The translations under genes and the position numbers were made by a program. The notes beneath the pieces were generated by a model. The model saw nothing but the letters and a program-made list of their open reading frames with translations, had not been told where the DNA came from and searched no databases. A DNA stretch of 64,000 nucleotides from Trichobilharzia szidati (lineage: Eukaryota > Platyhelminthes > Trematoda > Strigeidida > Schistosomatidae). The first letter of the stretch is position 1; every line of letters begins with the position of its first letter. The DNA lies in assembly GCA_944472155.2 (NCBI GenBank), contig OX235277.1, positions 25,678,804 to 25,742,803 on the forward strand, read 5' to 3'. Shown piece by piece: positions 1 through 64,000 of the stretch.

Positions 1-620
1 CTGAGCAAGTGGCGACACAGACGCGTAAATCGAGGATGCTCTTAAGATGCATACTCAGGAATTTCCACAGCTACGAAGCAAAACTATTATTATATAAAAC
101 TTGTGTCAGACCACTACTTGAATATTGTCCATTTATTCTCAGCAGCACTCGCGTAAGTGAAAAACTTAAAATAGAAAGTGTCCAACGATACTTCACGTCC
201 AGACTACTAGTATTTGACTGCGAAAAGGACTACACATCAAGGTGTATAACTCTAGGTATCGACCAACTCTGGATGAGACGACTGAGCATTAACCTAACAT
301 TCTTCTTTAAAATATTGCATAAAATATCATTCTCAGACAGTAAGGAGATACAGTTCTCACCGGAAGGCTCTTACAACCTTCGTAACTAAACGTGCACAGT
401 ATCTAGGAAAAACTGTAAGACAGCACTCCGTACAAACTTCTTCATAGTCATGTACTCTAAGATCTGGAACAGTTTACCCCTAGAAATAAGAACCTGTCAC
501 TATTATAACCTTCAAACGCTTGCTATATAAACTGCTTCATCCACATGACTATACCTATCACACCGCACCACTTATTTCTAAAACGCATGAGCTATTAGAA
601 CACTATAACGCCTAGACTCA
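1..620 (+). mobile_element. CR1/jockey-like non-LTR retrotransposon, reverse transcriptase C-terminus (fragment)
   Basis: An open stretch at 9-389 encodes the region after the RT palm of CR1/jockey-type elements: a Leu-Tyr-Lys-Thr-x-Val-Arg-Pro-Leu-Leu-Glu-Tyr block followed by Val-Gln-Arg-Tyr-Phe-Thr, which is characteristic of this clade. After a stop at 387, another frame continues with a Lys-Ile-Trp-Asn-Ser-Leu-Pro-Leu-Glu-Ile motif (about 455-490), the usual C-terminal end of these proteins. It is therefore a frameshifted, 5'-cut dead copy running in from outside the window. The clade is assigned from motifs only; an SR3/Perere-type schistosome CR1 is the most likely identity. Confidence 0.75.
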
Positions 621-1489
621 TTACTAAATATTATGACACTAAATAAACCCTAAGACTTCGCAAAAATACATGAAAGAACAACTAGATTATAGGTAGTGTT
701 TACTATACAATGATATACATTTATAAACATTTGTATATACATAAAATATTAATGTCCTCTCCATTTTTACATACTTTATCTTTCTGCTATTCTGCTGCTG
801 AGATTACTCTTCTATATACCTCCTGGTCGGGGTCGAACAACCCAACATCTAAACTGAAATGACCATTTAAGTAAATTCAAAATCAAATTCCATGAACGAC
901 CCGATGCAACCACTTGAAAACGCTGGCTAACACTCTGTACAATGAGTATTCAAGATCTGAAACAGAGAAGCAACTGGTTTTCAAGCAGTTTTAAATGTAT
1001 TACTCAACTTACATGTACAGTCTGCCATGCTGACACAAATGACGCCAATGGATAGTTCTAGAATCGACCTCAGCCCCATTTGATGCAGTAAATCAATCTG
1101 ACATGAACTTATCTAATTTTCGTATCCACGATCAAATTTCTTTCCTATTAAAAAACTGCGATTGGACTGCTGAAAAAATGGAATAAATACATCATTGACT
1201 CAAAATAATACATCAATAAACATTAACTCAAGGATACTGTTCACAACAAAGTTATATAGGAGAATTGACCTCAAGCTTTATTTTTCCCAGATATTTGTAT
1301 TACATTCATCTGAAGTCTGGGTTTTTGTTAATGCGAAGACAATATTTCTATATCTCTTTATGTGTTAAACAGACAGACTGTTTTGCAGACTGTTCTGACT
1401 GACTCTAATGTTAGAAAGAACAAACAAACTGTAATTTATATAATAACTTATCCATGCCTGTACAGTTGGTATGTTCCTGTATAAACAGG
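621..1489. other. AT-rich interval without recognised genes
   Basis: No exon, RNA gene or repeat family used elsewhere in the window could be recognised here. Composition is AT-rich with stops in all frames. It lies between two transposon remnants and is probably old transposon or intergenic DNA. Confidence 0.5.
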
Positions 1490-2600
1490 AATAAATAAAT
1501 ATGAATGATTCACCTGTGTATATTTTAGTATTCGTAACCTCTTCTGTTAACCTGTTGGTTTTGACCCTTGAATCTTCAACTTTGTGCAGCTTTAGAATTA
1601 AATCATCTGGCAGGTCCAAATCTTACGGAGTTTTATTGTCAGTCCAGCGTATGCCCGTTCTCCGTCTTCCTACAGCCTATTCCATGATCCATTTCTCCAA
1701 AGTCAGAAATATCATCTCTGGTAGTATGTAGCTTTATATTACTCCTGTCTCCGTTTCAAGGCCCCCACGGAGCTTACCGTTGTGGATTGCCTGACATGTG
1801 GGATCACTACACAACTGTTGAATGGAGTTGGTTAAGGTTTTCGCTACTTCATTTCTTGTTGTTGAGGTTGTTTCCAAATTACTTAACAGCCAGCGTTTTC
1901 GAGGGGCTTTCCGAATTTGATTAATCTTAGTTGGGGCTTGAATGTCACCCTATGCTCTGTTCAATGATGATGAGTGCCATTGGAGATTGATCAGAACATA
2001 GCTTACCTTTCGTGAATTCATTTTGTCCAGGATGAAGTTTGGCGTCCAAAGCACATTCCAATATCTCCAGAAAAAGTGACATAAGAATTCACTGCGCGTA
2101 GACAGGACCATGATTCCACTCCAGGTCTCAGTCTCCCGTCGTAGGTAGCTTCAGGAGACGAAATTTCTCCCAAACTCTCTGTGGCAATGACACGGATTTA
2201 GCCGCTAAGTTCTATAGTTCCGTTTTCAGTAACTGTGATGGAATTCCATCCGCTCCTGATGCCTCGCAGACTATCAGTGATGTGGTTTGGTTCAAGACTT
2301 CTGCTTCCCTGGAGGAGTGATGTTCGGAGATAGTTCTCTGCCTACCGTTGATGGTGGTTTTTCTGGACGACTTCTAGGTGGTGGTTGGTTCGAGAGTCCT
2401 TAGAAATAGTCAGCCCACTGCTTTCTTTTACTTCCCCTCTGTGGTAATTAGTTACCCTCACCGTCATTCATTTGTTTCATCTGTTTTGATCCCTTCCCAA
2501 ATAGTAGCCTATTGATCTGGCTAACTCTTCTCAGGTCACTCTCATATGTGGCCTGTTCTGCTTCAGTTGCCGGCGCATCGCAAAATTGCCTCTTTTCTTT
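1490..2600 (-). mobile_element. nLTR-1 (RTE-like) reverse transcriptase fragment
   Basis: Read on the minus strand, broken frames give the core RT blocks of RTE elements in order: an Asn-Ser-Ile-Gln-Gln-Leu and Ile-His-Asn-Gly-Lys-Leu block (about 1780-1830), a Thr-Gly-Val block, the Trp-Ile-Met-Glu-Gln block (about 1660-1690), and a degraded palm motif Asp-Leu-Pro-Asp-Asp-Leu-Ile-Leu near 1600-1620, where the usual Phe-Ala-Asp-Asp has lost its Phe-Ala. It is followed by Lys-Thr-Asn-Arg-Leu-Thr-Glu-Glu. Multiple stops and frameshifts show a dead copy. Similar blocks occur at 20900-22018, 44890-45790 and 52361-53158. Confidence 0.75.
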
Positions 2601-3300
2601 CCTGTCAACCTTATCCATTTCGTTTCCCTGTATGCTTTACACTGGACTCGACTTCCCTTTTCGTTGGCCGTCTTGGCACTAGTTTATCTTATTTTTCACC
2701 ACCACTCTCTCCTCTGTAATTTTTCACGTGTCCTTAGAAAGCTATTCCTTGTCTTGCCTCATCTGTCCTTCTGAGATGACTGCACAGGTTTCCTTTAATG
2801 ACACATTCAGAGGAGCTCAGTGCTCCTGCATACAGGCTTCGTCTGTGATGCTGGAAAATATGTCCAACTTTGCTCATGTTGGACTTTACTTTCAACGCTC
2901 ATGTCATCGTACCCATTACCATATACTATCTTGAGGTCATCTGCATATGGCTTGCCATACTTGATCACAGAGATTATGTCATTTATGAATTTGTTTGTAA
3001 CTGTTTGCTATCCACTTGTGATGTGAGTGAGGCTAGGTCTATGTGTTCAGAGATAACTCCAAATATGAGTTTCCAACCCCCACTACGCCTCTCTCCTCGG
3101 CAGCGCTACGTAAATTTCAGTTAGAGCCTTCTATCACTGCCTCTCTATTGATGCTCGAGGGCTCATCGGGACGGAAAGAAGGACATCGGTGTCCGATTCC
3201 CGGTTGGTGTAGCCCTGTAGTGGAAAACATTTGCTTTCTGGCAGTGACTCACCGACTGTGCCAGGTGTTTTGTCACCGATGCTAACTGAATCATTAGTAT
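2601..3300. other. Unresolved, probably transposon-derived DNA
   Basis: Short overlapping open frames at 2586-3285 show no recognisable domain. The interval lies between an RTE RT fragment and a CR1-type PHD finger on the same (minus) strand, so it is probably the eroded remainder of one or both. Its last ~120 bases resemble sequence repeated at 4560-4650. Confidence 0.4.
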
Positions 3301-3304
3301 CTGG

Positions 3305-3560
3305 TCATTGATTGCTCTTCCCCTGTAGTGAGGGTCCTTTGCAATCCAGACATTTCAATGTCCCGTTAAGCATAACAATGATTTCTCCTATACGATACTC
3401 AGTAAAGCTGCAGTAATCATTGCGCAACCAGTGTGCAAGGGGACTGAAGAAATGCCTGTATGCTCTAGGGGTTAGGTTGGTGCACATATTGTGGAACCGA
3501 CAGTTACAGTAGTCACATTGTATGACTTCCTCAACCAGGAGAGGAAACATGAATATCCCA
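3305..3560 (-). mobile_element. PHD-like zinc finger, probable CR1-type ORF1 fragment
   Basis: An 81-residue minus-strand open frame (3305-3550) has the zinc-ligand arrangement of a PHD finger: Cys-Asp-Tyr-Cys, then Arg-Phe-His-Asn-Met-Cys, then further downstream Cys residues in Leu-Lys-Cys-Leu-Asp-Cys-Lys. A His-x2-Cys pair after the first Cys pair is the typical Cys4-His-Cys3 core, but the third pair is disturbed (Asn-Asp-Tyr-Cys). PHD-type fingers are known in ORF1 of some CR1-like retrotransposons. A related internally deleted copy lies on the plus strand at 4505-4745, which favours a repeat over a host gene. Alternative: a retro-copied fragment of a host chromatin reader. Confidence 0.55.
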
Positions 3561-4044
3561 CAAGGGTTTCTAAACAGGCATATCTTTCAGGATAAATTTC
3601 TAAGTATGGAAATCAGATGTAACCTCAGAAACAACATTTAGATAACCGAGAATAAAAACCACTGATTTTTTATAAAATTGTGGATGAATGGGGAGTCAAA
3701 ATGTTTCAGAAGTACATTGTCTATAAGCAATTGAACTAAAACCCCATAAAAACTAATTTCAAGATGACTAACTGAAGCCGAAGTTTATCTATAGGCTTTT
3801 GTGTCGCACAGCACAACAAAAGTTAACAAGAGCGTGCCAACTTCATTTTCTTTCCAGAATTCGTCTTATAAACGAACACACTACTTTCTTCTTATGTAAT
3901 CACTGTAGATCGAGACAGCCTGAAATTATTGAGAACAAGTGAAATGAAATGCTCTGATTTCATGCTACAGTTTCAGTCTTGTTTTATCTTTTTCTGAAAT
4001 TGGACTTTACTGCAGCGCTCTTCTTCGCTGTTGCGTTACACAGG

Positions 4045-4087
4045 ATGGCTGGCAATGCGCTAAAGAGACTTATGGCTGAGTACAAAC
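4045..4087 (+). CDS. UBE2G2: UBE2G2 ubiquitin-conjugating enzyme E2 G2, exon 1 (start codon)
   Basis: UBE2G2 is the E2 that serves ER-associated degradation: it takes ubiquitin from E1 onto a cysteine and builds Lys48 chains with ER-membrane E3 ligases such as gp78 and HRD1. The ATG at 4045 starts Met-Ala-Gly-Asn-Ala-Leu-Lys-Arg-Leu-Met-Ala-Glu-Tyr-Lys, the N-terminal helix of this E2, nearly identical to the vertebrate protein. The frame is open upstream to 3979, but family conservation begins exactly at this Met. The exon ends after the first base of codon 15 at a GTGAG donor (4088). Spliced to 5014, codon 15 becomes Gln, as in the family. The adjacent PHD/CR1 fragments are unrelated. No promoter could be identified. 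Confidence 0.93.
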
Positions 4088-4504
4088 GTGAGAACCATTT
4101 GTTTTTTGTTTATCTTGAATATAATTTAAATGAAATCGCAACATTCCTTTACTTCATCCCTAATCAAATACTTTGGGGAGTAATTATAACCGAGCTAATT
4201 AGTCTCTTGAAAGTTAAACAAACCATCTAGTGACCCGCACTGGTTGCCGTGCTCTCCTTACTTAACCACAGATGACTGATTAGTTTACCTAATCCATCTC
4301 CAGCTGATTTATTCCTTAGAACATCTTTATTTACCAATAACTGGCCTTAGAATGTATGCATTCAGTTAATTTCTATATGCTTTAATATAATTATTGTTAA
4401 CGCCAGATAAGTGACGCCTGTTCTACTCACTTCTCTATTTGGAAATGTGGTTCATTGGTTCAAGCACACGATTTGTATTCAGTGAGTACTAGATTCGAAA
4501 GCAT

Positions 4505-4745
4505 GCAGTTTTATCACTGTAATCGTCGGTTCCACGGGACATTGAAATTTCTGGACTGCAAAGGACCTTCACTGCCGGAGAAGAGCAATCAGTGACCAGA
4601 TACCGATGATGCAGTTAGCATGAGTGACAAGACACTCCGTACTTGAGTGGGTCATGTCCCACCTGACTCAACCTGGTCCACTGTGTAGTATCATTAGCCC
4701 TCACAATGAATGTGGCTCATAGCCTAGCACTGGATATTTGAGTAT
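4505..4745 (+). mobile_element. Deleted copy of the PHD-finger repeat
   Basis: Within UBE2G2 intron 1, a plus-strand stretch encodes His-Cys-Asn-Arg-Arg-Phe-His and, after an internal deletion, Leu-Asp-Cys-Lys-Gly-Pro-Ser-Leu, matching the two ends of the finger at 3305-3550. The downstream tail (about 4680-4740) resembles the bases just left of the first N run (8370-8399), which are probably another copy. Confidence 0.55.
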
Positions 4746-5013
4746 AAACTGACTAACTCACTTCTGTATGCAATAGTTTGCTGTAGTTGTTAAAATCTCA
4801 CCTTATTTCACAGTGTAAAAATCTAAATTTTTATCTTTTTTGAATACTGTATTACCTTTTACTTATACGTCTTTTAAAATGTGTACTGCCACTAAACGTA
4901 GAAACTTAAAATAAATATAATTTTCTATGGTTGTTCACATTCTTAAATCATTTATTTAATCGTGTCATCAGCTAATTTTTTGTTTATGCACGTGTAACTT
5001 TGTTTCACTTCAG

Positions 5014-5095
5014 AATTGACAATAAATCCACCGGAGGGTATCGTTGCTGGACCAGTGGATGAAAGAAATTTCTTTGAATGGGAAGCGTTAATTGC
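5014..5095 (+). CDS. UBE2G2: UBE2G2 exon 2
   Basis: An acceptor CAG at 5011-5013 precedes codons for Gln-Leu-Thr-Ile-Asn-Pro-Pro-Glu-Gly-Ile-Val-Ala-Gly-Pro, then Asn-Phe-Phe-Glu-Trp-Glu-Ala-Leu-Ile, residues 15-41 of the E2 fold (first beta strands). The donor GTAAG starts at 5096. At 82 bases it joins in frame to exons 1 and 3, leaving two bases of codon 42. Confidence 0.95.
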
Positions 5096-5245
5096 GTAAG
5101 TTGATTATCACTAGTAAATAAGTAAAGGCCATTTCAACACAATTACTACCTTTCAGGTTATTTTATTAAGCTATTAACTTTACATCGTTTTAAATGATCC
5201 TGATCGTAATTTCTATCATAGAGTAGTGTATATTGTGGTAATTTA

Positions 5246-5271
5246 TATGAAATATATATATATATATATAT
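5246..5271. repeat. TA microsatellite
   Basis: A pure AT/TA dinucleotide tract in UBE2G2 intron 2. Similar short tracts occur at 19010-19023 and 24415-24427. Confidence 0.9.
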
Positions 5272-5439
5272 GCGTTGAAAAATCTGTTGCTCTAGATTTC
5301 GCCGCGGAAATGTCCTCTACGAACTGTATGAGTGTAAAGTGTGTCTATCAAATGTTACAATGTGAAAAAGACTTGAGATATATTTGGTTATTCTTGCCTG
5401 CATAATATCAATCATGTTCCATACAAAGAAGGAAATTCG

Positions 5440-6030
5440 GAAACATTAAGTAGAATTGTTAATAATGCAGGAATAAAAATGGCTTTCAAACCTACAAACT
5501 TATTTAAAAACAAATTATGTTGGTTGGGGGGATCCCATGGACCCCATTAAATAAAACAAATTTGTTTACCTAATACTCCGCCTGCAATGACTGTCAGGTC
5601 AAATACGTAGGCCAGAGTAGTAGAACGGAGTCAGTCAGACCAGCGGAGCATATAAACCCAGCAAAATCTAGAATAGTTGACCTGAAAAAGATAAGAAATC
5701 TAGGGAATAATTCAGTTATAGCACTCACTACATGGAATTACACACAACCATGCAAAAGGATGGCATGGGGTAAGATGACAGTTTTAAAATCTATTGTAAC
5801 AGAGTTGAGGGAGAGATTGATAACGGAAGCTTTGTTTATCCATTTAACTGTAAACACGTGTAATAGGAGTGATTCAATACCTGCACATCTGGAAAAATCT
5901 ACTACCCGTATGACGACAAATAGGAAAGAATAAAGAAAACTGTAAAACTCAAGTTTCGAAGACGTGTGATTACAATAATGATATGATTATGAACAATAAA
6001 TAAATTGTGTTCGTAAGGTCAAACTTACCT
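5440..6030 (+). mobile_element. PLE-A Penelope-like element, C-terminal half (degenerate)
   Basis: Plus-strand frames give, in order, Arg-Ile-Val-Asn-Asn-Ala-Gly-Ile-Lys-Met-Ala and Phe-Lys-Pro-Thr-Asn (end of the RT region), a GIY-YIG-type remnant around 5590-5680, and a tail matching Ile-Thr-His-Asn-His and Asn-Thr-Cys-Asn-Arg as in the better copies at 13660-14800 and 31970-33055. The frame is broken by stops. The tail at 5965-6020 carries the AT-rich 3' sequence shared by all PLE-A copies. It lies in UBE2G2 intron 2. Confidence 0.75.
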
Positions 6031-6262
6031 GGCTCCCGGGTTTAGGGTGATCAAGAATGCTCTCACCCTGGGTGGAGGCTCACCATTGCACCTCGGTGAG
6101 TTGAAACTCGCGACGAGCCCTAATCGGGTTTTGACTATAACTCTTGTGTCTCCTCATTTTCGGATAAATCTTTCGCATTTTACTAAGGATTTCCGTGGAG
6201 AGGCACAATGCAATGGGTTTTATCTCATTTTTTCCAGCTCTGTCTTCGGACAGAGTATTTCG

Positions 6263-6475
6263 TGCGTCGCTGGCACAGCGGTTAGGACTCTCGCCAACCA
6301 TGCAAACGGTCCGGCGTCTGATCCCCGACCAACGCATACCTGATATCAATTGGTCGGCCTGCTAAATTTGCGTTACCGATACCACATACTGAAAGTTTCA
6401 TACTTGTACCGAAATAGTGTGTGGAATCAAGCTATAATACTGTGTAATGTATCTAATAAACGAATCAATGTGGAA
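6263..6475 (+). mobile_element. SINE-T copy (tRNA-like SINE), degenerate
   Basis: Begins with the SINE-T head (GTGCGTCGCTGGCACAGCGG); compared with the copies at 54063 and 59297 the A box is intact and the B box is mutated (TCTGATCCCC in place of TTCGATTCCC). The body and the tail matching TGGAATCAAGCT are retained. It lies about 200 bp upstream of UBE2G2 exon 3. Confidence 0.8.
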
Positions 6476-6683
6476 TAGCGTAGACTGTAAACAGAGAGCT
6501 GATTCTCTCTTCTGAAATATCTTCAGTTCTATTTAAACAATATACTGTCAGTATTTTTCATTGGTAATTGCGTTGAAAGTTGAAGTATTCTCAAACGAAT
6601 ATTAATTTTCAAATCTCATATTTTCTTTCTCCCCTTTTTGTAATTGATTTAATATATATTTTTTTGTCTAATTATTATTACAG

Positions 6684-6802
6684 TGGACCAGAAGGTACAC
6701 CATTCGAAGGCGGTGTCTTTGCTGTACGCTTAAACTTCCCATCAGATTATCCATTATCTCCGCCTAAAATGCAATTCCTAACTGAAGTTTTTCATCCAAA
6801 TA
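6684..6802 (+). CDS. UBE2G2: UBE2G2 exon 3 (last UBE2G2 exon visible)
   Basis: Preceded by ATTATTATTACAG, the exon encodes [12 protein letters not shown], then Asp-Tyr-Pro-Leu-Ser-Pro-Pro-Lys-Met and Glu-Val-Phe-His-Pro-Asn, the core of the UBC fold up to the His-Pro-Asn motif (residues 42-81). The donor GTAAGT begins at 6803 after the first base of codon 82. In the human protein the catalytic Cys89 lies just beyond, so this partial gene lacks the active-site exon and the C-terminal half (about 84 of 165 residues). None of the missing exons was found in either orientation in the window. They may lie in the 8400-8899 gap or on a contig misplaced next to it. Confidence 0.95.
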
Positions 6803-6839
6803 GTAAGTAGAATTATTACTGATTTATATTTTACGAGTT

Positions 6840-7250
6840 TGACCACGTATTGATATCAGTTAAAGAGAACCATTGAAAAGCACCACCAGGGGGTACTGGA
6901 CAGCCATCTGTTTCGTCAGCCTAGTTTGGGAATCATCGGCAGTACGCACCCACCCCACTGCCAGGGTTCGAACCCAGGACCTTTCGGCCACAAGGCAAGC
7001 TAGCTGGTATGCCATTCAGCCACTGGGAATCGATTCAATGGTCAGCCCATGAATTCTAACTTCTACCAATTCGTGATTTAGCGTGACTGGCACCAACCAA
7101 TGTCATCGGTGGGAACTCCATCCTCACACTTGACTGGATGGACCTCACTGGTCACGACTTCTCCCTAGAACTCCAGGAAACTCCGTCCTGTAACAAGTCA
7201 CTAGCGAGCATCAGATTAATTTTCAAGAGTTGCTTAGTAAGGATTAGATG
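6840..7250 (-). mobile_element. HHR-SINE copy with hammerhead ribozyme
   Basis: Minus-strand member of the most abundant repeat family here. On the minus strand it runs from a 5' unique segment through a tRNA-like head (A-box-like TGGCTGAATGG, B box GGGTTCGAACCC) to a hammerhead segment at 6893-6948 and a 3' tail ending with the conserved CGTGGTCAAACTCG-type end. The core CGATGA keeps Gly-Ala positions but C3 is shifted, GAAAC is present, and stem III has an extra insertion. It is followed at 7250-7320 by an inverted tail piece. Confidence 0.85.
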
Positions 7251-7327
7251 GTCAAACTAGTAAAAACAAATCTAATCCTTACAAACCAGCTCTTAAAAAG
7301 AAACTGATGTATATATTTATTTGTTTT

Positions 7328-7705
7328 AAGGATTTCATCATGAGTTGGGAAGCCGTGACCAATACGGTACAGCATGTTGGAGGTGAGGACAGTTACTCAT
7401 CGAAAAAGACATTGTGAAGTGGTCGCACTATGTCATAAATTGGCAGAAGTTAGAATTCATGGGCTGGCCATTGGATCGGGTCCCAGTAACTCAATGGTCT
7501 ACGAGCTAGCTCTCCTTGAAACCAAAGGGCCCTGGGTTCGAACGCCTGTTGATAGGTGCGTACTGATGAAGAGTCCCAAACTAGGTTGACGAAACAGCTG
7601 TCCAGTACTCCAGTGCTGGCTTTCCAATGGTTCTCTCTAACCTCTCTCTCAGCTCATGATGAAATCCTCCAACCAATCAAACAAAATCCTTACAAACCAA
7701 TACCT
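7328..7705 (+). mobile_element. HHR-SINE copy, tail type B
   Basis: Plus-strand copy with a tRNA-like head and a hammerhead segment at 7560-7610. Stem I (GTACTG / CAGTAC), stem II (AGTCCC / TAGG), GAAAC, stem III CAG/CTG and cleavage triplet GTC are recognisable; C3 of the core is replaced by A, which should abolish cleavage. The 3' tail ends with ATGAAATCCT and an ACAAACCAATA-type terminus. It begins with a short inverted fragment of its own tail (GGATTTCATCATGAG). Confidence 0.85.
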
Positions 7706-8279
7706 GATATATATATATCTCCGTATAGTTAAATAAATGTATTATTACCTTTATCTGGTGATTGTTTTTATCTAAAAGAACCACCAAAACTGCAGGAGTT
7801 GTTGTTTAAAACGTCTCTAAACAGTAAAATTCTGTTAATTGAAACACACTGATTCCCAGTGGGTAAAGCCTCGCAGAGACTCATATTCAGGTCAGTGGAT
7901 TCAAAGTTCACAGTGTAAAAGTAGTGTGGATAGGACCTACCTGATAGAGGCTATGAACACGTAGTCCCGCGAGCAGCATGCCGAGAGGAAGACCAAAGTC
8001 TATCCCCACCCTCAGTCGTGTAACAGGTTGTTTATTATGAAGAAGGACACTCCACATAGATGAATGCCTACAAGTTATTATTTTTGTCAACAACAACAAC
8101 AACAGGTTGATGTCTTGACGATAACATTCACTAACTATCAATGATAGGAAATGAAGAGAAAAGAAATCACATTTTTATATCTTGCATACGAAGACCACAG
8201 TACACTCTGTAGAATAGGGTAAAGCAACAATCTCTTTTCTTTTGACTAGAGTAACTTGATGAGGATGATCTGAGTTAAT

Positions 8280-8399
8280 AGGCTCTAGTTCAAACTAGAC
8301 TAGGCATCCGATTGACTAACCTCTCATTCATAGGTTCGAACCCCCTCCCACTACCCACTGTGGTTGGAGGATAGCTAGGGAGTAACATTAGTCCTCACA
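8280..8399 (+). repeat. tRNA-like repeat fragment cut by the N run
   Basis: Contains a B-box-like TAGGTTCGAACCCCC and a tail (CATTAGTCCTCACA) matching the repeat at 4680-4705. The contig ends inside this repeat, consistent with an assembly break at repeated sequence. Confidence 0.5.
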
Positions 8400-8899
8400 N
8401 NNNNNNNNNNNNNNNNNNNNNNNNNNNNNNNNNNNNNNNNNNNNNNNNNNNNNNNNNNNNNNNNNNNNNNNNNNNNNNNNNNNNNNNNNNNNNNNNNNNN
8501 NNNNNNNNNNNNNNNNNNNNNNNNNNNNNNNNNNNNNNNNNNNNNNNNNNNNNNNNNNNNNNNNNNNNNNNNNNNNNNNNNNNNNNNNNNNNNNNNNNNN
8601 NNNNNNNNNNNNNNNNNNNNNNNNNNNNNNNNNNNNNNNNNNNNNNNNNNNNNNNNNNNNNNNNNNNNNNNNNNNNNNNNNNNNNNNNNNNNNNNNNNNN
8701 NNNNNNNNNNNNNNNNNNNNNNNNNNNNNNNNNNNNNNNNNNNNNNNNNNNNNNNNNNNNNNNNNNNNNNNNNNNNNNNNNNNNNNNNNNNNNNNNNNNN
8801 NNNNNNNNNNNNNNNNNNNNNNNNNNNNNNNNNNNNNNNNNNNNNNNNNNNNNNNNNNNNNNNNNNNNNNNNNNNNNNNNNNNNNNNNNNNNNNNNNNN
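8400..8899. other. Assembly gap (500 N)
   Basis: A run of exactly 500 N, the size often used for a gap of unknown length. Together with 38759-39254 it bounds the contig that seems to be in the wrong orientation. Confidence 1.
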
Positions 8900-9164
8900 C
8901 CATGGGTTGTAAAACTCGAGTATTTAAGCCATGCTATATGGAACAATAAACAGTAAGTAATCTTGTAAATTTGGTTTCAAATTAACGTGTGAGGGTTTAC
9001 TGAGAACTTCATTTCAAATTCTTCTTAATTTAGTTAACATTGGATTAAGGTGAACCCTGTTATAATCAGGATATATTCCAGACTGTCACAATTAGTGTTC
9101 ACTCCCCTCCCCCGAACACATCATGTACCATATTGACTTTTGTGTGCTTTCATCATTGTTCATT

Positions 9165-9830
9165 ACATGTTAGGAAAGTGTGCAATAACTTACGCCATCT
9201 CTGGCGTAAACGTAATATCCAGCCGTCAATCTAACGACGTGTGTGTTGGTTTGTAGGGATTTGGTTGGTTACAGGATTTCAACTAGGACGAAACAGCTGT
9301 CCAGTACTCCCAGGTTTTCCAATGGTTCTCTAACTAATGTCAGCTCATGATGAAATCCTGTAACGACGTGTGTACTGCTCAGCACTTCGCTGTGTCCTCC
9401 TTTATGGCTGTGAGCAAGACATGGCCATTCAAAGTGGAAGATATGAAAAGGTTGACTAGCTGTCTTTGATTAGATGTGGCTGCGTTCTACCTCCTGTTTG
9501 AGGTGGTAGAATAAGGTGATCAATAGTGAGATTGGGTATCGAATGGTAAGTGAGGGGCAAAAGTTACCAGTTGAGATGGTTAGGACATGTGTTGCGCATG
9601 CCCAGCCATCACCTTCCTCGACACCAGGCAATGTTAAGTGATGTAGGATTAGGTTGGGAAAGAGTCATCTGTCAATGAAATTCACAACAGTTAGTTTAAA
9701 CCAGCCAACCAGCCACATCGGGAGGTGTAGACTTCCAGATTGGAGTCCTCGATATGGCAAAAAGCAACAACTGCTGGAGACAATTGTTGATATGGCTCAA
9801 AATTGTTCTCAGTGGCTTTGTAATTTATAA
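9165..9830 (+). mobile_element. nLTR-2 (RTE-like) RT C-terminal fragment with nested insertion
   Basis: Degenerate plus-strand nLTR-2 copy, aligning by eye with 23040-23590 and 37930-38480: Leu-Leu-Tyr-Gly-Cys-Glu near 9395-9415, Arg-Leu-Gly-His-type block near 9580 and a Trp-Ser-Pro-Arg-Tyr-Gly block near 9740. It is interrupted by a 116-bp insertion (9245-9360) flanked by 13-bp direct repeats. Frameshifted and 5'-truncated. Confidence 0.8.
9245..9360 (-). mobile_element. 116-bp HHR-SINE mini-insertion with 13-bp target-site duplication
   Basis: Flanked by TAACGACGTGTGT at 9232-9244 and 9361-9373; uninterrupted nLTR-2 copies at 23083 and 37980 give the empty site. The first ~36 bases are the reverse complement of the HHR-SINE 3' terminus; the rest is an upstream segment in the opposite sense, carrying the 3' half of the hammerhead (GACGAAACAGCTGTCC). 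This matches a 5'-inverted, 5'-truncated retrotransposition product in minus orientation. Confidence 0.9.
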
Positions 9831-9854
9831 TATCCAACAAAATTCTTTTGACTT

Positions 9855-10290
9855 TCTATAGTTTGGTTTGTAAGGGTTAGTTTTGTTTTTACGAGTTGAT
9901 CACGGATTGATATCAGTTAGAGGGAACCATTAAAAACCGGAATTGGAGTACTGGACAGCTGTTTCATCCTGGTTTGGGAATCATCAGCGGTACGCACCCA
10001 CTGCCAGGGTTCGAACCCAGGACCTTCCGGTTACAAGGCAAGCTAGCTCGTATACCATTCAGCCACTGGAACCCGACTCCTCAATGGCCAATCCATGAAT
10101 TCTAACTTCTACCAATTCGTGATTTAGCGCGACCCCAACCAATGTCGTCGGTGGGACATCCACCCTCACACGTGTCATCTGGATGGACCTCACTGGTCAC
10201 GACTTCTCCTTACTAGAACTGCAGGAAACTCCATCCTGTAGCAAGTCTCTAGCGAGCATCAGATTAATTTTCTATAGTTTGGTTTGTAAG
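9855..10290 (-). mobile_element. HHR-SINE copy, full-length type A
   Basis: Bounded at both ends by TCTATAGTTTGGTTTGTAAG, this ~430-bp minus-strand copy gives the clearest view of unit length. The hammerhead at 9947-9996 (minus strand) has CTGATGA, GAAAC, stem III CAG/CTG and GTC with stem I GTACYG/CAGTAC. The B box GGGTTCGAACCC is at about 10008-10020. Confidence 0.88.
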
Positions 10291-10295
10291 GGTTA

Positions 10296-10415
10296 GTTAT
10301 GTAACCGGAAGGTACTGGGTTAGAACCCTAGCAGTGGGTGCGTACTGCTGATGATTCCCAAACTAGGATGGAACAGCTCTTCAGTACTCCTTGGCTGGTT
10401 TTCAGGCCAAGTAGC
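10296..10415 (+). mobile_element. HHR-SINE fragment (hammerhead part)
   Basis: Plus-strand continuation directly after the minus copy, forming an inverted pair. It keeps GTACTGCTGATGATTCCC but the GACGAAAC block has become GATGGAAC, so the catalytic GAAA is changed to GGAA. It is joined to PLE-C coding sequence near 10420. Confidence 0.75.
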
Positions 10416-10419
10416 TCCA

Positions 10420-11020
10420 CCAGAATCATCTTTCAAGATCATCTACAAAGTGAAGCTAAATGGTACAAAGGGCGTCAGGTTTCTGATTTTGTGTATGGCG
10501 AAGGCTTTGGCAATTCATCAATACAACCCTGAACTCTGTATACAGAAAAAGTTTGTCCAGTCTCTTATTCTACCGTGGTCTTAACCTCTTCACTAATCGT
10601 TCCTTGTAAATAAAATACATTTTGATTTTTTCTTTTCATTCTAATTTCACTTTTAGTTAGCTTTTGCTTTAATAATTAATTCACTATTATCACTCTCATA
10701 TGCTCCTTTTGTATATTTTCACACCCTCTTCACACTTGTTAAATTGACACTCAAATACCTTTATTCTCACTTAATAGCAATTTTAACCTTATGAAATTTC
10801 TATCTTTGTGCCGTTGAGTACCACGTAATTTTCAACTTTTAATTTTCACTTCTAAAGCCACTTTTGAGTAATTATATCAATTATGTCAACCCCTGTTACT
10901 CAATGATAGAACACTAGACACTTTTGGTATTTATAAATATGACTTTACAGCCTCTGAAGATGATTTCTTCGGTAAAGAAAATTTTCTTCGCTTAATTTAT
11001 CTTTTATTTCCTTCATCACT
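10420..11020 (+). mobile_element. PLE-C C-terminus and 3' untranslated region
   Basis: Frame 10351-10584 encodes Phe-Lys-Ile-Ile-Tyr-Lys-Val-Lys then Ala-Lys-Ala-Leu-Ala-Ile-His and Glu-Leu-Cys-Ile-Gln-Lys-Lys, the end of the GIY-YIG domain of PLE-C, terminating at Leu-Pro-Trp-Ser-stop. The AT-rich 3' sequence to about 11020 recurs in inverse orientation at 25010-25420 and in part at 40216-40740. Confidence 0.75.
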
Positions 11021-11501
11021 CAATGGGTACTTTCGGTGATTTTCAATGGTTCTCTAACTGATATCAAGCCGTGATCAACTCGTAAAATTCCATTGTTTTT
11101 CCATATTACTATTCTTTCTCCCTCACTCACACTTCTGTTTATTATCATCTCTCTCTCTCTCCTTTGAATCTCTCTGTACTCTATTCTCTTGCTTTGTGCG
11201 CTACATGGGAGAGAGAGTGGTAAGTCGAACTGTTGCACATCTGTGCAAAGTCCTACGTTGAAACCAGTCAGTCAGTCAGTCAGTGAGTCGGCCAGTGTAC
11301 AATAACACTTATAGTTCTTTGCACATTCTCGAATGACATTCTATCTAAGGTTAGAAAGGTAGATCAATTTTTTTTTGAGTATTAATCACCAAAATGATGA
11401 TTGAGACCTCATCCTAGATTGTATCAATCAGTCATGTATATTTCTGCTCTTCCACTTCCTTTTTTCTTCTAATTGTTTTTTTTTTTTCATTTATATTCAA
11501 G

Positions 11502-11594
11502 GAACAACCTGCAGCGACCACCAGTTCTCAAAGTAACCTTTTACTACTTGACAAAGAAGATTCTGTATCATTTCTGAGTGCATTAAGAGTACCA
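11502..11594 (+). CDS. SLC37A: SLC37-family antiporter, central cytoplasmic linker exon
   Basis: Acceptor TTCAAG precedes an exact 31-codon exon (93 bases, phase 0 at both ends) with donor GTAAGT at 11595. It is rich in Ser, Thr and Gln, then Leu-Leu-Leu-Leu-Asp-Lys-Glu-Asp, and ends Phe-Leu-Ser-Ala-Leu-Arg-Val-Pro. Vertebrate SLC37A1/A2 have a variable acidic linker ending Phe-Phe-Gly-Ala-Leu-Arg-Ile-Pro immediately before TM7. The exon joins in frame to 15834. The preceding N-half exon at 56022 ends in phase 1, so at least one exon with length 2 modulo 3 is missing between them; it could lie in the 38759-39254 gap. Confidence 0.87.
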
Positions 11595-11789
11595 GTAAGT
11601 TAATTATGTAATGCATCAATACATTTCTAAAAAAATAATCAGTACATGATAATTTATTTCATTTTTTTCCCTTTGGAATAATTTAACCGAAATGTTCAAC
11701 CTCTGCTGTGACATGTTGTTAGCTCCCTATGACTGTGAACGGTTCTAAGATCTCTGAAGGTTAACGTGATGTGCTTTCTAATTATTATT

Positions 11790-12575
11790 ATTATTGTTCC
11801 ATTGGGTTCCTTGTAGAACACAGGGCTTCAACTGCACGTCTCCACTTGCTTCTGTCTTGTGCTGTACTTTTCACTTGCATCCATGTTAATCCGTACTGTT
11901 TCAGTTCCTCATCACACGATCTCCTCCATGTCACCCTTGGACGTCCCACTCACCGCTTCCCTTTCGGGTTCCACTCGAGCTATGGCCTGACGCGCGATGT
12001 CACCCAGTGGCCTCCTCAGCGAGTGTCCAATCCATCTCCACTTTCTCCTGCATATTTATTGCGCGATTGGTTCTTGTTTCGTTTGTTCCCATAGTCTCTT
12101 GTCGATGATTCTTTCCGGCCATCTGATCTTCAGTATAGAGTGAAGACAGTTGTTGATAAAGGTCTGCAACAGGCTGTTGGAAATATTCTTTGTGACCCGC
12201 CAAGTTTCTGATCCGTACGTATACAAGAGCTGACTTGATGTTTGCATTGAAAATCCGAATCACTTTGTTGTTGATGCTGAGTGACGAAGATTTCCAGATT
12301 GGTTTCAGGTTGCTGAATGTGTTTCTCGCCTTCCCGATTCTCGATTTGATATTCTCGTCCGTTCCTCCTGTAGTTGAGACAATGCTCCCTAGATAAGTGA
12401 AGGGAGGAAGTAACCTCTTTCAAATCCCTCCCGTTGATGGTGATTGGCGCTGGATGTTGCTGCTGCTGTTGTTGTTGTTGTTGGTTGGTTATTTTCATAA
12501 CCTCCGTCTTGTCTATGTTCACCTGGATGGTGATTATTAGCTGTGGAAGCGAGGGGCTGGAAATTGAGACAAGAG
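11790..12575 (-). mobile_element. nLTR-1 (RTE-like) 3' part, minus strand
   Basis: Minus-strand frames give Lys-Thr-Glu-Val-Met-Lys-Ile-Thr-Asn-Gln, a Gln-rich tract from a CAA/CAG microsatellite (12463-12483), Thr-Ile-Asn-Gly-Arg-Asp-Leu-Lys, then shifted frames for the Ile-Arg-Ile-Phe-Asn and Trp-Pro-Glu-Arg blocks, ending at an AAT-type tail (11783-11800). It is head-to-head with the plus-strand copy starting at 12590. Confidence 0.82.
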
Positions 12576-12589
12576 AAAGACAAGGTTGA

Positions 12590-13545
12590 CTGCCTGTTAT
12601 CATTGATGATATTCTTAATTGTGGTGGACTGACTGGATTATGCGTCAGACTGTACATAGGGAGTGAGAAGACGGGAATACGCTGCATTGACCGATAAGAA
12701 GACTCTAGAAGATCTGGATTTCGTGCTTGGATTATTTATGTTTAATGTCACACAAACTCAAAGACTTACAGACAGGCGAAAACCAATAAACTAGCTGAAT
12801 AGGTAGGTAGTCCAGCGAAGACAGGACTCCAGGTGAACATGGAGAAGACGGAGGGAATGAAGATAACGAACCAACCAACCAAATGCAACACCATCAACGG
12901 GAGAGATTTGACACAGGTTACTTCCTTCACTTATCTGGTTAGGAAGCACGGTTTCAACCACAGGCAGGCAGTCGGAACGGATGAAGATGTCAAAACCAGC
13001 CAGGCAGTTAGAATAGGAAGGGCAAGATACGCCTTCATCAACTTGGAACCAGTTTGAAAATCTTCTGCACTCACTCAGGCAGCATTAACAAAAAGATTCG
13101 GATTTTCGAAATACATGTCCAGTCATTCAGTCAGTCAGTTTTTCTATGCGGGTCAGAAACATGGCAGGCGCGTCACGAAAAGTATTGCCAACAAGCTACT
13201 GACTTTTACCATTAGCTGCCTTCACTGGCCCCATACTGAAGATCAAATGGCCGGTTGTGGGGCCAGAAAGAATTGGTAACAAGAAACTCTGGCTGGGAAC
13301 AAACCAACAGGTGAGAGCCGATCTCTCAACAAATATGTAGGAGAAAATTGGGATGGATCGGTCATACATTGATGAGGCCCAATGTAGGTCATCGCTCGAG
13401 TGGAATCCCAATGGGATAGTGGCATGGAAGGAGATCGCGTGAGTTGAAGGAGATGAGCAATAGTAGGTCAGGACACCAAGAATCAGAAAAATGGATATGT
13501 GTTGTTGAAACCCTATGTTCCATTTGGAGTCCAAGGGAATAATAA
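12590..13545 (+). mobile_element. nLTR-1 (RTE-like) 3' part, plus strand
   Basis: Plus-strand copy starting upstream of the palm motif (block matching Gly-Gly-Leu-Thr-Gly-Leu-Cys-Val-Arg at 12622) and running through Met-Glu-Lys-Thr-Glu-Gly-Met-Lys-Ile-Thr-Asn, Asn-Gly-Arg-Asp-Leu-Thr, Phe-Thr-Tyr-Leu and Arg-Ile-Gly-Arg-Ala-Arg, to an AAT tail at 13540. Several frameshifts. It forms a head-to-head pair with 11790-12575. Confidence 0.82.
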
Positions 13546-13639
13546 TAATAACTAGCCAAATAATATCATTGATATAAGAATAAAACTTGGGCACTGTGGT
13601 AGAATGTAATTCCATTATGGGTAAATTTTTATTTTGTTA

Positions 13640-14800
13640 GAGTCTCACAGTGTTATACAGTAGTATTTACTGATGACGTTTCGAGCACAATTTATTGCTC
13701 ATAATCATATCAAGGTAATCACACGACTTCCTAAATTCATTTATATAGTTCCATTGTTTTTCACTTGATTGGATTGGTAGTATTATTCTCCATATCTCGG
13801 GTATGAGTGATGATTCATTCCTATTGCATGTGTTGGGTGTAGATTCGATGAACAAAGATTCCGTAATCAACCTCTCTCTCCACCTACCTAGATTACTTTT
13901 TAGAATTTTAACCCTCTCCCACCCTATTGTGTGGTTGTGTGTTAATGCATGCATTGCAATTGCTGAGTTTTTTTCTAAATTACTTATCTTCTCTGGGTCA
14001 ACCATTCTTACCTTAGCTGTGATCCCTGAACTTTTTTCTAAATTACTCATCTTCTCGGAGTCAACCATTCTTACCTTAGCCACTAAATTCTTATGTTCTG
14101 ACAATCTGACTACCTCCGCTCGATCTACTAGTTTGACCTATGTAGTTGACCTTACTCACAGTCATTGCAGGGTATTTTGTAAATTATATTATTTTGTCTA
14201 ATTGGGTCAACCTACAGGGTCCTTTAACCTACAGAGCTTGTCCCTGAATGAGTTTGTAGGTTTGAATGTCACTCTAATTCCTGCTTGATTAAGAATCCTA
14301 CGTAGGGTGTCAGATGTTCCCTCCTTATATTGTAAAACTGTAGATGCCTTATATTATCTCTTATTTATATTGTCATTACTAGTTTCACAATTATTTTTAT
14401 TTTGCTTTTAGCCTTTTTCAATCTTCCTAATGAATTTTATAGGATAGTTATTTAACACCAACGCCTCTTCAGTCTGCTTTATTTCATCAATTAGGTCTTT
14501 TTTTGTGCTACTTAGTGCCATTGCTCGGTTTGTTAGACACTTAACTAAGCCACGTGCCTTCACAAACAGTTAACAAGTGAGATGAATTAAAGTCTAAATA
14601 TCTATTAGAATGCGTTGGCTTTTTATAAACCCTAGTGTGTAGTTTGCCTTCTTCTATTCGTTTTATTTTACAATCTAACATGATAGCTAATTCTCCTTGT
14701 TCATTTTCCGATTCAAATGTGAATTTTATTACTTCTATGATTATAAAAACACTGGTCCTATTTCCCATCTGATTGTAATTGATTAATAACACTCATATTA
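13640..14800 (-). mobile_element. PLE-A Penelope-like element: RT end and GIY-YIG domain
   Basis: Minus strand. The 14541-14792 frame gives the RT thumb block Leu-Asp-Cys-Lys, then Val-Tyr-Lys-Lys-Pro-Thr-His-Ser-Asn-Arg-Tyr-Leu, a Penelope signature. The 13667-14104 frame gives the GIY-YIG C-terminal part: Val-Arg-Leu-Ser-Glu-His-Lys-Asn-Leu (partly out of frame), Ala-Leu-Thr-His-Asn-His-Thr-Ile-Gly-Trp, Arg-Glu-Arg-Leu-Ile-Thr-Glu-Ser-Leu-Phe and Asn-Thr-Cys-Asn-Arg. A 63-bp in-frame duplication occurs at about 13967-14092. The 3' tail (13640-13720) carries the conserved CTCGAAACGTCATCAG. Confidence 0.85.
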
Positions 14801-15560
14801 TTGCCACCAGCAAAATCAGAGGAGGATAATAATCTTAAAATTCTATTTCAATTCACATACATTAATTATAACATTCTAACAAGTTACTTATTTTGACTAT
14901 AAAAACACTCGTCTTATTTCCCATCTGATTGTATTTGAAAAACTTCATGCAATTCTTCCCATTAATAAACTTGAACAAAGCAAGAACAACAATTGTACCA
15001 GGATAATATGAGCTCATCTTTTATTATTTCGAGGATTCTTCCCCATTGGTTACAACCTGAACGATGAAAAATATGAATTACATTACATTAAAGATTTGAA
15101 CATAATTTTCCACGATCACAAAGAGTAATCGGTAGGAAGTGAAAGTAACATTAGTCCAGAATGATTTAACTAATTAAGAGATGCAAACAACTGACTATTT
15201 ATAGAATAATTCAAATGAACTGTGATCAGTATTTGACAGTTTATAAATATTTATAGAATAATTAGGCAATTAGGCTTAGAAACAAAAACAAGCTGTTGTA
15301 TATTTTTTTTGTTGTCATCAGGGCAGTGCAAAATTCACCACTATCTCTTTCTGCGTACATAGATTTGGTTTAAGTCGTCTGATTGATAACACTCATATTA
15401 TTATTTCTGAATGTACATTATCCCATATTGACTTTTATTCAAATGTCTAATCATCAATTCCACTCATGTATATAAATGAAGCGCGAAATTTGTGTGAGTA
15501 TTGCCTTGATATGATTACGAGCAGGCATAAATTGTGCTCGAAAGGTGGTCATCAGTTAAT
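14801..15560. other. AT-rich interval with short PLE-like fragments
   Basis: Contains TTGATAACACTCATATTATT twice (about 14782 and 15382), and at 15490-15560 a degraded PLE-A tail (TTGATATGATTACGAGCAGG and TGTGCTCGAAAGG). No exon is recognised. Confidence 0.5.
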
Positions 15561-15833
15561 ATTATTGTATAACACCACTGTGTATGACTTATCAAAATAA
15601 GGTCTTATCTATAAGACTGTATTTCACACTTACTTGATCATTTAATTACTACATAAAAATGGAAATGATCTACTACCACCCAATGCAGTTGATGAAACCT
15701 CACAGAGTCGAAATAATTGCCCATGTGTGTGGGTGTGTATATACCAATTGTCCTTTTCTCAATGATGTGTATAACCTTTACCAATGTTTATTACTCATTG
15801 TTTACTTGCTTGCTTACCTTCTCTACTTTTCAG

Positions 15834-16073
15834 GGTGTTATTGAATACTCATTGACCTTATTCTTTGCTAAATTAGTTTCATACACCTTTCTATTCTGGT
15901 TACCAATGTACATCCGTGATGCTGGTGGTTTTGATCCATCCGCATCAGCAGATTTATCAGCTGTTTTTGATCTCGGTGGAATAATCGGTGGTATTATCGC
16001 TGGTTATGCATCGGATACAACTGGTGCAAGTGCTATCACATGTGTTGTCCTGCTTACATTATCAATACCTACA
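15834..16073 (+). CDS. SLC37A: SLC37-family antiporter, exon for TM7-TM9 region
   Basis: SLC37 proteins are 12-TM major-facilitator transporters of the ER that exchange glucose-6-phosphate (and other sugar phosphates) for inorganic phosphate. This 80-codon exon (phase 0 to 0; acceptor TTTTCAG, donor GTAAGT) starts Gly-Val-Ile-Glu-Tyr-Ser-Leu and contains Phe-Ala-Lys-Leu-Val-Ser-Tyr-Thr-Phe-Leu-Phe-Trp-Leu-Pro, then Asp-Leu-Ser-Ala-Val-Phe-Asp-Leu-Gly-Gly-Ile-Ile-Gly-Gly-Ile, almost identical to vertebrate SLC37A1/A2 and conserved as the MFS motif region of the C-half. It ends Leu-Ser-Ile-Pro-Thr. An rDNA fragment begins only 55 bases after the donor. Confidence 0.96.
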
Positions 16074-16128
16074 GTAAGTGAAATATCTGTTATTATTATT
16101 AGTATTATTTTAACTATTCTCTTCACTT

Positions 16129-16321
16129 GCAATTATTCCCCGTGAACGAGGAATTCCTGGTAAGTGCAAGTCATACGCTTGCTCTGATTACGTCCCTGCC
16201 CTTTGTACACACCGCCCATCACTACCACCGATCGAACGATTTAGTAAAGCCGTTGGATTGGTGTCATTGCAGTGGCTTTGCCGCTCGACTGATGCCGAGA
16301 AGATGACCTAACTTGACTATT

Positions 16322-16379
<58 letters not shown>
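16129..16379 (+). rRNA. 18S rRNA 3'-end fragment (pseudogene copy)
   Basis: Contains the universally conserved 3' terminus of small-subunit rRNA: a GCAATTATTCCCC start, GAACGAGGAATTCCTGG, GATTACGTCCCTGCCCTTTG, ACACACCGCCC, TTTAGAGGAAGTAAAAGTCG, TAACAAGGTTTCCGTAGG and TGAACCTGCGGAAGGATCAT. About 250 bp of the ~1.9-kb gene is present. It sits in an SLC37 intron, isolated from other rDNA, so it is a dispersed fragment and not a functional unit. Its sense matches the SLC37 exons beside it. Confidence 0.96.
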
Positions 16380-16605
16380 CAAGATTCTCGAACATGTACC
16401 CAATTGAAGCACGGATATTGTTCTGGTGTGCTGAGACATGCCAGTGGGTTTGGTTGGCCTGACCAGTCGATCAGTACCAAAGCATAGATATTGGTTGGCA
16501 AAGACAGCAGGTTGGTAACACCGTCAATGACATTAGTCACCTGCCTAGTCGATCAGCACTAAAGCATGTGATTCCGCCGAAAGTGGCTTGGCACGGATGC
16601 TCACG
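16380..16605 (+). other. ITS1 fragment contiguous with the 18S end
   Basis: Directly follows the 18S 3' terminus with no break, as ITS1 does in the rDNA unit, and carries a diverged short internal direct repeat (AGTCGATCAGTACCAAAGCA and AGTCGATCAGCACTAAAGCA at about 16467 and 16547). Its downstream limit is set by the start of recognisable nLTR-1 sequence near 16606 and is uncertain by tens of bases. Confidence 0.8.
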
Positions 16606-16925
16606 TGCCTATAAGCTGTCATCCACTCCTCACATAGTTTGTTCCATAGCACCCTCAAAGCGACCCTCACCTTATCGTTTTCCATTCGGATTCCATCCTG
16701 GAGGTATATCTGGCGTGTAGTGTCAGTCAACGATCTCCTGAAACGTATGTCCGATGCATCTGCTTATATTTGTTGGGCAATTAGATTCTCGGTTGGTTCG
16801 ATGCCTACCAGAGTTTTTTTCTTGCTTATCCTTTCCGGTGGCCTATCTGATCTTCTGTCTCATCAAGGCAAGCGAGAGAGAGAAAGAGCTGTTGATGTGT
16901 TGTCTGTACTTGTAACGATTGCTGT
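16606..16925 (-). mobile_element. nLTR-1 RT C-terminal fragment
   Basis: Minus-strand pieces match the nLTR-1 C-terminus: a Gln-Ile-x-Arg and Thr-Asp-Thr-Thr-Arg-Gln block, Trp-Asn-Pro-Asn-Gly-like sequence and Cys-Glu-Glu-Trp-Met-Thr near 16620. It abuts the ITS1 fragment without spacer. Confidence 0.7.
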
Positions 16926-17149
16926 CTAGATAAGTGCAAGAAGTGACTTTCTATAGATTTCTCTTATTCAAATCACGGAATATACATATTCGATTATAGG
17001 GAATAATATAAAAAGACACAGTTGCAGCGAAGAAAATTTTTTCTTTTCGACGAAGTCACCATCAACTAGGCTGTACATTCGTGTATTTATAGTAATAAAT
17101 GGGTGGGAAAGTTCCAGAATAATTTCCAGTCAAGGGGCAAATTAATAAA

Positions 17150-17462
17150 ATTACAATTAGGAATTAAAATGCCATAATAAACAGGGGGACGGATAAAACT
17201 GAGAAGATTGACATATTGTCCAATTAGGGATTAGAAATGTAGAAATAACAAAATAGACAGAAAGTTTGGATAAAAAATCTAGTGGGATTATAACGAATGT
17301 TTATGCAATTAGGGATTAAATATGTAGAAATAATAAAATAACAAAATAGACAGGAAGTTCGGATATGAAAATATGGTAGTGTAAATAGGGATTAAGAAAA
17401 ACTTAAAAATAACATGAATAAACAGGAAGTTTGGATAAGAAAGGCAATGGGATGGTCACTAT
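17150..17462. repeat. Four diverged tandem repeats (66-87 bp)
   Basis: Units start with CAATTAGGGATTA (or a variant) at about 17153, 17219, 17306 and 17384. Each contains ATGTAGAAATAA-like and GACAGGAAGTTTGGATAA-like blocks. They lie immediately 3' of the PLE-C frame on the minus strand and probably belong to its 3' untranslated region. Confidence 0.75.
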
Positions 17463-18480
17463 TAAAAGAATTACCTGTTTATGATGGCCATGGCAGGGGG
17501 ACAAGGGTTGGACGTATTTCTTTTGGATACATAGAGTGGGTTTGAGCTTTTGGATGGCTAGTGCCTTGGCTATGCCCAGATGTCTTAATTTTACTCCCTT
17601 TGATAGGTTTGATCGAATCTTGTATATTATTTTGAAGGATTTTTTGAATGGCGCTGAATGTTCTGAATTGACCAGATGTTCTGTCACTGAACTATATACA
17701 CGTTTTCGTTCTATTTTTACTAACCAGACTGGCTAGTGTTCACGAGCGCGTTTTTCAAGTTGGCGCATGGTACGGCCAATGTACTCAGCTCCTCAAGAGC
17801 AAGTAAACTGGTATATGCATGTTGGAGTGGCCCAATGCGACAGCTTGTCTTTCGCGTTCTGTCTGAACAGTTTCTTGCAGAAAAACATCAGTCGTAGGCT
17901 TGTGGCGAAGTATGTTTTCCTCAGAGATTCGCAGAGGCGTTTCCGAAGGATTTCTGCTCCAATATCACCTTTGAATTCTAGATTAAGCAGAGGCATCTTC
18001 TTCAGGACGGATTAGACTTGTTCAGAAGTCTTCTTTGATTTTAGATTCTTGTCTATGAACCTAGGCGAAAAGCCGTTTTCCATCAAGGTTCCTCAGAGAT
18101 TACGCAGTTCTTCGTCAATCACTTCCTGGCTGCATATCTTCCGAATCCTCGAGGAAAGAGCGTATATCAGGTTCCTCTTTCTGCTTAGGGGCACGAAGCT
18201 TTGAAAATTGATGAATTGTCCATTCCATGTAGGCTTTTTGTATATGGACCTTTTCAGAGAGTTGTCGGCGTTTCTTGTGAGATGGACGTCAAGGAAGTGG
18301 AACATTCCGTTGGATTCAGCTTGAAGAGTAAAATCGATGTTTTGATGGGCATTGTTGAAGGTTTAAAAGTAAGCTTTTAAGGTCCAGATCCTCATCAAAA
18401 ATGTTGAAAGTATCATCAATGTATCTGTTCTTGTAAAGATTGAAGGTCAGTGATAGTCGACGACAAGAAGTTGTTTTCGA
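17463..18480 (-). mobile_element. PLE-C Penelope-like element: RT with YIDD and GIY-YIG endonuclease
   Basis: Minus strand, in order: an Arg-Tyr-Ile-Asp-Asp-Thr-Phe palm motif (18409-18431), the catalytic aspartates being intact; Phe-His-Phe-Leu-Asp-Val-His-Leu-Thr-Arg and Ile-Tyr-Lys-Lys-Pro-Thr-Trp-Asn-Gly-Gln (18093-18305); Ser-Leu-Arg-Lys-Thr-Tyr-Phe-Ala; Leu-Ser-His-Trp-Ala-Thr-Pro-Thr-Cys-Ile-Tyr-Gln-Phe-Thr-Cys-Ser-Cys (17793-17860), leading into the GIY-YIG core; then Phe-Lys-Ile-Ile-Tyr-Lys-Ile and Ala-Lys-Ala-Leu-Ala-Ile (17490-17690). Frameshifts separate the blocks, so the copy is probably dead. It is the longest PLE protein remnant here. Penelope elements use the GIY-YIG domain to nick the target and prime reverse transcription. 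Confidence 0.88.
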
Positions 18481-18599
18481 GCTGGCCATAAAATCAGTTG
18501 ATGGTGATTAATTACCACTAAGTGATTCACAACTGTGAAAGCTCAGCACACTTGTTGAAGTGAAGACAGAAAGAAGACATAACTGGTGCTGATGCTGCT

Positions 18600-18775
18600 T
18601 ACACTTTCCTGTTGATCTTCCTCATTGTCGTAGACTAGTTCAAAGACACTGGACACGATATGAACTTCGCAGAAGATGTATGTCTAGCGTCGAAGAAACT
18701 CGGATATCTACAGGTCAGAATCAACCAGTTGATAGAAGAGATGATGAAATGTCTACTCATATCACTGTGTCGTCG
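18600..18775 (+). mobile_element. nLTR-1 palm-motif fragment
   Basis: Frame 18660-18896 begins Met-Asn-Phe-Ala-Glu-Asp-Val-Cys-Leu-Ala-Ser-Lys-Lys-Leu, then Val-Arg-Ile-Asn-Gln-Leu-Ile-Glu-Glu. It matches the nLTR-1 palm Phe-Ala-Asp-Asp region, with the first catalytic Asp changed to Glu. Confidence 0.65.
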
Positions 18776-18789
18776 TAATTTAAGTCTAT

Positions 18790-18890
18790 TCTTCTTATCA
18801 ATGCACATAACCATGAACTCGCTGGGAGTCGAACCTAAGTTGAGGGGCCAACCTATTAACCATTCGTCCACCTGGTTGGATTTCAATAAC
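18790..18890 (-). repeat. tRNA-like SINE fragment
   Basis: On the minus strand an A-box-like TGGACGAATGG is followed by a B-box-like GGTTCGACTCC at tRNA-like spacing. No full cloverleaf was verified. It is treated as a SINE head, not a tRNA gene. Confidence 0.5.
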
Positions 18891-19099
18891 CAGTAAATCT
18901 TAACTTTGATCATTTCCCGATATAGCGAAAATATTCATTCAGACATCTGGAAAAAAAAATGAGCAAAGAATATCCTTTTCAATAATTTCCTCTTCTGGCT
19001 CTACAATTATATATATATATATATGTTTATCTATATAGAATATTGTAGAATAGTAGTCAATAACAATATTGGTGTTTTTCTAAATAATATCGGTTTGTT

Positions 19100-19530
19100 A
19101 AGTTAGATCACCATGGAATTACAGTTCATTAACGATGCTCAAATTATAATAATAATAAAGATATAATAGCGAATAGAATATCAACTAAAATTAAGGAAAT
19201 TTCTACAAAAAATGCGGTAAAAAGAGCATTCCGTGCTGCTGAATTACACTGTATCTACTAAAACACTTACCCCTATTTCTGTGTTTGGGAGTAAAAGACA
19301 AACTGCCTAATTTCGCCTCTTACATGTATATCTACCAATTTAACTGCTCCTGTGGAGCATACAAAGAACGCCAAAGAAGTCCTACAAACCTGGTAATCAA
19401 ATCAATTTACAGTTAAAAAACACATGGGCATTGATCGAACTTATCAATCAATTATTAAACTAGGTCATATGACACGAAAAGGTCAAATATCATGTCAAAT
19501 GATCAATAAACAATACAAGTGTAATATAAT
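19100..19530 (+). mobile_element. PLE-C-type fragment
   Basis: Broken plus-strand frames give an Ala-Ala-Glu-Leu-His-Cys-Ile-Tyr block and, in another frame, a Met-Tyr-Ile-Tyr-Gln-Phe-Asn-Cys-Ser-Cys-Gly-Ala block at about 19323-19355. This is the entry to the GIY-YIG domain seen at 17850 and 39880. Confidence 0.7.
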
Positions 19531-19894
19531 CAATTATAAAGATAATCGATAGAATATCAATGTATCAATCATAACACAGTGACAGCCATCTCAATACAGA
19601 CCAATGGGAGAACTCCTAAAAATTCACTTAACACACACCATGAAGTTAGCTCTGAAGATGTTGTCTAGTTTGGACAATAAAAGCCATCCAGCTGAGAGAA
19701 AAAACCAAGAAGACAAGAATTAGTCGCCTTTATATGTATACTCTTTTGATTGATATTCACACTTTGTATTGATTGAAGTAGTAATTGATTGACCATCAGC
19801 AACGAACCGACAAAAAGGCAGAATTTCTATTCATATCATTAATTAATCGAAGTCGAAGGAAGATACTCGGATTATATTAATGGAAACTAATATT

Positions 19895-20062
19895 TTTTAT
19901 TTTACTCCTTTACGTTCCCGGCGGAACATAGGGCAGCTTCAAGCTAGAAGCTTCAAGTTTCCGTAGCAGTGGTGTTTATTTTTACGAGATGGGGTCGCTA
20001 GTCAGCCTCATGCCCAACCTTCCCTCTTTACCAGTCTTATTACTGGCTTAGCGAGGTAAAGT
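19895..20062 (-). mobile_element. SINE-P copy
   Basis: Minus-strand repeat sharing GAACATAGGGCAGCTTCAAG and CATGCCCAACCTT with 33779-34015, with related plus-strand copies at 45840-46035 and 56310-56510. Better copies have a tRNA-like head, but this one lacks it. It lies just upstream of the SLC37 micro-exon. Confidence 0.7.
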
Positions 20063-20164
20063 AGGAGTAGTGTGTGTTGACTTTACTAAAAATATCTTTT
20101 TCCTGATTGTTTATCATTTTAATTTATTTTTTTGAACTCTTCATTTTTTTCTTTTTACGCACAG

Positions 20165-20213
20165 CTATACTTATACTCAATTATTGGTTTTTATTCTTTG
20201 GCAACTTGCATAG
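20165..20213 (+). CDS. SLC37A: SLC37-family antiporter, 49-nt micro-exon
   Basis: A good acceptor (TTTTTACGCACAG) and donor (GTAAGTG at 20214) bound 49 bases encoding Leu-Tyr-Leu-Tyr-Ser-Ile-Ile-Gly-Phe-Tyr-Ser-Leu-Ala-Thr-Cys-Ile plus one base. It enters in phase 0, as the exon ending at 16073 requires, and exits in phase 1, as the exon starting at 33559 requires (the split codon becomes Gly). The join gives Ile-Pro-Thr then Leu-Tyr-Leu-Tyr before Gly-Leu-Leu-Ile-Pro, which fills, within one residue, the family segment around Met-Phe-Leu-Tyr-Asn-Tyr-Ile-Gly. Too short for ORF-based finding; identified by phase, splice sites and alignment. Confidence 0.88.
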
Positions 20214-20264
20214 GTAAGTGAAAAAAACAAAACCCATCTTGAAATGTTTCAAGAGTTTGATTCG

Positions 20265-20735
20265 TTTTTAGGAGTTTGACAACCACCGATACTGAACAGT
20301 TGTTTCGTCCAAGTCTGTTCGGGAGTCTTCAGCGGTACTCGCTCACAAACCCATCAGGAATGAAACGTAGGACCTTCAAATTGTGAAACAGCTGTTCACT
20401 ACTCCATGTTAGCTTTCAGTGGTTATCTAACTGGCATTAAACAGTGAGAGGTCGTGAACAATGGGTTCCACCAGGTCGTGTGTGAGAATAAATACTCGCC
20501 GATGACATCTGCTTGTAGTCGCGCTGAGTTAGAGTTCATGGGTCATTGAATTCGGGGCAGAAAGTGATTGAATGACCAACTTGTTTTGACCTCGTAACCC
20601 TGAAGGCCCTGGGTTCGATGCATGGTGGGTTCTCTCGTCCATACTGATGTGGCGTCCTAAACATGGACGAAACAACTGTTTAGTATTCCCTGCTGGTTTA
20701 TGTTGTTTCTCTAACTGACACTAATCCATTTTTGG
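20265..20735 (+). mobile_element. Diverged HHR-SINE with two hammerhead segments in inverted arrangement
   Basis: Starts with an inverted 3' part (minus-strand hammerhead 20289-20340 with CTGAAGA, GGACGAAAC and stem III AAC/TGTT), followed by a plus-strand body. The B-box-like GGGTTCGATGC is near 20610. A second hammerhead segment at 20641-20690 keeps stem II GTCC/GGAC and GAAAC but has lost the CTGANGA core. This subfamily is visibly older than the copies at 28.9-29.7 kb. Confidence 0.75.
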
Positions 20736-20899
20736 AAATGTATTTTGCTCCCGCTTGTCTTTCACATACACACACCCGCTCTCTCTGAGTATCTCTCTCT
20801 TTCATCGTGTTTATATCCCCAGTACTCCTCTTTATTTGTAAAATCATCGATCTGGCATAGAGTGACATTCTCATAAAATGGCATTTTGACATTATTATG

Positions 20900-22018
20900 G
20901 TTTCCTTTAATTCCTAGAGGAACATAGGGCTTGAGCCGTGCGTCTCCACTGCGCTCAGTTCTCTGCTAGAGTTTCCACCTGGCTCCAAGTCTGTCCACAC
21001 GTTTTCATCTCCTCTTCACATGACCTCCTCCAAGTCACCCTTGCACTGACGACCAACTCGTTGCTTCCCTTTCGGGTTCCACTCGAGCAATGGCTTGTCT
21101 AGTGATGTCACTTGATGGTTTCCTCAGAGTATGGCCAGCCAATGCATATCCATTTCTTCCTGCCTATTTGTTTCACGATCGGTTCCTGGTTGGTTCGCTC
21201 ATTACCAGAGATCCCTGTTGCTGATCTTTTCTGACCGGCCACCTGATCTTGAATAGTATTGAGCGAAGACAACTGTTAATGAAGGTCTATATTTTGTTTG
21301 AGGTGCTCTTTATGACGCGCTGGCCAAGTCTCCGTATAGAAGCATTGACTTCACATTGGAGTTGAAAATCCGGGTCTTATTTTTGATGCTGAATGCTGTT
21401 GACCTCCACACAGACTTGACAGTAGTGAAAGCTTGTCTTGCTTTCCCGATTCTTGCTTTGATATCCTCGTCAGTTCCGCCTGTAGTTGAAACGATGCTTC
21501 CCATGTAGGTAGGTAGGTAAAGGAGGTTGTTTCTTTCAGGTTCCTTCCATTTATGCTGATCGTTGTCTGTTGTTGTTGTTCTTGTCCAGGAATCTTCATT
21601 ACCTCTGTTTTCTCTATGTTGACCTGAAGTCCTATCTTCTCTGGATGCTTCTTCTGCCAACTTGTTGCTTTTCGCTTGCATATCTTACAGTTTGTGGGAA
21701 ATCAGACATATATCATCGGTGAAGTCCAGATCCTCCAAGTGTTTTTGTGTGAGTGCATTTTATGCCTGTTTCCTCATTGCCCGCTATCTGTCGCATTATC
21801 CAGTCTACTGTAATCAAAAAAATCATTGGAGATAGTGGGCGGCCAGCTTGTCTTACTCCCGTCTTCACTTCGAAGGATTCCGTGAGTTATCCGTTGTGGA
21901 TTACTTGGCATGCAGCATTGTCGTACAGCTGTTGGATGAGATGTATAATTGTCTGTGGCACCCCATAGTAGCGAAGTAGTTGCCAAAGCACCTCTCGATC
22001 GACGCTGTCGAATGGGGA
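20900..22018 (-). mobile_element. nLTR-1 (RTE-like) RT, from palm to 3' end
   Basis: The fullest nLTR-1 copy. On the minus strand: Phe-Asp-Ser-Val-Asp-Arg-Glu-like start (21985-22015), Gly-Val-Pro-Gln-Thr-Ile-Ile-His, Cys-Gln-Val-Ile-His-Asn-Gly, Thr-Gly-Val-Arg-Gln, then palm Phe-Thr-Asp-Asp-Ile-Cys-Leu near 21700-21725. Next come Ala-Lys-Ser-Asn-Lys-Leu-Ala-Glu-Glu-Ala, Ile-Asn-Gly-Arg-Asn-Leu, Ser-Phe-Thr-Tyr-Leu, Thr-Thr-Gly-Gly-Thr-Asp-Glu-Asp and Arg-Ile-Gly-Lys-Ala-Arg-Gln-Ala-Phe. Both catalytic Asp survive, but several frameshifts split it. It ends near 20900 in 3' sequence shared with 58310 and 11790. Confidence 0.87.
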
Positions 22019-22074
22019 TATAAATATTCTAGTGCTTATCTGTAGTATAGTTGGACGTAAATTGATGCATAAAT

Positions 22075-22215
22075 TTGATTAACTGCTTTTTTGATATACT
22101 AACTCACATGGACATGATTATGAATGGCAATAAATTGTGCTCGAAACGTCATCAGTAAACATTACTGTATAACACTGTAAGACTTCATGAAAACAAAATT
22201 TACCCATAATGGAAG
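22075..22215 (+). mobile_element. PLE-A 3' tail
   Basis: Carries GCAATAAATTGTGCTCGAAA and CGTCATCAGTAAACATTACT followed by the CACTGTAAGACTT and TTTACCCATAATGG blocks seen in reverse at 13620-13700. Confidence 0.75.
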
Positions 22216-22299
22216 TAACTTCAAAACCTCATCGATTGATTTCCCCTCCTCCTACTTCCAACATCATTCCTACAGACCACATTATACCATGTAACTCGA

Positions 22300-23795
22300 A
22301 AGATCGAAAGCACCTATCTGCATATCTTCACCCTTCGATAGATTTTGAAAAATAGGCATACTCACCATTGGCGTCCAACAATCATCATTTTTCTAGACCT
22401 GAGAGAAGTATTCGATTCCGTTGATTGAGAGGTACTATGGCGATGTTTAGCTGTTATGGGAATGCCGAGGAAATACATCCACACTGATCAAGGCATTCTA
22501 CTCGAACTCTCGCATAGTCAGCCAGGTGAGAGCTAACGGAGAGTTGTCATCTGACACTTGTGATGATGACCAATGATGTTCGTCAGGGATGTCTCTTTTC
22601 GCGTTAATTTCATCATGGATTAACTCATGGAATTGACGCTAAATGACTTCAGCGACTCAGGGATTGATTTCTTACCAGGGTATATATAATCTCGTTGACT
22701 TAGAATATGTAGATGATATAGTCTTGCTTCTAGGTGAAGACGCTGACAAAATGCAATCTTCTGGACAGTGTTTCAGAAGCTGCAGTCTTCGGATTTTTGG
22801 CATGCTATTCTCTCCTGCTGTCCAATGTAAGATAACTGGACTACATGAACTCTTAGATAAAGGTAGGGAGTGAAGTGGGGTAAAGAATGTTCACCATTTC
22901 ACCTATTTGGGAAGTTGCATCAACCAACGTGCGGTAGAGCACGTTGACCGCTTCACTTATTTGGGAAGTACCATCAGCCAGTGCCAACGGGTTGATCTCC
23001 GACGAAATCTCAGCACGAATACAGAGGGCTAGTTTCACATATATCAGTTTACGCCGTCTCTGACGTAGACGCAATATCCGACTATCAACCAAAGGGCGTG
23101 TGTACTGCTCAACAGTCCGCTCCGTCCTCCTTTATGGCTGTGAGACCTGGCCATTGACAGCGGAAGACATGAAAAGATTAGCTGTCTTCGATCATAGGTG
23201 TCTGCGTTCTATCTCCCGTGTGAAGTGGAATAATAAGGTGAGCAATATTGAGGTTAGGCGTCGAGTGCTAGGTAAGGCGGGGAAATCAGTCGACGAGACT
23301 GTGAAATTACATCGAATGAGATGGTTAGGACATGTGTTACGTATGCCTAGTCATCGCCTTCCTCGACAACAGGCAATGTTAGCTGATATAGGGCCAGGCT
23401 GGAAAAGAGCTAGCGGCGGTCAAACGAAAACATGGCACCAGTCAATGAAATCTACAACAGTTAGTTTAAGCCACGTAGGAAGGTGTAGACTTCCTGGTTG
23501 GGGTCCTCGGGACGGTAAAAACCAATGGTTGGAAACAATTGGTGACATGGCTCGAAATCGTTCTCAATGGCTGGCGCAGATGCATCCATTCCTTGTGACT
23601 CATGATTTCCGATGAAACTGTTTTGTTCTTCGTTATTACTATCCCTTTGTCTCACATCTCTGTTTATTGTCTATATCATGCATTTCTCCTACCTTCTTCT
23701 CTTGCTTTGTGTGCTACATGGAAGGAGTGTGGCGACTTGAACTGCCGCACATCGATGCAAAGTTCTATGTCGAAAACCAACCGACCGACTTAGTA
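22300..23795 (+). mobile_element. nLTR-2 (RTE-like) RT, palm to 3' untranslated region
   Basis: Plus strand: Glu-Val-Phe-Asp-Ser-Val-Asp with Glu-Val-Leu-Trp-Arg (22410-22445), Asn-Leu-Val-Asp-Leu-Glu-Tyr-Val-Asp-Asp-Ile-Val-Leu-Leu-Leu (22690-22735; palm YVDD intact), then a 171-residue open frame 23100-23615: Arg-Ser-Val-Leu-Leu-Tyr-Gly-Cys-Glu-Thr-Trp-Pro-Leu, Asp-His-Arg-Cys-Leu-Arg-Ser-Ile, Arg-Arg-Val-Leu-Gly, Leu-His-Arg-Met-Arg-Trp-Leu-Gly-His-Val-Leu, and Trp-Gly-Pro-Arg-Asp-Gly. The region 22860-22990 contains a partial direct duplication of the Phe-Thr-Tyr-Leu-Gly-Ser block. The 3' untranslated part ends near 23795; a further small fragment follows at 23800-23890. Confidence 0.88.
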
Positions 23796-23889
23796 GATGT
23801 GATATCCAGCTGATCATCGATCAGAGGACATGTACTGGGCTGCTGTTGTCTCCGTCCGCCTCTATGGTTGTGAGAGAAAGTCTCCATTG

Positions 23890-24770
23890 AAAGTAGTACA
23901 TAGAATCAGATGTGCAATTGGTAAATACATGGTTGTAAGGGGAAACTCCAGCACAAAGTGAGCAGTAAATTGTTGATTACGAATTGTATTCATCAGTGAT
24001 ACTGTTTGTCTGTCTATACTTCAGTGGTTGGATTGAATTTCGAATTCATCCCCCTCCCCATCGGTTGCATACTCCATTAGTAAATTGAAGTCCTGCTGAG
24101 GTTGATGGCTTCGACATTTACTCGAGGAGGACACATTGATTACCTCATTCACATTAGATATTATTTTTCTATTCATGAGCTGTGAATCAATCAACCAATT
24201 TTTTATATATTTGAAATTTTTTTCTCATATTCTGTCAATATTTACTATATATGCAAGTTAATTACTCTGTGTTTTTCCAGTTTACACACAGAATAATACC
24301 ACCCACCCGGCCTGCTTAAGCTTTTATCAGTAGACAGGAATAATTCAGACATACCATATTTTTATTTATTTTTTTCGAAAATTATTGATCTGCCGATTCT
24401 CTCAGTTACCTTGATATATATATATAGTCTGTACGGTGTGATAAATATGCACAGTGAGAAACTTGGTACATTAGAGCAAAGAAAAGAATAAACATTTTTG
24501 CAGGATAATACTGCGAGTTCCAGTGTATGTTTTGTGGATTCTCTTCAACTGTCTACACCCTAGACAATATTAAAATGTAGAGAGAGTTATAACATTTATA
24601 AGCTTACTTTACTTACAGTGGTGTCGAGTTATCGATCGAAAAAAAATTAAGCAAGATAATTCCAAAAATGATGTAAGCAGACAAATTATTGAGTTTAGTG
24701 TTAAGAAGGAACTAACTATTTATATGGTATTATTGAAAATTAAAGTCAATTCAGCGAAGAAAATTTTTTT
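23890..24770. other. AT-rich interval, no gene recognised
   Basis: No exon found. Short PLE-related pieces occur: GCAGGATAATACTGCGAG near 24500, also at 25420 and 15000 in variant form, and a 24590-24680 block repeated at 26930-27000 and 53280-53360. Confidence 0.45.
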
Positions 24771-24774
24771 TATT

Positions 24775-24945
24775 TTTACGAGTTTAACCATGGATTAATA
24801 TCAGTTAGAGGGAACTATTGAAAAACAGCACTGGAGTACTGGATAGCTGTTTCACATTCTAGTCTCCTGGGTCTCTTCGGTAGTACCACTCACTGGGGTT
24901 CGAACCCAGCACCTTCCGGTTACAAGACAAGCTCATATACCATCG
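24775..24945 (-). mobile_element. HHR-SINE, 3' part
   Basis: Minus-strand copy with the B box (GGGTTCGAACCC around 24896-24910) and a degenerate hammerhead (24837-24890): CCGAAGAGACCC at the core and GTGAAACAGCT downstream. The tail ends at the usual GTTTAACCATGGATTA-type sequence. Confidence 0.8.
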
Positions 24946-25009
24946 ATGACATATAACGTCTGCCCGCATGCTTTCATCTCATCTTCACATGACCGAAAAT
25001 GTGTAGTAG

Positions 25010-25420
25010 TCGATTACTGAGTAATGGGGGAGGGGGTTACATAATTGGTGTAATTACTCAAAAGTGGCTTGAAAAGTAAAAATTAAAGTTGCAAATTGCA
25101 TAATACTCAACGACACAAAGAAAGCAAGCGTTGGAAATTTGATAAGGTTAAAATTGTTATTGACTAGTGGGAGGAAAGTTAGTTGAGTGTCAATTTAACA
25201 AGTATGAAGATTGTGAGAAAACTTACAAAAGGAACATGTGAGAGTGATTATAGGGAATTAATTATTAATAAATGTAAAAGCAAACTAACCATTAAAATAA
25301 TAATTTACAGGGAACGACTAATGAAGAGGTTAAGACCATTGTTGAATGAGAGACTGAACAGATATTGTCTGCAACCGGTTCCCTTTATTAGTTTGAAGAG
25401 AGAAAGAACGAACATATTTG
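25010..25420 (-). mobile_element. PLE-C 3' untranslated region, inverted copy
   Basis: Reverse complement of the sequence type at 10600-10930, sharing ACTCAAAAGTGGCTT and AGTGTCAATTTAACAAGT with its complement. Small frames here are not coding. Confidence 0.65.
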
Positions 25421-25429
25421 CAGGATAAT

Positions 25430-26190
25430 ACGAGCTCGTTTTATTTCGTGGATCCTCATCAACTGCATACATCCTAAACAAAATCAAATTATAGGTTTCA
25501 AGAAAGTTGTGGAACATACTTTTTCATAAATACTTTGAGTTATAGATAGAAGGCATAAGGAACATAATTCCAGAAATTGATGTAGGTAGACAGATTATTC
25601 GGTGTCAAAAAACAACTAATTATATATGGTGGAATTGGATAAGAGGGGTAAGAGTTCAGATTTCTATTGGAAAACAACACAGATTGGTTAGAGGCATATT
25701 ACAGGGTCAGGGTCAGAGAACAAAGATATTGTCTGCATACAGAGTTTGGAGTTGTATTGACGAATTACCAATGCCCCTTCGCCACACATAAATGCGGAAA
25801 TCTGACGCCTTTTGTACCATTCGGTCTCACCTTGCATCTGCATGGCTTGAGTTCACCAAATGCTCGGGCTTGAGTTAGTAACTGTCTCACATTGTCCTTT
25901 TACTAACCATGCCGCATATTGTTCAGAGATGCATTTGGAAAGTGTGTGTTTTGTGCGATCAATATAAAAAGCTCCGCAGGAGCAAGTGAATTTATAGACA
26001 TTTATGATTAGACAAGTGGGAGTTGACGGGAAGAGTTCAAATTTATCCTAGAAACAAGGATTGACTAACTAGATGAAACAGAATACAAGAGCAAACAATA
26101 GGGTGAATAGCAAGAGTAAAATTATGGCATAGACAAACAATTGGGTAAATATGGTAACGTGACTCAGTGAATGAAGCTCATGAAATAAAA
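25430..26190 (-). mobile_element. PLE-type element: GIY-YIG remnant and 3' region
   Basis: Minus strand at 25670-25980 gives Cys-Ser-Cys-Gly-Ala-Phe-Tyr-Ile then Tyr-Lys-Arg-Arg-Gln-Ile and Asn-Ser-Lys-Leu-Cys-Met-Gln-Thr, a decayed GIY-YIG domain. Sequence at 26020-26180 is the reverse complement of 26650-26830, so the two sides form an inverted pair around 26.2-26.6 kb. Confidence 0.6.
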
Positions 26191-26639
26191 ATGAAGTGAA
26201 ATGTTACACAATAGAACCAAACACAAGAACACACGAACAAAACAATAACGGTTGCCATGGTAGTCAGAGACTAGTCACGCTATCGTTCTGTATACAAAGG
26301 TTGGGTAGAGATCTTTTGATAGCAATGGTTTCTACGAAACGATGTTACCACGGTTTTCACTATATATTGATTATTTTGAAAGCCTGACTAATTTCCACTA
26401 CATGTCTCGTGTTAATCAGGTGTCTGGCGATTGCAATTGATAACACTTTGCTACCTTTCATAATGAGATTTTTAACAATAAGCTTAGAAAACCTAGTAGA
26501 CTCTCTCCTCTCAGTCTTTCCAGTGTACTTGGTGCAGGAGGTGAAAGTGAATCGGTTAATGCAGTTAGAGTTGACATGAAGAGCAAGATACTTATCTACT
26601 TTTCATTGAGTTAACGAGCCTACCATGTTGTGAAGTGGG

Positions 26640-27005
26640 ACTAGTCTGCTAGCATCTGTTTGGTTCTGTTGGGCTCTTTTACGTAACGCTTGACTTAATT
26701 TTGATTTTCATTTACTGAGTCGAATTCACTGAGTCACGTTGCCGTATTTACCTAATTGTTTGTCTATCTCCTAATTTTACTCTTACTATTCACTCAATTG
26801 TTCAATCTTGTAATCTGTTTCATCTAGTCAGTCCGTCCTTGTTTCTAAATCTGAACTCTGTTTGCCACCTTCCTCTTGTCTAATTATACTATATGAGTAG
26901 TTAGTCCCTTCTTAACACTGAAGTCAATAATTTGTCTACTTACATCATTTTTGGAATTATCTTGCCTAATTTTTCTATCGATAACTCGATGTCAGTATAA
27001 GAAAA
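26640..27005 (+). mobile_element. PLE-D 3' region
   Basis: Shares TTTTGATTTTCATTTACTGA, ATCTGAACTCTGT and ACTTACATCATTTTTGGAAT with 51780-53365, where the same element is split by two later insertions. The coding part is not identified, so its PLE assignment rests on adjacent GIY-YIG sequence. Confidence 0.55.
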
Positions 27006-27009
27006 ATGA

Positions 27010-27530
27010 ATTCGGAAATTCCAATATGGGTAAAATTTATTATGATAAAGTCACACAGCGTGTTATACACTAAGTGATATTTACTGATAATCACGTTTCT
27101 AGCACAATTACTAACCGCTCATAATCATATCAAGACACTACTCACACGACTTTCCAATTTCGTTTATATGATTCCATTATTTCTCATCTCTTGATTTGAT
27201 TGGTAGTAATATTCTCCATATTTCTGGCATGAGTGATGAGTTATTCCTATGGGTGTAGATTCTATGATCAAAAGTTTCATTCATCAACCTCTCTCTCTCC
27301 ACCTACCTGTATTACTTTATAGAATTCTAACCCTCTCTTACCCTATTGTGTGGATCATAAGGTCTACACCCAACACGTGCAATAGGATGCAATGACTCAT
27401 CACTCACACCAGAAATATGTAAAATATTACTACCCATCAAATCAAGAGATGAGAAATAATGGAATCATATAAACGAAATTGGAAACTCGTGTGAATAGTG
27501 TCTTGATATGATTATGAGCGGTAATAAATT
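27010..27530. mobile_element. PLE-A 3' terminal palindrome
   Basis: The arms 27115-27270 and 27362-27520 are near-identical reverse complements (for example TTTCTCATCTCTTGATTTGA against its complement), separated by about 90 bp. Each arm is the PLE-A end also seen at 13680-13800. Inverted terminal arrangements are known for Penelope elements. Confidence 0.8.
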
Positions 27531-27533
27531 GCA

Positions 27534-27580
27534 ATTGGTGGATGGTGACTAGCAGTGGAATCCAGGGTGCGTATTTCGTC

Positions 27581-27583
<3 letters not shown>
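27534..27583 (-). mobile_element. Sm-alpha-like hammerhead SINE, 3' end
   Basis: The minus strand reads GGACGAAATACGCACCCTGG then ATTCCACTGCTAGTCACCAT, matching the 3' half of the Sm-alpha-type ribozyme and the 3' sequence at 54345-54410. The 5' half is replaced by a TA tract. Confidence 0.8.

Positions 27584-27648
<65 letters not shown>
27583..27648. repeat. Long TA microsatellite (about 66 bp)
   Basis: Uninterrupted TA dinucleotides starting exactly where the hammerhead fragment breaks off. A 'YIYIYI' open frame across it is an artefact. Confidence 0.95.
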
Positions 27649-27650
<2 letters not shown>

Positions 27651-28450
27651 TAAGATTCTGTGACCAATCATTGAGCGTTCGATTTTGGCTTACACTAAAC
27701 GACATGAAATAGAATGCTCAAATTTACATAGTGTTCTGTTGCTAATGCCGTATTGAACTGTGGTAATATGTGAGAATAATATTCCGTTGGAACACATTGT
27801 CTGTATCACACCACCACACTCGTCCTCCCATCATATACTTTCAACTGAAGTCGGTCGGTTCGGTCTTCTTGGTACTTGTGTCTTTGTTAGCTTATCTTGT
27901 TGTATCGATTTCCACAGCTCGTTGACATTCACCCACTCCTCTTTGTTTGTACTTCTGATGGTATATTCGTGACCCCATCTCGCGGTGACGGTTTATGATC
28001 CTTCCCACTTTGAAAGGAGTTTGCGTGCCCCTGGCTGGCGCGTATTCACCGGTTTTTCGCTTCACACTATCACATGCTGCCTTTGCCCAACCTCTCAGCA
28101 GCGTTCCAAGTAACAGCCTCATTGCTGACGGCATTCAACTCCGCAACAGCCTCGAAGTCCTTCAAGAAGATCCATATGTCTCCTTCTTTTTCAAAAACTG
28201 CAGGGCATAGGCTGTTCATTTGTTGGCAGGCAGCGACACCATATGTACTAACAGAAGGCAAGACACGGAAATAAAGGTATATTTTCCGGTGATCAAACCG
28301 CTATTTATATCCATACAGTTTATATACTTTAACCGATCACTGAGCGTGTAATTTTCGTTAACATTAAACGACATGAAATAGAATGTTTAAACAGCTATAT
28401 CGTATTCTGTTGCTAATACCGAATTGAACTGTGGGAATAGTTTTCAGACG
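27649..28450 (-). mobile_element. Gag-like fragment between direct repeats (candidate LTR element)
   Basis: A minus-strand frame (28070-28261) encodes Phe-Glu-Lys-Glu-Gly-Asp-Ile-Trp-Ile-Phe-Leu-Lys-Asp-Phe-Glu, resembling the start of the Gypsy/Ty3 Gag core, followed by Asn-Glu-Ala-Val-Thr-Trp-Asn-Ala-Ala-Glu. It is flanked by diverged direct repeats of ~130-170 bp at 27649-27815 and 28315-28450, the latter continuing at 29687-29730 after later insertions; both have AAACGACATGAAATAGAATG. This could be a small non-autonomous LTR element. The family assignment is weak. Confidence 0.45.
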
Positions 28451-28476
28451 TTAATACCAACAAATACAATGATTTT

Positions 28477-28909
28477 TCAAGTATTAGTTTTTGTAGGGAT
28501 TCTGTTTTTTGATCGGTTAGAGGATTTCATCATGAGCTGACATCAGTTAGAGAACCATTGAAAACCAGCTGGGAGCACTGGACAGCTGTCTCGTTAAACT
28601 AGTTTGGGACTCTTCATCAGTACATACCCACCGGGGTTCGAACCGAGGACATTGCGAAGTGGTCGCTCTCTGTCATGAATTGGCAGAAGTTAGAATTCAT
28701 GGGCTGACCATTGGATCGGGTCCCAGTGGCTGAACGGCATACGAGCTCCCAAGTCTTGTAACCGGAAGGTCCTGGGTGCGAATTCTTGTGGGCGGGTGCG
28801 TACTGCTGAAGAGTCCCAAAGTAGTCTGATGAAAAAGATGTCCAGTACTCTTTTGCAGCTTTTCCGATGGTTCTCTAACTAACGTCAGTTCATGATGAAA
28901 TCCTCCAAC
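28477..28909 (+). mobile_element. HHR-SINE with inverted 5' portion and target-site duplication
   Basis: From 28489 to about 28655 the element reads as its own 3' part inverted (minus-strand hammerhead 28575-28630). From 28650 it is a plus-strand body with A box TGGCTGAACGG and hammerhead 28801-28850 that keeps CTGAAGAGTCCC and GTC, while the GAAAC block has become GAAAA. Flanked by TACAATGATTTT at about 28465 and 28914. Confidence 0.85.
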
Positions 28910-28923
28910 ACATACAATGATTT

Positions 28924-29671
28924 TTTTTCTATAGTTTGATTTGAAAGGGTTAGTTATGTTTTTACGAGTTGATCACGGATTGATGTCAGTTAGAGAACCA
29001 TTGAAAACCAGCCACAGGGAGAACTGGACAGCTGTTTCGTCAGCCTAGTTTGGGAATCATCGGCAGTACGCACCCACTCGGATTCAAACCCAGGACCTTC
29101 AGGTTACAAGGCGAGCTAGCTCGCATACCATTCAGCCATTGGGACCCGATTCAATTGCCAGTTCATGAATTCTAACTCCCACCAATTTGTGATTAAGCGC
29201 TACCCCAACCATTGTCGTTGGTGGGACATCCATCCAATCTGTGATCAACTCGTAAAAACATAACTAACCCTTACAGACCACACTATAGAAAAAAGTTAAT
29301 CTTATGCTCGCTAGTGACTTGCTACAGGATGGAGTTTCCTGAAGTTCTAGCAAGAAGTCGTGACCAGTGAGGTCCAATTAGACGTCACGTTTTTGGATGG
29401 ATGTCCCACCGACGGCAATGGTTGGGGTAGCGCTTAATCACAAATTGGTGGCAGTTAGAATTCATGAACTGGCAATTGAATCGGGTCCCAATGGCTGAAT
29501 GGTATGCGAGCTAGCTCGCCTTGTAACCTGAAGGTCCTGGGTTTGAATCCGAGTGGGTGCGTACTGCCGATGATTCCCAAACTAGGCTGACGAAACAGCT
29601 GTCCAGTTCTCCCTGTGGCTGGTTTTCAATGGTTCTCTAACTGACATCAATCCGTGATCCACTCGTAAAAA
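28924..29671. mobile_element. Palindromic HHR-SINE insertion (two arms of ~280 bp)
   Basis: Left arm 28956-29238 (minus) and right arm 29396-29676 (plus) are almost perfect reverse complements. They share private variants absent from other copies (altered B box GGGTTTGAATCC, CCTGAAGGTCC, CCAGTTCTCCC). Each arm holds a hammerhead (29020-29076 minus; 29561-29610 plus) with CCGATGA in place of CTGATGA but intact GACGAAACAGCTGTCC. The spacer 29239-29395 contains more HHR-SINE sequence. Flanked by the same TACAATGATT target as the neighbouring copy. Confidence 0.9.
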
Positions 29672-29730
29672 CATACAATGATTCTTAATGTGAGAATAAT
29701 ATTCCGTTAGCACCCATTATCTGTATCACA

Positions 29731-30449
29731 CCCCCACCGTAGGAGTCCACTCGTAGCAATTACTGAGGGTTTGCTAACCACATCGAAGTTGCTGATCCAA
29801 AACCCCCCTTCAGGCCATTGGCGTTGACATACCCGATCACATTCACCTCAGGTAACAGATTCGCGCTTCAAATGAAAATGTCACTCCTGGCAATATTTCA
29901 TCTCTCGTAGTCAGTCAGTTACAAGGGATACATACCAGTGCAAAATCAATCGATACACACACACATGCTTACTCACATTACCTCGACTGTTTTTATTTTG
30001 TCTCATAGAGTGGAGTTATAAAATTGGTATATAGAGGTTGTCTATCCATCCGCCTATCTGTTATAGTGTTACTATCTTATTGTAAATATTTGACAGTATC
30101 AAATAAATAAAGTAACAAATCATTTTATTATTTATGTATTTACCTTTTTCATACACAAAATAGTAGTGACCCTTTTGTCGTTTATTTATTGTTCAATGTT
30201 GACCTTTGTAAAGTTTATAGAATGAATTACGTTGTATGTATTGATTTGTCTTATGTCTCAGTTCCATAAAGTAGTGGTAATACTCCAGCTTCCATGATAC
30301 CGATGTATATGTATATGCCGCATAGGCTGTTCACTGTTCGTATTGATCACACTTTTAAAACAACACAATGGTTGAATGACACTGATATCTCATTTAGAGA
30401 TAATCAATAAAAGTTTATAGAGCACACACTAGAGAGGTGTTTTGTTCTA
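29731..30449. other. AT-rich interval, no gene recognised
   Basis: No exon or known repeat was identified. 29731-29830 may belong to the right-hand direct repeat of the gag-like element. Confidence 0.45.
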
Positions 30450-30560
30450 TATATCAGTTTGTTTATTAAATGTATCACACAGTGAGTGAAACAGTATTAC
30501 TGTTTACTGGATGAATGACCAGGTTTCGAACAAAATTTATTACTGTTCATAATCATTTCA
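30450..30560 (-). mobile_element. PLE-A 3' tail fragment
   Basis: On the minus strand it reads ATGATTATGAACAGTAATAA then TTTTGTTCGAAACCTGGTCA, a diverged version of the tail at 22120-22160. Confidence 0.65.
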
Positions 30561-30574
30561 TCAATTAGAAATGA

Positions 30575-31760
30575 TAAAGAGAAGATTTGTAGCTCAGGTG
30601 GATGATTTTGGTGTGGTTGTGTTCTCTGAGCTGGATAGGTAATTTTGCGAAGCTTTCATCGCCCTGCTTACTAGGCAACATCTTCCTTCAGCGCATACGC
30701 TTCAATTTGAATTGAAGTGAGCTTTTAGATTTCTCCACCAATTTATTAGTCATCTCTCCTGGTGGGTAACCTTGGACGTGATTGGTTGTTTTTGTGTATT
30801 TTCACACCTTCTAGGCTACTTGTATTGGTACTGATTGTTTCTTTGACGTGAAGTTCGTCTATTTCAGTGTGTCTATTGACTGACGACTCACTGGAAAACC
30901 AGATTTCTAAAAACTCTCTAGGATTCTTGGTGTTTCCTCTGTCTAATATTTGAATATTGTCCCAGTCTAATTGATGTCCGTGTTGTCTGTATGCATTGAT
31001 TGGTGTGAGGGAGTGAATGTCATGTCTTTTGACAGCTAGTTTATGATCATGGATACGAAGACGAAGACGATGTCTATTTTGGTCAATGTAGTGTTTTTCG
31101 CAGTTGTTCCAAACTTATTTCGTAGATGATGTTGGTTTTATCTTCTTTCACTGTGAAGTGATTTTGTTGGTTTGTGTGCGACTTCAATTCCTAAAAGTTT
31201 AAAGGGTCTTGCAGTGATTTCTGAGATGTCCTTTATATATGGTAGGGCGATTTTCTTTGTGCTTTCCTTGACGGCTTTTGGTTTGATAGGTATATGTCTT
31301 TTGATGAAATTCCGTGGACAACCATTCTTTTGGAAGACGTCCATGAGATATCTTTCTTCAATTTTCCTTAGGGTGGGAGTGTTGCAATGAGACCTGAATG
31401 GCCCTCTTGAATAGTGTTTATATGCAATTCCTTTTGTGTGTTATTGGATTGTTGCTGTTGTAATTCAGTATTTGGTCTGTGTGAGTTGATTTTCTATCAA
31501 CTTGAGTTTCTAATTCCCCTGTGGTTGTTCGCTTGACTAAGACGTCCAAAAATGGGATTTTGTTCTCGGATTACTCTTCTCTCTTATGAATTTGATGTCG
31601 TTGAAAATGTTGTTTATTAAGTTGTGAGTTTTATCCAACTCGTTTCTGTTGATTCTTACAAATGTGTCATCTATGCAACGTATCCAAATCTTGGGTTTGA
31701 TCTTTGGTAGGATTATGTTTTCGAGCCTTTGCATCACTGCTTCTGCGATCAATCAGTTCC
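30575..31760 (-). mobile_element. PLE-B Penelope-like element: RT palm to 3' end
   Basis: Minus strand: Arg-Cys-Ile-Asp-Asp-Thr-Phe-Val (31665-31690; palm with Tyr to Cys), Lys-Thr-His-Asn-Leu-Ile-Asn-Asn-Ile-Phe, then Arg-Tyr-Leu-Met-Asp-Val-Phe-Gln-Lys-Asn-Gly-Cys-Pro, Leu-Pro-Tyr-Ile-Lys-Asp-Ile-Ser-Glu (31138-31344), a GIY-YIG remnant (about 30950-31130), and a 3' tail ending GCTACAAATCTTCTC at about 30580. In-frame stops and frameshifts are present. Immediately right of it (31760-31970) lies the same 3' tail in plus orientation, giving an inverted terminal pair. Confidence 0.87.
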
Positions 31761-31970
31761 AATACACGTAACCTAGAGGGTGTGGATAAACACAAAACAA
31801 CCAATCACGTCCAATGTCACCGGGAGAGATGACCAATAAACTTGTGGAGAAATCTAAAAGCTCACTTCAATTCAAATTAAAGTATGCGCTGAAGATGTCA
31901 CCTGGTAGGGTGATGAGAGCTTTGCAAATTAACTATCCAGCTCAGAGAACACAACCACACCAAAATCATA
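31760..31970 (+). mobile_element. PLE-B 3' tail, inverted flank
   Basis: Plus-strand CACAAAACAACCAATCACGT, GAGAGATGACCAATAAACTT and CCAGCTCAGAGAACACAACC are the reverse complement of the tail at 30590-30800. Truncated at its right end against a PLE-A element. Confidence 0.8.
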
Positions 31971-33055
31971 TCAATTATAATCACACAACTTCGAAACTTG
32001 AGTTTTATAGTTTTCTTTGTCCTCTCCTATTTGTCATCGTAGGGGTAGTAGAATTTTCCATATATCTGGGACAGGTGATGAATCATTCCTATTGCATGTA
32101 TTTGCAGTTGATTCGATAAACAAGGCTTCTGTTATCAATCTCTTCCTCCACCCTGTGACATTAGATTTTAAAACTGTCATCCTATCCCAACCTATTGTAT
32201 GGTTGTGTGTAATTGCATGTATTGAGTGGTATAGGTGAACTATTCTCTAGATTTCTTCTCCTATTCGGATCAACTAATCTAGATTTTGCTGCTAGGTTTT
32301 TATGCTCGGCTAGTCTAACTGCCCCTGTTCTACTAGTTTGACCTATGTATTTGACCTGACAATCATTACACGCAGGGTATTAGATAAACTAAATTGTTTT
32401 GTTTAAAGGTTCCACAGCATTGATCCTCTAACTGATAAAGCTTGTTTCTAATTGAGTTTGTGGGTGGTTTGAATGCCAGCCACTTTTATTCCTGCCTTGT
32501 TAAGAATTCTGCATAAAGTTTCCGAGGTTTCTTCCTTGTATGGAATTACTACTGATGATTTAGATTCTTTATTGTTGGTGTTGTCATTATCTTGCGCATG
32601 TTTGACATGCATGCAGTCATTAATATTACTATTATTATTATTGTTATCACTACCACTACTACCATTATTTATTTTATTTTTACATTTCCCTACATACTTT
32701 CCGACTAATTTATCAGGGTAATTATTAAGTTTCAAAGCTTCTCTTATATTTATCACTTCCTGTCTTAGATTTCCCTTGGTACAACTTAGTTTTTGTGCTC
32801 TGTCACTTAAACATTTCACCAATCCTATTTTTACTGAAATAGGATGAGATGATCGGAAGCCCAAATATCTGTTTGAATGTGTGGGTTTCCTGTAAACACT
32901 AGTGTGTTTTAACTTCCCATCTTCTTTGCTTTTTACTCTACAATCTAACATTGGAAGCTCCACCTCATTCCTGATTTTCCAATTCATAGGTGGTGAATTG
33001 AATCGCCTCCACCTTTGAGTGTGTGTGTGATACATCTAATAAACAAACTTATATG
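31970..33055 (-). mobile_element. PLE-A Penelope-like element
   Basis: A 195-residue minus-strand frame (32448-33035) has Met-Leu-Asp-Cys-Arg-Val-Lys, Val-Tyr-Arg-Lys-Pro-Thr-His-Ser-Asn-Arg-Tyr-Leu-Gly-Phe, then Val-Lys-Cys-Leu-Ser-Asp-Arg-Ala, an Asn/Ser-rich microsatellite-expanded linker (ATT repeats at 32625-32645), Thr-Leu-Cys-Arg-Ile-Leu-Asn-Lys-Ala-Gly-Ile-Lys-Val-Ala. The GIY-YIG part follows in other frames at 31990-32400, with Glu-His-Lys-Asn-Leu and Thr-Gly-Ala-Val-Arg-Leu. The best preserved PLE-A in the window, still with stops. Confidence 0.87.
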
Positions 33056-33104
33056 GAATTACTTACTACCACAGTGCCCAAGTTTTACACACATATTAAT
33101 GTGT

Positions 33105-33410
33105 TTTGTTCTAGTTTGAGACTCATCGGCAGTATGCACACCGACGAAACCCACCTATTACTGGCCTGAAGACAACTGGTAATATGGCTCAAAATCGTTC
33201 TCATGAGCTGGCCTAATGGTCTACGAACTTGCCTTATAACGAGAAAGTTCTGGTTTCGAACCCCTGTGGATGAGTACTGATGAAGAGTCAGTTCCAAACT
33301 GGACTGACGAAACGGCCGTGCATTACTCCCCGTAGGTTTTCCAATGGTTCTCTAACCTTTGTCAGCTCACGATGAAATCATGCAACCAATCAATCCGAAT
33401 CCCTACAAAC
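33105..33410 (+). mobile_element. HHR-SINE, tail type B
   Basis: tRNA-like B box GGTTTCGAACCCC (33251-33263), then a hammerhead segment 33274-33328 with CTGATGAAGAG, GACGAAACGGCCG (stem III changed to CGG/CCG, a compensated pair) and a mutated cleavage site. The tail ends CCCTACAAACCAATA. It lies ~150 bp upstream of an SLC37 exon. Confidence 0.82.
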
Positions 33411-33558
33411 CAATACGTGAATAACAGTAATAATATTAATATTATGTGAGCGTTACATCACAATGCTACGTGTCTTTTTCTATTTCGCAGGAACATTTCC
33501 TTAATAATATTCGTAATAATAATAGTGATAAATAAACTCCATTTTTCTTTTGTCTTAG

Positions 33559-33711
33559 GCTTACTTATTCCCTTGGGTTTGTTTGTTAACGGGCCATACT
33601 GTTTGATTACAACAGCCGTATCAGCTGATCTTGGTACACATCCATCATTGGCGCAGAATTCACGTGCATTGGCTACTGTAACAGGCATAATTGATGGAAC
33701 AGGTTCAGTTG
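33559..33711 (+). CDS. SLC37A: SLC37-family antiporter, exon for TM10-TM11 region
   Basis: Acceptor TGTCTTAG; 153 bases entering with two bases of a split Gly codon and leaving with one base of another. Encodes Leu-Leu-Ile-Pro-Leu-Gly-Leu-Phe-Val-Asn-Gly-Pro-Tyr, Leu-Ile-Thr-Thr-Ala-Val-Ser-Ala-Asp-Leu-Gly-Thr-His, and Thr-Val-Thr-Gly-Ile-Ile-Asp-Gly-Thr-Gly-Ser-Val. The Asn-Gly-Pro-Tyr and Ala-Val-Ser-Ala-Asp-Leu-Gly-Thr-His motifs are diagnostic of SLC37A1/A2/A3. Donor GTAAGT at 33712. Confidence 0.97.
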
Positions 33712-33778
33712 GTAAGTAGTGCTGCTCTTTTCGTCTTTTGTTTTCATTCTATTCTATTATTGTCTCACGGATATTTTT

Positions 33779-34020
33779 TTTTATTCCTTTACGTTCTCAG
33801 TGGAACATAGGGCAGCTTCAAGTTACAGGCTTGAAGTTTCGGTAGCAATCGTATTTATTTTTATGCGATGGGATTGCTAGCCAGCCTCATGCCCAACCTT
33901 GCTTCTTTACCAGTCTTATTTATTACTGCCTTAGCGAGATAAAGGAGTGCGTCGGTGGCCGGGGATCGAACCACCTGCGTGGTTGGTGAACATTCTACCA
34001 CCGAAGCACACAACATGGTA
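33779..34020 (-). mobile_element. SINE-P copy with tRNA-like head
   Basis: The minus strand starts GTGTGCTTCGGTGGTAGAAT, with A-box-like sequence and B-box-like GGTTCGATCCCCGG at about 33960-33975. It then gives the shared body and ends in AATAAAAAAAA. About 70 bp downstream of an SLC37 exon. Confidence 0.75.
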
Positions 34021-34249
34021 GATAGAAGGCAAATATTCGTCCTTAAAGACATCGAACCTCTTCATATCTTTCACTCTAAATGACCTTGTTTCATTGTCAT
34101 CGGGAAGAACAGAGTAAAGTGCTATTCAGCATACACATGTCCTTTGTGATCAACAGACAACCACTAGAAATAATGTAAGTTGGTAAATGTATCCCTGCTG
34201 TGTGATTTTGTAAGCAATTAATCCATCAGAGGTGATGTAACTCCCTAAA

Positions 34250-34670
34250 TAAACTTTGATTGGATACTGGTAACTAGTGTGATGTGTCTAGTCCTTTGTT
34301 TGTTTGGTTTAGACTGAATTCTGTCAGTCAGATTTGCAATGTCGCCACCGTTCTAGGTAGCTTGCCATCACGGTGCACATTAATTCGATGATATTAGATG
34401 GTTGAAGGCAATCGGCCAAAGGAAGCCTTGCCTGACCTAGGTTTCGTGCTAGTCGGCACTCACCAATTAGCAAGACGTATCTGCAACTGCCTTGAAGGAA
34501 CCCATGTCTCTTCTGAGGAGATTCGAACCCACGTCACCCAGTGCTGCCTGCAATCAGAGACGTTACCACTGAGCTCGCGATTGACCTCATGTAGGACGGT
34601 ATTGGATACTTTGATTGGACACTAGTCAGTAACTAGTGTGATGTGTCTAGTCGTTTCTAAATATGTTAAG
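34250..34670 (-). mobile_element. SINE-Q copy with repeated ends
   Basis: The minus strand reads AGCTCAGTGGTAACGTCTCT (A-box-like) and GTGGGTTCGAATCTCC (B box). AGTAACTAGTGTGATGTGTC-type sequence appears at both ends (34270 and 34640). The related copy 51916-52287 has a perfect target-site duplication. Confidence 0.75.
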
Positions 34671-34989
34671 TGACATGAATGTCTTTGTATTGCATTTATA
34701 AAACTCAGATGAGTCACTTTTAGAGTAGGCAATCAGATGCAAGTATACTATACGGGTGTTGGTGATTTCAGCGCTATGCTACTGAAACCTTCTTGATAGC
34801 TGGACGAAGTCGTTATCTTTCTTTACTATCTAAAGAATCTTTTACATTTTACTATTCTCTATTTGATTCATTCTTCTCTGCTCACATTTAAGTTTCTCCA
34901 TTTCTAGTGTCGCTCTGTATCTGTTGTGTGTGTATGTGTGTGTGAGCACGTACTACTGTGTAAATTTATACAGTTATCTGTCTGCCCAG

Positions 34990-35205
34990 CAAGAATAATG
35001 TGAAATCATTCCTAAAAGAGTGGTAGAATGCTGGCCAACCAGTCTGAAGTTCTATTCGTGGCTACAGACACACAATCGTAAACCTCACTTAGCTGGTAAT
35101 GAGACCGTCTAAAAGGTAAGGTTGAGTGTAAGCCTAACAGCTCCAAACTCCGTTAAAAGAGAGAAAAACACTTCTCCTGAAACAACTTTATAGCTCTAGC
35201 TTGAA
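34990..35205 (+). mobile_element. Diverged SINE-P-like copy
   Basis: GTGGTAGAATGCTGGCCAAC and CCTAACAGCTCCAAACTCC blocks match the order of SINE-P at 45850-45990 loosely. The head lacks a clear B box. Confidence 0.45.
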
Positions 35206-35349
35206 GCTGTATGTTCCATTTAGACTGTAAAGGAGTAAAATTAATTAAATTTAAAAATGTCTTTATTATTGCTAATAGTAATGTTTCAAATTATAAAGTA
35301 CTGTGTTCACTATTCATCTCCTTTTCATCTGTTATTCTGCTTTTCTTAG

Positions 35350-35447
35350 GTGCAGCTCTGGGTCCGTTATTATGCGGCCTACTGAAACCGTATGGTTGGT
35401 CAGTTATCATTGTTATGCTTATGATAGCATTAGCTTTAGCTGCTATT
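35350..35447 (+). CDS. SLC37A: SLC37-family antiporter, exon for TM11-TM12
   Basis: Acceptor TTTTCTTAG; 98 bases completing a Gly codon, then Ala-Ala-Leu-Gly-Pro-Leu-Leu-Cys-Gly-Leu-Leu-Lys-Pro-Tyr-Gly-Trp and a hydrophobic segment ending Ala-Leu-Ala-Leu-Ala-Ala-Ile, in phase 0 at a GTAAGT donor (35448). The family normally has a further ~25-residue cytoplasmic tail with a Leu-Val-Tyr-Lys-Glu-like motif; that last exon was not found. In the proposed corrected layout it would lie toward the 8400-8899 gap. Confidence 0.94.
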
Positions 35448-35845
35448 GTAAGTCAATGCTTTATTTTGGTTGGTCAATTAAAATTAATGAATTGTATGTA
35501 ATTGGTTAATTTGGGTTTTTAGAAACCGGCTGATTAATTGGTTAGTTCAATCATCATCATCAAAGCTTTCATCCTTATAGTCTCTATTATATTATCCTAC
35601 TCAATCCAGGCATTATTGAAGGGGCTGGAACACTGCCCAGTTCGAAGCATGTGGTCGCTCTAAGAGACTACCACCCTCTTGAGCTTTTCTATTTGAAATC
35701 TGATCCCAAAGTTAGTGAAGCAGAGTCAGGAGTTACGTCCCCAGTGTTATTGGTCGATCTATCCTTCTGCAGCCCGTGTAGACCGTAGCTGTGGAATCAG
35801 GGTTTTCAAGTTCTCCTAGCCACACAAATCTCGTAACATTTGGAT
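35448..35845. other. SLC37 intron sequence, unresolved
   Basis: Contains an ATC microsatellite (about 35552-35563) and GC-moderate sequence with no recognised repeat. No terminal SLC37 exon could be supported. Confidence 0.45.
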
Positions 35846-36815
35846 ATGATAGAGAAGATTTGTAGCTCAGACAGACCAAATACTGAATTACAACATCAAC
35901 AACCCAATAACACACAAAAGGAATTGAATATAAACACTATTCAAGAGCGTCAGCCAGGACTCATTGCAGAACTCCCACCTTAAGGAAAATTGAAGAAAGA
36001 TATCTCATGGACGTCTTCCAAAAGAATGGATATCCACGGAATTTCATCAAAAGAAATCTACCCCCCCCCCTCAAGCCAACCTATCAAACCAAAAGCCGCC
36101 AAGGAAAGCACAAAGAAAATCGCCCTGCCGTATATTAAGGTTATCTCAGAAATCACTGCAAGACTCTTCAATCCTTTAGGAATTGACGTCGCACACAAAC
36201 CAACAAAATCACTTCACAGTGAAAGAAGATAAAACCAACATCATCTACGAAATAAGTTTGCAACGACTGCGAAAAACACTACATTGGCCAAAATAGACGT
36301 CCCCTTCATCTTCGTATCCACGAACATAAGCTAGCCGTCAAAAGACATGACATCCACTCCCTCATATCACTCAATGCATACAGACAAACACGGACATCAA
36401 TTCGACTGGGACAATGTTCAAGTACTAGACAGAGGAAGCAACAAGAATGCTAGAGAATTTTTAGAAGCTTGGCATTCCAGTGAATCATCAGTTAATAGAC
36501 ACATCGAGATAGACAAAATTTATCAACCGATAAGAAAGAAATTTTACACATAAAGGGTCAAAGTTCAAGTTAAATAAACAATCAGTTCCAATACAAGTAG
36601 CGTAGAGGGTGTGAAAACACACAAAAACAACCAATCACGTCCAAGGTTACCCACCAGGAGAGATGATTAATAAACTCGTGGAGAAATCTTAAAGCTCACT
36701 TTATTTCAAATTGAAGTATGCGCTGAATATGTCACTTAGTAGGATGATAAAAGCTTCGCAAATTAACTATCCAGCTCAGAGAACACAACCACACCAAAAT
36801 CAGATAAATCTAGAT
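35846..36815 (+). mobile_element. PLE-B element with GIY-YIG domain
   Basis: Begins with ~30 bases of the PLE-B 3' end inverted (GATAGAGAAGATTTGTAGCT), then plus-strand sequence: Arg-Tyr-Leu-Met-Asp-Val-Phe-like block (35985), Leu-Pro-Tyr-Ile-Lys-Val-Ile-Ser-Glu-Ile-Thr-Ala-Arg-Leu-Phe (36120-36180), Ala-His-Lys-Pro-Thr-Lys-Ser-Leu, then GIY-YIG remnants: Cys-Asn-Asp-Cys-Glu-Lys-His-Tyr-Ile-Gly-Gln (36258-36292), Asp-Arg-Gly-Ser-Asn-Lys-Asn-Ala-Arg-Glu-Phe-Leu-Glu-Ala-Trp (36428-36474). A C-run at 36059-36068 interrupts the frame. The 3' tail ends at about 36815. Confidence 0.88.
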
Positions 36816-36954
36816 GTCCACCAGTCTGGCGGTTGTAAACCCCAGCCGTTCGTCTTCACTCTTTTACTTTTGTGAAGGACACCGTCCTCCACCCAACCCT
36901 CCAAGCCGCGTGAATCTAGTGAATAGAACTTACCTGGCACACTATCTGTCTGTC

Positions 36955-37745
36955 TGTTTTCAACATAGAACTTTGCATCGATGTGCAGCAGTTCGATGTA
37001 GCACACAAAGCAAGAGAAGAAAGTAAAAATAAATGCAAAACAGAGACAATAGACAGGGATATGAGACAAGAGGAATAGTAATAATGAAGAACAATATAGT
37101 TTCATAGGAATTATAAGTCTGAAGAAGTGGATGCATCTGCGCCAGTCATTGACAACGATTTTGAGCCATATCGTCGATTGTGTTTCAAGCCATTTGTCTT
37201 TACCGTCTCGAAGATCCCAACCAGCCAGCCAGTCTACACCTTCCTACGTGAATGGCTTAAACTAACTGTTGTGGATTTCATTGACTGGTGCCATGTTTTG
37301 GTATAACCGCTGCTAGCTCTTTTCCAACCTGATCCATCCTATGTCAGTCAGCTAACATCACCTGTTGTAAAGGAAGGCGATGACTAGGCTAAGCAAACGT
37401 GACACATGTCCTAGCCATATATATATAGCTGTCTCTTTTCCAATCTGACCTTATGTCACCAACATTGCCCGTCGAGAAAAGCGATGACTAGGCATGCATG
37501 CGTAACACATGTCCTAACCATCTCAATCGATGCACTTGCTTCACAGCCTCGTCGATTGATTTCCCCTCCTACCTAACTAGCACTCGACCGAAGCCTAACT
37601 TCAATATTGCTCACCCTTTTATACCACTTCACACGGGAGATAGAATACAGACACCTATGATTAAAGAAAGCTAGCCAGCCTTTTCATGTCTTCCACTCTC
37701 AATGGCCAGGTCTCACAGCCATAAAAGAGGATGGAGTGGACACTA
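36955..37745 (-). mobile_element. nLTR-2 3' end, minus strand
   Basis: The minus strand begins at the Val-Leu-Phe-Tyr-Gly-Cys-Glu-Thr-Trp block (about 37690-37740) and runs through Tyr-Asn-x-Val-Ser-Asn-Ile-Glu-Val to the 3' untranslated sequence near 36955-37080 (CAAAGTTCTATGTTGAAAAC on the minus strand). Two copies of a ~60-bp block (37375-37400 and 37475-37510) indicate a small internal duplication. Head-to-head with the copy starting at 37765. Confidence 0.82.
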
Positions 37746-37764
37746 ATTACACTGGTAAGTGAAA

Positions 37765-38575
37765 TGTAAGATGCTGCTACAGGACTGGACTACGTCAACT
37801 CCAAGCTTAGTGATAGGGAGGGAAGTGATAGAACATGTTGACCACTTCACCTATTTAGGAAGTTGTATCAGCACCAACGGATTGATTGGTGACGAAATCA
37901 CAGCACGGATCCAGAAAGCTAGGGCTGCTTTCGCTAACTCACACCGTCTCTGGCGTAGGCGTGACATCCGGCTGTCAACCAAGGGACGTGTATACTGCTC
38001 AGCAGTTCGCTCCGTCCTTCTCTATGGCGGTGAGACGTGGCCATTGAGAGCGGAAGACATGAAGAGATTGTCTGTTTTTGACCACAGATGTTTACGATCT
38101 CTTTCTCGCGTTAGGTGGTATAATAAGGTAAGTAATGTTGACGTTAGGCGTAGAGTGTTGGGCAAAGAGGGAAAATCACTCGAAGAGGCTATAAAGTTAC
38201 ATAGATTGAGATGGTTAGGCCACGTGCTGCGCATGCCTAACCATCGTCTCCCCCGACGGACGGGCATTAGTAGCTGATATAGGTGCAGGTTGGAGAAGAG
38301 TAAGTGGTGGCCAAACAAAAACATGGCCTCATCAATCCATGAAATCCCTGACAGTTAAACTGAGTCAGGTAGGGAGATGCAGACTTCCGGGTTGGGGCCC
38401 TCGGGACTCTAAGAATCAATGGCTGGAGACAATAGGTGACATGGCTCAAAATCGTTGTCAATGGCTTATACAGATGTATTCAGTCTCTTTAACCTTCATA
38501 CTCCTTTCTACCATTACTCATTCTGTTTCACTCTTATACTTGTCAAAACTCTTGTAGGATTATTTTTATCCTACA
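37765..38575 (+). mobile_element. nLTR-2 C-terminal RT segment, largely open
   Basis: A 172-residue frame (37759-38277) starts Met-Leu-Leu-Gln-Asp-Trp, then His-Val-Asp-His-Phe-Thr-Tyr-Leu-Gly-Ser-Cys-Ile, Ala-Arg-Ile-Gln-Lys-Ala-Arg-Ala-Ala-Phe, Leu-Trp-Arg-Arg-Arg-Asp-Ile-Arg-Leu, Val-Leu-Leu-Tyr-Gly-Gly-Glu-Thr-Trp, Asp-His-Arg-Cys-Leu-Arg-Ser-Leu and Trp-Leu-Gly-His-Val-Leu-Arg-Met-Pro. After a frameshift at about 38265 the last block (Leu-Pro-Gly-Trp-Gly-Pro-Arg) follows to 38480. The palm is missing, so it is 5'-truncated. One of the least decayed nLTR-2 stretches here. Confidence 0.87.
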
Positions 38576-38758
38576 GATTTAGTCCTCCCTCAATACTGAC
38601 AACACAGAGTCTGGGCTTAGCAATAGTTAAAACAGAATAACTTGACTTTAACTTTATCTGTTTCTAAAACATAAAATAAACCATACAATTACACCAAGAA
38701 AAATGTACAAATCCATTGTCATTACAAAAATAGGACAAAAACGTACCGAACAGTATTG

Positions 38759-39254
38759 NNNNNNNNNNNNNNNNNNNNNNNNNNNNNNNNNNNNNNNNNN
38801 NNNNNNNNNNNNNNNNNNNNNNNNNNNNNNNNNNNNNNNNNNNNNNNNNNNNNNNNNNNNNNNNNNNNNNNNNNNNNNNNNNNNNNNNNNNNNNNNNNNN
38901 NNNNNNNNNNNNNNNNNNNNNNNNNNNNNNNNNNNNNNNNNNNNNNNNNNNNNNNNNNNNNNNNNNNNNNNNNNNNNNNNNNNNNNNNNNNNNNNNNNNN
39001 NNNNNNNNNNNNNNNNNNNNNNNNNNNNNNNNNNNNNNNNNNNNNNNNNNNNNNNNNNNNNNNNNNNNNNNNNNNNNNNNNNNNNNNNNNNNNNNNNNNN
39101 NNNNNNNNNNNNNNNNNNNNNNNNNNNNNNNNNNNNNNNNNNNNNNNNNNNNNNNNNNNNNNNNNNNNNNNNNNNNNNNNNNNNNNNNNNNNNNNNNNNN
39201 NNNNNNNNNNNNNNNNNNNNNNNNNNNNNNNNNNNNNNNNNNNNNNNNNNNNNN
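38759..39254. other. Assembly gap (496 N)
   Basis: Separates the contig carrying the SLC37 C-half exons from that carrying the N-half exons. The right edge falls inside a PLE-B copy. Confidence 1.
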
Positions 39255-39740
39255 TGGCGCCTTCGAATTAGAATCCAAGAACACAAATCAGCCGTCAAAA
39301 GACACGATATATATTCTTTAGTATCAATGCATGTAGACAATTATGGACATCAATTTGACGATTGGGATAATGTCAAAATCTTAGACAGAGGAAACACCAA
39401 AAGTGCCAGGGAATTCCTAGAAGCCTGCATGGTACTCAAACGAATCAGCCAGCGATTAACAAACATGTTAATATAGACCAAATATACCAACTAATGAAAA
39501 GTAAATCATGTGACCAGAAAGTTTAAAATCCAAGTCAATAGAAAATGATCAATACATATGTAAAGATGGTTACCGGGAGACGCAATTATATCACTCATGG
39601 AAAATTTAAATCAGTTCACTTTATGCTAAAAATTGCACTGAAGGGGGATGTTGTCCAGAAGAACGGCGAAAGCTCCGCAACTAAACCAACGAGCTCAGAG
39701 AACAAATCATGCAGCTGAGCTACAAATCTTCTCTATTATT
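39255..39740 (+). mobile_element. PLE-B C-terminal fragment
   Basis: Starts at the gap with Leu-Arg-Ile-Arg-Ile-Gln-Glu-His-Lys-Ser-Ala-Val-Lys-Arg-His-Asp, then Asp-Arg-Gly-Asn-Thr-Lys-Ser-Ala-Arg-Glu-Phe-Leu-Glu-Ala, as at 36300-36470. The 3' tail ends GAGCTACAAATCTTCTCT at about 39737. Confidence 0.85.
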
Positions 39741-39799
39741 TCAACGATCAGATTATTTTATCTATATGTCAAATATAAGTGTGTATACTAATCAGAATT

Positions 39800-40740
39800 A
39801 CCTCCATTGAATTATTTTCTATATATACGTGTTCTTCAACTACTCTAAAGATAAACTATCGCATTTGACCACTTCCATGTGTATCTACCAATTCACCTGC
39901 TCTTGTGGAGCGAGGTATATAGGTCGTTCGATGCGCGTTTTATCCAAAAGAGTTCGAGAACACCATCCCACCTGGCTACGGAAAGGTAACAACGGAGCAA
40001 TAAGGAGCGCCATTATTGAGCATATACTCAACACTGGTCATTCGATTTGCAAGGAAAAGTCGTTCAAAGTCATCTATAAATTCAAAAGAAGCCTTCTAAA
40101 ATCGACAAGCTTCCGTATACTTTGTATTGCTGAAGCCTTAGCGATTTGGATGGAAAAGCCCGAGTTATGCACACAGAAGAAACTTCTCCATCCCCTCCTA
40201 CTACCGTGGGTTTAATTCCAAGTTTATTTGTCATCAACATTTTGTTATCAAATTTTTTGCAATTTTCGTATAACAATTTTTAGTAACTAACCCATTCAAT
40301 CTTTTCACCTATTATCTAGTTTATTTTCATAATTGTCTCCAAACTCCTTCACTAGCATCTAATCTTTCTAAACATGTCCATATTACGTAACTCTACTCAC
40401 ATCTTACCAATCTTCACCCCACTTAGTTACAACTTTGAGTATTAATCACACAGTTTAACTTCTTCATTATTTTGATGATGTAACTCTACTCACATCTTAC
40501 CAATCTTCACCCCACTTAGTTACAACTTTGAGTATTAATCACACATTTTAACTTCTTCATTATCTTGATGATATAATCAACAACCCACACTAACTGTTAT
40601 TTTGATTTTGACAAACCTAATGTACACACACACACACAAAATAATTGTATATATATTTGCGACTGTACAGCTAAGTGAATGAATTCGCCGAAAAGAGACT
40701 CTTCGCTGAACTAATTTGTTCTTATTTCAATGTCTTAATG
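39800..40740 (+). mobile_element. PLE-C GIY-YIG domain, open, with 3' region
   Basis: The 128-residue frame 39829-40215 is an uninterrupted GIY-YIG module: Met-Cys-Ile-Tyr-Gln-Phe-Thr-Cys-Ser-Cys-Gly-Ala-Arg-Tyr-Ile-Gly-Arg (39877-39927, the Tyr-Ile-Gly being the YIG half), Leu-Ser-Lys-Arg-Val-Arg-Glu-His, Glu-His-Ile-Leu-Asn-Thr-Gly-His, Phe-Lys-Val-Ile-Tyr-Lys-Phe, Ala-Glu-Ala-Leu-Ala-Ile and Lys-Pro-Glu-Leu-Cys, ending Leu-Pro-Trp-Val-stop. The RT is absent (5' truncation). A perfect-looking 93-bp tandem duplication lies in the 3' region at 40387-40572. Confidence 0.88.
40387..40572. repeat. 93-bp tandem duplication
   Basis: Two units (40387-40479 and 40480-40572), both starting GTAACTCTACTCACATCTTA, differ at only a few bases. 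Located in the 3' region of a PLE-C copy. Confidence 0.9.
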
Positions 40741-40909
40741 GGTATATTTCGCGAATATATACGTGTGTCGAATGGATAAAGAGGACTTCATTTGTTGGTC
40801 TTTATATTGTACAAATAATTCAAACGATTCGCCAAATGATAAGATAGGAAACAGCTAGAAGAAACAATCAATCAAGGAGGAGCCTATTTTTCATAATTTA
40901 GCGAAATCT

Positions 40910-41495
40910 TCTAACGAGTTGATCACAGATTAATATCAGGTAGAGAGAACCATTGAAAACCAGCCAGGGAGTACTGAACAGCCAGCTGTTTCGTCAGCCT
41001 AGTTTGGGAATCATCGGCAGTACGCACCCACACCACTGCCAGGGTTCGAACCAAGGACCCTCCAAACCAAACCAAATTATAGAAAATTAATCTGATGCTC
41101 GCTAGTAACTTGCTACAGGATGGAGTTCCCTGCAGTTGTAGTAATACGTCGTGACCAGTGAGGTCCATCCGGATGTCACGTGTGGGGGTGGATGTCCCAC
41201 CGACGACATTGGTTGAGGTCGTGCTAAATCAAGAATTGGTAGAAGTCAGAATTCATGAGCCATTGAGTCGGGTGCCAGTGGCTGAATGGTATACGAGCTT
41301 GCCTTGTAACCGGAGGGCCTTGGTTCGAACCCTGGCAGTGGGACAGGTGCGTACTGCAGATGACTCCCAAACTAGGCTGACGAAACAGCTGTCCAGTACT
41401 CCCTGGCTGGTTTTCAATGGTTCTCTAACAGATATCAATCCGTGATCAACTCGTAAAAACATAACTAACCCTTATAAACCACGCTATAGAAAGTT
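40910..41495 (+). mobile_element. HHR-SINE with inverted 5' copy
   Basis: 40917-41065 is an inverted 3' part (minus-strand hammerhead 40973-41023). It is joined directly to a full-length plus copy, 41066-41492, with A box TGGCTGAATGG (41280), B box TGGTTCGAACCC (41322) and hammerhead 41351-41400 (CAGATGA in place of CTGATGA; GACGAAACAGCTGTCC intact). It ends in the type A tail AACCCTTATAAACCACGCTA. Confidence 0.88.
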
Positions 41496-41534
41496 CTTCT
41501 AATCTGCTTTACAACCTACAGTTTTCAACGAAAA

Positions 41535-42445
41535 ATATGATGGAGTGGATTTGTAGCTCAGGTGGATGGTTTTGATGTAGATGTGTTCTCTGAGCTGGAT
41601 GGTGTATTTGCGAAGCTTTCATTGCTCCCTGCTAGGCAACCTCTTCCTTCAACGCATACTTCAATTTGAAGTGAGCTGTTTAGATTCCTTCATGAGTTTA
41701 TCAGTCATCTCTCTTGGTGGGAAACCTTGAACGTGATTGGTTATTTTTGTGTGTTTTCACACCCGCTAGGCTACTTGTATTGGCAATGAAAGCGTCTGCG
41801 AGACACTTCAAACCTTTAGGAATTGATGTCGCTCACAAACCAACAAAGTCACTTCACTCTGCCCCACTCTGTTTCAACTAAAAGACTCAACAGCGAAAGA
41901 AGATAAAAACAATATCATCTACAAAATAAATTGTAACAACTGCGAAAAACACTTTATTGGCCAAAGTGGACCTCCTCTTCGTATCATAAACTAGCCGTCA
42001 AAAGACACAACATCCACTCCTTCATGTTGCTGCATACAGACAACCACCGCTATCAATTCGACTGGGTCAATGTTCAAATATTAGACAGAGTAAACACCAA
42101 GAATGCTAGAGAATTTTTTAGAAGCCTGGTATTCCAGTGAATCGTCAATCTATAGACACATTGAGATAGACCAAATTTACCTATCGATAGGAAGGAAAAC
42201 TCACACACATAGGGTTAAACTTCAGGTACCAAAACAATTAGTCTAGAGGGTGTGAAAACACACAAAACAACCAATAACGTTCAAGGTCACCCACCGGGAG
42301 AGATGACTAATAAACTCGTGAAGAAATCTAAAAAGCTCACGTCAAATTGAAGTATGCACTGAAGGAAGATGTTGCCTAGTAGGGAGCAATGAAAGCTTCG
42401 CAAATACACCACCCAGCTCAGAGAACACAACTACATCAATTCTAC
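41535..42445 (+). mobile_element. PLE-B with inverted 3' tail at its 5' end
   Basis: 41550-41785 is the PLE-B tail in minus orientation (ATTTGTAGCTCAGGTGGATG). At about 41790 it switches to the plus-strand body: Phe-Asn-Pro-Leu-type block, Glu-Lys-His-Phe-Ile-Gly-Gln (41944-41970), Arg-Glu-Phe-Phe (42105), then the same tail in plus orientation to 42440. Internally deleted and not coding. Confidence 0.85.
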
Positions 42446-42469
42446 GATCATAATTATTAATATTCTCAC

Positions 42470-42860
42470 TATTCTCACTTTGAATTGTTACCGTTTGTCC
42501 TACTTGTCATTGTAAATCCAAAATTTTTTTACAATACTGAATTCTATCTCATCAAATTTCGCACCATGTTATGTCACATTTTATGTTAGTCTACTAATCT
42601 TATAATTATGCACCCCTTTCCAACATCTATAAATCTTATGAATTATTCTATAGATGACATTAGTTGTTTTGCTACTTGACATTTTACTATGATTATAATC
42701 ACAAATATTTTAATTGCATTTCATACCATTACTATTATTATTTCATGTATTCACACCTTTGACCTAATTTCCTCACCGGATATAATTTCCTGAAAACCAT
42801 ATACGTATATGACTGTACACCGTTGAAAAGAGCCTCCTCGCTGAATATTGTGTTCTTAAT
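42470..42860 (+). mobile_element. PLE-C-type 3' region
   Basis: The ATATGACTGTACACCGTTGA and CTCGCTGAATATTGTGTTCT blocks match ends near 40660-40725 and 58925-58995. No coding sequence. Confidence 0.55.
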
Positions 42861-43259
42861 AAATCAAAATCAAGCAAAAATGTTGCTCAGAAATGTAGGC
42901 ATTCAAGTTGCCACACTCTATGTACTTCTAGGTCGATGAGACTGTTTTATGGTAATAAGTGGATCCTAAGGTCACTTTAGGCGATTAAGGTCACATCCAT
43001 TAGTACATCACTGATGAAATTAAACAAAAAATGAAGACACCGGAAATCATCATCCATAATAAGCATTTAAACGGCTGCGTCAGTTCGCACAGAGTGTCTT
43101 GATCAGATGTGATATGCTTTCTTGACATTCACCTTCATAGTCAAACAATGCCACAGAGTTACTTGGTTGATACAGTTAAGTGTTGCTTTTAAGTCAAGGG
43201 ATATGGCAAGTTACAAAAAGTTTAAACACACTTTTAATCAAGTTGTTATTGGGGGGGGG
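42861..43259. other. Unresolved interval
   Basis: No recognised gene or repeat. It ends in a run of about 10 G (43252-43263). Confidence 0.4.
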
Positions 43260-43263
43260 GGGG

Positions 43264-44095
43264 ACGAATCCTAATGGAATTGATGACAAGCATTTTTCAC
43301 GTATGACTGGATGTTCCTGTATCTCTTGTGAATGTTACTATTCCCAAAGAGACTAAAAACCAGTCCGACTATAAACTTTTACTAACAATTAGTCAATGGT
43401 ACTTGTCAAATGGTCTCAAACTAGATCTCTTCAAATGTCAGACTGTTAATTTCACTTTGAGACACAAGTGCGACACACATGAACTGATGCGTTCCCATAA
43501 TTCTCGTATCTCATCTCACAGAAGACACTGAAGTTGAAACTAAGTGAAATGTTAAACACCTTCCGCGGACTACATCTTTCCTCTGACGATCATCTTTACT
43601 GGTATTCCTGCATCCTCTTGATTTCCAGAAAGACATTTACTTCAACTTAGTTCTAGGCAGGGAAGTTAAGACAATCTGGCATCACTCAGTCTGTACCTTT
43701 AAAGTGTGTTAATTCTTGTATTCTACCAATTCTTCTTTATTGCTCCTTACCACGCTTAATCTTTTCTGAAATACTTGAGAAAGACCTTGCCACATTGTGA
43801 AGGGTGTCACCAAAAGTTGACTCGCTAATACTGTTGTGGAAGGACGCTTGGACTCATGCTAGAAATTGGCGAATAGTATCTTGTCGAACTCTCAGCATCC
43901 TCTTCATACACAACTCTCCCCTTGCATCTCATCAGGTAGGACAAGAATTAGCTATAAGAGGCAACCTCATGCTCGGAGGACTAAGCGAGAAAATTCTAAG
44001 ATACCATATTTCGTACACATTTTAAGTGGTGAGAAAAGTGTGAGGCGTGTGACTATTACCTTACTGAGTAACACTAAGTAAACGTCTCCTTCTAT
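43264..44095 (+). mobile_element. CR1/jockey-like RT fragment
   Basis: Frame 43328-43531 encodes Trp-Tyr-Leu-Ser-Asn-Gly-Leu-Lys-Leu-Asp-Leu-Phe-Lys-Cys, the post-palm block of CR1-type RTs (position of Ser-Leu-Asn-Lys-Cys). A Leu-His-Leu-Ser-Ser-Asp-Asp block (43573) and Ile-Leu-Pro-Ile-Leu-Leu-Tyr-Cys-Ser (43715-43745) follow in shifted frames, then Trp-x-x-Ala-Asn-Ser-like sequence at 43866. A second, distinct copy relative to 1-620. Confidence 0.6.
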
Positions 44096-44512
44096 TCTCT
44101 CTTTCATTAATTAATTCATATATTGTTGTTAATATTTCCACATAAATTTCAATTCTACATTCACACTCTTACTGAACAATATAATCAATACAAATGGTCT
44201 GTTAATTACTTCCGATCTTGCTGTATAACGTAAAAAGGAAATTGGTTGCGCTATTGTACTACATGATGGAAATTCCTGATTGTATCAAACATATTGTCTT
44301 GGATTAATGTCATTATTATAATTATTACTATTTTCATCTCAAAAGCCAAAGGCCTCATCTTCTTCCATGCTACTGGACCTACACAACAGACGCCTCTTGT
44401 GTGCAATAAGAGTATCAAATGTAGTTTATTGAAACTATTTCCAATTCCCCAGGCGATTGATTTCACTGGTGCGAGGCTGCATAGGAACGCCATCACTTAT
44501 TTCAATGAAGAT

Positions 44513-44560
44513 ACATCCAGTTGACGACTTCCAACAAGGGACGAAACACGTGTCATGCAA
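44513..44560 (+). ncRNA. Hammerhead-ribozyme-like motif (isolated, diverged)
   Basis: ACATCCAGTTGACGACTTCC then AACAAGGGACGAAACACGTG and TC. This aligns with the Sm-alpha hammerhead: TTGACGA at the CTGANGA core (C3 to T), GAAA intact, stem III CAC/GTG and a GTGTC cleavage site. The 3' strand of stem I no longer pairs. It is probably inactive. Confidence 0.5.
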
Positions 44561-44889
44561 ACCCACCATTCATAAAGAAAGGGATCTAGCTGATTTCAAG
44601 GTATTGTAGAAATGTCAATATCATCAAGAGAGGATATATAGACAGGTACAGTTTAACTGTGGGAACACGTAACATAATTCAGGAGCGAAGGCAACTATTC
44701 AGCTCCGATGAAAGAATTGGTGATTTATAGAAATTTTCATGGAGAAACATGGGAATTCGGAGTGATCATCCCCCACCTCTGGTTAATCACAATCGTCTTG
44801 CAGTCAGTGTGTCTATGGAGTGAAGATCTAACACGGTCTACTTTATCAGCGTAAGAGGCTGATTAACCTTACCTAACGAATCGTCAAAC

Positions 44890-45790
44890 GCTAGATGTGT
44901 ATTATTATCATTCCTTTGGGTTCCGAGGGCTGGCTTCAACAAGACATCTCCACTTTCTTCTGTTTTCTCCTGTCCTCTTCGGCTGGCTAGCTCTACAATT
45001 GTCTATAATCTGTCATCTCCTCCGTCCCCACCCCCAGACGATCTCATTCATGTCACCCTCGCACCGACGACCCACTCATAGCTTCCAATTTGGATTCCAT
45101 TCGAGGGCCTGGCGAGCGATGTCATCCGGCGGCCTCCTCAACGTATGTCCGATCCATCTCAATTTTCTCCTACATATTTGTTGAGCTATCGTCTCTTAAC
45201 TGTTGGCTTGTTCCCAGCCAGAGTTTCCTGTTACTAATTCTTTCTGACCATTTGATCTTCAATATGGGGCCACGGGAATGGGCAGCTGTTGATGAAAGTC
45301 TGCAACAGACTGTTAGAAATGCTTTTTGTGACATGCAGTTCAAGTTTCTGACCGGCATAGACGAACTGATTGACTAACTTTACATCTGTGTTGAAAATCC
45401 CAATCTTTTTCTTTATGCTGAGGCTGAGTGCAGAAAATTTCCAAACTGGTTTCAGGCTGATGAAGGTGTATCTTGCCTTTCCGATTCTGACTGGCTGGCT
45501 GGCTATCTTTGACATCTTTATCCGTTCCGACTGTCTCTGGTTGAAACGATGCTTCCTAGATAAGTGAAGAAGGTAACCTCTGTTAAATCTCTCCCGTTGA
45601 TGGTGGTTGGTACCGGTTGTTGTTGCGGTTGGTTAATTATCTTCATCACATCCGTATTCTCTATGTTTCCCTACAGTCCTGTTCTCGCTGCCTGCCTCGC
45701 CTCTTCAGCCAGTTTGTTGATTTTCGCCTGCCTTTAAGTCATCGAGTTTCTGAGACACTAGACATATATCATCTACGCGCGAAATCCAAA
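44890..45790 (-). mobile_element. nLTR-1 RT C-terminal segment
   Basis: The minus strand reads Asn-Gly-Arg-Asp-Leu-Thr-Glu-Val-Thr (about 45575-45600), then Arg-Ile-Gly-Lys-Ala-Arg-Tyr-Thr-Phe-Ile-Ser-Leu-Lys-Pro-Val-Trp-Lys (45440-45500), Ile-Gly-Ile-Phe-Asn-Thr-Asp-Val-Lys and Asp-Gln-Met-Val-Arg-Lys. It ends in an AAT-type tail near 44900. Frameshifted. Confidence 0.82.
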
Positions 45791-45839
45791 TCTTCTAGAG
45801 TCTTCTTAGGTGTATGGTAAGTGAAAAATCTGTGCATCA

Positions 45840-46040
45840 GTCGTTAGAATGCATTAGAATGCTCGCCAACCATGCAAACCGGTGGTCTGTGGTTCGATTC
45901 CCGGCCGGTGCACACGTCTAACCTCCCCTAGCCTGTTGTAAGGCCCCCAACACCACTACTACCGAAACTTCAAACCTCAAGCTTGCAGTTCTATGCTTCA
46001 CTCGGAATGCAAAGCATTAAAATAATAATAATAAATAATA
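45840..46040 (+). mobile_element. SINE-P copy with tRNA-like head and AAT tail
   Basis: A-box-like TTAGAATGCTCGCC and B-box GTGGTTCGATTCCCGG (45890-45905) are followed by the shared body (AACACCACTACTACCGAAAC) and AATAATAATAATAAA. Confidence 0.75.
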
Positions 46041-46352
46041 CTGAGTGAAAAATCTAATCCAGGCAATTGATTTCCAACCACTTCTATCAATCAATATATA
46101 GTTTAACTATGTGTGTATCTGTGCATTTAATGAGCTATATTCATTCTGACGAATTAATAAGGTATTTATTATGATAATTACCACACTTATCAGTTATGTG
46201 TGTCTAAATATTGTGTTACGCGGTAGCGTAAAACTAAAAAAATGACGACAAACTGGATTATTCGCATATATATATATATATGTGTATATTTGTGGAACCT
46301 TTAACCTCTTCAGTAGAGAGAGAAATGGACAAACTTTGCTCTGTGGTATGAC

Positions 46353-46400
<48 letters not shown>

Positions 46401-46750
46401 GAAATTTACGCACTCTGAGATGATTACATCACTATAGGAACCAAAATCAATCAAATTATCACAATATGTGATCTACTTGCTACTACTATAAGTGATAATT
46501 AAGAGAGCAAGCCTAAATGCATGACACTGTATACCACTACTGATTAACTGATTTGAGTAGTTGCACATCCCTTACATCAATCAGTCGTTCTTACTGGCTA
46601 GTCAAACCGAAGTGATCTACACATCGTTTCATTCATGCTTTGAATTGATTGATACGGCTCTCTCTGAGGTCAATCAAACTAGATAAACCACTGATAAGCT
46701 TAGCTGTAAACAAGCGAAAGTGCTGTAGCAAGTATAACTGCTTAGTGTTA
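46041..46750. other. AT-rich interval with TA tracts
   Basis: TA microsatellites at 46264-46281 and 46353-46395 (the longer about 43 bp). No gene recognised; the 'YIYIYI' frame is an artefact. Confidence 0.6.
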
Positions 46751-46754
46751 GTGG

Positions 46755-47120
46755 TACATATTGCACCGATGACAGTCTTAATTGCGGTGGATTGACTGGA
46801 TTATGCGTCAGACTGTTGAGGGTGGGGGTGGTGTTCAGAAATACGCTGGACGACTGATAAGAAGACTCTAGAAGATTTGGATTTCGTGTGTAGATGATAT
46901 ATGTCTAATGTCACACAAACTCGAAGACTTACAGGCAGACGAAAACCAACGAACTGGTCTAAGAGACGGTGAGGACAGGACTGCTGGTGAACAGAGAGAA
47001 GACGGAGGTGATGAAGACAATTAACGAACCGCAACAAAAATAACAACAACCAGTACCAATCACCATCAACGGGAGAGATTTAACAGAGGTGACTTCCTGC
47101 CTCCACTTATCTGTGCAACT
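46755..47120 (+). mobile_element. nLTR-1 fragment around the palm
   Basis: The sequence matches 12600-12920: GTGGATTGACTGGATTATGC, AGAAGACTCTAGAAGATTTG, a decayed palm region at 46882, AACCGTCTCT-like spacer and ACCATCAACGGGAGAGATTT. Plus strand, truncated at both ends. Confidence 0.75.
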
Positions 47121-47139
47121 AGCTCACATTTGGGGGTAC

Positions 47140-48900
47140 GACTAGGTATGTTCATCGTCGCATTTTTGAACACTATCCATCTTGGTGAGGCACAGCACTG
47201 GATAAAGTGACAGGTAGTTCAATGCTACTAACTCATCTCGTCAATACAGGAAACAGAGTCGACATTGAACAAAGCTTTTATTAAAGTTAGCCACCGTATT
47301 TAACTTTTGGTTTGTAGGGAATTGATTGGTTACAGGATTTCCTCATGAACTCACAACGGTAAGAGAAACATTGGAAAACCTGCAGGGAGTACTGAACAAC
47401 TGTCCCATCAGCTTAGTTCGGGACTTCATCAGTATGCACCCACTGCCAGGGTCCGAACCCAGAACCTTCCGAGTACAAGGCGAGCTCGTTGGTCATTAAG
47501 ACACTGACCTCAGCCAATTCAACGACCAGCCCATGAATCCCAACTTCCGCCAATTCACAAACCCCGGTGGGTGCCTTTGGATGAAGAGTCCCAAACTAGG
47601 GCGAGAAAACTGTCCAGTACTCCCAGGTTAGTCACCATATTTCACCCAACCTTTAGCATTCTCTACAAGTACATACAATTCGTACATACGACAGAGGTAA
47701 TCGAAATTCACATGAACAAATGTCGAATTCGTGTTACCTCTTTCTTTGTCGTGGCCATCTACATAATATGTATATACAGATACAGTCATACAGATGTGAT
47801 TCTCCAGTATCCTTGTACCTGTCGCTTGACTTTGGTATGTTATTTTAAAATTTCGGAGTGCTTTTGATGTAAAACAATGTGTATATATGGATATGATAGA
47901 GAATATTTGCAGCTCAGGTGGATGATTTTGATAGGGTTGTGTTCTCTGAGTTGGATAGTTAATTTGCGAAGCTTTCATCGCCCTACTAGGCGACATCTTT
48001 CTTCAGAGCATACTTCAATTTGAAGTGAGCTTTTAGATTTCTCCACGAGTTTATTGATCATCTCTCCCGGTGGGCGACCTTGGAACTCACACACAAAGGA
48101 CCAAAGTTTAAGTCAAAGAAACAATCAGTTCCAATACAAGTAACTGCCTAGAAGGTGTGAAAACACACAAAAACAACCAATCACGTCCAAGGTCACCGGG
48201 AGAGATGATTAACAAAGTCGTGGAGAAATCTAAAAGCTCACTTCAAATTGAAGTATGCACTGAAGGAAGATGTCGCCTAGTAAGCAGGGCGATAAGAGCT
48301 TCGCAAATTAACTATGTGTATATATGTATATGAGTAGAGAGCCATTGATGGGTGAGGAACTAAGCGAAAAGGAATAGATTTCATCACTCAATTCTTTATA
48401 TTTTCTAAATGTGTAAATATGAATTCTCAAATGTTTTATTATGTAACCATAATAATCATAGTGATAATTTTCACGTGTCAGCATGAACTGCCTTCAGTCA
48501 GATAACCACTGGAATCCAAGGAGTCCCTATTTTAGGACTCTTCAACAGTACACACAACCATTTCCCCACCAGGAAAGGAGCCCACCCACGACCTTCAGGT
48601 TTATAAGTTAACCTCGTACACCCTTCCCCCGAGTTGGATGTGAGGACTAGATATTCACTGATGACATTGTCTGACGATCACGATGCTGTACATCGCGCGT
48701 AATGGAGGAAGTTACAATTGATGAGACCTTGGATTCTGTGTCCTAGTGGCTAAATCGCATACAAACTCCTGGATTGGAGCCGGCAGGGGACTAATGTGTG
48801 TGTACTACTGAAGAGTCCCAAACTAAGACGTAACATCTGTCCAGTACTCTCTGGATGTCAATGGTTCTTTAAATGAAGTCAGTTGGTGATTAATCTTCAT
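47140..48900. repeat. Left arm of a large inverted duplication (blocks A-B-C-D-E)
   Basis: Blocks in order: A 47180-47310, B HHR-SINE 47313-47630, C 47635-47880, a PLE-B insertion 47885-48310, D 48310-48430, E diverged hammerhead SINE 48500-48890. The same blocks occur in reverse order and orientation at 60765-62125, where C and B are separated by a solo LTR and the PLE-B is absent. The hammerhead in B (minus, 47395-47440) is degenerate. Confidence 0.75.
47885..48310 (+). mobile_element. Short PLE-B with inverted tail and target-site duplication
   Basis: 47890-48080 is the PLE-B 3' tail inverted, followed by the plus-strand tail 48085-48310. Flanked by ATGTGTATATATG at about 47877-47889 and 48313-48325, absent in duplicate from the matching site near 61200. 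Only terminal sequence is present. Confidence 0.8.
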
Positions 48901-49169
48901 ATAATAATAACAATAATAATAATAATCACAATACCACATACATTTGGATAGTGCTGAGTTGGAGGTCGAATATCAACAGATTCAGGGTCTAAAACAGAAA
49001 GAAAAAACCAAACAGGGAAAGTTAAGGCACATAATGAATCGATTTTCTAAAGGTCGTGTGGAAGGAAGTACAGCTACATCAATTGTCTTTCTAAACGAAA
49101 CTAGAAAATCGTCATGTAAACAATTTTACCAGAATCCTAAGGCAACATTTGTGGTGAGAGCTGCCTGCT

Positions 49170-49499
49170 AGCCAAAATTAGTAGACAGCAATTTACGTCA
49201 ATGTTTACTCCCCAAATGTTGGTCATGAGAAAAAGAACACAAAACAAAGATTGACTCAACAACCAATCACAGCAGACTTAGCGTGGGCGGATACGATTTG
49301 CAGATATATAGTCTGACCTTCAAAGAAACGGCCACAAAAAGATGACAGAATAACCTTCAGCAGGAAAACAACCAATCAGAAGACGTTGCTTCTCTGCTAA
49401 CAGTAACGCTTCTAATAATGTACATAAAAATCTATAAATATCTGTTGATTTTCTCAATAAACGATTTGTTGCCCCACACTTGCCTTCCGTCGTTACACA
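49170..49499 (-). mobile_element. Solo-LTR-like element (minus copy)
   Basis: The minus strand starts TGTAACGACGGAAGGCAAGT and ends CTCTCACCACA, giving TGT...ACA termini, ~325 bp. It aligns along its length with 61419-61722. The short open frame left of it (48944-49171) has no recognisable domain. No target duplication was found here. Confidence 0.7.
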
Positions 49500-50014
49500 A
49501 TCACTGCTCAGATGTCTTTCTCACAAAAAGACCAGATGGGTAAAACAATATGCACATTTCCATAGATTTGTTCCCCACTAGTACAAAAGAAATTTAGTAA
49601 GGATAATACTAAGCTACAAAGTCAGGGTCATATTCTCAGAAGATGTGGTTGGAGATAAATCTTAATTGAGAATAGCTATTCATCATGAGACACATGGATA
49701 AGAAAATGAAAAAGAAATATTGTGGAATGTTCTGTAAACCTGAAGCCTCCCAACATTTGGCTGCAATTCAAAAATGACGTACGTATTAAGTGAAGTAAGA
49801 AGAAACAATTTGAGAAAATCGTTTCAAAGACCGGCGAAATTAAACAATAGCGTCCCAGGAGCGTGAACGCTCCAATGACCTTGAACGCATGCTAGTCGCT
49901 GGCTAACAGCATCTGTCATTATCATAGCTGAAATATCCACGCTATTCATCAACTTAGGAGCAAATTTCACCCAGATCACGTTTTTAAGTACTGTCTGGAC
50001 ATTGTGTTAATATC

Positions 50015-50190
50015 TCGTTAGAGTTAGGATTAGGGTTAAGGTAAGTATTTGGGTTAGGGTTAGGATCAGGGTTATAGTTAGCATTAGGGTTGGAATTACG
50101 GTTTGAATAATGGTTATGATTAGGGTTAGGATTAAGGTTAAGTTTAGTTAGGGTCAGGATTAAGCTTATGGTTACGATCAGGGATGGATT
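50015..50190 (+). repeat. Degenerate interstitial telomere-like repeats (TTAGGG type)
   Basis: About 175 bp dominated by variants of TTAGGG, with exact GGGTTAGGGTTAGG at about 50050-50065 and scattered TAGGGTTAGGAT units. TTAGGG is the metazoan, including flatworm, telomere repeat. The plus strand is G-rich. Confidence 0.85.
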
Positions 50191-50859
50191 TATAGTTGAT
50201 GTCATTTATTGTAATTTGTTTTATTATCCACGTTTTCCTGGTAAGTAGTCGTCTATCCTCTTGCTGGAAACCATAATAATTCAACCGAGGGCTTTTTTGG
50301 AAGACTGCGAGCAGGATGAGAGAGATAAACGGTTCTGTAGTCACCCTGGTGAATACATGTACAGAAACTAGTCTAACTTAGCAAGTGATACTCCTCGTTA
50401 CAACTAGGACGTATTTTTAAGCCATGTCAGCGAAAGATAACCTGTTTAATGCCTTTCCAAGCATTTTTCTTGTCAATATTCATCATTTTTCGAGCAAACA
50501 TTTCTCATTTTTACGGTTGGTCAGCTGAAGGTCACTCGTGCGTTCGCACTCCTGGGACGCTATTGTTGAACTTTGCCCAAAGACCTATGAATGCCGATAA
50601 ACTGCAATACATATTTCCCATACGACCGGTTATTATCATTCTTCATCTGAAACACAAAGTACCCAAGGTTAACCACGTCTTATTCTATGTATCTATCAAT
50701 TAAACTACTTCTCTCCTCTCTTCTAGAGCCAGTTATATTACCTGTTGCTTCAGAAAAACTTAATCTTCCATGTTAGGGAACAACTGCCAGTTTGGTCAAA
50801 TGAGCCAAAATCATCAAGAGTTCAACATATTAGATCACTAGTTCCAAAATAGACCATCA
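50191..50859. other. Unresolved interval
   Basis: No recognised repeat or exon. Open frame 50449-50703 (84 codons) has no family resemblance that I can see. Confidence 0.4.
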
Positions 50860-51035
50860 GCTTGATTCCACACCACATTTTTGGTACAAGTTTAGAATTT
50901 TCAGCATGTGATATCGGTAGGCCAAATTTCGTAGGCCAGCCAATTGATATCAGGTGTGCCTCGGCAGGGGTTCGAACCCCGGACCATGTGCATGGTCTGC
51001 GAGAGTCCTAACCATTGTGCCACCGACAGATGCTT
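50860..51035 (-). mobile_element. SINE-T copy
   Basis: The minus strand reads TCTGTCGGTGGCACAATGGT (A box) and GGGGTTCGAACCCC (B box, 50967-50980), body GCCAAATTT and tail TGTGGTGTGGAATCAAGCTG. This orientation is opposite to the other three copies. Confidence 0.85.
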
Positions 51036-51079
51036 TTCAAGTGTAATCTATTCATCTTATTGATTCGATGTTGTCAGGA

Positions 51080-51765
51080 ATACTCTTTGCTCACTAATCA
51101 CACTGACTGACTGACTGACCGACCGAAGGGTTTCAACACAGAACTCTGCACAGATTTGCAGCAGTTCAAGTCGCCAATCTCTCTTCATGCACCACATAAG
51201 ACAAGATAAGAGAGTAAAGATTCAAAAGAGAGATACTAAACACAAATATGAGGCAAAAAGAATAGTAATATCGGAGAAAAATAGAATTTTATTGGATATG
51301 ATAAATCACAAGGAGTGGATGCATCAACACTAGCCGTTGAGAACTATTTTCAGCCATATCACCAATTGTCTCCAGCCTTCATTGGTGTTTACCGTCCCAA
51401 GGATCCCAACCAGCCAGCCAGTCTACACCTTCCTACATGGTTTAAACAAACTGTTGTGGATTTTATTGGCTGATTAGGTCATGTTTTCATTTGACCACCA
51501 CTAGCCTTCTCTTTTCTAACCTAACCCAATGTCAGTCACCTAACGCTGCCCGTCGAGAAAGGCGATGGCTAGGCATGCATGCGTAACACATGTCTTAACC
51601 ATCTCAATCGATGCAGCTGCTTCACAACCTCGTCTATTGATTTCCCCTCCTACCTAACCAGCACTCGACGCCTAACCTCAATATTGCTCACCTTATTATA
51701 CCACTTCACACGGGAGATAGAACGCAGGCACCTATGATCAAAGACAGCTAGCCTTTTCGTAATAC
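51080..51765 (-). mobile_element. nLTR-2 3' end
   Basis: The minus strand covers the Asp-His-Arg-Cys-Leu-Arg-Ser-like block (51720-51750) to the 3' untranslated region (51140-51310) and ends near GGTTTCAACACAGAACTCTG at 51126. Same truncation region as 36955-37745. Confidence 0.8.
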
Positions 51766-51915
51766 CCTAAGAACCGTAATTGTTTTGTTGTGTGTTATTG
51801 CGTTCGGGGTTTGGTTGAGTAACATCTCACTCAATTTTGATTTTCATTTACTGAGTCGCATTCACCACTATGTTTCCATATTTACTTAATTGTCTGTCCA
51901 TGTCATAATTTTTCT

Positions 51916-52287
51916 GGTATTAGATGGTTGGGGACAATCGGCCATAGGAATCCCACCCCGCTGACCTAGGCGTATTTGCAACCGCCTTGAAGGAACTCAT
52001 GTCCCTTCTAAGGAGATTTAAACCCGCGTCACCCAGTGCCGCCTGCAGTCAGAGACGTTACTACTGAGTTAGCTATTCGGGTTCGCAATCGACCTCCTGT
52101 AGGACTGTATTGGATATTGTTAACTGGACACTAGTGAGTAACTAGTATAGCGTGTGTGTGTGTGTGTGTCTAGTTCTATCTTCAGTGATGGCCACATTGC
52201 ATTGCAAGCTTGACTGATAGAATTCAGTCTGCAGTGAAGATAGGACTAGACATACACACACTACACTAGTTACTGACTAGTGTCCAA
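51916..52287 (-). mobile_element. SINE-Q insertion with 13-bp target-site duplication
   Basis: TCATAATTTTTCT at 51903-51915 is repeated at 52288-52300. The minus strand carries a B-box-like GGGTTTAAATCTCC (damaged) and an A-box-like CTCAGTAGTAACGTC. The 3' half contains a GT run (52153-52170) and an inverted repeat: AACTGGACACTAGTGAGTAA against TTACTGACTAGTGTCCAA. Confidence 0.88.
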
Positions 52288-52360
52288 TCATAATTTTTCT
52301 CTTATTTTTCTCTCACTCTCACTCTCTAGAATAAAAATTCACTCTATTGTTCAGTCTTGT

Positions 52361-53158
52361 TACAAGCGAAAACCGACAAACTGCTCGAAGAAGCAGCAAA
52401 GACAGGACTCCAGGTGAATATAGACAAGACGGGGGTTATGAAAATAACCAACCAACCAACAACAACAACAACAGCAGGAGCAACATCCAGCGCCAATCAC
52501 CATCAACGGGAGGGATTTGAAAGAGGTTACTTCTTTCACTTATTTACGGAGCATTGTCTCAACTACAGGAGGAACGGACGAGGATGTCAAATCGAGAATC
52601 GGAAAGGCGAGAAACACATTCATCAACCTGAAACCAATCTGGAAATCTTCGTCACTCAGCTTGCATCAACAACAAAATTCGGATATTCAATACAAACGTC
52701 AAGTCAGTTCTTCTATACGTACGGATCAGAAACTTGGCGGGTCACAAAGAATATTTCCAACAGCCTGTTGCAGACCTTTATCAACAACTGTTTTCGTCGC
52801 TCTATACTGAAGATCAGATGGCCGGAAAGAACAAGAACCAACAAGAAACTATGGGAACAAACCAAACAAGAACCAATCGCCCAACAAATATGCAGGAGAA
52901 AGTGGAGATGGATTGGACACTCGCTGAGGAGGCCACTGGGTGACATCGCGCGTCAGGCCATTGCTCGAGTGGAACCCGAAAATGAAGCGGCGAGTGGGAA
53001 GTCCAAGGGTGACATGGAGGAGATCGTGTGAAGAAGAGTTGAAACAGTATGGACTAACATGGATGCAGGTGAAAAGTACAGCAGAAGACAGAAGCGGGTG
53101 GAGACGTGCGGTTGAAGGCCTATGTTCCACTAGGAACCCAAGGGAACAATAATAATAA
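52361..53158 (+). mobile_element. nLTR-1 insertion, 5'-truncated, with 15-bp target-site duplication
   Basis: ATTGTTCAGTCTTGT occurs at 52346-52360 and 53159-53173. The insert begins inside the RT after the palm: Asp-Lys-Leu-Leu-Glu-Glu-Ala-Ala-Lys-Thr-Gly-Leu-Gln-Val-Asn, Val-Met-Lys-Ile-Thr-Asn, a frameshift, then Ser-Phe-Thr-Tyr-Leu, Ser-Thr-Thr-Gly-Gly-Thr-Asp-Glu-Asp-Val, Arg-Ile-Gly-Lys-Ala-Arg, Tyr-Gly-Ser-Glu-Thr-Trp-Arg-Val, Arg-Lys-Trp-Arg-Trp-Ile-Gly-His-Ser-Leu-Arg-Arg and Trp-Arg-Arg-Ser-Cys-Glu-Glu. It ends in AACAATAATAATA. This defines the exact 3' end of nLTR-1 and shows a target-primed product. Confidence 0.93.
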
Positions 53159-53365
53159 ATTGTTCAGTCTTGTATTCTATCCTTAGTAAATCCTTGTTTC
53201 TAAGCTAAATCTGAACTCTGTCTGCCACCTTCCTCTGGTCTAATTAAACTATGTAAACAGTTAACCCCATCTTAACACGGAACACAATAATTTGTCTACT
53301 TACATCATTTTTGGAATTATCTTGCTTATACCTTCTACCCACAACTCGACGTCACTGTAAGAAAA

Positions 53366-53935
53366 GTAAGTTCAGAAATGTTGGGACTCTTTCTTTCTAT
53401 GTTTTGATATTGTCTAGGGTTTAAGCCAGTTGAAAGGAATTCACGAAATACAATAGAACTCATAGTGTGGCGAGTGCTACTGATAAGATTTATCAGTAGT
53501 ATATAAAGAGTGTCGCCCATAGACATAAAAACATCAAATAAGCAGGGAGATATATTTGATTTCAGAGAAGGTAAATGATACAGCGTTGTGGAGATACACT
53601 GGGGAAGTGAAAGGAACACAAAGAAACACAACACGAAGTCCAGAAGTATCACAAAACGAAAATCTGTGCAAATGGTGCGTTGAAGATAAGGTATATACAT
53701 AATTTGGCGATATATAGAGATACCAAATTTTCGTCTTCTGCCGCTTCTGTAGTATTATCCTGAGAGTGTGTTCATCATTCTTTTCTTTGTTCAAACTGAT
53801 CAATTGAACTTTAATTGAATTTTAGACTTTTCCCGTCGATTGATTGATTGGACCGAAGTGCTCGGTCTCAGGTTGACATGTCTGTTGGCTTCTTGTGCAG
53901 ATACTTCGACGATTTTTGGGCATGTAATCAGAAGT
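53366..53935. other. Unresolved interval
   Basis: Minus-strand frames at 53335-53803 show no domain. The interval follows the PLE-D 3' region and may be a further part of it. Confidence 0.4.
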
Positions 53936-53937
53936 TA

Positions 53938-54412
53938 ATTGGTGGATGGTGACTAGCAGTGAAATCTAGGATGCACATTTCGTCCTATTTGGGGCCCGTC
54001 ATCTGGATGTAACTGCATTCCCCAGTGGTCTAGTGGATAACGCTTTGGCGTTTGAAACTATGGTGCGTCGGTGGCACAGTGGTTAGGACTCTCGCCGACC
54101 ATGCACATGGTCCGAGGTTCGATTCCCTACCGACGCACACCCGATATCTCTGGTCGGCCTGCAAAATTTGGGCTACCGATATTCATGCTGAAAATGCCAT
54201 ACTTGTACTGAAAATACAGTGTGGCATCAAGCTGTAACCAAAATAATAAAAAAAATTTAAAAAATACTGGGTTTGAGCCTCGGTGCGGGGAATATCATCA
54301 CTCATTGCGGAATGCAGGTACATCCAGCTGGCAGGCGAGTCTCAAATAGGACGAAATGTGCATTGTCCTGGATTCCACCACTGCTAGTCACCATCCACCA
54401 ATTAAATTCTGA
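53938..54412 (+). mobile_element. Sm-alpha-like hammerhead SINE, inverted 5' copy, with nested SINE-T
   Basis: 53938-54011 is the inverted ribozyme end: on the minus strand ACATCCAGATGACGGGCCCC, AAATAGGACGAAATGTGCAT. Then comes a tRNA-like head, CCCCAGTGGTCTAGTGGATA (A box) at 54014, interrupted by SINE-T (54063-54268), then GGGTTTGAGCCTCGG (B-box remnant). The plus-strand ribozyme is at 54318-54377: ACATCCAGCTGGCAGGCGAG, TCTCAAATAGGACGAAATGT and GTCCTGGATTCC. Stems I and II and GAAA are clear, but the CTGANGA core is expanded to CTGGCAGGCGA, so it is likely inactive. Confidence 0.88.
54063..54268 (+). mobile_element. SINE-T copy nested in the Sm-alpha-like element
   Basis: The head begins GTGCGTCGGTGGCACAGTGG and closes with GACGCAC, a perfect 7-bp acceptor-like pairing (GTGCGTC/GACGCAC). 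The B box is GGTTCGATTCC at 54116-54126. The tail runs GTGGCATCAAGCTGTAACC into AATAATAAAAAAAA. It is inserted between the A-box and B-box halves of the host SINE. Confidence 0.9.
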
Positions 54413-54755
54413 TCAAACTGAACTGTTTGTATGAAAATGATCTAAGCAAAGTTTCCCCTTAAGGAGTAATATTCCTAATACCCTGATAATATACACCTCT
54501 TAATGTGATTTATTAGCCATAAAGCTTAAATTCAACTTAATCATATACTCACACATAGGAAATAATCCTATTTCATCTGTTGAAAAAATTTAAGGTCAAG
54601 TATTACAATTTCAAGGTGAATTGATTATTATTTCACTCTTATTTAACACCTTATAATTCCTTTGTCATTTAATTGAACGACAATATTATCTACATAAACA
54701 CAAGCACAGGAACAAACAAACACCCAGAAGATGCGTGTGTGCGTTGACTAACTGG
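54413..54755. other. AT-rich interval, no gene recognised
   Basis: No repeat family or exon identified. Possibly unique intronic sequence of the SLC37 gene. Confidence 0.5.
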
Positions 54756-54759
54756 ACTG

Positions 54760-55935
54760 ACTGATTTCAACATAGAACTTTGCACCGATGTGCAGCAGTT
54801 CAAGTCGCCATACTCCCTCTATATAGCACACAAAGCAAGAGAAAAAAGTAAAAAGAAATGCAAAATAGAGACAGTAAACTGAGATATGAGGCACAAAAAG
54901 AATAGTAATATCGAAGAAATATATAGTTTTATTGGACATTATAAGTCACAAGGAGTGGATGCCGTATCACCAACTGTCCAACCCTCAATGGTTTTTACCA
55001 TCCCAAGGATCCCAACCAGCCAGCCAGTTTACACCTTCCTACGTGGTTTAAACTAACTGTTGTGGATTTTATTGGCAGATGAAGTCATGTTTTCGTTTGA
55101 CCACCACTAGCTTTCTCTTTTCCAACCTGACCCTATGTCAGTCAGTTAACATCCCCTGTTGTCGAGGAAGGCGATGCCAGGGCATGCATGCGTAACATAT
55201 GTCCTAACCATCTCAATCGATGCACTTGCTTCACAACCTCGTCTATTGATTTCCCCTCCTACCTACCTACCTAGCACTCGACGCCTAACCTCAATATTGT
55301 TTACTCCATTAACCACTTAACACACGCGGGAGATAGAACGCAGGCACCTATGATCGAAGACACCTAGCCTGCTTTTTCATGTCTTCCACTCTCAACGGCC
55401 AGGTCTCACAGCCATAAAGGAGCACGGAGAGGACTGCTCAGCAATACACACGCCCTTTGGTCGACAGTCTGCCAGATATCGCGTCTAATAAACCAGAGAC
55501 GGCCTAAACTGGCATCTGCGAAAAGAGCTTTCTGTATCTGTGTTGAGATTTCATCAGCGATCAACCCCTTGGCTTTGGCTAGGCTGATGCAACTTCCCAA
55601 ATAAGTGAAGTGGTCAACACGCTCTACCACTTCACTCCCTACCTGTAAGCTAGGAGTTAGTGTAGTCCAGTCCTGTAGCATCATCTAACATTTGACGGGA
55701 GCGAATCGCATGTCAAACATTCGAATATTGATACTCATGCTTAAGGTGTTCAGAAGACTGCTGCATTTTGTCAGCATATGCACCTAGGAGCAGGACTATA
55801 TCATCTGCATATTCTAAGTCAACGAGATTATTCCCTGATGGTAACAAGTCAATCCCTGAGTCGCTGAATTCACTTAGGGTTAAGTCCATTAGTACATGGG
55901 TAGTGGGCATCCCTGACGGACACCACTAGTTGTCA
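54760..55935 (-). mobile_element. nLTR-2 RT from palm to 3' end
   Basis: The minus strand starts near the Met-Asp-Leu-Thr-Leu-Ser-Glu-Phe-Ser-Asp-Ser-Gly block, then Asn-Leu-Val-Asp-Leu-Glu-Tyr-Ala-Asp-Asp-Ile-Val-Leu-Leu (55795-55835; palm YADD intact). After a frame break come Met-Leu-Gln-Asp-Trp-Thr-Thr-Leu-Thr-Pro, His-Phe-Thr-Tyr-Leu-Gly-Ser-Cys-Ile (55590-55620) and a decayed Tyr-Gly-Cys-Glu-Thr-Trp block. The 3' untranslated region runs down to 54760. It ends only 87 bp before the SLC37 exon at 56022. Confidence 0.85.
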
Positions 55936-56021
55936 CCAGTTTAGATGACATTAAAATACATAACAACACTCATAAGAATCGGTTTGGCGGGGGGCGGGTT
56001 GTGCGAAACACAAAAACTTAC

Positions 56022-56188
56022 ATGGTACAAGAAATAAGTAAATCGGTATACTCAATAAGCCGACTATTAATCCAGGGACAACAAATGACCAACCCCAAGC
56101 GGTTTCAACAAATACACCAGCAATTAAAGAGCCTAAAATATTTCCAATACTTGCATGCGCTGTCCATACACCCATAAAAAATCCTCGT
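56022..56188 (-). CDS. SLC37A: SLC37-family antiporter, exon for TM5-TM6
   Basis: On the minus strand, acceptor CAATTTTTAG precedes 167 bases. The first base completes Lys, followed by Arg-Gly-Phe-Phe-Met-Gly-Val-Trp-Thr-Ala-His-Ala-Ser-Ile-Gly-Asn-Ile-Leu-Gly-Ser, then Leu-Ile-Ala-Gly and Trp-Gly-Trp-Ser-Phe-Val-Val-Pro-Gly, ending Leu-Phe-Leu-Val-Pro plus one base before GTAAG. The Arg-Gly-x-x-Met-Gly-x-Trp and Ser-x-Gly-Asn-Ile-Leu-Gly-Ser motifs are hallmarks of SLC37. Its strand is opposite to the C-half exons at 11.5-35.4 kb. Exit phase 1 does not fit the linker exon directly. Confidence 0.97.
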
Positions 56189-56299
56189 CTAAAAATTGCA
56201 AAAAAGAGAAAAAAAGCCAAGGATGGATGAGGCGGTTATGTGCAAAATAAAAGTCATAAATTCAAAGCATACAAATATATTAATATATACATATATGTG

Positions 56300-56510
56300 T
56301 GTCGGTGACTGAATCGTAGAATGCACGCCACTTATGCAGGAGACCAAGGTTAGACTCCCAGCCGAGAGCAAAACCCAGAAAAGAACTCCCCTAGTTTACT
56401 AGCCGATCCTAAGTTCGGAAAAAGATGGAAGGCTGGGCATAAGGTTAGCAAGTCTACCCTACAAAATCAACACCCAGTCGGCGGTACAGAATCTTCAAAA
56501 CGCAGAAATA
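56300..56510 (+). mobile_element. Diverged SINE-P copy
   Basis: tRNA-like CGGTGACTGAATCGTAGAAT and GGTTAGACTCCCAGCC (B-box-like), then the AAGGCTGGGCATAAGG block, which is the complement of the CATGCCCAACCTT block in other copies. Confidence 0.6.
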
Positions 56511-56640
56511 ATAAGATATAAACTTGTTCTTTCGTTGGAATTGGAAAGACGGGATGATACAGGTTGATGAAAGCCTTCTGGAAGCCATTTAGTTAGCCTA
56601 TAGGTCTTCTTTTAATGAAACCAAAAATAACCACAGACAT

Positions 56641-57740
56641 GAAATGTCTACACAATGTTTAAAACTGAGATGGCTGCGCAGTTTCCAATGAAATGATGAT
56701 ATGGTACAGAAGTATTAAACATTTGTGAGAGGAGGTGGAATGGAAGTCGAATCTCCAAATTGTTAACTGGAGAGTCAAACTTATCTACTCTGGTCACCCT
56801 GATGACAACCAACAGCACATCAACGATGTCATCAACAACAGCCGAAGCTCTTAATGTAGTGGGAACCAATCTCCTCGAAGATAATGACAGCAAGATTCAA
56901 TTCCAAAGGTAGGAAAGTTATAATTATCCAATATTATCCAATGCTACACGACTACAAACAACTCAGACTCAGTGGAGAAGAAGGGAGAATTCTACAGACA
57001 GCTACGAACAATAGTGGACAAGAGCCCGAATGACGATATCGAAATCCTAATTTGTGATATGAATGTCATACTGGAAAGAAAACAACACAGAAAGAGAACT
57101 CCTCATGGGTCGGGAGACTCTTAGTAAGATGAGCAACAAGGGTGAATTCTTCTCAGACTTCCACACCGTGCAGTCGAGTGGAACCCAGATGGGAAACGAG
57201 GAGTTAGGCGTGGCACGGCGCGGAAGTCTAAGAAGAATTCGCCCTTGTTGCTCATCTTACTAAGAGACTCCCAACCCATGAGGAGTTCTCTTCCTGTGTT
57301 GTTTTCTTTCCAGTGTGACATTCATATCACTCATTAGGATTTCGATATCGTCGCTCGAGCTGTTGTCCATTACTGTTTGCAGTAGAATATCTGTAGAATT
57401 CTTCCTTCTTCTCCACTGAGTCTGCGTTGTTTGTAGGCATGTAACATTGGATAATTGTAACTTTCCCATCTTTTGAATTGAATCTTGCTGTTATTATCCT
57501 GGAGAGGATTGGTTCCAACTGCATTAAGAGCTTTGGTTGCTGTTGGTCGCATAATTGATGTCCTCGTGGTTGTCGTCAGAGTGACCAGAGTAGATTATTT
57601 GACTCTCCAGTTAACAATTTGGAGATTTAACTTCCATCCCATCTCTTCTCAACAAATTTCTAATACTTTTAAACCATCTCATCATTTCATTGGAAATTGG
57701 GCAGGTATCGCAGTTTCTAAACATTGTGTGGACATTCCAT
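56641..57740. mobile_element. Imperfect 1.1-kb palindrome of an RTE-type endonuclease segment
   Basis: The left arm (about 56641-57190, plus) and right arm (about 57195-57740, minus) each encode parts of an AP-type endonuclease from a non-LTR element. The minus strand reads Ala-Leu-Asn-Ala-Val-Gly-Thr-Asn-Pro, Ile-Ile-Gln-Cys-Tyr-Met-Pro-Thr-Asn (57440-57480) and Asp-Asp-Ile-Glu-Ile-Leu-Met-Ser-Asp-Met-Asn (57310-57360), followed by Met-Gly-Trp-Glu and Met-Ser-Asn-Lys-Gly-Glu-Phe-Phe. Corresponding RTE motifs are Ile-x-Gln-Cys-Tyr-Ala-Pro-Thr-Asn and Gly-Asp-x-Asn. The arms converge at about 57192. Confidence 0.8.
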
Positions 57741-58130
57741 ATCCTCGTGGCTAATTCACTGAATGAATTGTTCTCTATTCGTGAAAAATATAAACTCCCT
57801 CGTATGTTCGCCTGCATTTCAATTTATCAGTTGATGTACTCTATTGGAGCAAGTACATCGACTGCAGCTCCAGAGAACTCTTTTTCACACGGACACATAC
57901 ATGAAAGCACAATTCAGTATGGTTTTACAAGAGACAAAGAATAATGTGAGAAACTCTACTTAAGAACACTTGATCACTCAGTGATTATGAGATCCTCTAT
58001 CAAATTCATATCATGTTTTCTTTATTTCTAAACTTCTAAAGACAGTGGAGGTCTTAGTTATTCATGAATTTAAGCTGAAATATTGTACAGTTCCTGTTTC
58101 TGTCTTAGACACAGAACAGTTTCCAGTATT
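57741..58130. other. Unresolved interval
   Basis: No gene recognised. The beginning (57740-57830) may still be part of the repeat arm. Confidence 0.4.
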
Positions 58131-58305
58131 ATTCCACTTGCCGCATTTATCACTTTGGTTCAATAAATTTTTGAAATGTTAAAATCCATCACGTCAGACT
58201 TCTTACCATGTTACACGGTGTCTTTTTTTAATTGCCTACTAGTCCTACAATTCTGTATCCCTTTTCGACATCTATACATTCTATGAACTGTTACATATAT
58301 ATATA
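58131..58305 (+). mobile_element. PLE-C-type 3' region, interrupted
   Basis: Matches 42580-42660 in order and resumes at 58925-58995 (ATATGACTATATAGCC, GAACATTATGTTCTTAGTAG). The nLTR-1 piece between therefore inserted into it. Confidence 0.55.
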
Positions 58306-58309
58306 AATA

Positions 58310-58924
58310 TATACCATTGTCTCCTTAAGTTCCTAGAGAAACATCGAGCCTTAGCCGCACGTCTCTTCAGTTCTTCGCCAACCTTTTCACCTAGCTCCAC
58401 GTCCGCCCATATGCTTCCATCTCCTCAGACGTATGACTTCCTGCATGTCACCCTCGCACTGACAACCAACTCGCCGCTTCCCATTCGGCGGGTTCCACTT
58501 GGGCGATGACCTGGTGTGTGATGTCACTTACTTGATGGTTTGTTTTCTCAGAGTATGGCCAATCCAATTCACCTTCGTTTCTTCCTGCATATTTGTTGCA
58601 CAAGTGGTTCCTGCTGGGTTGGTTCAACCCCAGAGATCCTTGTTACTGATCTTTTCTGACCGGCCATCTGATCTTGAGTACTATTGAGCGAAGACAGCTG
58701 TTTATGAAGGCATGTAGTTTGTTCGAAGTGCCCTTCGTAACGCGGCGCCAAGTCCATGATTCGTACAGCAAGTAGCACTGACTTCACATTGGAGTTGAAA
58801 ATCCAGATCTTATTTTTCATGCTGAGTGCTTTGCGTTGATCTCCACACAGACTTGAGAGTAATGAAAACTTGCTTTGCTTTCCCGATTCTCGCTTTGATA
58901 TCCTCATTAGTTCCGCCTGTAGTT
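58310..58924 (-). mobile_element. nLTR-1 3' segment
   Basis: The minus strand reads Arg-Ile-Ser-Lys-Arg-Glu-Ser-Gly-Lys-Gln (58870-58905), Met-Lys-Asn-Lys-Ile-Trp-Ile-Phe-Asn-Ser-Asn-Val-Lys-Ser-Val-Leu-Leu (58785-58840), Thr-Gln-Asp-Gln-Met-Ala-Gly-Gln and Gln-Ile-Cys-Arg-Lys-Lys-Arg. Closest in sequence to the copy at 20900-21690. Confidence 0.82.
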
Positions 58925-59139
58925 ATATATGACTATATAGCCTCATAATAAATTCGTTGACAAGAGTCCCCCTTTGCTGAACATTATGTTCTTAGTAGGT
59001 ATTCGCGTCTCGGTGTTCTCATCAACTCAACCGTGTTAATAATTAGAGTTGAGAATCCATTTTACGAATTCCAGTTGAACATAATCCTCTATGTGTTGTA
59101 TCTTCGTTTACTGGAATTGGTTCGTTGAGAATTATAATT

Positions 59140-59960
59140 ACCAAGAGTTTGGTTTGTAATGATTAGATTTATACGAGTTCGACCACGGATTGATATCAGT
59201 TAGAGAACCATTGAAAACCATCCAGGTAGTACCGGACAGCTGTTTTATCCCACTCTGTGGGCGTGGGTTCGAATCCCACTCATGACACCACTTTGTGCGT
59301 CGGTGGCACAGTGGTTAGGACTCTCGCCAACCATGCACATGGTCCAGGGTTCGATCCCCTGCCGACGCACACCTGATATCTATGGTCGGCCTGCAAAATT
59401 TGGGCTACCGATATCATATGCTAAAAATTCCATACCTGTACCGAAAAATACGGAGTGGAATCAAGCTGTAATGAAAAAAAGAATCATCGGCAGTACGCAC
59501 CCACTCCACTGCCAGGGTTCGAACCCAAGGCCTTCCGGTTTCAAGGCAAACTAGCTCGTATACCATTCAGCCACTGGGACCCGACTCCTCAATGGCCAGT
59601 CCATGAATTCTAACTTCTACCAATTCGTGATTTAGCGCGACTGGCATCAACCAATGTCATCGGTGGGAACTCCATCCTCATTGCCGACTGGATGGACCTC
59701 ACTGGTTACGACTTCTCACTGGAACTCCAGGAAATTCTGTCCTGTAGGAAGTCAAGTTAGAATTCATGGACTATCCATTAAGGAGTCAAGTCCCCGTGGC
59801 TGAATGGTATAAGAGCTAGCTTGCCTTGTAACCGGAAGGCCCTAAGTTCGAACCCTGACAGTCTGACGAAACAGCTGTTCAGTACTCCCTGCTGATTTTC
59901 AATGGTTCTCTCTCTAACTGATATCAATCCGTGGTCAAACTCGTATAAACAAATTCTAAT
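59140..59960. mobile_element. HHR-SINE inverted pair with nested SINE-T
   Basis: 59150-59285 is a minus-strand HHR-SINE 3' part, broken by SINE-T (59297-59482). The minus copy continues at 59487-59760, with its B box at 59514-59526. A plus-strand copy follows at 59770-59960 with A box TGGCTGAATGG, B box AGTTCGAACCC and an internally deleted hammerhead (only CTGACGAAACAGCTGTTC survives). Confidence 0.8.
59297..59482 (+). mobile_element. SINE-T copy, well preserved
   Basis: GTGCGTCGGTGGCACAGTGG start, GACGCAC closing the acceptor-like stem, B box GGTTCGATCCCC (59348-59359) and tail GGAATCAAGCTGTAATGAAA. Few differences from the 54063 copy. Confidence 0.9.
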
Positions 59961-60168
59961 TACCCATTACAATTATTACAAAAACTACAAATAATCGCCA
60001 CGGAAGTCAGTAATTTTCTCGTTCATAATATATCGTGGGTTGATGTATATATATTCATGAAAATAATAGTAATCAATACTTCAACATAACAAACACTATT
60101 TCTCCCGTGAATAGTTATCAGGAAGATATTCATTATTGACACAGAAAAAAGAAATTTTTTTCGCTTAC

Positions 60169-60245
60169 TTATTTTTACCAAACCAATTCCCCATACAAGC
60201 GACAACAGCTGGCCAACCAGTCGCTTGTACAATTCCTCCAAGACC
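60169..60245 (-). CDS. SLC37A: SLC37-family antiporter, exon for TM4
   Basis: The minus-strand acceptor CTTGATTTAG precedes 77 bases encoding Gly-Leu-Gly-Gly-Ile-Val-Gln-Ala-Thr-Gly-Trp-Pro-Ala-Val-Val, then Cys-Met-Gly-Asn-Trp-Phe-Gly-Lys-Asn plus two bases, with a GTAAGC donor. The Gln-x-Thr-Gly-Trp-Pro and Gly-Asn-Trp-Phe-Gly-Lys motifs are strongly conserved in SLC37 and related organophosphate:phosphate antiporters. It joins in frame to 56188 (forming Asn-Lys-Arg-Gly) and to 62581 upstream. Confidence 0.97.
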
Positions 60246-60764
60246 CTAAATCAAGTTGACAAAATGTGTGTTAATGTATGATGCATTAGTCTTAATTTTG
60301 TTTTACAAAAAAGAAAAAGATAAGAAGACTATCTGATCCATTACAAATTATCATGTTGCGCTTACTGGTCATTCATTATATTATCAAAATTCCCTATTGT
60401 TCAAGTTTCAAATCTAATCACTAAGTTAACAGGCTTGTCATATCAATGAATTTCAAGTCATATTTAACAATATAGCATATATTCCTCATCAGTGATGGTC
60501 TGTCATAATCTGAGTAGGACTGCACTGACGTCTGTCAATACAGCAGTGAGTAGGGCTACTGAGGGGCGGGGCGGGTGTCGTGAGATTCAGCTATCCCCTG
60601 TTGATATACCGGATGAGAGAGGTAGACGGTTTTTTTTTCTGTCAACTGTTTTTCATCCCTTAATACGGAACATTAAATTGAGTAACAGAAAAGAATATGA
60701 ATAGCTTTTTAACAAAAATAAACCAGCTAAATCTCTCTAAATGTCAATAGTACACACACACACA
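60246..60764. other. SLC37 intron with a GC-rich patch
   Basis: AT-rich, except for a GC-rich stretch at 60555-60595 (GGGGCGGGGCGGGTG). An open frame at 60492-60704 shows no recognisable domain. Confidence 0.45.
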
Positions 60765-62125
60765 CATATTAACCCCCTGAAGGCTCCAATCCAGGAGTTT
60801 TTATGCGATTTAGCCACTGGGACACAGAATCCAAGAACTCATCAATTGTAACTTCCTCAGTTATACACGCGATAAACAGCGCAATGGCCAGCTAGTGTCA
60901 TCAACGACTATCCGGTCCTCACATCCAACTCGGTGGATGGTATATGAGGTTAACTTGTAAACCTGGAGGTCCTGGGCTGGCCGCTTTCCTGGTGGGGAAA
61001 TGGGTGTGTGTAGTGTTGAGGAGTCTTAAAATAAGGACTCCTTGGTTCCCAGTGGTTCTCTGACTGAAGTCAGTTTATGCTGACACTTGAAAATTATTAT
61101 TATTATTGTTACATAACATAATATTTAAAAATTCATATTTACACATTTAGGAAATATTCCGCTTAGTTCCTCACCCTTCAACGGCTCTACACTTATACAC
61201 ATACATACACTTTGTTTTGTATCAAAAGTACACCGGAATTGTAAAACAAGATACCAAAGTCAAACGACAAGTCGTGGTTGACCATGACAAAGAAAGAAGC
61301 AACACGAATTCGGCATTTGTTCAGATGAATTCCGATTACCTCTGTCGTGTGTAGAAGTGGTACTCGTGGAGTGTACTAAAGGTTGGGTCAAATACGGTGA
61401 CTAACTTGAGAGTACTGGTGTAACAAGAGAAGACAAGGGCCAAGCAACAGATCGTTTACTAAGGAAAATCAACACATATTTATAGATTTCAATGTACATT
61501 ATTGTAGATTATTGTTAGTAGAAAATACAGTCTTTTGATTGGTTGTTTGTCACAGAAATTTAACCTTGCATCTCTTTGTGGCTGTGTCAGATCATCTATA
61601 TGCTAACTGTATCCGCTTACGCAAAGCCTTTGTTCTCATTTTCTCACCACCAATATTGGGGACATAAACACTGACGTCAGTTACTGTCTACCAACTTTGG
61701 TTAGCAGCCAGCTCTCACCACACTGGGACAGCTTTTTCGTCCTAGTTTGAGAACTTTCAGAGGTACGCACCCACCGGGATTTGTGGATAGGCAGGCCATT
61801 GAATTAGCGGGTCGTAGTGTCCTAATGGTCTATGAGCTGTCCTTGTAACCAGAAAATCCAGTGTTCGAATCCTGGCGGTGGGTGCGTGCTACTGAAGATT
61901 TTCAAACTTGGCCGAGACAGTCATACAGTACTCTGTGTAGGTTTTCCAATGGTTCTCTAACCGATGTCAGTTCATAGTGAAATCTTGTAACCAACCAAAT
62001 CCACGCAAAAACCAACATTTGAATACAGTGACTAACGTTTGTAAAAGCTTTTATAATATCGAATTTATGTCCTGTATTGACGGGATGAGTTAGCAGTATT
62101 GAACTACCTGTCACTTTATTCAGTC
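60765..62125. repeat. Right arm of the large inverted duplication (E'-D'-C'-B'-A')
   Basis: E' 60765-61075 (diverged hammerhead SINE, GGAGTCTTAAAATAAGGACT), D' 61080-61205, C' 61205-61414, a solo LTR 61419-61722, B' HHR-SINE about 61727-61990, A' 62020-62125. Compare 47180-48890. Divergence is considerable, so the duplication is old, or the A-E unit is itself a dispersed composite repeat. Confidence 0.72.
61419..61722 (+). mobile_element. Solo-LTR-like element with 4-bp target-site duplication
   Basis: 304 bp, starting TGTAACAAGAGAAGACAAGG and ending AGCTCTCACCACA, flanked by CTGG (61415-61418 and 61723-61726). The matching position in the left arm of the inverted duplication (about 47615-47635) is an empty site with a single CCAG. 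TGT...ACA termini and a short duplication are typical of LTR retrotransposons after LTR-LTR recombination. Related copy at 49170-49499. Confidence 0.85.
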
Positions 62126-62320
62126 TTATGCCACACTTCATGAAGGACACAAAGGAAGACAGAAGAGAAAAAATTTCAGAAGAACGATAATAACCAGGAA
62201 TGTGAGGGGGAAAGCCTAATAGCATGCAAAACCGATGGAATTTTCTTCGGATATGGCAGATCACAGAGGGTGATTGCATCGTCGCCTTTGAGAACGATTT
62301 TGAGTCATCTTAATATGTAA
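62120..62320 (-). mobile_element. nLTR-2 3'-end fragment
   Basis: Minus-strand 3' coding end and untranslated region matching 37060-37170 (GAGAACGATTTTGAGTCAT on the plus strand at 62289), strongly diverged. Confidence 0.6.
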
Positions 62321-62580
62321 TATAAAGGGGAAATTAGATGCGATATTGTACTACGTGCTGAAAACTTTATACTCTATCATCAAACGTACTGTTTGGAATG
62401 AAGCCGTTATTATTATCACTATTATTATCAGTAGTAGTAGTAGTAGTATTAACGTTCATGAATTTAACAAAAATAGTAATAACAGTTTGCAGAGACCCAC
62501 AAATGAACATCTGATTTTCAAAATGAATAATTCCATAGATTTAAAATGTTATTAAGATAATAATACAGTTAAACGCTTAC

Positions 62581-62716
62581 TTGAACAATCGCATAATAAG
62601 CGAAAGAGTGAATATTAAAGAAATATCCAAGTCCAAAAGCAATTGTTGTTAAACCCGATAAAAATGTACCAATACACAAGTATATTCTCAGGTCAATTTT
62701 ATCTGCAATATGTCCA
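62581..62716 (-). CDS. SLC37A: SLC37-family antiporter, exon for TM2-TM3
   Basis: The minus-strand acceptor TTTTACAATAG precedes 136 bases. One base completes a codon (probably Phe), then Gly-His-Ile-Ala-Asp-Lys-Ile-Asp-Leu-Arg, Cys-Ile-Gly-Thr-Phe-Leu-Ser-Gly-Leu and Phe-Gly-Leu-Gly-Tyr-Phe-Phe-Asn-Ile-His-Ser. It ends Ala-Ile-Val-Gln in phase 0 at a GTAAGC donor. Gly-x-x-Ala-Asp-Lys/Arg is the MFS loop 2-3 motif; Gly-Leu-Gly-Tyr-Phe-x-Asn-Ile-His is specific to SLC37. The first ~100 residues (TM1 and lumenal loop) must lie beyond 64000 if the gene continues as expected. Confidence 0.97.
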
Positions 62717-62984
62717 CTATTGTAAAATTTAATGTAAGTGTGTGAAAAAAAGGCAAACAATGAAAAGAGGTATACAGAGGTATGTATAAACAATGAGTTT
62801 ATGTACATATCTAAAGCAGAGAAATAGACAAATGAGACTGTAGGTTCTAAAAATCGAAAAAGAGGTAAACGAAAATGTTTGTCACACACTGTAAAATTTC
62901 TAAGTATCAATTCTTTCACACACAGAGATCTTACCTATAACTTTTAAAATTTGTTCCGATGTAATCCAAATAAAGTAAACTTAA

Positions 62985-63372
62985 GTAATATTTTTCGCAA
63001 CTGAGACCTCTAGTTGAAAGATGTGATAAAACAACTTGCTCTTTGGTGCAATCAAAAATCGACAGATATCCTTGTCATGTTAACTCCAACTGTATATACA
63101 AATTTACATGTATCTGTAGGAGCCGTTACGATTTTCCCAACATGTGCTAAAAAGCGTACGTCTAAAGGGAACACACGCTTTAAACAGTGCCATCGCCAGG
63201 CATCTCCTTGACATGGGTCATGAGGTGGACGTCACAAGATCGTTCGAAATTATCAATAAGCAAAAGAGTTCAATTCTCCTTGAGTTTGACGAAGCGATCT
63301 TCATCGAGCACCTGAAACCTGATTCATGCGTTCACAAAGAAGCAGTTATCAGCCTTTCTTTGCCCTGGTAAC
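62985..63372 (+). mobile_element. PLE-C-type GIY-YIG C-terminal fragment
   Basis: After a decayed Asn-Leu-His-Val-Ser entry (63095) and an out-of-frame Gly-Ala block, frame 63144-63371 gives Ala-Leu-Asn-Ser-Ala-Ile-Ala-Arg-His-Leu-Leu-Asp-Met-Gly-His, Thr-Arg-Ser-Phe-Glu-Ile-Ile and Leu-Lys-Pro-Asp-Ser-Cys-Val-His-Lys, ending Leu-Pro-Trp-stop, the characteristic PLE-C end. A distinct subfamily from 39800-40215. Confidence 0.8.
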
Positions 63373-64000
63373 TGGATATATTATCACCCTCTCTTTCATC
63401 TGATTACGTACTGTCGAAAGTTTCCACTGTGTATGATCATTATTTTTCGGAATAGTGTTTGATATGATATATATATATAATTACTGTATGCATATACTGA
63501 TTGATTGATTTTTGTTTAGAAATGAACTCTGTGCAAGTATGTTAAAGTTGGTTCTGTAGATATACTTAATAATGATGGTACCATTTTATTCTGCAAAAAC
63601 TGTTGTTCTTGATTTATTCAAATAAATAATCACTGAGCAAGGTCATCGGGTAGATATTTGTGTCCCAGGCTATCAGCCATTCTTAGTTACATGAGGTTTC
63701 CATGACGTTTGCTAACTCAGTTGGACTGGATTAAAGACCAGATCATACACCATGAAGTTTTGGGCGTTTAAATCAAGGACATTCACAGAAAAGTATGCAA
63801 CTAAATCCTTAGCTTCTAAATTATGCAGTTGTACAGCTTGTTAAATAAAGATCTCTGTTCTAATCAGCTTAAGTAAGTAAGCAAAATATCGTTCGTTCTT
63901 CGGTATTTGAATGCAACTTATGAAAATGTCAACATTACCATAGATAAACACATAAATATAAAGTGTGCCCTTGATAAATTACTTTCATTTGTGTCACATA
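63373..64000. other. AT-rich interval, no gene recognised
   Basis: A short TA tract (63468-63478) and a TGAT repeat (63500-63512) only. No upstream SLC37 exon was recognised on the minus strand. Confidence 0.5.

What the first reader, a model, noticed from the sequence alone, without database searches (positions are those of the whole stretch)
8900..62716. SLC37 transporter gene is split into two halves on opposite strands; flipping the contig between the two N runs restores it exactly
Seen: N-half exons (TM2 to TM6) are on the minus strand at 62716-62581, 60245-60169 and 56188-56022. C-half exons (linker to TM12) are on the plus strand at 11502, 15834, 20165, 33559 and 35350. All five C-half exons lie between the N runs 8400-8899 and 38759-39254. 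Mapping p to 47658-p puts them on the minus strand at about 36.1, 31.7, 27.5, 14.0 and 12.3 kb, in the correct order after the N-half. Internal phases agree at every other junction; only the N-half/linker junction fails, and that is where the second gap would sit, so the missing exon may be in it. Inference: misoriented contig in scaffolding. The alternative is a true inversion disrupting the gene.
Basis: partly seen in the sequence, partly recalled or inferred. Interest (0 to 1): 0.92.

Follow-up and report, generated by a model that had tools for sequence, protein, structure and literature searches.

The report
Sugar-phosphate transporter gene broken by misassembly
One 30-kb piece of a bird-schistosome genome assembly is very probably laid in backwards between two gaps, which cuts an ordinary sugar-phosphate transporter gene in two; it is a fixable assembly error rather than new biology.

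Summary
Nine exons of one SLC37 (sugar-phosphate exchanger) gene lie in the window, each with AG/GT splice sites and in compatible phases. Five are on the plus strand between the N runs. The minus half matches one Trichobilharzia regenti protein at 136/142 residues, the plus half at 205/211, without overlap, so this is one gene, not two paralogues. Reversing 8900-38758 in place makes all nine exons collinear; it is the only edit that flips one block and moves none. A public 172-residue Trichobilharzia szidati protein (P0143) is encoded by this window's minus half and ends in a false exon at 54689-54646. So the window matches the T. szidati assembly, and the broken layout goes with a truncated public gene model. 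Best explanation: a contig misoriented in scaffolding (0.93). A true inversion is not excluded: no reads, Hi-C data or transcripts could be examined. "Exactly" overstates the repair: about 106 N-terminal, 16 linker and 43 C-terminal residues were not found in the window.

The parts
62581..62716 (-). Exon N1 (T. regenti residues about 107-152)
   Evidence: AG acceptor, GTAAGC donor, phase 2 in, 0 out; tblastn E 1.4e-23
60169..60245 (-). Exon N2
   Evidence: AG/GTAAGC, phase 0 in, 2 out; E 5.7e-13
56022..56188 (-). Exon N3
   Evidence: AG/GTAAGT, phase 2 in, 1 out; E 1.5e-29
48942..48988 (-).
   Evidence: AG/GTATGT, phase 1 in, 0 out; E 7.6e-6 in the full-length search, score 79 against 27 for the next place
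38759..39254 (.). N run, 496 bases; lies between the two halves after the flip
11502..11594 (+). Exon C1 (end of linker); minus 36156-36064 after the flip
   Evidence: AG/GTAAGT, phase 0/0; E 5.1e-12
15834..16073 (+). Exon C2; minus 31824-31585 after the flip
   Evidence: AG/GTAAGT, phase 0/0; E 2.2e-43
20165..20213 (+). Exon C3 (49 nt); minus 27493-27445 after the flip
   Evidence: AG/GTAAGT, phase 0 in, 1 out; E 1.7e-5, 17/17 residues, the last codon crossing the donor
33559..33711 (+). Exon C4; minus 14099-13947 after the flip
   Evidence: AG/GTAAGT, phase 1/1; E 4.7e-26
35350..35447 (+). Exon C5; minus 12308-12211 after the flip
   Evidence: AG/GTAAGT, phase 1 in, 0 out; E 1.2e-14
8900..38758 (.). 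29,859-base block inferred to be in reverse orientation
   Evidence: bounded by N runs; in-place reversal is the only edit that flips one block, moves none and makes the nine exons collinear
8400..8899 (.). N run, 500 bases
54646..54689 (-). Last exon of public T. szidati model P0143, (Y)NIVVQLNDKGIIRC, followed by a stop; judged false
   Evidence: exact match to the model's C-terminus; does not resemble P0002 there
62717..62808 (-). Sequence before exon N1, judged intron, read as coding by public model P0143 (MYINSLF...)
   Evidence: exact match to P0143; does not resemble P0002 there

Best explanation
The window is part of the T. szidati assembly. It holds most of one SLC37-type sugar-phosphate exchanger gene that in the animal runs in one direction. 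During scaffolding the 30-kb block 8900-38758, bounded by two N runs, was placed in reverse. This put the second half of the gene on the other strand, and the gene prediction then gave a truncated protein from the first half. Shown: exons, strands, phases, a single orthologue, N runs in both intervals where a switch must lie, a truncated public model. Inferred: that the reversal happened in the assembly and not in the animal, and that the left N run is the other switch point, because the left block carries no exon of this gene.
For: Both halves match the same T. regenti protein (136/142 and 205/211; best of the 15 relatives compared for each half). They tile it without overlap: about residues 107-249, then 266-476. 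All nine exons have AG/GT borders, and N4 ending in phase 0 joins C1 starting in phase 0. The only two N runs lie one in each interval where a breakpoint must fall; two random points do this in 7.6% of trials. Of 48 orders and orientations of the three blocks, 12 make the nine exons collinear, and the in-place flip of the middle block is the only one that changes one block without moving any. Relatives carry both halves in single gene models on single contigs: S. guineensis 18.5 Mb, H. americana 35.2 Mb, S. japonicum 22.1 Mb (strands not shown; the H. americana and S. japonicum models each lack some internal residues). The T. szidati model P0143 is encoded by this window and leaves the gene after N3. 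Hi-C scaffolders are known to misorient short contigs: 4.3% orientation error for 3D-DNA in a benchmark on human and worm contigs from short reads (PMC7672694, abstract and passages).
Against: No reads, Hi-C or transcripts across the gaps were seen. The C-terminal exon, which the flip would place on the minus strand left of 12.2 kb or in the gap, was not found in 8399-1. It was not found on the plus strand of 39255-64000 either, where the present layout would want it: the one better-scoring match, 52344-52400 (score 44 of 97, next place 25), overlaps a reading frame that looks to me like a retrotransposon's and has no acceptor in front. No mobile element could be followed across either gap in either layout: the fragment cut at 39255 has no recognised partner at either end of the middle block. 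The 7.6% figure is not small by itself. How this assembly was scaffolded is not known to me.
Confidence: 0.93

Rival explanations
1. A true inversion in T. szidati, or in the sequenced worms, with breakpoints in repeats that could not be assembled. It leaves gaps at both ends and disrupts the gene.
For: The window is rich in repeats, with inverted pairs such as 11785-12527 against 53158-52409 at 91%. T. regenti and Schistosoma have the protein in one piece, so an inversion would be recent and possible in principle.
Against: None of the 16 inverted pairs of 85% or more and 100 bases or more listed has one arm in each interval where a breakpoint must fall (1-11501 and 35448-48941); recombination at the 91% pair would leave C1 behind and carry N4 along. 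The gaps themselves could hide such repeats. The coding exons show no stop codon or frame break, as expected for a gene in use.
Confidence: 0.05
2. Two SLC37 paralogues lie close together: the minus-strand half belongs to one gene and the plus-strand half to another, and each has lost or hidden its remaining exons.
For: Some trematodes list more than one SLC37-like protein, e.g. Calicophoron daubneyi P0013, P0069 and P0094.
Against: Both halves have the same best relative at 96-97%, while those three C. daubneyi proteins lie at 51-67%. No residue of P0002 is encoded twice in the window. One Trichobilharzia protein is named among the 120 listed of 3766 matches (many rows carry no name or a cut one).
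Confidence: 0.01
3. The layout is real and the two half-transcripts are joined by trans-splicing, as for mod(mdg4) exons on opposite strands in Drosophila.
For: Donor and acceptor are intact and in phase at the N4/C1 junction. The Drosophila precedent exists (PMC4528330, passages), and flatworms have spliced-leader trans-splicing (PMC12582326, passages).
Against: Nothing requires it. Both intervals where a switch must lie hold an N run, and relatives carry both halves in single models on single contigs.
Confidence: 0.01

Closest known systems
Sugar phosphate exchanger 3 (SLC37 family) of Trichobilharzia regenti (P0002, RepID A0AA85IZS2 in the listing)
   Same: 136/142 and 205/211 residues of the two halves
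   Different: the T. regenti protein is in one piece (519 aa); here about residues 1-106, 16 linker residues and the last 43 were not found in the window
SLC37A2, glucose-6-phosphate exchanger (solved structures 9ucm and others)
   Same: N-half E 1.8e-43 to chain positions 108-230, C-half E 2e-65 to 284-474
   Different: only part of the protein is encoded in the window, on two strands as laid
Contig orientation errors in Hi-C scaffolding (HiC-Hiker paper, PMC7672694; abstract and passages seen)
   Same: a short block reversed between its neighbours, disturbing gene prediction
   Different: the method used to scaffold this assembly was not established here
mod(mdg4) of Drosophila: trans-spliced exons on opposite strands (PMC4528330; passages seen)
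   Same: exons of one product on both strands
   Different: there transcripts support it; here no transcript was examined and the switch points can be explained by N runs

Membership tests
SLC37 sugar-phosphate exchanger | Major facilitator superfamily domain | tested here: inconclusive
   Halves scanned separately: the N-half (N1-N3) matches MFS_1 at 65.9 bits (cut-off 33.4); the C-half matches MFS_1 at 29.1 bits and ABC2_membrane_3 at 25.3 bits, both below their cut-offs
SLC37 sugar-phosphate exchanger | Closest solved relatives are SLC37 proteins along both halves | tested here: met
   SLC37A2 is the best match for both halves
SLC37 sugar-phosphate exchanger | Orthologous to named trematode SLC37 proteins | tested here: met
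   P0002 is best of the 15 relatives compared for each half; by identity, no tree was built
SLC37 sugar-phosphate exchanger | Twelve membrane helices and phosphate-linked exchange | not tested
   helices were not predicted; about 165 of 519 residues were not found in the window; transport needs an assay
Misoriented contig | Switch points coincide with N runs | tested here: met
   in the sense that each permitted interval (1-11501 and 35448-48941) holds one of the two N runs
Misoriented contig | In-place reversal restores exon order, strand and phase | tested here: met
   a 16-residue piece between the halves is still missing
Misoriented contig | Reads or contact data support the reversed orientation | not testable with these tools
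   no reads held; the genome search did not answer at any of 12 attempts
Trans-spliced gene with exons on both strands | Chimeric mRNA joining the two halves while the genome keeps the present layout | not testable with these tools
   no T. szidati reads or transcripts could be examined

The most novel reading that the evidence does not exclude
The present layout is true in T. szidati: a recent inversion split the SLC37 gene, and the complete protein is still made by trans-splicing the two half-transcripts, which keep intact, in-phase splice sites at the N4/C1 junction.
Probability: 0.01. Interest if true: 0.8.

Novelty: not a real feature. Interest (0 to 1): 0.15.

Why it matters
As biology it is ordinary. 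As a data problem it matters locally: a public T. szidati protein (172 aa) is a truncated piece with two ends that look false, so a survey could wrongly conclude that this species has lost or shortened its SLC37 transporter, or call a lineage-specific inversion. The same check (gene halves on opposite strands with N runs at the switch points) could find further misoriented blocks in this assembly.

Tried and rejected
Second SLC37 copy in the window: the P0002 search gave the nine exons and nothing else below E 0.5. C-terminal exon at 52344-52400 plus (score 44 against 25 for the next place): rejected, since the overlapping frame reads to me like retrotransposon coding sequence (recognised from memory; Pfam gave no match to ORF 52330-53028) and no AG acceptor stands before it. 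Mini exon at 56-33 minus (EYAS*EHP): rejected, in-frame stop and no continuation. Following a mobile element across the gaps: the element cut at 39255 looks like a Penelope-type fragment (name recalled, not tested) with three other copies in the window, but no partner was recognised at 8900 or 38758; the ends 8180-8399, 8900-9190 and 38480-38758 gave no other match in the window, so this test is uninformative. Half-length public models of the C-half: among 21 proteins with E up to 1e-60 none is named Trichobilharzia (many have no name); a close fragment may be hidden in the P0002 cluster of four members, so this proves nothing. Papers: searches listed no paper whose title or abstract start is about the T. 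szidati genome assembly; from these lists I looked at passages of PMC13155389 and PMC12582326, neither of which names T. szidati. One search (Schistosoma, SLC37) listed three papers, by title none about schistosome SLC37. PMC7672694 and PMC4528330 came from searches and were seen as passages.

Full report
What was claimed. I checked the exons, the gaps, whether both halves are one gene, and whether other readings fit.

The exons. The window has two N runs, 8400-8899 and 38759-39254. The T. regenti protein P0002 (519 aa, named Sugar phosphate exchanger 3) is the best of 3766 proteins matched, of which 120 were listed; only the 7990 candidates sharing most words were scored. A search of the window with P0002 showed a ninth exon on the minus strand at 48988-48942, (Y)PESVDIRPPTQHYPN. 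Its score is 79 of a possible 86, and the next best place in the window scores 27. It accepts the phase left by N3 and ends in phase 0, which is the phase in which C1 starts.

One gene. The minus-strand exons give 142 residues, 136 identical to P0002; the plus-strand exons give 211, 205 identical. P0002 is the best of the 15 relatives compared for each half; the next are Heterobilharzia (126/142) for the first half and Schistosoma (178/211) for the second. The two halves cover about residues 107-249 and 266-476 of P0002 and do not overlap. Two paralogues would be expected to overlap and to have different best relatives. Solved SLC37A2 structures are the best solved relatives of both halves by sequence. 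MFS_1 is matched above its cut-off by the N-half and below it by the C-half.

The layout. If one reversal is to restore the gene, its breakpoints must lie left of 11502 and between 35447 and 48942. The only two N runs fall one in each interval; two random points do so in 7.6% of trials. Among 48 arrangements of the three blocks, 12 give collinear exons, and the only one that flips a single block and moves none is the reversal of the middle one. The C-half exons then lie on the minus strand at 36156-36064, 31824-31585, 27493-27445, 14099-13947 and 12308-12211. The left block carries no exon of this gene, so its own place and orientation are not tested by this gene.

A public gene model shows the damage. 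A search with the N-half found P0143, a 172-residue protein labelled Trichobilharzia szidati on a contig of 72,348,017 bases. It is encoded here: 62808-62581, then N2, N3, then 54689-54646 with a stop. Of its 172 residues, 171 were found as exact stretches, and the remaining tyrosine is the codon split across the last junction. Its first 30 residues come from the sequence before N1 and its last 14 from an ORF that does not resemble P0002 there. So the window matches the T. szidati assembly, and a truncated protein has been deposited from it. That P0143 was predicted on this same layout is inferred from its use of N1-N3 and the false exon between N3 and the gap.

What is missing. About 106 N-terminal residues, 16 linker residues and the last 43 residues of P0002 have no credible match in the window. 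The N-terminal exons would lie beyond 64000 in either layout. The 16-residue piece could be in the gap between the halves. The C-terminal exon was found neither where the flip would put it within the window (8399-1, minus) nor where the present layout would (39255-64000, plus). An apparent match at 52344-52400 was rejected as an out-of-frame coincidence with what looks like a mobile element, without a splice acceptor; Pfam gave no match to that ORF. This absence is slightly easier under the flip, which leaves about 12 kb for the last intron within the window, against about 28 kb in the present layout; it does not decide.

Real inversion or assembly error. A real inversion is possible but has no positive support. 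The longest similar inverted pair that links the middle and right blocks (11785-12527 with 53158-52409, 91%) has its arms in places that would not produce this arrangement, and none of the 16 inverted pairs listed at 85% or more has one arm in each permitted interval; repeats hidden in the gaps are not excluded. Relatives carry both halves in single gene models on single long contigs (strands were not shown, and the H. americana and S. japonicum models lack some internal residues). The row for T. regenti shows no contig. Orientation errors for short contigs are a known weakness of Hi-C scaffolding, with 4.3% for 3D-DNA in one benchmark (PMC7672694, abstract and passages). Trans-splicing of exons on opposite strands is known in Drosophila mod(mdg4) (PMC4528330, passages); nothing here calls for it.

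Limits. No reads, contact maps or transcripts were available. The genome search did not answer at 12 attempts, so a second SLC37 locus in this genome is not excluded. The scaffolding method of this assembly was not established; the lists of searches showed no paper on it.

Noticed in passing
16100-16379 (+), continuing to about 16600: The 3' end of an 18S rRNA gene, ending at GGATCATTA, lies inside the intron between exons C2 and C3 (205 bits for 16100-16379; 110 bits for 16210-16371). The sequence that follows looks like ITS1 with short repeats (from memory, not tested).
   Followed up: partly
6138-6256 (+): Full-length match to U5 spliceosomal RNA (77.5 bits, gathering score 40).
   Followed up: partly
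7560-7608 (+), 9948-9993 (-), 48802-48847 (+), 53964-54008 (-): Four type I hammerhead ribozymes above the gathering score, probably in schistosome repeat elements (from memory).
   Followed up: no
22949-23030 (-) and 59297-59369 (+): Marginal Rfam matches to mir-3492 (44.8 bits, gathering 44) and tRNA (30.3 bits, gathering 29); ARAGORN found no tRNA.
   Followed up: no
28955-29237 and 29675-29393: Nearly identical inverted repeat arms, 98.6% over 283 bases, 155 bases apart, inside the block judged reversed.
   Followed up: no
3308-3586 (-): ORF of 93 codons with a weak PHD-finger-like match (E 0.0012, 19.3 bits, cut-off 24); host gene or mobile element not decided.
   Followed up: no
39255-39491 (+): Fragment of a Penelope-like element (name recalled) cut at the gap edge; three related copies start or end at 36303, 31069 (minus) and 41985.
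   Followed up: yes
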